A model generated the notes under the pieces. It saw only the letters and a program-made list of their open reading frames with translations. It had not been told where the DNA came from and made no database searches. Positions 1-64,000 of a stretch of DNA of 64,000 nucleotides are shown here, one piece after another. Position 1 is the first letter of the stretch. Each line of letters begins with the position of its first letter. The translations under genes and the position numbers were made by a program. The stretch comes from Dictyostelium firmibasis (lineage: Eukaryota > Evosea > Eumycetozoa > Dictyosteliales > Dictyosteliaceae), in NCBI GenBank assembly GCA_036169595.1, contig CM069769.1, forward strand, positions 1,040,001-1,104,000. Reading direction: 5' to 3'.

Positions 1-1272
<1,272 letters not shown>

Positions 1273-1497
1273 AACAAAATATATTTTATTTTATTTTTTT
1301 TTATTTTTATTTTATTCTTATTTTTATTTTGGTTTTTATTTTTATTATTGTTTTTTAATTTTTATTTTTTAATTTTAAAAAAAAATTTTATTTTTTTTTT
1401 TAATTAAATTTTTTTTTTTTTTTTTTTAAGTTGCTTTAAAAATTCCTAAATTTTGAAGTTGGATTTTTTTTTAAGATTTTTTTTTTATAGATCCAGG

Positions 1498-1532
<35 letters not shown>

Positions 1533-1709
1533 TAATAACTACATTAAATAAAAATTTTAATTATGACTGTAAAACTAAAACTAATAAATTCGGATCTTAT
1601 CCTGAGGAGAAACAAAACAAATTAAAAAGATATTAAAAAATTTTTTATGTTTTTTTTTTTTTTCTAATATATTTTTTTAGTTCGAAAAAAAAAAAAAACA
1701 TTTAAAGTT
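1273..1709. other. Intergenic, AT homopolymers
   Basis: This gap separates the start of the B-box gene from the end of the FNIP gene, both on the minus strand. It holds long T runs and an A run at about 1499-1526. I see no ORF, RNA gene or distinct motif. It should contain the promoter of the B-box gene. Confidence 0.6.
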
Positions 1710-2636
1710 TTATTTCTGAATAACCTTTAAAATATGTCTAAAAATATTGTAATCAACTACATCGAAAGATGGTATGCTATAACAAAATAAATTTTCTAAT
1801 TGAGGTGGCAATGGTAAATTTGTGTCGAAAATGGTTTGGATTGAACCATTTGGAATTGAAAGACTGGTTAACATAGGTGGCCAGATGATTGACAAATCGT
1901 TGAATGGTTTATCGAATTGTGATCTATCAAATTTCAAATGTTTTGTAGACGTAGGTAATGATTGAAAGAAATCCAGTGTTCCAATTTTAGTAAAGTCAGA
2001 GGGTATCATGAGAAATAATGATTCCAAAACTGGGAAAAGACTATTAATATCACCATTGTTTTTTGATAAAGAGGTCATAAAACAATTGACACCAATTTTT
2101 AAATATTTTAAACTTTTAAAAGATACAGATGATGGAAACGATTGGGAAAACTTTAAACTAAATTCTAATCTCTCTAAACTATCCCATGGTAGTGAATCAA
2201 TGTTTGTCAATGGTTGATTATAATTTGGTAATTTTAAATGTTTTAAAGATTTAGGTAAAGTGTTTGAATTGAAAACTCTATCATAAGAATTCAAGATTAA
2301 TGAGGTTATAGTGGGTGGAAAGATTTCTTTTGTAAACTCACTATTTAAATATGGTATCTCCAATGTTTTAAATGATGGTATTAAAAATTTTGGTAATCCA
2401 AATTCTATACCATTTGAGTTGAATACTATATCTAATATCATTTCCTCCAATTGAAATTCCGATCCATTTGTTGAAATGTTTACATTACCATTACTATCAT
2501 GAAATGAATCAAATGTTAAATAGGAATTTATATGAACTTTCTTTAAACCAATTGGTAATGAAATATTTTTATATATTTTATTTCTTCCACGAATTGTTAA
2601 TTGAGTAAGAGAACTTGGTAATTTTGAAGTAATTAA

Positions 2637-2719
<83 letters not shown>

Positions 2720-3608
2720 TAATAAGATTATCATCCCAATCGATTTGACAACGAAGTGATTTTAAAGATGGGAAAACATAATCATTTGAACCAATGGGTA
2801 ATATAAAACCAGGATAATCTAAATAAATTAAATTTGGTAATGATTTAAATGTTTCCAAGGAGATGGCAATTTTATATTCTTTTGATAGGGAAAGACTTGT
2901 GAGTGAAGGTGGTAATAATTTTTGATTTAAATCTTGATAATAATTTGAACCCAATTCTATCAATTTTAAACCTAACGGTAGTGAATCTGCATCAAAGAAT
3001 GAATTGAAATGGAAACCGAATTTTAGTGATTCCAAAGATTTTGGAAATACACTAGCTTTTATTGGTTTACCTTTATTATTAAATTTTGCACCAAATTCGA
3101 TAGATTTCAAATTGATTTGATTCTTAAATGTATTTTCGTTCAATTCTTGATCGAATAATCTACCAAATTTCAAGGTTTCTAATGATCTTGGTAATACATT
3201 TTCTTTAATCTCTTGATTGAAATCATATCCAAATGTTATTGTTTTTAAATTACAATGGTAGTTTGAATCGTATTTGAAATCGATTGTATTCAATATCAAT
3301 TGGTTAAAATAATAAATAAACTCTAGAGATTCACAACTATCCGGTAAATCATTTCGAAGAAATGATTCATTAATATTCGTATCAATTGGTGAGATTGATC
3401 TACAATAGTTCAAATATTGATATTGTTTTAGTTGTTTCACTGTTAATGCAATTTGATTCTGATGAATCATATACAATCTTAAATGTTGAACAATTACATA
3501 TCTTATGAATGAATTCCTCCATACTTTAAAAAATAATTTACTATTATCTAAATTTTCATTATTGACTTTATTTTTTTTATTCATTTTTTGTGATTTTATT
3601 AGGTTCAT
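1710..3608 (-). CDS. FNIP repeat-containing protein
   Basis: This is a single-exon gene of 632 residues. The N-terminus (about residues 25-75, with FFKVWRNSFIR and a following amphipathic stretch) is the leader typical of Dictyostelium FNIP proteins. About ten leucine-rich-like FNIP repeats of roughly 22 residues follow, each with the pattern LPxSLxxLxFGxxFNQxL. An asparagine tract of about 27 residues (AAT repeat 2637-2717) interrupts the repeats near residue 310. FNIP repeats form an LRR-like solenoid and are greatly expanded in this genus; their binding partners are generally unknown. An in-frame ATG at 3584 is a possible alternative start. The gene is divergent from chaf1b, sharing a 515 bp intergenic region. 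Confidence 0.9.
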
Positions 3609-3811
3609 AATATTTAAAAATTTTTTTTAGCAAAAAAAAAAAAATAAAAATAAAAAAAAAAAAACAAATCTTTTTTTTTCACTTTTTTTTCTCTACTTTT
3701 GTTTTTCATTCTTATATTTGTTCCCAACTAATGCAAAATGATTTTTTTTTTATTTTTCTCTGAAGAACTATTTTGAATAATAAAAATAAAAAATAAAATG
3801 GTCTGTAAATT

Positions 3812-3824
3812 ATTGGACACCAAT
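3812..3824. promoter_or_regulatory. Palindromic CCAAT-box pair
   Basis: The sequence ATTGG-ACA-CCAAT is a perfect inverted pair of CCAAT boxes in an otherwise very AT-rich intergenic region. CCAAT boxes are bound by NF-Y type factors in eukaryotes. The site lies 204 bp upstream of the FNIP start and 300 bp upstream of chaf1b. Function is inferred only. Confidence 0.3.
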
Positions 3825-4028
3825 TATCACTTATTACCTAATACAGCATACATTTTTTTTTTTTTTTTTTTTTTTTGTATATTTTAAATTTTAAATTATT
3901 TGAAAAACTAGTTTAATGTATGTAGTGTTTTAAAAATATATTTTTTTTAATTTTATTAAAATTTTTATTTGTTTTTTTTTTTTTTTTTTTTTCAGAAAAC
4001 AATGGCACTCATAATAAAAACCGCCAAG

Positions 4029-4036
4029 TTTCGCGC
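4029..4036 (+). promoter_or_regulatory. E2F-type site upstream of chaf1b
   Basis: TTTCGCGC matches the E2F consensus TTTSSCGC exactly and is rare by composition in this AT-rich DNA. It lies 87 bp before the chaf1b start codon. CAF-1 genes are S-phase E2F targets in animals and plants, and Dictyostelium has E2F, DP and a retinoblastoma homologue. Regulation here is inferred. Confidence 0.5.
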
Positions 4037-4123
4037 TAAAATTTGAAAAAAATAACCTTTGTTTTTTTATGTAATTTTTTTTTTTTTTCGATTAAATTAC
4101 CCACCATCCATAACATTAAAAAA

Positions 4124-4969
4124 ATGAAATGCGAAACTGTTATGATTCTTTGGCATAATAAAGACCCAATTTATTCTACAGATTTTGACCCATCTTCAAA
4201 TAAATTTTGTACTACAGGTTTTGATAATGAAATTAAGGTAATTAAAATAAAAATTAGAAAAAAAAATTTTTAAATAATAATCTATTTATTAATTATGTAT
4301 ATATATATAGATATGGGGATATACAAAGAATAAAGATGGACATTTATCGGTTGAATTTTTATCAAGTTTGGTAAAACATATTAAGCCAGTTAATATTGCA
4401 AGATTTTCGCCAGGTGGTAATTTATTAGCATCAGGAAGTGATGATGGTTCAATTGTAATTTGGAGATTAAATCAAAATGCAATACCACCATCAGATTCAT
4501 CAATGAAAGAGATTTGGTCGATAGTAACAGTTTTACGTGTTACTACCGATGTCTATGATCTTTCTTGGTCTAGTGATGGTCAATACTTATCCTCTGTTAG
4601 CACTGATAACAGTGTTTCAGTTTGGAGTCCTTTATCAAGTATGTATTAAATTATTAATATAGTTTTTAAAACAATATTAAAAAAATATAATAATTAATAA
4701 AAAAACAAATAGAAACACATCAATTAATTACAGAGCATAGTCATTACGTTCAAGGTGTATCATGGGATCCATTAAATGATTTTATGATAACTCAAAGTTC
4801 TGATGGAACTTGTAGGATATATAGAAATGAAAGAAAAAAAAAAAAAACAACCACACAATCGTCATCCTCCTCCACATCCTCATCAGTAACAGCCTCTGAA
4901 AAGGATAAAGATAGTGAAGATAATAGTGACAGTAACAGCAATAATATAAACAACAATAATAACATTAAC

Positions 4970-5040
<71 letters not shown>

Positions 5041-6076
5041 CACAACTATTGAAGATTTTAATTCAAATAGTAAAAGGAAATTAAATTTAGTTATATCAAA
5101 TGTTTTATCAAGAAGATCTTATAATAACTCATCGCCAGTTGGTGATAATATAGTGGAGATTGAACAAACACATGATGAATCTAAAACAAAAGAAGAAAGT
5201 TTAACCAGTCATAGAATGTTTTATGATGAAAGAGCATCAACCTTTTTTAGAAGACCCTCGTGGTCACCAGATGGTTCAATATTTATTACACCAACGGGTA
5301 AATTTAAAGAATCACCAACTTCAAAATACCAAAGTACATCATACATTTTCTCAAGACATATCAGAGATAAGCCATTAATACATCTACCTTCAAATAATCC
5401 AACTGTTGTCGTTAAATTCAGTCCAATCATTTATAAATTAAGACATGATAATATCAATGATAATACCAATACCAACAAAAATAATGAAAACTTATTAAAT
5501 ATTAATTATCGTATGATATTTGCAATTTCATCACAAGATACAGTAGCTATTTATGATACACAAAAAACTGATAGACCAATTTCAATCATATCAAATTTAC
5601 ATTATTCAACAATAACCGATGTATCATGGTCATCTGATGGTACGATCCTATTGATCGCTTCATCAGATGGTTTTTGTTCATATATTTCATTTGCACCAAA
5701 TGAATTGGGTGATCCTTTATCTGAATCTGACTATCCTGAGTCATTAAAACAATGTATATTATATAAACAAAGAGCTCTTGTTAATACTACAATCAATGAA
5801 CAACAGCAACAACAATCCAACAATGAAAATAAAAATAATTTAAAAAGAAAGAATGAATCAAATACCAATTCAGAACCTAATGATAGTAGTGCTGAAACAG
5901 ATTCAATCGTTGATGAAAATGAACAAACAAAGAAACAAAAAACTGATGAAGTAATACCAAACACTTTACCAACTACAATACCCACCACATTACCTTCAAC
6001 AACTTCTGAAAATACCACTGGTACTGGTGATATTAAACCTAAAAGAAGAATTCAACCAAATTTAATAAAGAAATAG
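4124..6076 (+). CDS. chaf1b: Chromatin assembly factor 1 subunit B (CAF-1 p60 / Cac2)
   Basis: Three exons were reconstructed: 4124-4237, 4311-4638 and 4713-6076, all in phase, giving 601 residues. The WD40 propeller starts at the N-terminus (MKCETVMILWHNKDPIYSTDF; then IKIWG across the first splice). Further blades include SGSDDGSIVIW, SVSTDNSVSVW, the VSWDPLNDFMITQSSDGTCRIY segment and later SWSPDG and SWSSDG motifs. A long low-complexity insert rich in Ser, Asp and Asn (AAT repeat about 4960-5038) interrupts the propeller between blades. The C-terminal 100 residues are Gln/Asn/Thr-rich and end in a basic tail. CAF-1 deposits newly made H3-H4 at replication forks through PCNA. The upstream in-frame ATG at 4043 gives a poly-Phe extension and was not chosen. 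The gene is tail-to-tail with RNase H2 subunit B, 57 bp apart. Confidence 0.9.
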
Positions 6077-6133
6077 TATTAAAGATAAATAAGTAGATTG
6101 GCTTGTATATATATATTTCATTTTTTTTTATTG

Positions 6134-7382
6134 TTATGTTTTTTTTATAAAAAAATAATCTGTTATTTTTTTTTCTGTTTTTTCTTCTGAAGGTTTTACT
6201 GATTTTGTTGATATCTTTGATGTTGGTTTTATTGGTGATTGTATGGTGGTGGCTGTTGTAGTTTTTGATGTTTGTTCTAATATTGATTCAGATTTTTTTG
6301 AAGTTATTGGTGAAGTTAATGTCTTCTTTGGTGGTGAGGTTGATTTTGGAGCTGGAGTTGAAAAGAAATTTGAAATTCCACCAACTTTAACGGGAGATTG
6401 TTTCTTTGCTGATGCTTTTTTAGAGGCACCTCTTTTCGATTTTGGTGGCTCAGGTTCATCAATTATTCTTTCAGTATAAACCAAATACTCGGACTCTGTT
6501 TTAATTGTTTGCTGTGCTGTTGCAGATAATAGATTAAAGCTTTGATTTAACATTTTACAATTTGACTCTGATAGATATTCACTAATGAATCCAATTGACA
6601 TCGTATATAATGTCTCCCACGATAAATCTTTTTTTACATAATTTGAAGTTTTAAAAATATCTGTATTCGTTTCTTTTAAATAATTTGATATATTCTTTAC
6701 TTTACATCTTAACCATATTAATAATTTTTCGTCTTCTAATCTATATAACTTTGAATCTGAAATATCTTTAGATTTAATTAAAAAAAAAAAAAAAAAATTA
6801 ATAAATTAAAAATAATAATAATAATTATTGTAGACTTACCTTTTGAATCACAAATTAAAGATAATTGTGAATGTTTGAAAGGAATTTTTGAAAGATTACT
6901 GTAGTATGGGTCATTAATGATTGATGAAATTTCAAGGTATTCATTTTTATGAAGTGATTTATACTTTTCAAGGAATGGAATCAAGAGGAACAATGGATCT
7001 ATGTCTGATGATAAATACATTGAACCATCATTTCTAACACCATTATCAATGAACCAAGATGATGGTTTACTATTAAATTTATTAATCTCCAATATTCTTC
7101 CATTCTCTTTATCAAGTATATATCTACATTTTACAGACTCTAAGGGTGATAAAATTATATTAATACTTTTATCTATTAATTGTGCACATATGGTTTAATC
7201 TTACCATATTTCGGACTGGGTAATGTTAAAATTTCATAGGTTATATTATTTTTATCATTTTTTGGTTGTTGGATAATGAATACACGGTCATTGTATGGTA
7301 GTTTTGGTATTGGTGGATGTGGTTTTAAGGCTGGTGTTGAAGATTTCCTCTTTTTATCAGATTTAGATTTACTTACACCACT

Positions 7383-7415
<33 letters not shown>

Positions 7416-7508
7416 TCCAAAACCATCATCTTCTTCCTCAAAATCTTCAATTACCAGATCTTCTTCTCCAATCTCAATATTTATATCATCTTCAATTCTT
7501 GATGTCAT
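6134..7508 (-). CDS. rnaseh2B: Ribonuclease H2 subunit B
   Basis: Exons 7508-7205, 7139-6840 and 6756-6134 join in phase to 408 residues. The last acceptor could instead lie 9 nt earlier, adding three residues. The N-terminus is acidic with an Asp run. The core carries the RNase H2 B signature MYLSSDIDPLFLLIPFLEKY, preceded by KCRYILDKENGRILEINKF; this subunit pairs with subunit C to support catalytic subunit A in removing ribonucleotides from DNA. The C-terminus is low-complexity Ser/Thr/Lys and ends in TEKKITDYFFIKKT. This looks like a PCNA-interacting (PIP) box with Glu at the usual Gln position, as expected because human RNASEH2B also has a non-canonical C-terminal PIP box. The gene is convergent with chaf1b, another PCNA-linked replication gene. 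Confidence 0.88.
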
Positions 7509-7542
7509 TTGTATTCGTGTGAGATTTCAAAACAAATGTGCG

Positions 7543-7580
<38 letters not shown>

Positions 7581-8053
7581 GAAAAAAATAAATTTATTTT
7601 AAATAAAATAAAATAAAAAATAAAATAAATTAATGTTACCAAGTTAGTTTTGGTACATTTAAAAATGGAGAAAAATAAAAAGAAAAATTGATTTCACCAT
7701 TTCCAGATGAACAAATATATTTAAATTTCATTTTGATAATGTATAACCAAAATAAAATTAGATATAAAAAGAAATAATAATAAATAATATAAAATAGAAT
7801 AGAATAAAATAGAATAGAATAAATATACCCCTTATAAAAAAAAAAAAATTGATGAAAATAAATAAAAAAACATAGATAAAAAAAATGATTAAAAAAAAAA
7901 AAAAAATAAAAAAAAAGTTGTAAGATAACCAAAAGATATTACAAAAAAAAAAAAAAATAAAAAAAAATAAAAAAAAGAAAAAAATTTAATCTAAATTTCT
8001 TTATCGATATTTTTGAAATTTCTCTAGTTTATTGGGATTTGGTAAGAAAAAAG

Positions 8054-8095
<42 letters not shown>

Positions 8096-8239
8096 TAAAA
8101 TATTCAACCCGAGTGATGGGAATACAAACAGGGTGGATTAAATTATTTTTTATTTTTTTTTTTATTTTTTTTTTTTTTAATTTTTAAAATTATTTTTTTA
8201 AAAAATTTTATTTTATTTTTTTTAATTTTTTTTTTATCT

Positions 8240-8277
<38 letters not shown>

Positions 8278-8327
8278 CATTCTTCAATTTTTATATTACA
8301 CACTAAAACTATATATACTTTTTAAAA
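7509..8327. promoter_or_regulatory. Divergent intergenic region, RNase H2B and aldolase promoters
   Basis: Most of this is homopolymeric. Two richer patches stand out: a 31-codon ORF at 7636-7731, and a less AT-rich island at 8105-8142 (ACCCGAGTGATGGG, then CAGGGTGG) about 200 bp upstream of the aldolase start. The latter is the best candidate for a regulatory element because G/C clusters in Dictyostelium promoters often mark factor sites. Confidence 0.45.
7636..7731 (-). CDS. Possible small ORF, 31 residues
   Basis: An ATG at 7731 opens a 31-codon frame ending with NVPKLTW. Its base composition and codon mix are closer to coding sequence than to the flanking homopolymers. I recognise no family and see no neighbouring exon to join it to. 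It may be chance. Confidence 0.18.
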   Translation of the reverse strand: MKFKYICSSGNGEINFSFYFSPFLNVPKLTW

Positions 8328-8501
8328 ATGAATTCCAAATATACTGATGAATTAGTTGCAACTGCTGTAAGTTTAGTTTACATATTAATAAATCGTTTTT
8401 TTATTTTTTTTTACTTTTTATATTTTTATATTTTTTTATTTTTTTTTTTAAAAAAAAAATGATTGAAAAGGAAAATTATCTCCTATGTGAAGATTGTCGG
8501 A

Positions 8502-8546
<45 letters not shown>

Positions 8547-9695
8547 TCTTCGGAGTTTTTATTTTTTTTCTTTCTCTCCTTCTTTTTTTGTATTTCTATA
8601 TTGTATTGTATTTGTTTAAGAATTTATATTGATTTTTTTTTTTTTTAAATTTTTTTTCAGAAAGCAATTGTCGCACCAGGTAAAGGTATTTTAGCAGCAG
8701 ATGAATCAACCAATACAATCGGAGCTCGTTTCAAAAAGATTAATTTAGAAAACAATGAAGAGAACAGAAGAGCCTACAGAGAACTTTTAATTGGTACTGG
8801 TAGCGGTGTCAATGAATTTATTGGTGGTATTATTTTATATGAAGAGACTCTTTATCAAAAGATGGCCGATGGTAGATTATTCACACAAGTATTAAAGGAG
8901 CAAAATATCCAAATTGGTATTAAAGTTGACAAGGGTGTTGTACCAATTCCAGGTACTGATGGTGAAACATCAACCCAAGGTTTGGATGGTCTTGCTGAAC
9001 GTTGCAAGAAATACTATGAAGCAGGTGCACGTTTCGCCAAATGGAGAGCAGTCTTAAAGATTGATCTCGCCAAGAATTGTCCATCACAATTATCAATCAT
9101 TGAAAATGCACACACTTTAGCTCGTTATGCTGCAATTTGTCAAGAGAATGGTTTAGTCCCAATCGTTGAACCAGAGATCTTGATGGATGGTAGTCACACC
9201 GTTGAACAATCCGCTGAAGTTACTGAAAAAGTTTTAGCTGCAGTTTTCAAAGCTCTCAACGATCATCACATCTTATTAGAAGGTGCCTTATTAAAACCAA
9301 ATATGGTCGTCAATGGTACCGATTGTCCAACTAAAGCAACCTCTGAACAAATTGGCAAGTTTACCGTTCGTACCCTCCAACGTACCGTTCCACCAGCTCT
9401 TACTGGTGTAGTGTTCTTATCTGGTGGCCAAACTGAAATTGAAGCCACCGCAAACTTAAACGCTATGAATGTCTTACCAAATCGTCCATGGGCTCTCTCT
9501 TTCTCATATGGTCGTGCTTTACAAGCCTCTGTCATCTCCACTTGGAAAGGTGATGCTGCCAACGTTGATGCTGCCCGTAAAGTTTATTTACACCGTGCCA
9601 AATGTAACTCTCTTGCTCAACTCGGTAAATACACTGGTGAAGAGTCAACTGGTTCAGCTTCTGAATCATTATATGTAAAAGATTACAAATATTAA
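8328..9695 (+). CDS. fba: Fructose-bisphosphate aldolase, class I
   Basis: Two exons, 8328-8366 and 8661-9695, encode 357 residues, the usual length for this enzyme. The 294 bp intron is almost pure T with a TTTTTTTCAG acceptor. Conserved class I features are visible: [13 protein letters not shown] near the N-terminus, [16 protein letters not shown], the Schiff-base region [12 protein letters not shown] with the active-site Lys at about 225, SGGQTE and [14 protein letters not shown]. The C-terminal residue is tyrosine (KDYKY), important for activity in this family. The enzyme cleaves fructose 1,6-bisphosphate to dihydroxyacetone phosphate and glyceraldehyde 3-phosphate in cytosolic glycolysis and gluconeogenesis. 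Codon use is more GC-rich at third positions than in its neighbours (many GTC, ACC, AAG), consistent with high expression. The 3' end converges with array copy A, 107 bp away. Confidence 0.95.
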
Positions 9696-9802
9696 ATATA
9701 AAATAAATAAATAATATCTATAAATTAAAAAAAAAACTTTACTAAGAGAGAATTGACCTTGTTAAATGGCCAATTGCTAATTATTTTATTGATAAAATTC
9801 AT

Positions 9803-12800
9803 TTATTTTATTATTGTTATGATCATAGGAGAATTATTGCAAAAAACTAATTGGATGTGACTTTAAAAAGAATTTTTTTTTTAAAATTAATATTTTTTTT
9901 ACTATTTTTTTGGGTTCTTTTTTTTTTTACTTACTTTAAAGGATCTAAACCAGAAGTATTAAATGAAAATGAATCTACTCCATTTAAACTTGTTGAGCTA
10001 AAGATTGTGTTTGTTAATTCGAGACCATTGATAATGACTCTAGTGGTTGAATTTGATATACCATGGGGGAAGAAATTAAAACCAATTACTTTAATTTCTG
10101 AATTAATTTGGACTGGGCCACTTGATGGGTATTCTATTTGGGTTACCGTTGAAATTGGATATTGGAAATAGAATGATTTATCGAAATAAACAAAGAAATT
10201 ATACATAATGTTTTTACTATATTCATTGTAAAAAGATATTAAAGATTTTGAATAGGATTTGATTTCTGATGGTACTGAACAACTGATTGTTTGAATGTAG
10301 TTATCTTGATTTGTGCTAATACTAATGATTGGACATTCATGACCTGATAATAATATTTTTGTTGAGCTATCAAATAATCTACCTGTAATTGTAAGAGAAT
10401 ATTGATATGGTGATGGAAGTGTACTGATTGGATTGATTACTTGATTTATAATTGGAATGATTGAACATGATTGTAATACTTTTCCACTTTGATAATCTTG
10501 AATTGTTGATTCTGTAAAACTACAAACTTTTGAGCCAAATGTAATAATTGAAAGACCATACCCAAGGTTAGTCGATGATTGGAAGAAATATGTTTGATAT
10601 GGTGAATTTGGATAACTGATCATTGATGGATTTGAAAGTTTTATTAATTGTAAAATATCTGAATTTATTTCGAAAAGGTAGTTTAATGAATTCTTTACAA
10701 TTGTGGTGTCATAAATACATGGATTCTTTGGATTGACATATTTTCCAAGTGTTTTAACCGTTGTGAATGATTCTGATGATTTAAAATAACTAAAGAATTT
10801 ACCACTTGTCCAATCGCTGTTTATTGAATTATCGATCCATTTTGAACCTATTGTTTCTTCGATATATTTGAGGCTATATTGTTCGATTTGTTCTAAACAT
10901 ACACCAATTAACAAAAGTGTACTCTTTAAATCTTTTTTATTTTCTCTGATTACTTTTTCTAACTCCTAATAAAGATAATAATTATTAGTTTTTTTGTAAA
11001 TTTTTTTGTTTTTCTTTTTTTGTTTTAAAACTTACTAAATTTGATAAATCACTGCATGTAAAATTACAACTTAAATAAGAGAAATAATCGTTTACATCGG
11101 TTACTTGACCACCTACAGTTACTTCGATATTCAAGTTGTTACCAACTCCTGTTGGTATATTACAAATAACTGATTTTGAATCGACCCATGTTATTGAATT
11201 ACAAGGAATACCTCCGATTTTAACGTTGCTTGATGAATCTGAAGAAATGCCAATTGGAATAAAGTTTGAACCAGTTATTGTAATATTGTTTCCTCCAAGG
11301 TATTTATATTCCTTTTTGTCAAGTTTTGGTTTATCATAAAAAGGTCTCAAAGAAGGATATGAGGATTGACTTCCTACTATCACAACTGGAATAAAACGCC
11401 CAATACCTTTTGGGACCATAGCTTTTACATGTGTTGAATTGATCCATGTCCATGATGGTGACAAATAAGAATTAATGATAATATAATGTATTGAACGCGA
11501 AGTTTGATTATTGACTTGAGCTGCGAGAGAAGTTGGAATAAAGTTTATACCTTTAATTATAGTTTCTCCACCATCAGTTGGAACAGGTATTAATGAAGAT
11601 TCTACTCTTGGATAATCGTAATTTATAAAATAATTATCTATTACACCATTTGAGTTATTGGTTGTTGAAATTTGTTTACCAACAGTTACTGAAACGATAG
11701 CTGATTGACCGAAACCTGGTGGTGCTAAACATGAAATCAATGTTGAACTCTTCCAATTGACATTGGTAAGATTTGTACCTTTAAGTGTAACAAAATTATC
11801 ATTGTTCCAAATAATTTCAGATGTGTTTAAACCAAGATTAATGATTTCTTGTGTTGGTGGAAAGTTTTTACCATTTAATTGGAAATTACCTCCATCAGTT
11901 GGAATAAAAATAGTAGGAGGTGTGTATAGTAAAACTGGTGCTTTATACGAGTAGGCGAATGTAAATGCTTGTGATGGAAACTTAATAGTACCGCTTCCGA
12001 CACCTAATGATGATTTGATACAAACAAAAACGTCATATTTCGAATAATCAAAAAATGCTGAATTCTCTAAAAAAACTGTTGATTCGACACATGGATGACC
12101 TGTTGCTGATCCTGAAATTGATGGAATTTTTGATGTGCTTGGACAATTCTTTTCAAGTTCGCAATAGATTGGTTCTTTTTCATAATTATCGATGAATGGA
12201 GAAATCATAGTTTTTGATCCATGATATTGACCAATAACAAAGAATCTATTGATAATACCTGTACTGAATGTTTGAGTAACTACTTTGACGATGGTTGGTG
12301 ATGGATATGAAAATGAAAGTGTGCCTGAGGTGACCAAACTTAACACATGTTGAGTATAAACTAACGCATTGCCGAAACCATTTGGAACGATAACTTTTAC
12401 AAATGTTGCTGATTTTGATACTATTGTTGCTTTAACTTTGGTGTTGTCGCCTGTAATATTAAAGTAAACTTCATAGTTGACTCCGTCTAAATTGATTCCA
12501 TTAATTGTAATAGTGTCTCCAGCTTTTGCGCTGGTTGGTGTTAAACTACTTAATGTAATAGGTAGTGAGTAATATGGACATGAAAGTAAGTGAGTTGGAA
12601 TATCTAATGTTTGGAAATTTGATATTATTGAATAATGGCATAGTAAACCGTTGTATTTAATAATTGCAAGACCTCCTGATGATGTTGAAGTAAGTTTGTG
12701 GAAAGATAAATCGATGTTTTGTGGGTATTTGTATTTGGTAACAGTTGAACTTTCTAGACGATTTGAAATTTCGATAAGATCATTGGTGATAGTTAAAAAG

Positions 12801-15646
12801 TCATTGATTGAGTTCTTTTCTTTATTTAAACCATTGTTGCCATATGTGCAAAGATTATCATGTGTGATTGCATTGATATATGGTGATATAGATGTTTGTG
12901 GTTTACCTGTTAATAACATTTTGTAAATTTGACCGCCCATCCAATCATCGTATGCTTTATCGTTTGAAACCCAAGTATCTTTAAATATTTGAAGTAATCT
13001 TTGTGCACCTGTACCATAGTTGTTGATTTCAGTGAAACAAACACCTAAATTTAAAAGAACGCTAGCTATGTTGGTAGAGACCAAACCGCCTGGTGCTGTA
13101 CAACTGTATGAACATGGATTTCCAAAGGCTGGTAATATTGGTGCATAGTTGATTGGGCATGCATACTTGGTTTTAATTTGAATTATGTATTGGCATGCCC
13201 AATCGTTGACAACTTCAGTAGCACTAACCACAGTGTATGTAGCTGTTGGATCACATATCATTTCTAAAATGTTTGTTCTTTGGTATCTACCTTGGCATTC
13301 TCTTGTTAGGTCATAGGGTGTAGTATGTTGTATTAGAATACTATTTCTATTTGTTAAAAACATTGTGGTATTTTTTAAACTACCGGCTTGAATTACAAGA
13401 CCATTAGCATATTGGCAAGCTTGATAATCAACACCAGGAATTGCATTTGGTAAATTCGTACAATAATTAACAGTATTACCGATACTGTAATATAGCTTTT
13501 TAAAAAATAAAAAGAAGAAAAAAAACAACAATGTTAAAATGTTTGTTTTTTTTTCATTAAAGTTTAATTATTTAAATTATTACGTACTCTATATGAGGTT
13601 CCACTAACTGGAATGTCAGCTGTTTTAGGATTATCCTTGGTTCTATTTAATAATTTTATTGTTAATAGGTATAAATATAAATATAAATATAAATATAAAT
13701 ATAAATATAAATATAAATATAAAAATAAATTGTTGTTGTTGTTATTATTATAAAATAGAAAAACTTACGTTTTTATAGGTGTAATATCGTAATATGTATA
13801 GTTGAATCTATTGTAATAGACTGTTGATTCACAAACATATTTGGTTTTAATTGTAACTGTGTAAGTGCATATTGGTGATTCTATAGTTGAAACTATTTGG
13901 TAATGTTGACTTTCATCGCAAGTTAAAAGAATAATAAAATTTCTATAAGAATTACCTGTGCAAATTGTTGCAGATGGTGAATATTCAATTTTGACTTGAT
14001 TATAATCGAATGTTACTTTTTGACCTAAACTTGATTGAGCGAGTGGATAGTATACATTATAAAATGGGTCATATTGACAAGCAAAATGAAAACTTTGATC
14101 ATTCAACCCATCACTACAAAGTTGTGCTCTATTACCAATATTAAAAATGATATCAAATTGATATCCACTCAAAGAGTGAGTTCCTGTATAGTTTCTTGTT
14201 GGATCCCTATAAATGAAATATTTTATTAAGTTTATATTTTGTAAAATTAGTAATTGTTATTGCTTTATGTAAAATTAATAATTGTTATTGTTTTTATTGT
14301 TGTGAAGGTGTAAAAGGATGTGAGCATAAGATTAAAAAAATTAATAAATTAATTACATACAACATTAATGGTGAAAGATCATAGAATTGTGATTGTTTGA
14401 ATAAACGTAATGTTGGACATGCATATTTTGTATACACTTTAACTTGATAAATGCATTGTGATTCAATGATAAATTTATCGACATAGTACTCGGTGGATGG
14501 ATCACAAACTAAAATATACTTTGATGAATATTTGTTACCATTTGTCGGGCATTCTGAAAAACCTGTTGTTGAACTATAAATTATTACTATTGTATTATTT
14601 ATGAATGTAATGGTTCTAGGTTGACTGATAGATCCTAACATTACTGATTTTGGTGTTGTTGCATATCTTGAATCAAGATTATAATCGATTGCTTTGTTGG
14701 CAACTGTTAAAATACATGATTGATAACTTAATGTTGTTGTACCAAAACTACTACATCTTTTTACATTTCCAAATAAATTGAAAAGAATATCTTTACTTTG
14801 ATCATTGTTGGTGATTTGGTACGATGTGCTTTCTAATCTGTGAAATTTGGGAAGATGTGTGATATTTTCAAAAAAAAAAAATTAATAAAAAAAAGAAAAA
14901 AAAAATAAGCGAAATAATAAAAAAAAAAATAAAAAAATAATTAAAAAAAAAACATTAAAAAAAAATAAATAAAAAATAAATAAAAAAAATAAATTAAAAA
15001 TAAAAAAAAAAATGAAAAAAACAAAATTTAAAACTTACAACTTCATTGGTGTAAAATCATAAAAGAGACCTTGATTAAATAATATTCCTCTATTTTTACA
15101 AACCAATGATGATTTAATGTAAATAGTGTGTTCACATAATACTCTTTGATTATTAGTGCTTGTAACAGTAAAATCAGAAGTTAGATCACAAGTTATCACT
15201 AAAATCATAGTTCTACGATTACCATTACCAGGGCAAGTTGTTGAAGGTAAAAGAGTTGATTGATATTTAATAGTAATACCATCTGTATTAAATGTGACAA
15301 AATGTGGTTCATTGAGTGAACCAATTGAATTTTTAGTTGAAAAAATGGTTCCTGTTGAATAACCATCTGGATTCATATGGTCATTAAAACATGGATTAAA
15401 ATAAACCATATAATTTGTTTGTATTCCACCAGTAAGTTCTTTTGTAAATTCTGCACGATGAGAACCTAGATGATCAGGGTAAATCGCTGGTCTTAAATCA
15501 TAATATTCATTATTTGCAAAATCATAAAAAACACATGATGATAGTGTACCATTTGTTGACCAATTTCTTGTATCAAATGTGTAACTACCAACTGTAAAAT
15601 AAATATAATATAATATGAATAATAAAATAGATATAATTATTTTCAT
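9803..15646 (-). CDS. MRH-TIG array copy A, secreted multidomain protein
   Basis: Seven exons join in phase: 15646-15039, 14837-14361, 14206-13769, 13642-13588, 13495-11036, 10965-9935 and 9860-9803; product 1,708 residues. A signal peptide (1-20) ends at VGSYTF. Four tandem MRH-like domains follow (about 37-185, 186-345, 346-495, 496-640), each with Y-D-[LFI]-x-P at the start, a CD pair in the middle and C-x-Y...K-x-x-x-C at the end. MRH3 and MRH4 keep the Gln-Arg-Glu-Tyr pattern of sugar-binding MRH domains; MRH1 and MRH2 lack the Gln. Then comes a C-x3-C helical module (654-), TIG1-TIG5 (about 837-1334), a second C-x3-C helical module and TIG6-TIG7. I see no membrane anchor, so secretion is likely. 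The family is not one I can name; an extracellular or endolysosomal glycan-binding role is inference. Confidence 0.82.
13663..13724. repeat. TATAAA hexamer repeat in intron 3 of copy A
   Basis: About ten units of AAATAT/TATAAA lie in the intron between exons 3 and 4 of copy A. Equivalent hexamer repeats occur in the same intron of copies C (about 26246-26300) and D (about 31103-31184), while copy B has a TTA triplet run there and E almost none. The intron microsatellite thus differs between copies whose exons are nearly identical. Confidence 0.8.
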
Positions 15647-16173
15647 TTTTATCTTTTTTTATTTAAATAATCAACAAAATAGTTTTTTTTTTAATCTTTT
15701 TTTTTAATTTTGTTTTGAATTAATTTTTTTTTGTTTTGAACTAAAAAATAAAATCTTATGAAATTGAGAAAAAAACGAAAAAAAAAAACAAATTTCTTAA
15801 AGTTCAAAGATATAATTTAATAAATATCTTAAATAAAATTTTTTATTTAAAATAGAATTTTTAACTTTCTTTTCTGCAAAATTTGTCTGTTTACTATTAG
15901 AGAGACATAAAATTTTAACGTAGTGAAAACCCAGAGCGTTTTCAAACTAATATGAAAAAAAAAAATATATTTTTTATTGCTTTATTTTATTCAAAAAGAC
16001 CAAATTCAAAAAAAAAAAAAAATGGTCGCACGAGTTAAAAAAAAAATCGAGAACCAAGATGGGTCAATATTTTTTTTTATTTTTTTTGTTTGTAGTATCT
16101 CTAATATATAATAAACCAATCTGTGAAGTGGCAATTTTTATATATTTTATTTTATTATTTTGACAAAATTCAT
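15647..16173. promoter_or_regulatory. Intergenic A-B, promoter of copy A
   Basis: This holds the 5' flank of copy A and the 3' flank of copy B. It differs from the B-C, C-D and D flanks, which resemble each other. A small perfect inverted repeat, TGAAAAC-CCAGAGC-GTTTTCA, lies at 15924-15944 in the least AT-rich part. The 3' flank near 16090-16170 is shared with copy E (AATAAACCAATCTGTG). Confidence 0.45.
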
Positions 16174-22028
<5,855 letters not shown>

Positions 22029-22400
22029 TTTTTCTATAAGAGTGATTTATACATAATGATTCTAATCATTTTTTTTCAACTCAAACATTTTTTATAAAAA
22101 TTAAAAACCCCAAATTTGTGAACTGTCAAATAAAACTGTGTGAAAAAAAAAGAAAAAAACGAAAAAACACAAAAATCGTTTTTTAAAAAACACAAAAATC
22201 GTTTTTTAAAAAACCCAATTTTAGATTTTATTAATATCTGAAATTTTTTTTTTTTTTATTTTTCAAAACTTCGTTTTTTTTTCATTATTTATGTTGGTTT
22301 TAATCTCCCGTGCAAATATTATTAATCAACTTTGTGAAGTAGTAATTTTTTTTTTTTTTTTAATTTAATTTTATTTATTATTTCGATTAAAATTGATTTA
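22029..22400. promoter_or_regulatory. Intergenic B-C, promoter of copy B
   Basis: The 5' flank of B contains a block starting right upstream of the ATG (TCTATAAGAGTGATTTATAC, then CCCCAAATTTGTGAACTGTC) that recurs almost unchanged upstream of C and D. A tandem duplication AAACACAAAAATCG lies at 22163-22205. The distal part (CTCCCGTGCAAATATTATT) is the 3' flank of C and recurs downstream of D and of the truncated copy. Confidence 0.5.
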
Positions 22401-25400
22401 TTAAATCATTGTTATTGTTATAGGGGAATTGTTACTAAAAACTAATTGGATCTGGCTGTAAAAGATTTTTTTTTTATTAATATATTTTTTTTTTTTTTTT
22501 TTTTTTTTTTATTACTTACTTTAAAGAGCCTAAATCAGAAGTATTAAATGAAAATGAATCTACTCCATTTAAACTTGTTGAGCCAAAGATTGTGTTTGTC
22601 AATTCGAGATTGTTGACAATAATTCTAATTTTTGAGTTTGATATACCATGGGGGAAGAAATTAAAACCAATTACTTTAATTGTGACACTTGATGGGTATT
22701 CTATTTGAGTTACCGTTGAAATTGGATATTGGAAATAGAATGATTTATCGAAATAAACAAAGAAATTATACATAATGTTTTTACTATATTCATTGTAAAA
22801 AGATATTAAAGATTTTGAATAGGATTTGATTTCTGATGGTACTGAACAACTGATTGTTTGAATGTAGTTATCTTGATTTGTGCTAATACTAATGATTGGA
22901 CATTCATGACCTGATAATAATATTTTTGTTGAGCTATCAAATAATCTACCTGTAATTGTAAGAGAATATTGATATGGTGATGGAAGTGTACTGATTGGAT
23001 TGATTACTTGATTTATAATTGGAATGATTGAACATGATTGTAATACTTTTCCACTTTGATAATCTTGAATTGTTGATTCTGTAAAACTACAAACTTTTGA
23101 GCCAAATGTAATAATTGAAAGACCATACCCAAGGTTAGTCGATGATTGGAAGAAATATGTTTGATATGGTGAATTTGGATAACTGATCATTGATGGATTT
23201 GAAAGTTTTATTAATTGTAAAATATCTGAATTTATTTCGAAAAGGTAGTTTAATGAATTCTTTACAATTGTGGTGTCATAAATACATGGATTCTTTGGAT
23301 TGACATATTTTCCAAGTGTTTTAACCGTTGTGAATGATTCTGATGATTTAAAATAACTAAAGAATTTACCACTTGTCCAATCGCTGTTTATTGAATTATC
23401 GATCCATTTTGAACCTATTGTTTCTTCGATATATTTGAGGCTATATTGTTCGATTTGTTCTAAACATACACCAGTTAACAAAAGTGTACTCTTTAAATCT
23501 TTTTTATTTTCTCTGATTACTTTTTCTAACTCCTAATAAAGATAATAATTATTAGTTTTTTTGTAAATTTTTTTGTTTTTCTTTTTTTGTTTTAAAACTT
23601 ACTAAATTTGATAAATCACTGCATGTAAAATTACAACTTAAATAAGAGAAATAATCGTTTACATCGGTTACTTGACCACCTACAGTTACTTCGATATTCA
23701 AGTTGTTACCAACTCCTGTTGGTATATTACAAATAACTGATTTTGAATCGACCCATGTTATTGAATTACAAGGAATACCTCCGATTTTAACGTTGCTTGA
23801 TGAGTCTGAAGAAATGCCAATTGGAATAAAGTTTGAACCAGTTATTGTAATATTGTTTCCTCCAAGGTATTTATATTCCTTTTTGTCAAGTTTGGGTTTA
23901 TCATAAAAAGGTCTCAAAGAAGGATATGAGGATTGACTTCCTACTATCACAACTGGAATAAAATACCCAATACCTTTTGGGACCATAGCTTTTACATGTG
24001 TTGAATTGATCCATGTCCATGATGGTGACAAATAAGAATTAATGATAATATAATGTATTGAACGCGAAGTTTGATTATTGACTTGAGCTGCGAGAGAAGT
24101 TGGAATAAAGTTTATACCTTTAATTATAGTTTCTCCGCCATCAGTTGGAACAGGTATTAATGAAGATTCTGCTCTTGGATAATCGTAATTTATAAAATAA
24201 TTATTTATTACACCATTTGAGTTATTGGTTGTTGAAATTTGTTTACCAACAGTTACTGAAACGATAGCTGATTGACCGAAACCTGGTGGTGCTAAACATG
24301 AAATCGATGTTGAACTCTTCCAATTGACATTGGTAAGATTTGTACCTTTAAGTGTAACAAAATTATCATTGTTCCAAATAATTTCAGATGTGTTTAAACC
24401 AAGATTAATGATTTCTTGTGTTGGTGGAAAGTTTTTACCATTTAATTGGAAATTACCTCCATCAGTTGGAATAAAAATAGTAGGAGGTGTGTATAGTAAA
24501 ACTGGTGCTTTATAAGAGTAGGTGAATGTAAATGTTTGTGATGGAAACTTAATAGTACCGCTTCCGACACCTAATGATGATTTGATACAAACAAAAACGT
24601 CATATTTTGAATAATCAAAAAATGCTGAATTCTCTAAATAAACTGTTGATTCGACACATGGATGACCTGTTGCTGATCCTGAAATTGATGGAATTTTTGA
24701 TGTGCTTGGACAGTTCTTTTCAAGTTCGCAATAGATTGGTTCTTTTTCATAATTATCGATGAATGGAGAAATCATAGTTTTTGATCCATGATATTGACCA
24801 ATAACAAAGAATCTATTGATAATACCTGTACTGAATGTTTGAGTAACTACTGTGACGATGGTTGGTGATGGATATGAAAATGAAAGTGTGCCTGAAGTGG
24901 CCAAACTTAACACATGTTGAGTATAAACTAACGCATTGCCGAAACCATTTGGAACAATAACTTTTACAAATGTTGCTGATTTTGATACTATTGTTGCTTT
25001 AACTTTGGTGTTGTCGCCTGTAATATTAAAGTAAAATTCATAGTTGACTCCGTCTAAATTAATACCATTAATTGTAATAGTGTCTCCAGCTTTTGCGCTG
25101 GTTGGTGTTAAACTACTTAATGTAATAGGTAGTGAGTAATATGGACATGAAGTTAAGTGAGTTGGAATATCTAATGTTTGGAAATTTGATATTATTGAAT
25201 AATGGCATAGTAAACCGTTGTATTTAATAATTGCAAGACCTCCTGATGATGTTGAAGTAAGTTTGTGGAAAGATAAATCGATGTTTTGTGGGTATTTGTA
25301 TGTGGTAACAGTTGAACTTTCTAGACGATTTGAAATTTCGATAAGATCATTGGTGATAGTTAAAAAGTCATTGATTGAGTTCTTTTCTTTATTTAAACCA

Positions 25401-28125
25401 TTGTTGCCATATGTGCAAAGATTATCATGTGTGATTGCATTGATATATGGTGATATAGATGTTTGTGGTTTACCTGTTAATAACATTTTGTAAATTTGAC
25501 CGCCCATCCAATCATCGTATGCTTTATCGTTTGAAACCCAAGTATCTTTAAATATTTGAAGTAATCTTTGTGCACCTGTACCATAGTTGTTGATTTCAGT
25601 GAAGCAAACACCTAAATTTAAAAGAACGCTAACTATGTTGGTAGAGACCAAACCGCCTGGTGCTGTACAACTGTATGAACATGGATTTCCAAAGGCTGGT
25701 AATATTGGTGCATAGTTGATTGGGCATGCATACTTGGTTTTAATTTTAATTATGTATTGGCATGCCCAATCGTTGACATCTTCAGTAGCACTAACCACAG
25801 TGTATGTAGCTGTTGGATCACATATCATTTCTAAAATGTTTGTTCTTTGGTATTTACCTTGGCATTCTCTTGTTAGGTCATAGGGTGTAGTATGTTGTAT
25901 TAGAATACTATTTCTATCTGTTAAAAACATTGTGGTATTTTTTAAACTACCGGCTTGAATTACAAGACCATTAGCATATTGGCAAGCTTGATAATCAACA
26001 CCAGGAATTGCATTTGGTAGATTCGTACAATAATTAACAGTATTACCGATACTGTAATATAGCTTTTTAAAAAATAAAAAGAAGAAAAAAAACAACAATG
26101 TTAAAATGTTTGTTTTTTTTTTTCATTAAAGTTTAATTATTTAAATTATTACATACTCTATATGAAGTTCCACTAACTGGAATGTCAGCTGTTTTAGGAT
26201 TATCCTTGGTTCTATTTAAATTTAATGATTTTATTTATTGTTAATAAGTATAAATATAAATATAAATATAAATATAAATATAAATATAAATATAAATATA
26301 AATTGTTGCTGTTGTTGTTATTATTATAAAATTGAAAAACTTACGTTTTTATAGGTGTAATATCGTAATATGTATAGTTGAATCTATTGTAATAGACTGT
26401 TGATTCACAAACATATTTGGTTTTAATTGTAACTGTGTATACGCAAATTGGTGATTCTAGAGTTGAAACTATTTGGTAGTGTTGACTTTCATCGCAAGTT
26501 AAAAGAATAATAAAATTTCTTTTATAAGAATTACTTGCACAATTTGTTGTTGGAGATGGTGAATATTCAATTTTAACTTGATTATAATCGAATGTTACTT
26601 TTTGACCTAAACTTGATTGAACGAGTGGGTTGTATCTATTAATTTTTGGGTCATATTGACAAGCAAAATGAAAACTTTGATCATTCAACCCATCACTACA
26701 AAGTTGTGCTCTATTACCAATATTAAAAACGATATCAAATTGAGATCCTTCTGTATTATGAGGTCCTGTATAGTTTTTTGCTGAGTCCCTATAAATGAAT
26801 TTTTTTAAAATTTATATTTTATGTAAAATTAATAATTGTTATTGAAGGGATGTGAATATAGGATTAAAAAAATTAATTACATACAACATTAATGGTGAAA
26901 GATCATAGAATTGTGATAGTTTGAATAAACGTAATGTTGGACATGCATATTTTGTATACACTTTAACTTGATAAATGCATTGTGATTCAATGATAAATTT
27001 ATCGACATAGTACTCGGTGGATGGATCACAAACTAAAATATACTTTGATGAATATTTGTTACCATTTGTCGGGCATTCTGAAAAACCCGTTGTTGAACTA
27101 TAAATTATTACTATTGTATTATTTATGAATGTAATGGTTCTAGGTTGACTGATAGATCCTAACATTACTGATTTTGGTGTTGTTGCATATCTTGAATCAA
27201 GATTATAATCGATTGCTTTGTTGGCAACTGTTAAAATACATGATTGATAACTTAATGTTGTTGTACCAAAACTACTACATCTTTTTACATTTCCAAATAA
27301 ATTGAAAAGAATATCTTTACTTTGATCATTGTTGGTGATTTGGTATGATTTGCTTTCTAATCTGTGAAATTTGAAAATAAAGAAAAAAATTATTAAAAAA
27401 AAAATTAAAAAAAAAACAAAATAAATAAAAAATAAAAAAAAATTAAAAAAAAATAATAAAAAAAATAATAAAAAAAAAAAAAAATTTTTTAAAACTTACA
27501 ACTTCATTGGTGTGAAATCATAAAAGAGACCTTGATTAAATAATATTCCTCTATTTTTACAAACATATGATGATTTAATGTAAATAGTGTGTTCACATAA
27601 TACTCTTTGATTATTAGTGCTTGTAACAATAAAAAAAGAAGTTGGATCACAAGTTATCACTAAAATCATAGTTCTACGATTACCATTTCCAGGACAAGTT
27701 GTTGAAGGTAAAAGAGTTGATTGATATTTAATAGTAATACCATCTGTATTAAATGTGACAGAATGTGGTTCATTAAGTGAGCCAAGTGAATTAACAACTT
27801 TTTGTGAGTTTTGCACAATAAATGAACAACCTGTTGAATAACCATCTGGGCACATATGGTCATTAAAACATGGATTAAAATAAACATTATAATTTGTTTG
27901 TATTCCACCAGTAAGTTCTTTTGTAAAACTTGCACTATAAGCACCTTGGTGATCAGGACGGATTGTCGCTCTTAAATCGTAATATTCATTATTTGCAAAA
28001 TTATAATATACACATGATGATAGTGTACCATTTGTTGACCAATTTCTTGTATCAAATGTGTAGCTACCAACTGTAAAATAAATATAATATAATATGAATA
28101 ATAAAATTGATATTATTACTTTCAT
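22401..28125 (-). CDS. MRH-TIG array copy C
   Basis: Exons 28125-27500, 27361-26885, 26788-26345, 26211-26157, 26062-23603, 23532-22520 and 22455-22401 join in phase to 1,709 residues. Domain order is that of copy A. Exon 1 is 18 nt longer than in A, B and D: the MRH1 loop reads GCSFIVQNSQKVVNSLGS in place of GTIFSTKNSIGS. The TIG6 segment ISISTNQDNY and SVPSEIKSY matches A, while the TIG7 segment SKIRIIVNNLEL matches D. The last exon encodes NQIQLVFSNNSPITITMI, different from A, B and E but the same as D. All frames are open. Confidence 0.82.
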
Positions 28126-28477
28126 TTTTTCTATAAGAGTGATTTATACATAATGATTTTAATCTTTTTTTTTGCAACTCAAACATTTTTTATAAATATT
28201 AAAGACCCCAAATTTGTGAACTGTCAAAAAAAACTGTTGGAAAAAAAAAGAAAAAAACGAAAAAACACAAAAATCGTTTTTTAAAAAACCCAATTTTAGA
28301 TTTTATTAATATCTGAAATTTTTTTTTTTTTTATTTTTCAAAACTTCGTTTTTTTTTTCATTATTTATGTTGGTTTTAATCTCCCGTGCAAATATTATTA
28401 ATCAACTTTGTGAAGTAGTAATTTTTTTTTTTTTTTTTAATTTAATTTTATTTATTATTTCGATTAAAATTGATTTA
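28126..28477. promoter_or_regulatory. Intergenic C-D, promoter of copy C
   Basis: Nearly identical to the B-C intergenic region, including the TCTATAAGAGTG block at the start codon and the CCCCAAATTTGTGAACTGTC stretch, with one copy of AAACACAAAAATCG rather than two. This places the duplication junction of the B-C-D units outside the genes. Confidence 0.5.
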
Positions 28478-28557
28478 TTAAATCATTGTTATTGTTATAG
28501 GGGAATTGTTACTAAAAACTAATTGGATCTGGCTGTAAAAGATTTTTTTTTTATTAA

Positions 28558-28603
<46 letters not shown>

Positions 28604-31600
28604 ACTTTAAAGAGCCTAAACCAGAAGTATTAAATGAAAATGAATCTACTCCATTTAAACTTGTTGAGCTAAAGATTGTGTTTGTCAATTCGAGATTGTT
28701 GACAATAATTCTAATTTTTGAGTTTGATATACCATGGGGGAAGAAATTAAAACCAATTACTTTAATTGTGACACTTGATGGGTATTCTATTTGAGTTACC
28801 GTTGAAATTGGATATTGGAAATAGAATGATTTATCGAAATAAACAAAGAAATTATACATAATGTTTTTACTATATTCATTGTAAAAAGATATTAAAGATT
28901 TTGAATAGGATTTGATTTCTGGTGGTACTGAACAACTGATTGTTTGAATGTAGTTATCTTGATTTGTGTTAATATTGCCAATGATTGGACATTCATGACC
29001 TGATAATAATATTTTTGTTGAATTATCAAATAATCTACCTGTAATTGTAAGAGAATATTGATATGGTGATGGAAGTGTACTGATTGGATTGATTACTTGA
29101 TTTATAATTGGAATGATAGAACATGATTGTAATACTTTTCCACTTTGATAATCTTGAATTGTTGATTCTGTAAAACTACAAACTTTTGAGCCAAATGTAA
29201 TAATTGAAAGACCATACCCAAGGTTAGTCGATGATTGGAAGAAATATGTTTGATATGGTGAATTTGGATAACTGATCATTGATGGATTTGAAAGTTTTAT
29301 TAATTGTAAAATATCTGAATTTATTTCGAAAAGGTAGTTTAATGAATTCTTTACAATTGTAGTGTCATAAATATATGGATTCTTTGGATTGACATATTTT
29401 CCAAGTGTTTTAACTGTTGTGAATGATTCTGATGATTTAAAATAATTAAAGAATTTACCACTTGTCCAATCGCTGTTTATTGAATTATCGATCCATTTTG
29501 AACCTATTGTTTCTTCGATATATTTGAGGGTATATTGTTCGATTTGTTCTAAACATACACCAGTTAACAAAAGTGTACTCTTTAAATCTTTTTTATTTTC
29601 TCTGATTACTTTTTCTAACTCCTAATAAAAATAATAATTATTAGTTTTTTTTGTAAAATTTTTTTTGTTTTTCTTTTTTTGTTTTAAAACTTACTAAATT
29701 TGATAAATCGCTGCATGGATATGAAAATGAAAATGAAAGTGTGCCTGAAGTGGCCAAACTTAACACATGTTGAGTATAAACTAACGCATTGCCGAAACCA
29801 TTTGGAACAATAACTTTTACAAATGTTGCTGATTTTGATACTATTGTTGCTTTAACTTTGGTGTTGTCGCCTGTAATATTAAAATTAACTTCATAGTTGT
29901 TTGCATTTAAATTAATGCCATTAATTGTAATAGTATCTCCAGCTTTTGCGCTGGTTGGTGTTAAACTACTTAATGTAATAGGTAGTGAGTAATATGGACA
30001 TGAAAGTAAGTGAGTTGGAATATCTAATGTTTGGAAATTTGATATTATTGAATAATGGCATAGTAAACCGTTGTATTTAATAATTGCAAGACCTCCTGAT
30101 GATGTTGAAGTAAGTTTGTGGAAAGATAAATCGATGTTTTGTGGGTATTTGTATTTGGTAACAGTTGAACTTTCTAGACGATTTGAAATTTCGATAAGAT
30201 CATTGGTGATAGTTAAAAAGTCATTGATTGAGTTCTTTTCTTTATTTAAACCATTGTTGCCATATGTACAAAGATTATCATGTGTGATTGCATTGATATA
30301 TGGTGATATAGATGTTTGTGGTTTACCTGTTAATAACATTTTGTAAATTTGACCGCCCATCCAATCATCGTATGCTTTATCGTTTGAAACCCAAGTATCT
30401 TTAAATATTTGAAGTAATCTTTGTGCACCTGTACCATAGTTGTTGATTTCAGTGAAGCAAACACCTAAATTTAAAAGAACGCTAACTATGTTGGTAGAGA
30501 CCAAACCGCCTGGTGCTGTACAACTGTATGAACATGGATTTCCAAAGGCTGGTAATATTGGTGCATAGTTGATTGGGCATGCATACTTGGTTTTAATTTG
30601 AATTATGTATTGGCATGCCCAATCGTTGACAACTTCAGTAGCACTAACCACAGTGTATGTAGCTGTTGGATCACATATCATTTCTAAAATGTTTGTTCTT
30701 TGGTATCTACCTTGGCATTCTCTTGTTAGGTCATAGGGTGTAGTATGTTGTATTAGAATACTATTTTTATTTGTTAAAAACATTGTGGTATTTTTTAAAC
30801 TACCGGCTTGAATTACAAGACCATTAGCATATTGGCAAGCTTGATAATCAACACCAGGAATTGCATTTGGTAGATTCGTACAATAATTAACAGTATTACC
30901 GATACTGTAATATAGCTTTTTAAAAAATAAAAAGAAGAAAAAAAACAACAATGTTAAAATGTTTGTTTTTTTTTTTTCATTAAAGTTTAATTATTTAAAT
31001 TATTACATACTCTATATGAAGTTCCACTAACTGGAATGTCAGCTGTTTTAGGATTATCCTTGGTTCTATTTAAATTTAATGATTTTATTTATTGTTAATA
31101 AGTATAAATATAAATATAAATATAAATATAAATAAATATATAAATAAATATAAATATAAATAAAAATATAAATATAAATATAAATTGTTGCTGTTGTTGT
31201 TATTATTATAAAATTGAAAAACTTACGTTTTTATAGGTGTAATATCATAATATGTATAGTTCAATCTATTGTAATAGACTGTTGATTCACAAACATATTT
31301 GGTTTTAATTGTAACTGTGTATACGCAAATTGGTGATTCTAGAGTTGAAACTATTTGGTAGTGTTGACTTTCATCGCAAGTTAAAAGAATAATAAAATTT
31401 CTTTTATAAGAATTACTTGCACAATTTGTTGTTGGAGATGGTGAATATTCAATTTTAACTTGATTATAATCGAATGTTACTTTTTGACCTAAACTTGATT
31501 GAACGAGTGGGTTGTATCTATTAATTTTTGGGTCATATTGACAAGCAAAATGAAAACTTTGATCATTCAACCCATCGCTACAAAGTTGTGCTCTATTACC

Positions 31601-33054
31601 AATATTAAAAACGATATCAAATTGAGATCCTTCTGTATTATGAGGTCCTGTATAGTTTTTTGCTGAGTCCCTATAAATGAATTTTTTTAAAATTTATATT
31701 TTATGTAAAATTAATAATTGTTATTGAAGGGATGTGAATATAGGATTAAAAAAATTAATTACATACAACATTAATGGTGAAAGATCATAGAATTGTGATT
31801 CTTTGAATAAACGTAATGTTGGACATGCATATTTTGTATACACTTTAACTTGATAAATACATTGTGATTCAATGATAAATTTATCGACATAGTACTCGGT
31901 GGATGGATCACAAACTAAAATATACTTTGATGAATATTTGTTACCATTTATCGGGCATTCTGAAAAACCTGTTGTTGAACTATAAATTATTACTATTGTA
32001 TTATTTATGAATGTAATGGTTCTAGGTTGACTGATAGATCCTAACATTACTGATTTTGGTGTTGTTGCATATCTTGAATCAAGATTATAATCGATTGCTT
32101 TGTTGGCAACTGTTAAAATACATGATTGATAACTTAATGTTGTTGTACCAAAACTACTACATCTTTTTACATTTCCAAATAAATTGAAAAGAATATCTTT
32201 ACTTTGATCATTGTTGGTGATTTGGTATGATGTGCTTTCTAATCTGTGAAATTTGGGAAGATGTGTGATATTTTCAAAAAAAAAAATAATAAAAAAAAAA
32301 AAAGAAAAAAAAAATTAGCGAAATAATAAAAAAAAAAAATAAAAAAATAATTAAAAAAAAAACATTAAAAAAAAATAAATAAAAAATAAATAAAAAAAAT
32401 AAATTAAAAATAAAAAAAAAATGAAAAAACAAAATTTAAAACTTACAACTTCATTGGTGTGAAATCATAAAAGAGACCTTGATTAAATAATATTCCTCTA
32501 TTTTTACAAACCAATGATGATTTAATGTAAATAGTGTGTTCACATAATACTCTTTGATTATTAGTGCTTGTAACAGTAAAATAAGAAGTTGGATCACAAG
32601 TTATCACTAAAATCATAGTTCTACGATTACCATTACCAGGACAAGTTGTTGAAGGTAAAAGAGTTGATTGATATTTAATAGTAATACCATCTGTATTAAA
32701 TGTGACAAAATGTGGTTCATTGAGTGAACCAATTGAATTTTTAGTTGAAAAAATGGTTCCTGTTGAATAACCATCTGGATTCATATGGTCATTAAAACAT
32801 GGATTAAAATAAACCATATAATTTGTTTGTATTCCACCAGCAAGTTCTTTTGTAAAACTTGCAAAATGTGCACCTTGGTGATCAGGACGGATTGTCGCTC
32901 TTAAATCATAATATTCATTATTTGCAAAATCATAATATACACATGATGATAGTGTACCATTTGTTGACCAATTTCTTGTATCAAATGTGTAACTACCAAC
33001 TGTAAAATAAATATAATATAATATGAATAATAAAATTGATATTATTACTTTCAT
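28478..33054 (-). CDS. MRH-TIG array copy D, short form lacking TIG2-TIG5
   Basis: Exons 33054-32447, 32243-31767, 31670-31227, 31065-31011, 30915-29695, 29621-28606 and 28532-28478 join in phase to 1,291 residues. All exons match the full-length copies except exon 5, which is 1,221 nt rather than 2,460. A deletion of 1,239 nt (413 codons) joins the end of TIG1 (SGTLSFSFSYP) directly to CSDLSNL, so TIG2-TIG5 and the first Cys of the second C-x3-C pair are gone. The join lies at ATG microhomology (about 29715) and keeps the frame; TIG1 also has a 6 bp duplication beside it. D differs from the others in TIG1 (GINLNANNYEVNF). The MRH region, second helical module and TIG6-7 are intact, so this looks like a shorter working paralogue rather than a pseudogene. 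Confidence 0.8.
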
Positions 33055-33394
33055 TTTTTCTATAAAAGTGATTTATACATAATGATTTTAATCATTTTTT
33101 TTTTGCAACTCAAACATTTTTTATAAATATTAAAGACTCCCCAAATTTGTGAACTGTCAAATAAAACTGTGTGAAAATTAACGAAAAAAACAAAAAAACA
33201 CAAAATTCGTTTTTTTAAAAAACCCAATTTTAGATTTTATTAATATCTGAAATTTTTTGTGTTTTTTTATTTTTCAAAACTTCGTTTTTTTTTCAATCTC
33301 CTGTGCAAATATTATTAATCAACTTTGTGAAGTAGTAAATTTTTTTTTTTTTTAATTTAATTTTATTTATTATTTCGATTAAAATTGATTTATT
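33055..33394. promoter_or_regulatory. 5' flank of copy D
   Basis: The promoter block shared with B and C is present with small changes, followed by the 3' flank type of C and D. The upstream neighbour, however, is only a truncated array copy. Confidence 0.45.
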
Positions 33395-33585
33395 AAATCA
33401 TTGTTATTGTTATAGGGGTATTGTTACTAAAATATTAATTGGATCTGGCTGTAAAAGATTTTTTTTATAATTAATATTTTTTTTTTTTTTTTTTTTTTTT
33501 ACTTACTTCAAAGAACCTACTATATTCATTGTAAAAACATTATGTATAGTTTCTTTGTTTATTTGGATAAATCATTCTATTTCTT
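33395..33585 (-). pseudogene. Truncated array copy (exon 7 and ends of exon 6)
   Basis: 33395-33455 matches exon 7 of C and D but with in-frame stops (TTT-TAG-TAA replaces the usual SNN region). The exon 6 donor follows at about 33500 (ACTTACTTCAAAGAACC). Then exon 6 sequence resumes at TACTATATTCATTG and switches strand: the next 50 bases (AACATTATGTATAG to CATTCTATTT) are the reverse complement of adjacent exon 6 sequence. This is a fold-back rearrangement scar and evidence for a sixth array copy, lost between D and E. Confidence 0.7.
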
Positions 33586-33689
33586 TCGAGAAGTGAAAAG
33601 TTTTCTATATTTATTATAATTATTAATTAAAAAGTATTTTTTTATTAAAATTTTTTTTTATAATTTAAAAATTATTAATTAAAAAGTAA

Positions 33690-34808
33690 ATTCCAAATTC
33701 CAAATTTTTTTTAATTATAATTTTATTTTTTTTTCCCAAAATTTTATTTATTCAAAGGAAACAAGTGTTATGAATTAAGATTTTTTTATTAAATAGAGTA
33801 TTTTATAAAACGAGTGTTTTGAATTAAAGTATTTTTTTTATTTAACAGAATTTTTTTTTTTAATTAAAATTTTAAATTTTTTTTTTTAATTAAAATTTTT
33901 TTTTTTTTCCCCAAAATTTTTTTTTATTAAAAGTAAACAAGTGTTATTAATTATTATTAAAGGTAATTATTTAATTTAAATATTACAAAAATAATAATAA
34001 TATCTATATAATAATAATAATTATAAATATATTAATTGTAAAATAAAAAAATTTATAATTTTATCACAGACTTTATTGCCATGTATGTATTTATATATAA
34101 AATAAACCTTAATCTTTTTTAAAAAAAAATAAAATAAAATTGTGTAGCATCTGATTGTGTGTTGGATTCAGAATGTATAATCTTAAACGAGGATGAAGTG
34201 GGGGTATTATTCCGAAGATCTGTAGATAGTGGGGCTATCATGGATCATTAGGGGTGGAATTTATAATTCCATTGGAGGGTCGGTGTTCACAGATTCATCA
34301 TGAGTGGGATGTAAAGGGAGGTAAATAAGCCTTATCGTCCTTCACGTTGACGATGATACCTGCTTTCACCAGAGCATTGGTTGTGATACATTTAGTTATT
34401 GTAATATTATAACTATCTAAAACCCAAATATTTAGTTTTGTGCTGAATTTTGGGGTATTAATTCCTCGTCCATCAAGGTGGATTGACGTATTCCCCATAA
34501 CTTTTTACCACCTGCGTTTAAAATTATATATTCGACCTAAAGAATTCTTCACACTTCGTTGTTATTTCTCTTTTATTTTTTAATAGATTTTGTGTATTTT
34601 TATGTATAAATAATTTTCAATTGGGAAAAAAAGCATATACTATTTTATTTAATTCACTTCAAAATTTTTTCTACCCCTGCTGTATGTTTTTGTTATTTTT
34701 TATTTTAATAAAAACATAAAACATCTATTATAATAACAGCATTTATAAAAACTATACAAAAATAATGAACTATGTAAATTTTTATAATATAATATAATAC
34801 AAATTTAT
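33690..34808. repeat. Long inverted repeat, left arm
   Basis: This segment of about 1.1 kb pairs in inverted orientation with 37485-38670. The outer half is AT-rich with three copies of ACAAGTGTTATGAATTA-like sequence (33761, 33811, 33937). The middle (34070-34540) is much less AT-rich and highly similar in both arms. The inner end holds ATAACAGCATTTATAAAAAC. About 2.7 kb separates the arms. It could be the ends of a DNA transposon with long terminal inverted repeats, or a dispersed element present twice head to head. No target-site duplication was identifiable. Confidence 0.75.
34298..34498 (-). other. Relic ORF in left inverted-repeat arm
   Basis: A 66-residue frame (MGNTSIHLDGRG to PPFTSHS) matches 37824-38024 on the other strand with one residue different. 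The composition is coding-like. It may be a fossil of a mobile-element protein; the family cannot be assigned from sequence alone. Confidence 0.4.
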
Positions 34809-35305
34809 TTGGAAATGTAAAAAGATGTGGTAGTTTTGGTTCAGTAGCATTAAGTTATCAATCATGTATTTTAACTGTTGTTAACAAAGCAATCGATTAT
34901 AATCTTGATTCGAGATATTCAACAACACCAAAATCAGTAATGTTATTTTTAAATCATCAGAATCATTCACAACGGTTAAAACACTTGGAAAATATGTCAA
35001 TCCAAAGAATCCATGTATTTATGACACCACAATTGTAAAGAATTCATTAAACTAACTTTTCGAAATAAATTCAGATATTTTACAATTAATAAAACTTTCA
35101 AACTCATCAACGATCAGTTATCCAAATTAACCATATCAAACATATTTCTTCCCATCATCGACTAACCTTGGGTATGGTCTTTCAATTATTACATTTGGCT
35201 CAAAAGTTTGTAGTTTTACAGAATCAACAATTCAAGATTATCAAGGTGGAAAAGTATTACCATGTTCAATAGATTTTACATGTGTTGAATTGATCCATGA
35301 TACAC
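34809..35305. pseudogene. Scrambled fragments of MRH-TIG genes
   Basis: Three array fragments are fused. 34809-34946 reads on the plus strand as MRH2 sequence (NLFGNVKRCGSFG to TPKSVML). 34947-35271 reads on plus as exon 6 sequence (FKSSESFTTVKTLGKY to STIQDYQGGKV) with internal stops. 35272-35305 is TIG4 sequence in the opposite, array-like orientation (the ELIHV region read antisense). The first two are inverted relative to the array. These joins do not follow exon order, so they reflect repeated breakage and end joining, not a processed copy. Confidence 0.7.
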
Positions 35306-35779
35306 TAAGAAAACTGTATATTCAACCTAACATTCTTAGTTTCCGTCTCATACAAAAAAAATTAATAGTAATAAATATAAGGTGCATTAAGCTTTATTAA
35401 ACTCCATCAGTGATATATATATATATAAATGGACACCTACCTTCTAGCACTGCAAATTATCTTCTCCCCCTGCCGTGGGTTTTTACATAGTGTTAAGTGG
35501 GGTCTCATAAAAATTTAATATGTAAAAATTAACTTTGAAAAAAAAAAGTTTCTCATATAAAAATTGTGGGAAGATTTCGATATATACCACCTGAAATCTT
35601 CGCAACCTGCCGTCTCCTAAAAATTCAAATAAAAGAGTATTTTTCAACCGATTCAGTCGGTGTAAAGATTTAACACAAACTGAATCGGTTAATAATTAAT
35701 TTTTATTTATATTTTTTTTTTAAAATTTAAAATTTTTTTTTTTGTGTGATTTTATTTTTTTTTTTTGTAATATTATTGT
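35306..35779. other. Noncoding, with perfect hairpin
   Basis: No gene is seen. There are two CCTGCCGT motifs (about 35468 and 35609) in less AT-rich patches and a perfect 12 bp inverted repeat, AACCGATTCAGT at 35646-35657 and ACTGAATCGGTT at 35679-35690, with a 21-base loop. This may be the end of an old mobile element. Confidence 0.45.
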
Positions 35780-36470
35780 TATTATTTTAATGAAGTAGTA
35801 GTGGTGGTGGTGGTGGTGGTGGATTAAATAATTTATTGCCTGCTGCTGATGAGGATGATGATGTTCCAACTAATTCTCAACCAAGTTTGAATAGTACTCA
35901 GCCAACCAATGTTGAGTTTGAACCTGAAATTTCATACACAGCTACACCACGTTTGTCCAATGTGGTTGGTGTAAATGTACCTGTAAATCAACATCCAATA
36001 TCTAACCAAATTCCAAATTGGTATACTTGCAGACACGACCCTTGCAACGGCAGATTTTCAGACACTGGATACAGGAATAAACATGATAAAAGTTTGGAAT
36101 TGCACCATAACAGATGTACACCAAATTGCCATGTGTGTTACTATTTCAAGCTACCAATTAATTTTAAAAAACCATATATTGTACCATCTGAAATAAGAAA
36201 CAACCAAGTTTAGAGAAGTGAAGACCAAATAATAATGGGATTTATAAGAGATGGTGAACTTCAAATTTAAAGGGAAATTGAATTTCAAAATCAAAGACGA
36301 GAGGAGGATTATGTTGAAGAAGAGGCTGAAGTAACAGAGGTGCAAACCAAAAAATGTATTCACTGGAATTGTAATGCTAGTCTGACTATAACAAATTGGC
36401 AAAGACATATCAAATTGGTGAATATAGTTTTAATATAGTTGCTGTTGACCAATATGATGAAGGTGACGAA
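35780..36470 (+). pseudogene. Zinc-finger-like ORF relic between the inverted repeats
   Basis: An open frame of coding composition runs about 35800-36213 (Gly run, PAADEDDDVPTNSQ, then WYTCRHDPCNGRFSDTGY...HDKSLELHH and CTPNCHVC), followed after a stop by acidic sequence and a second finger-like motif, CIHWNCNASLTITNWQRH. The C-x4-C...H-x-H spacing suggests C2H2-like or BED-like fingers as found in DNA transposon proteins. No transposase catalytic motif was recognised. The frame lacks a convincing start and is interrupted, so it is probably decayed or a spliced gene I cannot reconstruct. Confidence 0.4.
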
Positions 36471-36787
36471 CTTGATTTAGGTTTTCAAGATGTGTACGAT
36501 TCTGATGCTGATGATGAATACCAAAATGAAAATATCATGTTGGTCAGCCTGTGAAAGCTCTTGGCCAATTCAATAACGAATTTTAATTTTCGTTTGGCCT
36601 GCTGTTGTAGTTGGTTATAAATTTTCCACAACCTATAATGAAATTGAATATTTGTTGAAATTCGAGTGAGTGTTATGCTATATATATATATTATCCACAT
36701 ATGTTATTATAATAAACTATTTATTAATAAAATAGTCTATTAATTATAGAAACTAACCACATATATATATACATACGCAGTCAAGTA

Positions 36788-37012
36788 TTGGATTTTGTTG
36801 AGTATCAATGTACTCTAAATAATAATATTATTCCCTATATTAAAGATGAAGAGGTGGAATGGGTGAATAAACAAAAAATTAATACATTGATCAATGGTGA
36901 GAAATTATTGGTGGAAATTGAATCATTGTGTGGTGATAGAGGTCAAATAACTATAAAACTTACTGACTTTGCATTCAACAATGAAGGTAATAATGTTGAG
37001 CATTTTTTTTAG
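36788..37012 (+). other. Unassigned ORF, 74 residues, between the inverted repeats
   Basis: The frame MDFVEYQCTLNNNIIPYIKD to EGNNVEHFF has coding-like composition and begins just after TATATA repeats. It could be an exon of the same element as the zinc-finger relic. No family is recognised. Confidence 0.3.
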
Positions 37013-37484
37013 ACTGACTATTTTAATTAACACCTCTAAAAATAATAAATAAATATAAACACGTTTATGCACAAAATATATATTATAAAGTAACAAATAA
37101 AGTAAACAAATAAAATTAACAAATATAAATTTCTCTGTATTGGGTTGTGTTGTAAAAAAAAAAAAAGTGAAAAAAAAAGTGTAAGAATTTTTTGAAAGTA
37201 AGATAGTTTGTAAAAATATGGAAATTTCGTCATAGTACATACAAATTAATTTCTGCTTTTGTTATTATGTTATGATATTATTATATCTTTTATTATTTTC
37301 TTAAATGGTATAAATGCGTAGTGGTGAATATAATTTTCAAGTGTAAAAATTAAAAATAATAAATTTATAAAAAAATATAAAATAAACTATTGAATGTGTA
37401 TTTAAATCACAGAATTTATCCCATTTTATTAAAATGAAATGTGTGAAGTTTAGTTGTAATAATAAAATTAAAAAAAATAAATTG
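37013..37484. other. Noncoding, AT-rich
   Basis: Nothing distinct is seen between the last ORF and the right inverted-repeat arm; two minus-strand frames here are low-complexity Phe/Tyr/Ile. Confidence 0.5.
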
Positions 37485-38670
37485 GCATTATATTATAAAA
37501 ATTTACATAATTTTATTATTAATGTATAGTTTTTATAAATGCTGTTATTATAAAAGATGTTTTATATTTTAAAATAAAAAAATAACCAATCAATTTATAT
37601 CTAATAAGAACAAAAAACATACAGGGGTTAGAAAAAGTTTTGTAGTGAATTAAAAATAAAATAATACTTATTTTCATTGAAATTACTTACCTTTTGCCCA
37701 ATTGAAAATTATTTATACATAAAAATACACAAAATCTATTAAAAAATAAAAGAGAAATAACAACGAAGTGTGAAGAATTCTTTAGGTCGAATATATAATT
37801 TTAAACGCAGGTGGTAAAAAGTTATGGGGAATACGTCAATCCACCTTGATGGACGAGGAATTAATACCCCAAAATTCAGCACAAAACTAAATATTTGGGT
37901 TTTAGATAGTTATAATATTACAATAACTAAATGTATCACAACCAATGCTCTGGTGAAAACAGGTATCATCGTCAACGTGAAGGACGATAAGGCTTATTTA
38001 CCTCCCTTTACATCCCACTCATGATGAATCTGTGAACACCGACCCTCCAATGGAATTATAAATTCCACCCCTAATGATCCATGATAGCCCCACTATCTAC
38101 AGATCTTCGGAATAATACCCCCACTTCATCCTCGTTTAAGATTATACATTCTGAATCCAACACACAATCAGATGCTACACAATTTTATTTTATTTTTTTT
38201 TAAAAAAGATTAAGGTTTATTTTATATATAAATACATACATGGCAATAAAGTCTGTGATAAAATTTCAAATTTTTTTATTTTATACAATTAATATATTTA
38301 TAATAATTATAATATAAAAATTATAATTATTTTTGTAATATATAAATTAAATAATTACCTTTAATAATAATAATTCATAACACTTGTTCAATTTGAATAA
38401 ATAAAATTTTGGAAAAAAAAAAAAAATTTTAATTTATAAAAAAAAATTTTTATAATAAAAAAAAAAAAATTTATTTTAATAAAAAAAATACTTTAATTAA
38501 TAACACTTGTTTAAAAAATAAAACTCAATTTAATAAAAAAAATACCTTAATTCATAGCACTTGTCAATTTTTTTCTCAAAATAAAAAAAATTTTGGGAAA
38601 AAAAAAAAAAAATTTTAATAAAAAAAAAAAATTTAAATTTGGAATTTTTTTTGAAATTTCCCACCAAAAG
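37485..38670. repeat. Long inverted repeat, right arm
   Basis: Inverted partner of 33690-34808. It carries the same 66-residue frame (37824-38024, plus strand), the same less AT-rich core, and outer ACAAGTGTTATGAATTA-like repeats. The core is close to identical between arms, whereas the AT-rich outer parts have diverged in run lengths. Confidence 0.75.
37824..38024 (+). other. Relic ORF in right inverted-repeat arm
   Basis: Same 66-residue frame as in the left arm, differing at one position (VKTGII versus VKAGII). See the left arm entry for interpretation. Confidence 0.4.
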
Positions 38671-39021
38671 TTTATTTAATAAATTTCATCGAAGTACAAT
38701 TTTGGAAAGGATCATATTGACACTCCAAAATGTTAGGTGGTTATCTTCTTTAATTGGAAAGAAAACACATTATCATGTGAAATCTCACCACCATGATATA
38801 GTTGAGTAAATCTGACATACCAATGTTTGATTATTAAATGTTGTTGTTGAATTTGTTTAATCTTGATGTTGTTGAGTACATATAGAATTAAAAAAATTAA
38901 ATAATATTCGTAGAGTACTCGAAAAACCAAAAGAAATAAAAAAAACAAAATAAAATATTATTAAATTTTCTTTCAAAAAAAAAAATGCTCATTTAATTTC
39001 ATTTATTTGTTTTTATACTTT
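38671..39021. other. Flank between right arm and copy E
   Basis: A coding-like minus-strand stretch (38733-38870, LIIKHWYVRFTQLYHGGEIS) lies here, apparently an isolated gene fragment that I do not recognise. The rest is AT-rich. Confidence 0.35.
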
Positions 39022-42000
39022 CTATTTTTTTTTATTTGTATCGCCAATCTCTAATAAAATAAACCAATCTGTGGCAATTTTTATATATTTTATTTATTTT
39101 ATTATTTTGAAAAATTTTCATTTAATTAGTCTGATTGTCATAGGAGAATTATTACTAAAAACTAATTGGATGTAGCTATAAAAAGTTTTTTTTTTAAATT
39201 AATTTTTTTTTTGTTAATTTTTTTAAATTAATTTTTTTTTTTTTGTAAAAAAATTTTTTACTTACTTTAAAGAACCTAAACCAGAAGTATTAAATGAAAA
39301 TGAATCTACTCCATTTAAACTTGTTGAGCCAAAGATTGTGTTTGTCAATTCGAGATCATCAAAAGTGACTCTAATTGTTGAGTTTGATATACCATGGGGG
39401 AAGAAATTAAAACCAATTACTTTAATTGTGACACTTGATGGGTATTCTATTTGAGTTACCGTTGAAATTGGATATTGGAAATAGAATGATTTATCGAAAT
39501 AAACAAAGAAATTATACATAATGTTTTTACTATATTCATTGTAAAAAGATATTAAAGATTTTGAATAGGATTTGATTTCTGGTGGTACTGAACAACTGAT
39601 TGTTTGAATGTAGTTATCTTGATTTGTGTTAATATTGCCAATGATTGGACATTCATGACCTGATAATAATATTTTTGTTGAATTATCAAATAATCTACCT
39701 GTAATTGTAAGAGAATATTGATATGGTGATGGAAGTGTACTGATTGGATTGATTACTTGATTTATAATTGGAATGATTGAACATGATTGTAATACTTTTC
39801 CACTTTGATAATCTTGAATTGTTGATTCTGTAAAACTACAAACTTTTGAGCCAAATGTAATAATTGAAAGACCATACCCAAGGTTAGTCGATGATGGGAA
39901 GAAATATGTTTGATATGGTGAATTTGGATAACTGATCGTTGATGGATTTGAAAGTTTTATTAATTGTAAAATATCTGAATTTATTTCGAAAAGGTAGTTT
40001 AATGAATTCTTTACAATTGTGGTGTCATAAATACATGGATTCTTTGGATTGACATATTTTCCAAGTGTTTTAACCGTTGTGAATGATTCTGACGATTTAA
40101 AATAATTAAAGAATTTACCACTTGTCCAATCGCTGTTTATTGAATTATCGATCCATTTTGAACCTATTGTTTCTTCGATATATTTGAGGCTATATTGTTC
40201 GATTTGTTCTAAACATACACCAATTAACAAAAGTGTACTCTTTAAATCTTTTTTATTTTCTCTGATTACTTTTTCTAACTCCTAATAAAGATAATAATTA
40301 TTAGTTTTTTTGTAAATTTTTTTTTTGTTTTTCTTTTTTTTTGTTTTAAAACTTACTAAATTTGATAAATCACTGCATGTAAAATTACAACTTAAATAAG
40401 AGAAATAATCGTTTACATCGGTTACTTGACCACCTACAGTTACTTCGATATTCAAGTTGTTACCAACTCCTGTTGGTATATTACAAATAACTGATTTTGA
40501 ATCGACCCATGTTATTGAATTACAAGGAATACCTCCGATTTTAACGTTGCTTGATGAATCTGAAGAAATGCCAATTGGAATAAAGTTTGAACCAGTTATT
40601 GTAATATTGTTTCCTCCAAGGTTTTTATATTCCTTTTTGTCTAGTTTTGGTTTATCATAGAAAGGTATCAAAGAAACATATGAGGATTGACTGCCTACTA
40701 CCACAACTGGAATAAAATACCCAATACCTTTTGGTACCATAGCTTTTACATGTGTTGAATTGATCCATGTCCATGATGGTGACAAATAAGAATTAATGAT
40801 AACATAATGTGATGAACTCAAAGTTTGATTATTGACTTGAGCTGCGAGAGAAGTTGGAATAAAGTTTGTACCTTTAATTATAGTTTCTCCACCATCAGTT
40901 GGAACAGGTATTAATGAAGATTCTACTCTTGGATAATCGTAATTTATAAAATAATTATCTATTACACCATTTGGGCTATTGGTTGTTGAAATTTGTTTAC
41001 CAACAGTTACTGAAACGATAGCTGATTGACCGAAACCTGGTGGTGCTAAACATGAAATCAATGTTGAACTCTTCCAATTGACATTGGTAAGATTTGTACC
41101 TTTAAATGTAACAAAATTATCATTGTTCCAAATAATTTCAGATGTGTTTAAACCGAGATTAATGATTTCTTGTGTTGGTGGAAAGTTTTTACCATTTAAT
41201 TGGAAATTACCTCCATCAGTTGGAATAAGGATAGTAGGAGGTGTGTATAATAAAACTGGTGCTTTATAAGAGTAGGTGAATGTAAATGTTTGTGATGGAA
41301 ACTTAATAGTACCGCTTCCGACACCTAATGATGACTTGATACAAACAAAAACGTCATATTTTGAATAATCAAAAAATGCTGAATTCTCTAAATAAACTGT
41401 TGATTCGACACATGGATGACCTGTTGCTGATCCTGAAATTGATGGAATTTTTGATGTGCTTGGACAGTTCTTTTCAAGTTCGCAATAGATTGGTTCTTTT
41501 TCATAATTATCGATGAATGGAGAAATCATAGTTTTTGATCCATGATATTGACCAATAACAAAGAATCTATTGATAATACCTGTACTGAATGTTTGAGTAA
41601 CTACTTTGACGATGGTTGGTGATGGATATGAAAATGAAAGTGTGCCTGAGGTGACCAAACTTAACACATGTTGAGTATAAACTAACGCATTGCCGAAACC
41701 ATTTGGAACGATAACTTTTACAAATGTTGCTGATTTTGATACTATTGTTGCTTTAACTTTGGTGTCGTCACCTATAATATTAAAATTAACTTCATAGTTG
41801 ACTCCGTCTAAATTAATACCATTAATTGTAATAGTATCTCCAACTTTTGCGCTGGTTGGTGTTAAACTACTTAATGTAATAGGTAGTGAGTAATATGGAC
41901 ATGAAAGTAAGTGAGTTGGAATATCTAATGTTTGGAAATTTGATATTATTGAATAATGGCATAGTAAACCGTTGTATTTAATAATTGCAAGACCTCCTGG

Positions 42001-44871
42001 TGATGTTGAAGTAAGTTTGTGGAAAGATAAATCGATGTTTTGTGGGTATTTGTATTTGGTGACAGTTGAACTTTCTAGACGATTTGAAATTTCGATAAGA
42101 TCATTGGTGATAGTTAAAAAGTCATTGATTGAGTTCTTTTCTTTATTTAAACCATTGTTGCCATATGTACAAAGATTATCATGTGTGATTGCATTGATAT
42201 ATGGTGATATAGATGTTTGTGGTTTACCTGTTAATAACATTTTGTAAATTTGACCGCCCATCCAATCATCGTATGCTTTATCGTTTGAAACCCAAGTATC
42301 TTTAAATATTTGAAGTAATCTTTGTGCACCTGTACCATAGTTGTTGATTTCAGTGAAGCAAACACCTAAATTTAAAAGAACGCTAACTATGTTGGTAGAG
42401 ACCAAACCGCCTGGTGCTGTACAACTGTATGAACATGGATTTCCAAAGGCTGGTAATACTGGTGCATAATTAATTGGGCATGCATACTTGGTTTTAATTT
42501 GAATTATGTATTGGCATGCCCAATTGTTGGCAACTTCAGAAGCACTAACCACAGTGTATGTAGCTGTTGGATCACATGTCATTTCTAAAATGTTTGTTCT
42601 TTGGTATCTTGAACCTTGGCATACTCTTGTTGTGCTATAGGGTGTAGTATGATGTATTTGTATACCATTGTTTATTGGATTCATTGTTGTATTTTTTAAA
42701 CTACCGGCATGAATTACAAGACCATCAATATATTGGCAAGCTTGATAATCAACACCAGGAATTGCACTTGTTTGGTTCGTACAATAATTAACAGTATTAC
42801 CGATACTGTAATAAAGCTTTTAAAAAATAAGAAGAAGAAAAAAAGGTTAGTTTGTTTTTTTTTTTTTCATTAAAATTTAATTATTTAAATTATTTTTTAC
42901 TCTATATGTGGTTCCACTAACTGGAATATCGGCTATTTTTGGATTATCCTTGGTTCTGTTAAGTTTAATGGTTTTGGTTATTATTAATATAAATTGTTGT
43001 TGTTATTATTATAAAATTGAAAAACTTACGTTTTTATAGGTGTAATATCATAATATTTATGGCTCATTCCATTGTAATAGATTGTTGATTCACAAACATA
43101 TTTTGTTTTGATTGTTACTGTGTAAGTGCATATTGGTGATTCTATAGTTGAAACTATTTGGTAATGTTGACTTTCATCGCAAGTTAAAAGAATAATAAAA
43201 TTTCTATAAGAATTACCTGTGCAAATTGTTGCAGATGGTGAATATTCAATTTTGACTTGATTATAATCGAATGTTACTTTTTGACCTAAACTTGATTGAG
43301 CGAGTGGAGTGTAACTATTACTTCTTGGGTCATATTGACAAGCAAAATGAAAACTTTGATCATTCAACCCATCACTACAAAGTTGTGCTCTATTACCAAT
43401 ATTAAAAACGATATCATATTGATATCCACTAGTGGTATGAGATCCTGTGTAGTTTCTTGTTGAATCCCTGAAAATTTATATTTTATGTAAAATTAATAAT
43501 TGTTATTGTTATTGAAGGGTGTGAGTTTAATATTAAAAAACCAATACATACAACATTAATGGTGAAAGATCATAGTATTGTGATTCTTTGAATAAACGTA
43601 ATGTTGGACATGCATATTTTGTATACACTTTAACTTGATAAATACATTGTGATTCAATGATAAATTTATCGACATAGTACTCGGTGGATGGATCACAAAC
43701 TAAAATATACTTTGATGAATATTTGTTACCATTTGTGGGGCATTCTGAAAAACCTGTTGTTGAACTATAAATTATTACTATTGTATTATTTATGAATGTA
43801 ATGGTTCTAGGTTGACTGATAGATCCTAACATTACTGATTTTGGTGTTGTTGCATATCTTGAATCAAGATTATAATCGATTGCTTTGTTGGCAACTGTTA
43901 AAATACATGATTGATAACTTAATGTTGTTGTACCAAAACTACTACATCTTTTTACATTTCCAAATAAATTGAAAAGAATATCTTTACTTTGATCATTGTT
44001 GGTGATTTGGTATGATGTGCTTTCTAATCTGTTAAATTTAAATAATGTAAGATAATTTGAAAAAAAAAAAAAACAGGTCAAAATAACATATTTTATAGGA
44101 ATTGGCAAAAAAAAAAAAAAAAATAAAATATAAAAAAAAAAAAAAAAATTTGTGTTATATTTTATTTTTTTACAAGTTTGTGAAAAAAAAAAAATAATAA
44201 AATTATAAAAAATAAAAATTAAAAAAAATAAAAAAAAAAAAAAAATTTAAAACTTACAACTTCATTGGTGTAAAATCATATAAGAGACCTTGATTAAATA
44301 ATATTCCTTCATTTTTACAAACATATGATGATTTAATGTAAATAGTGTGTTCACATAATACTCTTTGATTATTAGTGCTTGTAAGAGTAAAAACAGAAGT
44401 TGGATCACAAGTTATCACTAAAATCATAGTTCTACGATTACCATTACCAGGACAAGTTGTTGAAGGTAAAAGAGTTGATTGATATTTAATAGTAATACCA
44501 TTTTCTCTAAATGTGACGAAATGTGGTTCATTGAGTGAACCAACTGAATTTTTAGTTGAAAAAATGGTTCCTGTTGAATAACCATCTGGATTCATATGGT
44601 CATTAAAACATGGATTAAAATAAATATCATAATTTGTCTGTATTCCACCTGTAAGTTCTTTTGTAAATTCTGCAAGATAAGCACCTGAATGATCGGGACG
44701 GGATATTGGTCTTAAATCATAAAAATCATTATTTCCAAAATCATAAAAAACACATGATGATAATGTACCATTTGTTGACCAATTTCTTGTATCAAATGTG
44801 TGACTACCAACTGTAAAATAAATATAATATAAAATGAATAATAAAATCGATATTATTATTTTTAATTTCAT
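39022..44871 (-). CDS. MRH-TIG array copy E, with extended C-terminus
   Basis: Exons 44871-44258, 44028-43552, 43467-43030, 42955-42901, 42816-40357, 40281-39266 and 39175-39022 join in phase to 1,737 residues. Domain order equals copy A. It is the most diverged copy: the signal peptide has an added Leu-Lys, the MRH1 loops differ, MRH3 ends NGMSHKYYDITPIKT, and intron 4 has a weaker donor (GTAAAA). The MRH4 start resembles copy B. The last exon has one extra T in a T run (39117-39123) relative to B, which shifts the usual stop and adds 32 residues (KMKIFQNNKINK to IGDTNKKK). All other frames are open. Confidence 0.8.
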
Positions 44872-44949
44872 TTTTTTTTTTTTTTTTTTTTTATTTAAAT
44901 GGTCTAATTTTGAAATGGTTTTTTATTTCTATGGTTTTTCATTTCTATC

Positions 44950-44986
<37 letters not shown>

Positions 44987-45210
44987 TTTTTTTTTTTTTG
45001 CACTTTCTCTCGTTCGTACAATTTTAAACGAGCTCATTTCGTAAAATAAAAAAAAAATCTTTAATTTTCAAAAACAAAAAAAATAAAAAACATTTGATTT
45101 AAATTTATATTCAACAAATATCTTAAGTGTATTTTTTTAAAAAATTTCAAATAAAATAAGGTTTTTTTTTTTTATATTTTGAAATCGTTTTGTGATTTTT
45201 TTTTTAACGG
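44872..45210. promoter_or_regulatory. 5' flank of copy E
   Basis: Long T runs dominate. A less AT-rich patch at 45001-45044 holds CTCGTT...AACGAG (45009-45032), an imperfectly spaced inverted repeat that may be part of the promoter. It does not resemble the B-C-D promoter block. Confidence 0.35.
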
Positions 45211-45525
45211 GTGACAGTTTTAGTGATAACTTGTGATCTAACTTCTGTTTTTACTGTTACAAGCACTAATAATCAAAGAGTATTATGTGAACACACTATT
45301 TACATTAAATCAGCATTCGTTTGTAAAAATAGAGGAATATTATTTAATCAAAGTCTCTTATATGATTTTTTTTATAATTTTATATTTTATTTTTATTTTT
45401 TTTATATTTTATTTTTTTTTTTTTTATATTTTATTTTTTTTTTTTTTGCCAATTCCTATAAAATATGTTATTTTGACCTGTTTTTTTTTTTCAAATTATC
45501 TTATTTTTTTTTGGGATAAAAAAAA
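45211..45525 (+). pseudogene. Inverted fragment of the MRH1 exon and intron 1
   Basis: The plus strand reads LVITCDLTSVFTVTSTNNQR to NQSLLYDF, the end of MRH1, and continues into sequence matching intron 1 of copy E (CCAATTCCTATAAAATATGT..TTGACCTG, E at 44046-44106 in reverse). It is thus an inverted, slightly diverged duplicate of E's 5' region, about 1.2 kb away. Confidence 0.8.
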
Positions 45526-45639
45526 AGAATAGTTTGAACTTTTTTTATTTTTTTTTTAAAAAGTATTTTTTTATTTTTTTTTATCTTTTTTTTTTTATAA
45601 GATAAAAAATGGATAGTATTTATGTAAAAAAACAAATTT

Positions 45640-48660
<3,021 letters not shown>

Positions 48661-48670
48661 CGAACAACAA

Positions 48671-49026
48671 ATAATTGGTTTTATTAAAATAAATATTCTT
48701 TTTTTTTTTTAAAAAATTTTTTAAAAACTTTTTTTTTTTTATTTTTTACCATTTATTGTTTTATTTTTCACCAAATTTAATTATTCAGTTTTTTTTTTTT
48801 TTAGTTTGTATATCATTTTAATATTTAATTCCCAAAGGAAATTTTTACAAAAATTTCAAGACCCAATGGTTTTTTTTTTTTTTTTTTTTTAAAAAATTAA
48901 TTAGACTTCCTCACAAACATTTTAAACCTTTAAAAATGAAAAATAAAAAAGGAAATTCAATATGAATTGAGATTATATTCATTCCTCTATAAATTGGGAT
49001 CCAAATTTTAAAAAAAAGTTGTTTTG

Positions 49027-49075
<49 letters not shown>

Positions 49076-49082
49076 TTAATTT

Positions 49083-49126
<44 letters not shown>

Positions 49127-49416
49127 TAAAAAAAAGAATCTTGATAACAAAAATTGTGTTGATTATATAATAAAACTAATAGAAATATTTTTTGTTCGTT
49201 TTTTATACATTTTTTTATTTGTTTGATTATTTATTTGTATTATAATTATATATTTTTTTAAAATTTTTTGAAAAAAAAAACAAACCGATTTTGTTGATCT
49301 TGTAATTTAAATTTGTATTATAAAAAAAGAAAAGAGGGCTAAAGAATCTTAAGAAAAGAAAAGAAAAGAAAAGAAAAGAAAAGAAAAGAAAAGAAAAGAA
49401 AAGAAAAGAAAGAAAA
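48671..49416. promoter_or_regulatory. Intergenic with A runs; promoter of the Afi1-like gene
   Basis: Two A runs of about 40 bases (49030-49072 and 49090-49122) and T runs fill most of the gap. The last 60 bases before the ATG (49351-49411) are a tandem AAGAA pentamer repeat, so the 5' UTR is probably purine-only. Confidence 0.6.
49351..49411 (+). repeat. AAGAA pentamer tandem repeat in 5' UTR
   Basis: About twelve AAGAA units run right up to the start codon of the Afi1-like gene. Confidence 0.9.
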
Positions 49417-52203
49417 ATGTCTAGTATTAATGGAAGATCATCACCATCATCAACATCACAATCACCATTATCTCCCAATCTAGCACAACCAAATATAACA
49501 GTGACATCCAACACAATATCAGGAGCTGCAGCTACCAACACAACAACCCCAACCCCAACAATCGCAACAACAAACAATGGTACACCAATTCAAGGCACAT
49601 TATCAACTTCAGTGATCAATACAGTTAATGCAGCAACAGCAGTAGCAGCAGCAGCAGTAGCAACAGCAGCAGGTAATGGAAGTGGACAAAACTCACTATT
49701 AAATGGTGGTAGTAAATCAAAAAAATTAGTAGAATTTATATTATTAGCTGAATTTGATATTCTACAGGGCAGTAAGGTGAAATATCAATATCCTTATCCA
49801 ATTGCAACCGGTGAAATGGAGTTAATGTTATCGGAGTATATGTTACCAGATGGTGCACATAAAAGAAATGACGACTGGACAGTCTTCTTTTTAAACAGAC
49901 CAGTACCTGAAGGTGGTGCATTTACCGCTTCAAAATCACCAGAGAAATCTAAAAATAACAACAGCAACTCCTCTTCTTCTTCATCTCCTTCATCACCAAA
50001 CAATCAAAATAAATCGCCACAAATCGATAGTAAATCATTATCCTCATCGGAAAAACAAATTTCCCCACCAGTCGAAGCTTTCATCTATAGTTTCTCTGAA
50101 ACTGATGAAGAAAAAGGTTGGGTAATGTTAGACTCTGAAAAGTTAAAAGTTGAATTTTATCAATCTCATATTTTAATTGGTTCGCCCACAAGTGGTGTTT
50201 TTTCAACTAAAATGTAATTTTTTTTATTTGAGATATTTATTTTTTTTATTAGTTTCTAATTCTTTTTAAATTAAATATAGTCAAAAACATGCAGATTTAG
50301 AGTTTACACAACTTGAACCATTGTTTGATTGTGTTTTAACAGATTCAAGTACAGCATTGGGTATTAGATTTTTAGAGTTATCTGAAGAAAAGATATTTTT
50401 AGAACATCTCACAAGAATGATATCAGAGGTTCAAGCAGAACAACAAAATGGCAGTAACAAATCTGAATCACCTGAAACTTCACCAACTACCACCGCAACT
50501 ACTACAACTCCATCAACTATTGAAGAAAATATTAATATCGAACCAACTACAGCTACACCAACACCAAGCGAAATTATACAACCAACCACCACAACAACAA
50601 CATCACCATCACCATCAACGACTGAGGGCGAAAACACAACAAAAGATTCAAAAGATTCAAAAGATTCAAAAGATTCAAAAGATTCTCCAATCTCTGATTT
50701 GCCAGAGGATCAAAAATGTAAAGATTTCTTATATTGTCTTAGTTTTATGAATAATCAAAAAGATGATACAGTTAAAAGAGGTGCTGTAGTTAAATCAATG
50801 GCTATTTGTACCACTCATCCTTTCATTAGTATATTTAAAGTATGATAATCCTATTAGTAGTTTGTACCTTTTAATTACTTTTAAAATACTAATATTATTT
50901 TATACATTAGCCATTTATTGTATTAGCAATGCAAAAATATTTTAGTAATCCTTCATTGGATGTTATTGTTGAATTATATAATTCATTGAATAGTTTAGAT
51001 ATGACAACTGTACCACAATTAAACGATATTCAAAAACATATTTTACGTTCATCACCAGATCGTAATAAACATATTCATGCAACCACCATAACTTATCTAG
51101 GTAATAAAATGCCATTATATATTCCGATCACATATTTCCCTGATGAAGTTGGTGATGTAAGTAAAAAAAAAAAAAAGAAAAAAAAAAACAAAAAAAAAGA
51201 ATTAATACTAAAATAAATAATAAATTTTTAGTATAAGGTTATTGGATTAGTTCAAAAATTTGGTAATGATGTAATGAAAATATTTAATGGTGTATTATCA
51301 CAAAAGAGAATTATATTTTTAGGATATGGATGTGGAGCTGATGAAATTTGTAATTATGTATTAGCAGCATGTTCAATGGTTTGTCCACCATTGAAAGGAA
51401 CTAGGGAGAGATGTTTTCCAAACATTAATTTACATCATCAAATTTTAATCGACAAGTTACCACCAAGTACTGGTGTTATATTGGGTGTTTCGAACCCAGT
51501 GTTTGAAGAGCGTTCAGAATGGTGGGATATCCTTTGTAATATTGGCACTGGTAAGGTTATATTGAATCCATCGTTGATAACAGAGATTCCTGATAAATTC
51601 CAACAATACGATAATGATTTCATGGCAGAGGTAAACTATAATATCTCTGCTCACTATGGTGAGGACAAGATTAAATCCCTCTTCCAAGAGTACACTCAAC
51701 ACATAGTAGATATGGCATTGGATGAAGAGGAGTTTTTAGATGATCAACAACGTCAATTGGCAATCGATGCCAATCATCAACGTATTGAAGCTTGGACTAA
51801 AACAAAGACTTTCTCAACTTATCTCTTTGATAAAGAGAATACTAAACGTACAAGTGCAATTAGAGATCATACCATTCTCTCTTCTATTCGTAAACTTCGT
51901 AAGAAAAAACATATCCCAGAGAAAGAGGTCTTGAAAATCTATCACTCCTTTTTAAATTCAATTAAAACTGAAGAACAAGTAACAGAATTCCTCTCTTACC
52001 TTCCAAAATCTCATGGTGGTTTATTCCCTGTTGCTGTTGGTCTTTTCCATAAATCAGACGAAGTACGTTATGCAACTTGTCAACTCTTAAGAATATTAGA
52101 TAAATTCCAATCAGGTAATGCTTTCATCTCTGGTTTAAATCCTTTCTTAAAAACTTCTTATGAAAGAACTTTGAGAATTCAAGAATTATTACAATCAAAA
52201 TAA
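49417..52203 (+). CDS. Afi1/MesA-type DENN domain protein
   Basis: Exons 49417-50213, 50281-50839, 50911-51156 and 51232-52203 join in phase to 857 residues. Residues 1-105 are Ser/Thr/Ala-rich. The Afi1 docking-type motif follows: VEFILLAEFDILQGSKVKYQ, then LMLSEYMLPDGAHKRNDDWT and FFLNRP, matching the N-terminal DENN part of fungal Afi1/MesA. The rest of the DENN module is split by two low-complexity inserts (Ser/Asn and Thr/Pro/KDS repeats) and continues with KPFIVLAMQKYF, GVLSQKRIIFLGYG and NPVFEERSEWWDILCNI. The C-terminus is helical. In fungi Afi1 links Arf3 to polarised growth; DENN proteins usually act on Rab GTPases. A trafficking or polarity role is inferred. The splice I-QKHADLEF and F-KPFIVLAM junctions restore conserved sequence. 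Confidence 0.85.
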
Positions 52204-52361
52204 AAATTAAATTTAATAAATAATAAATAATAATAAAAATAAAAATAAAAATAAAAAAATAATGGAAAAAAAAAAAAGACAAAAAAAATAAGATAAAAAA
52301 AAAAAGTTAAATTTTAATAAATATATAATAATAACAAATATATTTTTAATTTAATTTTTAT

Positions 52362-53093
52362 TTAAAATATTAAATCTAAAATTGTATCTAATAATTCAGG
52401 ATTTAATTGGTCTCGATATTTAGTTTCAAATGATTTCCACTCAGCTTCAGAATAAAATGATTTAAATTTGATTTCAATTTTTCTCCATTTTTCTAAAGCC
52501 AACTCTTTTTTAATTTTAATTTCATTCTTTTTCATTTTAATTTTATCCTTAACCATTTCTTCTTTTAATTTTTCTTCAAACTTTTTCCATTTCTTTTTTT
52601 CTTTTTCCATTTCGTGTTTTAAATTGAAATCTTTTTTTATCTCTTTCCATGATAATCTATGTTTCTTTTTTTGATTACTAATATTATTATTAAAATGGTC
52701 GCTAAATTGATTTGAATTTGGAGATAAATTAAATTTCTCCAATTGAATTTGTGGATATTGTATTGGTAATTGTTGTATTGGTGATGTTTGATTTATAACA
52801 ATTGTTGTTGTACATATTATCGGTATTTGTATTGGTGATGGAGGTGTTCCAACACTACTATTAATGTTACTATTTAAATTATTAATATTCTGATTAATAT
52901 TATTTATTATATTATTATTAAAATTAAAATTATGTATGTTATTAAAACTTTTTGGTGAATGTATTGGAGAACTATTATTACTATTACAATTTAAAAATGG
53001 AGGTGGTGGATAGCTAACACTACAACATTCACTTAATAATGGTGGTGAAGTTGGATATAATATATAGTTATTATTAATTCTTGGTTGATACAT
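52362..53093 (-). CDS. Unrecognised protein with Asn-rich N-terminus and charged helix
   Basis: This single-exon gene encodes 243 residues. The first 140 are rich in Pro, Asn, Ser and Ile without a clear domain. Residues about 145-220 are very rich in Lys and Glu (KKKHRLSWKEIKKDFNLKHE, then WKKFEEKLKEEMVKD) and would form a long helix or coiled coil; the end reads FYSEAEWKSFETKYRDQLNP. No known family is recognised. It is tail-to-tail with the DENN gene, 158 bp apart. Its upstream region has ACTCACAC/CCACAC repeats (53420-53480). Confidence 0.7.
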   Translation of the reverse strand: MYQPRINNNYILYPTSPPLLSECCSVSYPPPPFLNCNSNNSSPIHSPKSFNNIHNFNFNNNIINNINQNINNLNSNINSSVGTPPSPIQIPIICTTTIVINQTSPIQQLPIQYPQIQLEKFNLSPNSNQFSDHFNNNISNQKKKHRLSWKEIKKDFNLKHEMEKEKKKWKKFEEKLKEEMVKDKIKMKKNEIKIKKELALEKWRKIEIKFKSFYSEAEWKSFETKYRDQLNPELLDTILDLIF

Positions 53094-54282
<1,189 letters not shown>

Positions 54283-54440
54283 TATAGTAAAAACAAATAA
54301 TTTTATTATTTGATTTATACATAAACACAACTTGTTTTCATAATAAATTAATGTAGCTTTTTTTGAAATCAAAACAAAAATTATTTATTTCCTTTTTTTT
54401 TTTTTTATTAATGTTCATTATATGATGCTTTTACATTTAT

Positions 54441-54483
54441 ATGAAAAAGTCAACAATCACATTATTAGGGAGAGATTTTCTTA
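54441..54483 (+). repeat. Direct repeat, first copy
   Basis: ATGAAAAAGTCAACAATCAC and the following bases through AGATTTTCTTA recur with few changes at 54728-54770. The unit appears to be part of two diverged copies of a longer sequence of about 100-140 bp. Confidence 0.75.
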
Positions 54484-54570
54484 ATATACAGTATTTCTTT
54501 GAAATTCTGTTTTTGATTATTATAAGAGTTGATATCATTGAATCTTTCTGGTTCTTTGGCTGTCGATATT

Positions 54571-54602
<32 letters not shown>

Positions 54603-54727
54603 ATTAATGATTATTGTATGACCTTAGTCTCAGCAATAATAAAGTTTATTTATTTATTAGGTTTTTTTTTTTTTTTTTAATTTTTTTTAAGTGATTGTTA
54701 TTTTTATCCTATGAAATTTTATTTTAT

Positions 54728-54770
54728 ATGAAAAAGTCAACCATCACATTATTAGGAGGTGATTTTCTAA
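54728..54770 (+). repeat. Direct repeat, second copy
   Basis: Second copy of the 54441 repeat (ATGAAAAAGTCAACCATCAC onward), 287 bp downstream in the same orientation. Confidence 0.75.
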
Positions 54771-54847
54771 GGTTACACTGTCTATGGCTTTGACTTGTAT
54801 TCCATAGACGAAGAAATTGGACAATATTTGACGGATAAAAAAAATAA

Positions 54848-54893
<46 letters not shown>

Positions 54894-55000
54894 TTATTGG
54901 GATTAGAATTTCTAATCACCATGTTTTTTTTTTTTTTTTTTTTTTTGTTGTTGTTTTTTTGGAAGTCGAGCTTTTTTCCAGTTGATTATGAGGTGTGTTA

Positions 55001-55094
55001 TTTATGACCACGTTATCTCGTGGTATGACCTAAGGCTCGAACCAAGGCCACGGAGACTGTGTGATTCAGCGCAGAACCACTACGTATAGCCTCC
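55001..55094 (-). repeat. tRNA-like tandem repeat, copy 1
   Basis: On the minus strand this unit has a B-box-like GGTTCGAGCC and a weaker A-box-like TATACGTAGTGG. It can form a 7 bp stem (GGAGGCT with AGTCTCC), an inner GGC/GCC stem around the B box, and an ACCACG...CGTGGT hairpin. It does not fold as a complete standard tRNA. It is a diverged copy of 55111-55208. Confidence 0.55.
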
Positions 55095-55110
55095 AATAAT
55101 GAGGGTTTAA

Positions 55111-55208
55111 TTATGACCACGTTACTTCGTGGTATGACCAAGACTCGATCCAAGGTCTTGACCACGGAGGCTTGTGATTCAGCGTGGAACCACTACGCTA
55201 AGCCCCCC
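55111..55208 (-). repeat. tRNA-like tandem repeat, copy 2
   Basis: On the minus strand it has TTAGCGTAGTGG, close to a Pol III A box, and about 60 bases later GGATCGAGTC, a B-box variant. The same three stems as copy 1 are present with compensating changes: GGGGGCTT with AAGCCTCC, AGAC with GTCT, and ACCACG with CGTGGT. It may be a tRNA-derived pseudogene or SINE-like unit. Confidence 0.55.
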
Positions 55209-55247
55209 GGTAAAAATAAAAAAAATTTAATTAGGATGTTGTAACCC

Positions 55248-55258
55248 GGAATCGAACC
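55248..55258 (-). promoter_or_regulatory. External B box downstream of tRNA-Asn
   Basis: GGTTCGATTCC on the minus strand is a full B-box match 31 nt past the tRNA 3' end. Dictyostelium tRNA genes are known often to carry an extra B box in the 3' flank, which is linked to targeting of TRE3-type retrotransposons. Confidence 0.65.
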
Positions 55259-55288
55259 ATTGCCCTAATTTCTGGGGTTTGAAATATT

Positions 55289-55361
55289 CGCCTAGACATG
55301 GGATCGAACCATGGACCTAGCGGTTAACAGCCGCTCGCTCTGCCTACTGAGCCATCCAGGC
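55289..55361 (-). tRNA. tRNA-Asn (GUU)
   Basis: The 73-base minus-strand sequence folds as a full cloverleaf. The acceptor stem is GCCTGGA with TCTAGGC (one G-T pair), followed by discriminator G. The D arm is GCTC...GAGC; the anticodon arm AGCGG-CTGTTAA-CCGCT places GTT; the T arm is CATGG-TTCGATC-CCATG. No intron is present. A box TGGCTCAGTAGG and B box GGTTCGATCCC are intact. No TRE retrotransposon is seen next to it. Confidence 0.95.
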
Positions 55362-55488
55362 ATTGGATATTTCCCTAAAAAAATTTGCTTAAAGTTGCCC
55401 TCAACCAATATCGAGACTAAATTATTTAACTTTATTAGTTATCCGGATTCTTTCCCAAAGAGAAACAGCAAAAACTGTAATATCCAAT
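55362..55488. other. Possible structured element upstream of tRNA-Asn
   Basis: A segment of 127 bases directly 5' of the tRNA is bounded by a perfect 10 bp inverted repeat, ATTGGATATT (55362-55371) and AATATCCAAT (55479-55488), and is less AT-rich than its surroundings. It could be a terminal-stem ncRNA or a small MITE-like insertion. No snoRNA box set was convincing. Confidence 0.35.
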
Positions 55489-55810
55489 TTAAAAAAAAAA
55501 AAGCCTTCAACATAAATTCTTAACAAGATATATCACATCTGCAGCTGGGTCAGGGCATATGTAATCTACTTGATTAACATTAAACTTTGAAATCAATATA
55601 CCAGTCTGTTAGATATGCAGAAACTCAATTATTTTAAATAATTGGATTTTTAATGTTGATTATTTTTCGGCTATAGAGGAAAGGAGATATTAAAACATAT
55701 GAAAATGATTCAATAATATAATTTATATAAATTTATAATATATATTATTTTTTTAAAAAAATTTTAATTTAAAAAAAAAAATATTTAATTTTATTATATT
55801 GTTGATTGAT
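55489..55810. other. Intergenic, tRNA side to alpha-glucosidase 3' end
   Basis: The segment 55530-55680 is moderately GC-containing (CATCTGCAGCTGGGTCAGGG) without an ORF or a recognised RNA. The rest is poly-A/T next to the alpha-glucosidase stop codon. Confidence 0.4.
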
Positions 55811-58579
55811 TTAATTTAATACAAAATCAACTTCAAAAGATTCATCTAAAGAAAGTGATAAATTTGAAACGGCAAGAGTTGTATCAGTAACTGCATTAAA
55901 GGTATTGATTGGATTACCGTTGACAATGACTTGTTTAACAGATGGTGAGCCATAGATTTGGATGGAACCAATGTTCAAAGTAGCGGTACCATTATAATTG
56001 TTATTGATGATTGTTGATTGTAATTTGTAGACAGATGAGGAAGTGGAGGAAACAACATCAAATTGAATGAAAGAGTATTTATTATCGACATAAGTTTGGA
56101 GTGATTCACCATCATCTAAGAATAATTGACCAGTTGCTTGTAATGAAGAGTCCAAAGCAATAATCAATTCGAATGGTAAAGTTCTTGAGATTTTAGTGGT
56201 AATTGGGATACCATCTTCTGGTGTAACATATGAAGAGGTTGGTTGAGTTGGAATGATATTACCACCACGAACGTGAACATTGATAACATCGAATGGAGCA
56301 TCCAAAGTTTGATAGGCACCAACCGATTGAACTAATGAACCATTACCACCATATTCATACCAAACATCATTTGGGAAGTAAGCACTGACAGTGGTGGCAC
56401 CTTGAGCGAGAACTGGTGATACCATTATGCTTGTACCAACTAAAAATTGTTGATCAATAGCAAATGTCTTTGGATCTAAAGGATATTCAAAGAATAATGG
56501 TCTGACAACTGGGTCACCTGAAACACGAGAAATATGGAACAATGTGTAGTAGAATGGAAGTAAAGTCAATTTACCATTGATTGCTTTGATTGAAATATCT
56601 ACAACCTCTTGACCAAATACCCAAGGTTCTTGTGGTGCACCTAAAAATGTATTATGATTACGAGTGAATGGATAGAAACAACCCAATTGGAGCCATCTAC
56701 CACAGAGTTCAGCATTTGAATCACCATTAAAACCACAAATATCTGCGCCAACGAATGGAATACCAAACATATTCATTGCTAACATTCCTGGAATAGAGTA
56801 ATACATATCAGTGAAAGAACTATAGTTATCTCCTAACCAATGAGCAAAGTGAGCTCCAGTACCTGGGAAAGTACTTCTTGAGATAATAGTAGAACGAGTA
56901 CCTAAAATTGATTGAACAGCCAATTGAGTGGCCAAACCTTCAGTGTAACCATAGATACTGTGTGAATTGTAAACCAAGGTATTATTATATTGGAGTGAGG
57001 TCATATTGATGGTTTTTGAATATAATGGAACACCGCCTGGAATGTATGGTGGATAATTTGGGTCAAATTCTGGTGCTGGCATTGGCACGTCAGTATTGTT
57101 GAAACAATTACCGTCACAAAAGTTTGAGATTTCATTCATATCGATCCAAACACCATCGAATTGAACGGTTTCATAGAAACGCTCAAATTGTTGAGTCCAA
57201 AATTCAGTTGCATTTGGATGGAGGAAATCTGGGAAATTTACGTAACCTGGCCAAACTGAACCAACCAATGGTTCACCATCTGTGCCACCAGCTTTAATGT
57301 AGGCACCAGATTCCATTAAATCGATGTGACTTTGGTAGATTGGTTCAATATTTGAAATACCTGGATCAACGATCATAATATAGTGTTGATTATTTGCATG
57401 AAGACCATCAATGAATGTCTTATAATCAGAAGCAGCAAAATTTACTGGATCAGTGGTGAAATCTCTAAAACTATCCATATAGTCGATATCATTCCACATT
57501 GTTTCCAATGGAATGTTAAATTTGGAATAGTTTGCAACAACTTGACCAGTCTCTGCAATTGAATGATAACCCCATCTACAATTATGATAGGCAAGTGACC
57601 AATAGGATGGCATATGAGTTGTACCGATAACTTGTGAATATTGTTGAATCACTGATAATGGTGTTGGACCAGTGAAAAAGAATAAATCAAAAATACCTCC
57701 AACAACTTTATAGGTCAATGAATTTGGTTGTAATTGAACATCCATTGCATTTGAATTCAATAAAAATACACCATGTGCATTACCTGAACTTGAAGAAAGT
57801 TGTAAATAAAATGGGTGAGAACCATATAAATTAATATTTGGTGTACTTGCTGTACCTTGATCCTTTGCAAATAATGTATATGTAAAATTATTAAATAATC
57901 TCAATTGACTTGTACGTTCTCCCAAACCATAAATATTTGGATTACTTTCTAAAAATGATGTACTTAATTCTAAATAATAATTTGAATACTAATAAAATAA
58001 ATGTTAAAAATATATATATAAATAAAAAAATAAATAAATAAAAAATAGAAATAATATTATCAATACAAACAATTAAACCATTAAATGAACAATCACCTGG
58101 CTGAGTTGTATTGAATAAAACTTCACCAGTTGAAATACGAGTAGCAGCGAAACCAAATGGATTATTTGTGAATTCAATTAAATAATCTGTTGATTCTGGA
58201 TCTACTCCAACTAATTTATTAACAGTTGGTGGAACTATTATTATAATATTTATTATTTTCGATAAATATTAATAGATTGTTTTTAATTTTATGTAATAAA
58301 AATAATAGTCTTACCTTCCCATCTTTGATTATTTGGGTCTGTAATTCTAACTCTAAAAATTTGACTAGTTTCAAAAGTTAATTGAAAATTTAATTGCTCA
58401 ATATCATTTCCATATGGACCTGGTGAAATGAGGTTAAGTGTTGCCTCATAACCATTATTTGTTTTTGTTACACCTTGGGTTGAATATCCTGGGTATTTAC
58501 ATGATGATGCTGATAATGATCCAACCACACAAAATAATACAATAACCAATAAAATAGTTAATGAAAACAAAAATTTCAT
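55811..58579 (-). CDS. gaa: Lysosomal-type alpha-glucosidase, glycoside hydrolase family 31
   Basis: Exons 58579-58315, 58234-58071 and 57988-55811 join in phase to 868 residues. A signal peptide (about 1-24, MKFLFSLTILLVIVLFCVVG) leads into the N-terminal beta-sandwich. The second junction restores NGLIYSNYYLELSTSF, typical of GH31. Catalytic motifs: FDGVWIDMNEISNF with nucleophile Asp about 426, and AHWLGDNYSSF with acid/base Asp about 530; also GADICGFNG and the FTRNHN segment of the barrel. The C-terminal sandwich contains VHVRGGNIIPTQ. The enzyme releases glucose from alpha-1,4 (and 1,6) glucans and glycogen in the endolysosome. An ER glucosidase II alpha subunit would be an alternative, but length and motifs fit the GAA/maltase branch. 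The symbol is given from family knowledge. Confidence 0.92.
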
Positions 58580-59142
58580 TTTTTTTTTTTTTTTTTTATA
58601 TTTTTTAAGTTTTATATTTTTCACACACACACCAAAATTATAAAAAAAAAAAAAAAGAAATTATAATCAAATGAAAATAAATAAATTTTTGATATTTTTT
58701 TTTTTTTTTTTTTTTGTTTTTTTATGTGTGTTTATGTAATAATTAAAAATGAATTATTTTTTATTTTTTTTTATAATTTTTTTTTATAATTTTTTTGTTA
58801 TGGTTAAAAACTGCACGAAAAAAATGAAAAAATATCTGCACAAAAAAAAAATTAAAAAAAATCAAAATTTTGGAAACAAAACTTTCCCATCCTTAAAATA
58901 AGTTCCCAGGATTATTTTTTTTTTAAAAAAAATAAATTTTAAATTTTAAAATAAAATAAAATAAAAAAGGTTTTCTCCGAACCAGGTATTTTGAAAAAAA
59001 AAGTATAATTAAGATTACAATTCCATCACACTATGAAGTCGGGATGTTGAACTAATTTTCCAATAATCTAGTTTTAAATTATTAATAATAATTTTTTTTT
59101 TTTTTTTTTTTAAAATCTAAATTTATAAAATTTAGTTTGCAA

Positions 59143-59182
<40 letters not shown>

Positions 59183-59208
59183 TTGATTTTCTTTTTTCTT
59201 TATTACCA
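58580..59208. other. Intergenic, alpha-glucosidase promoter and FTase beta 3' flank
   Basis: T/A runs dominate; small less AT-rich patches at 58885-58925 and 58975-59045 (TTTTCTCCGAACCAGG, CATCACACTATGAAGTCGGGATG) could be promoter sites. I see no gene. Confidence 0.45.
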
Positions 59209-60883
<1,675 letters not shown>

Positions 60884-61147
60884 ATTATTTGTATAATTGT
60901 GTTATTTCTTTATTTTTTTTTTTTGTTTTTTTTTTTTGAAATTAAAATAAATAAAATAAAGTAAAATGAAAAATAAAAAAAAAAGTGAAAAAAAAAAAAA
61001 AAAAAAAAAAAAAAACAAAAGTAATTTAATTGAAAAAATTTAATTAAAATAGTAAAGTGATCTATTTAATTTAATATTAAAATTAAATAAATGAATGAAA
61101 TAATCATAATGATGATAAGGTATTATTAATTTTTATCATTATTAGGA

Positions 61148-61805
61148 TTACTCTGATTTATTAATTGATTTTTTTTCTTTTCTTGAATAATAAGATTTTC
61201 CAGAGGTACCAAAAATTTTATCTAAATAAGTAAAGGTTGAAGCATAATTACCAATGAAAACCTCATGATGATAATCATGGAAAGGAGCGCCACCCCAAAA
61301 TGGAATTAAATTTGTTAAACTCCAAGGGAAATCATACCCAGAGTGACATTCTACAGTTTGGTATAAACGAACACCTAACCAAACCCAAAGAGTGAAAAGA
61401 TCACGTGAGAAAATGAATGGACCAATAACTGTACCAACACCTAAAATAATAGTCTCCAATGGGTGAGCATATTCAGCTGTAATACCAAAAGGTGATGCAA
61501 AATCATGGTGTACCTTATGGATATATCTATACCAAATTCCATGATGTAAGGCTCTATGGGACCAATAGAAATAGAAATCTTCAATGATGAAACTACATGC
61601 AATCGTTAATAGTAAATATGGAATTGATGGTAATGGTGCTCTTGCTGATAAACCAATTGCTTTAATGGCTGGATCAAAGATATACATCATTGGTAATTGT
61701 ATTAATACTTGAGTCAATATAACTTTGATGGCACAATATGTTTGAGATTTCCAATCATTCTCTTTAGTCTTTTTATTAATTAATATTCATATATTAATAT
61801 TTTAG

Positions 61806-61841
<36 letters not shown>

Positions 61842-62033
61842 ATACATTACTTGTTGAATTTTATATTTTCTAAAGAAAGGAATAAAATCGGCTATAAGGA
61901 ATGGAATGAAACATCCAAAATAAAAAACTTGATGGGCAATAAAAGTACCATAGGTGAGTAAAAATTCTTCGCCATAATAATCTACAAATCTGAGCCAATA
62001 AGGTTCAATAAATTTTAATGAAAGTGATTCCAT
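61148..62033 (-). CDS. Methylsterol monooxygenase (C-4 sterol methyl oxidase), copy 1
   Basis: Exons 62033-61851 and 61768-61148 join in phase to 267 residues. The junction gives KIQQ-TKENDWK, matching KIQP-NKTNEWK of the next gene. Fatty acid hydroxylase/ERG25-type di-iron histidine boxes are present: HRALHH, HKVHH and HDYHH, with membrane segments before them (TYGTFIAHQVFYFGCFIPFL) and around IEDFYFYWSH. The enzyme removes C-4 methyl groups during sterol synthesis at the ER using cytochrome b5. The C-terminus is KKSINKSE with no clear ER retrieval signal. It is a tandem duplicate of the gene at 62638-63554, same strand, 604 bp apart. Confidence 0.92.
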
Positions 62034-62081
62034 TTTTTTTTTTTTTTAAAAAAAAATAATTAACTAAAATAATAAATGAAA

Positions 62082-62096
62082 ATAAGATAATCTTAT
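62082..62096. promoter_or_regulatory. Palindrome ATAAGATAATCTTAT shared by both sterol genes
   Basis: This inverted repeat, followed by CTCGA, lies 49 bp upstream of the copy 1 ATG. An equivalent (ATAAGAGTTCTTAT plus CTCGA) lies 90 bp upstream of copy 2. The arms stay complementary although the centre differs, and the downstream AATAATACTAATATATA is also shared. Confidence 0.5.
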
Positions 62097-62180
62097 CTCG
62101 ATAATTATTTTATAAATAATACTAATATATAGTTTTTAAGTATATAAATAAATATTATTCTATTTAATTATTACAATTTT

Positions 62181-62217
<37 letters not shown>

Positions 62218-62297
62218 AAAAAAAATAGGAAATATAAAAAAAAAAAGTAAATAAAAAAAAATAAATAAAAAAAAATTAAAAAAAATAAATTTAAAGG

Positions 62298-62323
62298 TTG
62301 ACGGCTTAGGTGCGTGTCGTCAA
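62298..62323. promoter_or_regulatory. TTGACG...CGTCAA inverted repeat
   Basis: Two 6 bp arms separated by 14 GC-rich bases (GCTTAGGTGCGTGT) form an inverted repeat in otherwise almost pure AT sequence, 265 bp upstream of copy 1. The half-site TGACG resembles bZIP/CREB-type cores. Confidence 0.4.
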
Positions 62324-62637
62324 ATGTTTTGAAATTAAGCTCTTTATTTTATTTTTTTATTATTTTTTTTTTTAATAAAATTTGATTTTGATTTTGATTT
62401 TTTTTTTTTTTTTTTTTTTGTTTTGTTTTGTTTTGTTTTGGTAAATGGAACACGTCTGCAACCCAAAATAATCAATTTTTGAAACAAATCTTTTTTTTTT
62501 TTTTTAATTTATTTTTATTTTAAATAAAATATTTTTTCTTTTCTTTTTAAAACAAAATTGGTGTTGTTCAAGTGATTTTTTTGTTTTTTTTAATTTTTTT
62601 TTATTTTTTTTTTTTATTTTTTTTTTTTTAATGTTGT

Positions 62638-63554
62638 TTATTCTGATTTACCAGCAGCAAGTTTGGCCTCTCTAATTTGTTTTCTAGAGTAATATTTATC
62701 AGAGGTACCAAAGATTTTATCTAAATAAGTAAAGGTTGAAGAATAATTACCAACAAAAGTTTCATGATGGAAATCATGGAAATGAGAACCACCCCAAAAT
62801 GGAATTAATTTTGTTGGATTCCAAGGGAAATCATAACCGGAATGACATTCTACAGTTTGGAAGAGACGAGTACCTAACCAAACCCAAAGAGTGAAAAGAT
62901 CACGTGAGAAAATGAATGGACCAATAACTGTACCAACACCTAAAATAACGGTTTCTAATGGATGAGCATACTCTGCGGTCATACCGAATGGTGCAGCATG
63001 ATCATGATGAATCTTATGAATATGTTTATACCAAAATCCATGATGTAATGCTCTATGTACCCAATAGAAATAGAAATCTTCAATAAGGAAACAACATACA
63101 AGTGTGAAAATTAAATATGGAATTGATGGTAATGGTGCTCTTGCTGATAAACCAATTGCTTTAATAGCTGGATCAAAGAAATACATCATTGGTAATTGAA
63201 CAAATATATGTGTCATCAAAACTTTGAAAATACAATTTAATTGAGTTTTCCATTCATTTGTTTTATTCTAAAAAATAAATTAAAAAAAAATAAAAATAAA
63301 TAAATAAATTGTTAACATATTAAAAAAAAAAAAATTATAAATTATAAATAAATAGAATTTTAAAAACTTACTGGTTGAATTTTATATTTTTGAAGGAATG
63401 GCATGAAATCACATAAAAAGAATGGAATGAATGAACCAAAGTAAAAGACTTCGTGGGCAATGAAAGTACCATAGGTAATAAGAAAGTCTTCTCCATAATA
63501 ATCTACAAATTTGAACCAATATGGTTCAATGAATTTTAATGAAAGTGATTCCAT
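62638..63554 (-). CDS. Methylsterol monooxygenase (C-4 sterol methyl oxidase), copy 2
   Basis: Exons 63554-63372 and 63267-62638 join in phase to 270 residues. The first exon has the same length (61 codons) and near-identical sequence as copy 1. The three histidine boxes are kept (HRALHH, HKIHH, HDFHH). The ATG at 63554 (MESLSLKFIEPYW) was chosen to match copy 1; an upstream in-frame ATG only adds a Lys run. The C-terminus differs from copy 1 (QIREAKLAAGKSE). Function as for copy 1; two paralogues may differ in expression stage or in 4,4-dimethyl versus 4-methyl substrate. Confidence 0.92.
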
Positions 63555-64000
63555 TATTTTTATAAATATATATATACGTATATTTTTTTTTTTTTTTTTT
63601 TTTTTTTTCACAAATTTATATATATAAATAATAATATATGAAAATAAGAGTTCTTATCTCGAAAATTATTTAATTGAAAAATAATACTAATATATACAGG
63701 GATATAAATAAATATTATTAATAATACTACAATAACAACTACGCGATCAAGACGTATTTTTTTTTTTTAATGTGCGAGCGGGAACTGATGAAAAAAAAAA
63801 AAAAAGCAAAAAAAAAAAATTTTTTTTTAGAAAAATATCTTCACAAATATGTTTTTTTTTTTATTTTTTATTATTTTTTTTTTTTGTAAAAAAAAAAAAA
63901 AAAAAAAAAGGTGAAAAAAATGAACTGAAGGTCTTTTAAAAGAAATTCCAAATGAACGACAGGCATCGTTTTTTTAGGAAACAAAAGATTGGGTTTAATT
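63555..64000. promoter_or_regulatory. Promoter of methylsterol monooxygenase copy 2 and window end
   Basis: Includes the palindrome at 63644-63657 (ATAAGAGTTCTTAT, then CTCGA) shared with copy 1. A less AT-rich patch at 63730-63790 (CGCGATCAAGACG, GTGCGAGCGGGAACTG) may be a promoter of this or of a gene beyond the window. No gene is seen up to the right edge. Confidence 0.45.

What the first reader, a model, noticed from the sequence alone, without database searches (positions are those of the whole stretch)
9803..44871. Tandem array of five secreted proteins combining four MRH lectin-like domains with up to seven TIG domains
Hand-reconstructed seven-exon genes A to E each begin with a signal peptide and four Cys-rich domains with the MRH pattern (Y-D-x-x-P start, CD pair, C-x-Y...K-x-x-x-C end), then TIG domains. 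MRH domains occur in mannose-6-phosphate receptors, OS-9 and glucosidase II beta. I do not know of a described family that fuses an MRH tandem to a TIG tandem. No membrane anchor is visible, so they may act as soluble glycan receptors or decoys. The sequence shows the architecture; the MRH name and function are inferred.
Basis: partly seen in the sequence, partly recalled or inferred. Interest (0 to 1): 0.85.

Follow-up and report, generated by a model that had tools for sequence, protein, structure and literature searches.

The report
Tandem slime-mould lectins with sugar-receptor domains
A social amoeba carries five side-by-side genes for apparently secreted proteins whose front end is built from four copies of the domain found in animal mannose 6-phosphate receptors, one copy keeping all four sugar-contacting residues, so these and their longer cousins are testable candidates for phosphomannose-binding lectins in slime moulds.

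Summary
Confirmed and extended. The genome matches Dictyostelium firmibasis. Five genes (A-E, minus strand) each have seven GT-AG exons, a signal-peptide-like start, four MRH units, two unnoticed ~180-aa Cys-rich units (H1, H2), up to seven TIG-like units (fewer in D) and no clear membrane segment. MRH identity holds best for MRH3 (Pfam PRKCSH_1 over cut-off; PDB profile hits mostly CI-MPR and other MRH proteins, best E 0.0019) and MRH4 (CI-MPR, E 0.0067); MRH1 and MRH2 are MRH mainly by homology to MRH3. MRH3 keeps the Q, R, E, Y aligned with CI-MPR's sugar contacts in 16 of 16 sequences. The array looks like a truncated, soluble branch of a longer family (AX4 DDB_G0291065, 2441 aa) with the same domain plan plus a transmembrane-like segment. 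Copies share a near-identical backbone, but MRH1, MRH3, MRH4 and the last TIG exist in divergent versions whose sharing differs by module; the formal tree conflict is MRH3 against the rest. Most likely they are secreted lectins for mannose or phosphomannose glycans; binding is untested. I found no paper on the architecture, though UniRef already names members 'MRH domain-containing'. Both structure predictions failed.

The parts
9803..15646 (-). Gene A (1708 aa). Exons 15646-15039, 14837-14361, 14206-13769, 13642-13588, 13495-11036, 10965-9935, 9860-9803
   Evidence: spliced model, all GT-AG, one open frame
16174..22028 (-). Gene B (1705 aa). Exons 22028-21421, 21224-20748, 20651-20208, 20023-19969, 19886-17427, 17355-16340, 16231-16174
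22401..28125 (-). Gene C (1709 aa; the only window copy with the two extra Cys in MRH1). Exons 28125-27500, 27361-26885, 26788-26345, 26211-26157, 26062-23603, 23532-22520, 22455-22401
   Evidence: extra Cys
28478..33054 (-). Gene D (1291 aa; exon 5 shortened in frame, loses T2-T5). Exons 33054-32447, 32243-31767, 31670-31227, 31065-31011, 30915-29695, 29621-28606, 28532-28478
39118..44871 (-). Gene E (1705 aa). Exons 44871-44258, 44028-43552, 43467-43030, 42955-42901, 42816-40357, 40281-39266, 39175-39118
   Evidence: deposited model RB653_006925 (P0001) joins it to the upstream remnant and skips its start codon and signal peptide
13769..14206 (-). MRH3 exon of gene A. Sugar-contact set Q406 (codon 14076-14074), R450 (13944-13942), E471 (13881-13879), Y477 (13863-13861)
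   Evidence: alignment to CI-MPR domains 9 and 3; residue numbers; codon positions counted by hand from the exons
20208..20651 (-). MRH3 exon of gene B
   Evidence: PRKCSH_1 27.7 bits over cut-off 23, residues 406-496
26345..26788 (-). MRH3 exon of gene C
   Evidence: PRKCSH_1 22.7 bits on the exon alone, just under 23; finds the second locus on contig 3
31227..31670 (-). MRH3 exon of gene D
   Evidence: PRKCSH_1 23.1 bits, the only match of that family in the genome search
43030..43467 (-). MRH3 exon of gene E
18975..19511 (-). H1 unit of gene B (residues 654-832), Cys-rich, no Pfam match and no convincing PDB match
   Evidence: coordinates counted by hand
16861..17459 (-). H2 unit of gene B (residues 1338-1513, across intron 5)
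   Evidence: coordinates counted by hand
45623..48258 (-). Remnant of a sixth copy: TIG repeats with stops, hydrophobic Ala/Gly-rich segment, start of the Cys-rich tail; no MRH half seen beside it
   Evidence: similar C-terminal elements in P0002 and the contig 3 genes, by eye
34826..37009 (+). Annotated chimeric gene RB653_006913 (P0006) holding an H2 fragment in opposite orientation to the array (34942-35270) and an MRH2-like piece fused to other exons

Best explanation
These are secreted, soluble, multi-domain lectins of a dictyostelid MRH-TIG family. SHOWN from sequence: signal-peptide-like start; four MRH units; two H units; TIG units; no clear membrane segment; MRH3 (and probably MRH4) with the residue set that animal mannose 6-phosphate receptors use to hold the mannose ring; modules MRH1, MRH3, MRH4 and T7 present in divergent versions, differently shared among copies, on a homogenised backbone. 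INFERRED: MRH3, possibly with MRH4, binds terminal mannose or phosphomannose (methylphosphomannose occurs on Dictyostelium N-glycans) on secreted or surface glycoproteins; H and TIG units act as a spacer or protein-contact stalk; unit-wise gene conversion or unequal exchange between tandem copies varies the loops around an unchanged sugar-contact core and so tunes partner choice; the soluble copies act beside the longer, membrane-segment-bearing paralogues (DDB_G0291065 group) as diffusible partners or competitors.
For: Pfam PRKCSH_1 over its cut-off of 23 in gene B (27.7), P0001 27.1 and P0002 23.8, P0003 30.8 and P0004 26.6; CIMR over cut-off in P0003 (24.9 against 22.5). MRH3 profile against 177,635 PDB sequences: 7 of 8 hits at E<=10 are CI-MPR, ERLEC1, GNPTG or glucosidase II beta, best E 0.0019 (CI-MPR domain 9). 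MRH4 profile: ranks 1-5 of 10 hits are CI-MPR, best E 0.0067 (domain 3). [quoted passage not shown] The set is kept in 16 of 16 MRH3 units, across paralogues about 31% identical. Intron phases 2,2,2,0,0,2 match the contig 3 gene. Whole-gene dN/dS 0.43-0.60 in 10 of 10 pairs. Module histories: MRH3 nearly identical in B, C, D; MRH4 in A, C, D; T7 in C, D and in B, E; none of 15 topologies is accepted (AU p>0.05) by both MRH3 and MRH4. [quoted passage not shown]
Against: No binding, expression or localisation data. MRH1 alone hits no MRH protein in the PDB (0 of 2 hits) and MRH2 only weakly (2 of 3 hits, E 0.37-0.42); neither keeps the residue set. The longer relatives do not reach the PRKCSH_1 cut-off (P0012 no hit, P0010 15.5, P0008 19.8), nor does the gene C exon (22.7) or P0005 (no hit). 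MRH4's acidic residue is ambiguous: MAFFT picks E, HMMER puts CI-MPR's Glu on an Asp that is Asn in gene E. AlphaFold models failed (pLDDT 35 and 33). The tree conflict rests on MRH3: one topology, ((B,E),A,(C,D)), is accepted by MRH1, MRH4, T1 and T7 (AU 0.096, 0.233, 0.126, 0.965) and rejected only by MRH3 (3e-5). dN/dS is below 1 in every unit, so positive selection is not shown and relaxed constraint is possible. Copies A-D were not found as deposited proteins. The near-identical backbone could partly reflect assembly polishing. The N-glycan study did not include D. firmibasis (0 mentions).
Confidence: 0.6

Rival explanations
1. Lysosomal-type sorting or retrieval: the family, above all the longer membrane-segment form, is the unidentified dictyostelid receptor for phosphomannose-tagged enzymes, and the array proteins are soluble retrieval or competitor forms.
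For: D. discoideum 'appear to lack' MPRs, suggesting another receptor (passage in PMC6023087); phosphomannose glycans present (PMC11795075); D. discoideum lysosomal enzymes are recognised by CI-MPR's N-terminal site (title only, reference 46 of PMC7481795); MRH3 aligns with CI-MPR including the CQ motif; the long form has a strong hydrophobic segment (mean 3.11 at 2068-2086 of DDB_G0291065).
Against: Array proteins have no clear membrane segment. The long form's segment is followed by about 355 further residues with 14 Cys in the last 340, not an obvious short cytosolic sorting tail. A house-keeping receptor would not need five variable copies.
Confidence: 0.12
2. Kin or cell-cell recognition proteins analogous to the Tgr system: variable MRH and TIG modules are partner-specific recognition surfaces and sugar binding is secondary or lost.
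For: TIG stalks, tandem copies, module-wise variation; the tgr family is TIG-based, fast-evolving and polymorphic (PMC12324515, passages).
Against: No membrane anchor; Pfam Ig_TgrO1 scores only 14.0 against cut-off 27.9 on one of seven TIG-like pieces; MRH3's sugar-contact set is strictly kept while the loops vary.
Confidence: 0.13
3. Prey or immune lectins: secreted proteins that bind mannose-rich bacterial or fungal surfaces while feeding, diversified against prey.
For: Secreted, multi-domain, mannose-type residue set, varied loops; D. discoideum feeds on bacteria (PMC5758549, listing only).
Against: MRH domains are known to read eukaryotic N-glycans (recalled); nothing here points to bacterial ligands.
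Confidence: 0.1
4. Decaying tandem repeat: the array is a by-product of local duplication with little function.
For: A broken sixth copy (45623-48258), a chimeric fragment gene (34826-37009), incomplete D. discoideum counterparts (P0002, P0004, P0005), no array-type AX4 protein among the hits.
Against: Five intact frames of 1291-1709 codons with 30 of 30 canonical introns, dN/dS 0.43-0.60 in 10 of 10 pairs, and the contact set kept.
Confidence: 0.05

Closest known systems
DDB_G0291065 (D. discoideum AX4, P0012) and relatives P0007-P0011, P0013
   Same: MRH units, H units and TIG matches; MRH3 residue set kept in all seven.
   Different: 2441-2469 aa; about 420-430 residues before MRH1; extra TIGs, a transmembrane-like segment (4 of 4 checked) and a Cys-rich tail that the array genes lack; MRH4 set lost. 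Uncharacterised as far as found; 0 papers hold the identifier
[quoted passage not shown]
   Same: tandem MRH units, CQ motif, R eight residues before a Cys, E and Y near the last Cys pair
   Different: 15 MRH domains (PMC7481795), type I membrane protein with cytosolic sorting tail (recalled); no TIG or H units
Glucosidase II beta, OS-9, ERLEC1 (ER MRH lectins)
   Same: MRH domain; PRKCSH_1 is the Pfam model that fires
   Different: ER resident, one or two MRH, no TIG (recalled); the PDB matches to ERLEC1 and glucosidase II beta reach only the C-terminal third of MRH3
Tgr proteins (TgrB1, TgrC1)
   Same: extracellular TIG repeats, tandem and fast-evolving in dictyostelids (PMC12324515, passages)
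   Different: membrane proteins with cytosolic domains; no MRH mentioned in the passages read
Other MRH matches of this genome: C5:2779234 (MRH-EGF-TIG by eye) and C1:1759488 (several MRH with PT-rich linkers by eye)
   Same: found with MRH3 as query
   Different: different architectures; E 2.1e-5 and 9.5e-4

Membership tests
MRH domain | profile match to MRH families | tested here: met
   MRH3: PRKCSH_1 27.7 against 23 bits in gene B, but 22.7 for the gene C exon alone; CIMR 24.9 against 22.5 in P0003. MRH1 and MRH2 exons alone: no MRH-family hit; MRH1, MRH2 and MRH4 tied to MRH3 by hhalign
MRH domain | six conserved Cys in MRH spacing | tested here: met
   MRH3: six Cys invariant in 9 of 9 rows, aligned with CI-MPR Cys
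MRH domain | flattened beta-barrel fold | tested here: inconclusive
   AlphaFold pLDDT 35 and 33; no fold search run on such models
P-type (phosphomannose) lectin | Q, R, E, Y mannose-contact residues | tested here: met
   MRH3 16 of 16; MRH4 7 of 8 array-type by MAFFT, acidic residue ambiguous
P-type (phosphomannose) lectin | binding of Man-6-P glycans | not testable with these tools
   needs protein
MPR sorting receptor | transmembrane segment and cytosolic sorting tail | tested here: not met
   array genes have none by hydropathy; long paralogues have a hydrophobic segment of unclear topology
TIG/IPT | Pfam TIG over cut-off | tested here: met
   E 5e-25; 4 of 7 units singly
Tgr family | TIG repeats plus transmembrane and cytosolic domain | tested here: not met
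   no membrane segment; Ig_TgrO1 below cut-off

The most novel reading that the evidence does not exclude
Dictyostelids have their own P-type lectin system outside the MPRs: a conserved membrane-associated MRH-TIG protein (DDB_G0291065) that reads methylphosphomannose, and, in D. firmibasis, a soluble tandem array whose sugar-contact core is fixed while surrounding MRH loops and the terminal TIG are reshuffled between copies, giving a combinatorial set of glycoprotein-recognition molecules.
Probability: 0.2. Interest if true: 0.87.

Novelty: new variant of a known kind. Interest (0 to 1): 0.62.

Why it matters
Dictyostelium glycans carry methylphosphomannose (PMC11795075), yet D. discoideum is reported to lack mannose 6-phosphate receptors (PMC6023087). 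A family with an intact MPR-type contact set gives a named candidate (DDB_G0291065 in the laboratory strain AX4) for that gap. The D. firmibasis array also offers a natural experiment in which lectin modules vary around a fixed sugar-contact core.

Tried and rejected
Structure prediction of P0003 (MRH1-4) and of gene C exon 5 from shallow alignments (9 and 7 rows): mean pLDDT 35.0 and 33.3, so no fold search was run.

Single-sequence phmmer of exon 1 (MRH1) against the PDB: 4 hits, E 0.66 or worse, none an MRH protein. CIMR family search of the whole genome: no hit, and nothing rang in the controls. PRKCSH_1 genome search: 1 hit, gene D's MRH3 exon. H-unit profile against the PDB: 2 hits at E 0.29 and 1.2, judged chance.

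Considered and rejected: that P0001 (2117 aa) is the true gene. It omits gene E's start codon and signal peptide and begins in a broken TIG remnant, whereas all five copies have their own signal-peptide-like start.

Considered and rejected: that the copies are simple duplicates with one history. MRH3 and MRH4 share no accepted topology. But MRH1 accepts 5 of 15 topologies and T1 all 15 (AU p>0.05), so these two say little, and the other units agree on one tree that only MRH3 rejects. Tree tests were run on 5 of 14 regions.

MRH units that the patterns failed to cut, and that are absent from its counts for other units: P0007_M4, P0008_M4, P0009_M1, P0013_M1 and M2. P0008_M3 and P0013_M3 were cut by hand and checked; a stricter pattern had missed them (E-D-P instead of E-S/N-P in P0013). 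P0005 has no MRH3.

Papers: searches gave 0, 1, 0, 0 and 0 papers; others gave lists. PMC11193728, PMC12324515, PMC7481795, PMC11795075, PMC8669491, PMC8195759 and PMC6023087 were seen as passages only. PMC5758549 was seen in a listing only.
Full report
WHERE IT IS. The window is G000:C5:1040001-1104000 of a genome of 31,455,843 bases in 12 contigs. The published D. firmibasis TNS-C-14 assembly has 31.5 Mbp in 12 contigs (PMC11193728, passages), and the deposited protein RB653_006925 from D. firmibasis lies on a contig of 4,277,925 bases, the length of C5. I take the species as established by inference.

THE GENES. Five genes on the minus strand share one plan: signal-peptide-like start; MRH1 (exon 1); MRH2 (mostly exon 2); MRH3 (mostly exon 3); a 55-base mini-exon; exon 5 carrying most of MRH4, H1, T1-T5 and the start of H2; exon 6 carrying the rest of H2 and T6-T7; a short exon 7. 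All 30 introns are GT-AG and the frames are open. Intron phases are 2,2,2,0,0,2 in 5 of 5 genes. Gene D lost T2-T5 in frame. Identities are 92.3-96.7%. The only strong hydrophobic stretch is the N-terminal one.

MRH IDENTITY. Pfam: PRKCSH_1 exceeds its cut-off on MRH3 of gene B (27.7 against 23); the gene C exon alone gives 22.7, just under, with ATG27 16.6 and PH_met_RdRP 16.7 far below their cut-offs of 27. The D. discoideum homologue P0003 exceeds both PRKCSH_1 (30.8) and CIMR (24.9 against 22.5). The longer relatives do not reach the PRKCSH_1 cut-off (P0012 no hit, P0010 15.5, P0008 19.8). An MRH3 profile of 9 sequences searched against 177,635 PDB sequences returns 8 at E<=10, 7 of them MRH proteins: CI-MPR three times, ERLEC1 twice, GNPTG, glucosidase II beta; best E 0.0019; the eighth is UFM1. 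That ERLEC1 and GNPTG carry MRH domains is recalled. An MRH4 profile returns 10, the top 5 being CI-MPR (best E 0.0067), the other 5 one unrelated bacterial protein family at E 0.37-0.60. MRH2 returns 3, two of them CI-MPR at E 0.37 and 0.42; MRH1 returns 2, neither MRH. Profile-profile comparison ties all four together. So the MRH name is well supported for MRH3, fairly for MRH4, and rests on homology for MRH1 and MRH2. Structure prediction gave no usable model.

SUGAR-CONTACT SET. In one search the MRH3 query aligns its Gln (after 'AC') with CI-MPR Q348 and its Arg with R391 in domain 3 (hand count from the printed alignment); [quoted passage not shown] In domain 9 the query's Q, R, E, Y fall on positions 1292, 1334, 1354 and 1360 of chain 6um1, also by hand count. 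The Glu of domain 3 is off by one in the printed alignment. That paper's Fig. 8 legend names the four essential residues of domain 9 as 'Gln, Arg, Glu, and Arg'; I recall the fourth as Tyr. In gene A the spacing is 44, 21 and 6 residues. The set is kept in 16 of 16 MRH3 units: 5 window genes, 3 array-type D. discoideum models, and 8 long-type units (for 14; for P0008 and P0013). Nine of these were in the alignment, where long- and array-type rows are 31-32% identical. Array-type MRH4 keeps it in 7 of 8 by MAFFT (P0002 lacks the stretch with Arg), but the acidic residue is uncertain. MRH1 keeps only R in the array and R, E, Y in the long-type units cut; MRH2 keeps no full set. MRH3 has no Trp in A and E.

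THE WIDER FAMILY. MRH3 of gene C finds a second locus on contig 3 with two genes at about 35-37% identity. The first, spliced from L042, repeats the plan: four MRH units, a 46-base mini-exon, two H units, TIGs, phases 2,2,2,2,0,0,2. Searching with it (7,990 best-sharing candidates scored) found 7 proteins of 2441-2469 aa from D. firmibasis (P0007, 82% identical to the query), D. dimigraforme, D. citrinum, D. discoideum and D. cf. discoideum, including AX4 DDB_G0291065, named 'MRH domain-containing' in UniRef. A strong hydrophobic segment lies between residues 2068 and 2120 in 4 of 4 checked (P0007, P0010, P0011, P0012), followed by a tail with 14 Cys in the last 340-360 residues in 7 of 7. The array genes' exon 7 starts like the long form's last exon (LNYIQLVFSNNS... 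against SNFISFFYLNGF...) and stops after 18-19 codons. D. discoideum P0002 and the broken sixth window copy do carry TIGs and the start of that tail, so I infer that the array genes lost their C-terminal part, rather than that the long form gained one. Array-type relatives in D. discoideum isolates are P0002-P0005; P0002, P0004 and P0005 each lack part of a domain and P0003 is a partial record. None is from AX4; absence from AX4 is not proven, as its genome was not searchable here.

H UNIT. H1 and H2 are about 180 aa and homologous (24-32% identity between types); 13 columns, including 3 Cys and 2 Trp, are invariant in 7 of 7 rows. No Pfam match and only chance-level PDB matches. It is an unrecognised domain of this family.

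EVOLUTION OF THE ARRAY. Mean dS over gene pairs is 0.013-0.027 in MRH2, H1, T2, T3, T5, H2 and T6, but 0.09-0.15 in MRH1, MRH3, MRH4 and T7; T1 (0.076) is intermediate; the signal region (0.15, 23 codons) is too short and T4 (0.19) unreliable because gene D has only 3 codons there. Variable columns: MRH1 43 of 178 (6 of them an insert), MRH3 29 of 147, MRH4 32 of 153, T7 26 of 92 (6 an insert), against H1 4 of 179 and MRH2 6 of 161. In MRH3 the changes fall at columns 10-28, 56-64 (just after Q52), 87-97 (just before R98), 118, 124 and 139-147; Q, R, E and Y never change. Modules are shared differently: MRH3 differs by 1-2 of 441 bases among B, C, D, by 39-43 between these and A or E, and by 31 between A and E; MRH4 by 4-6 among A, C, D but 33-43 from B and E, which differ by 39; T7 by 2 between C and D, 5 between B and E, 28-33 from A. 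AU tests over all 15 topologies: MRH3 accepts one, which MRH4 rejects at 0.005; MRH4's best is rejected by MRH3 at 7e-5, T7's best by MRH3 at 3e-5. Told against this: the tree ((B,E),A,(C,D)) is accepted by MRH1, MRH4, T1 and T7, so the formal conflict is MRH3 against the rest; the others differ in branch lengths (B-E 39 of 456 in MRH4, 5 of 258 in T7) rather than in accepted topology. Unit-wise gene conversion or unequal exchange is the simplest cause. dN/dS is 0.46-0.72 in the variable units and below 1 in every unit, so constraint is indicated and positive selection is not.

FUNCTION. Dictyostelium N-glycans carry methylphosphomannose (PMC11795075, passages; other species than D. firmibasis) and D. 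discoideum 'appear to lack' MPRs (PMC6023087, passage). A secreted protein with an intact MPR-type contact set is most simply a lectin for mannose or phosphomannose. Which ligand, and whether the role is recognition, sorting, feeding or modulation of the membrane form, is open; my ranking is in the explanations.

NOVELTY. Domains are known kinds and UniRef already labels members MRH; the MRH-H-TIG architecture, the kept contact set and the modular array were not found in print (searches, in an open-licence library only).

Noticed in passing
33677-34793 and 38658-37487: Inverted repeat of about 1.2 kb, 88% identical, flanking the chimeric gene RB653_006913 between genes D and E; looks like a mobile or recombined insert.
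   Followed up: partly
39118-47508: Deposited gene model RB653_006925 fuses the broken sixth copy to gene E and skips gene E's signal peptide: probable annotation error. Copies A-D were not among the deposited proteins found.
   Followed up: partly
45218-45512: About 300-base fragment similar to the exon 1/intron 1 region in opposite orientation, 80-81% identical, upstream of gene E.
   Followed up: no
28125-27500 versus exon 1 of A, B, D, E: MRH1 of gene C keeps two extra Cys and a six-residue insert also present in D. discoideum P0003 and P0005; the other four window copies lack both Cys together, as if one disulfide was lost.
   Followed up: partly
L044 (C5:2777001-2782000): A further gene with an MRH unit, EGF-like repeats and a TIG-like stretch: a second, different MRH-TIG architecture (read by eye).
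   Followed up: no
L045 (C1:1757001-1763000): A gene with several MRH-like units joined by Pro-Thr-rich linkers, one unit with Q, R, E and Y by eye, next to a saposin-like small reading frame.
   Followed up: no
55814-57988: Glycosyl hydrolase family 31 gene (Pfam E 6e-106) 11 kb upstream of the array; glucosidase II alpha belongs to that family and its beta partner has an MRH domain (recalled), but the link may be chance.
   Followed up: no
61174-62159 and 62676-63719: Direct repeat, 78% identical over about 1 kb, in a fatty-acid hydroxylase gene region.
   Followed up: no
8649-9692: Class I fructose-bisphosphate aldolase reading frame directly downstream of gene A on the other strand; marks the array's border.
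   Followed up: no
whole genome: At least 149 TIG matches at E<=0.001 from one family search (150 of 310 candidates scored), many of them clustered.
   Followed up: no
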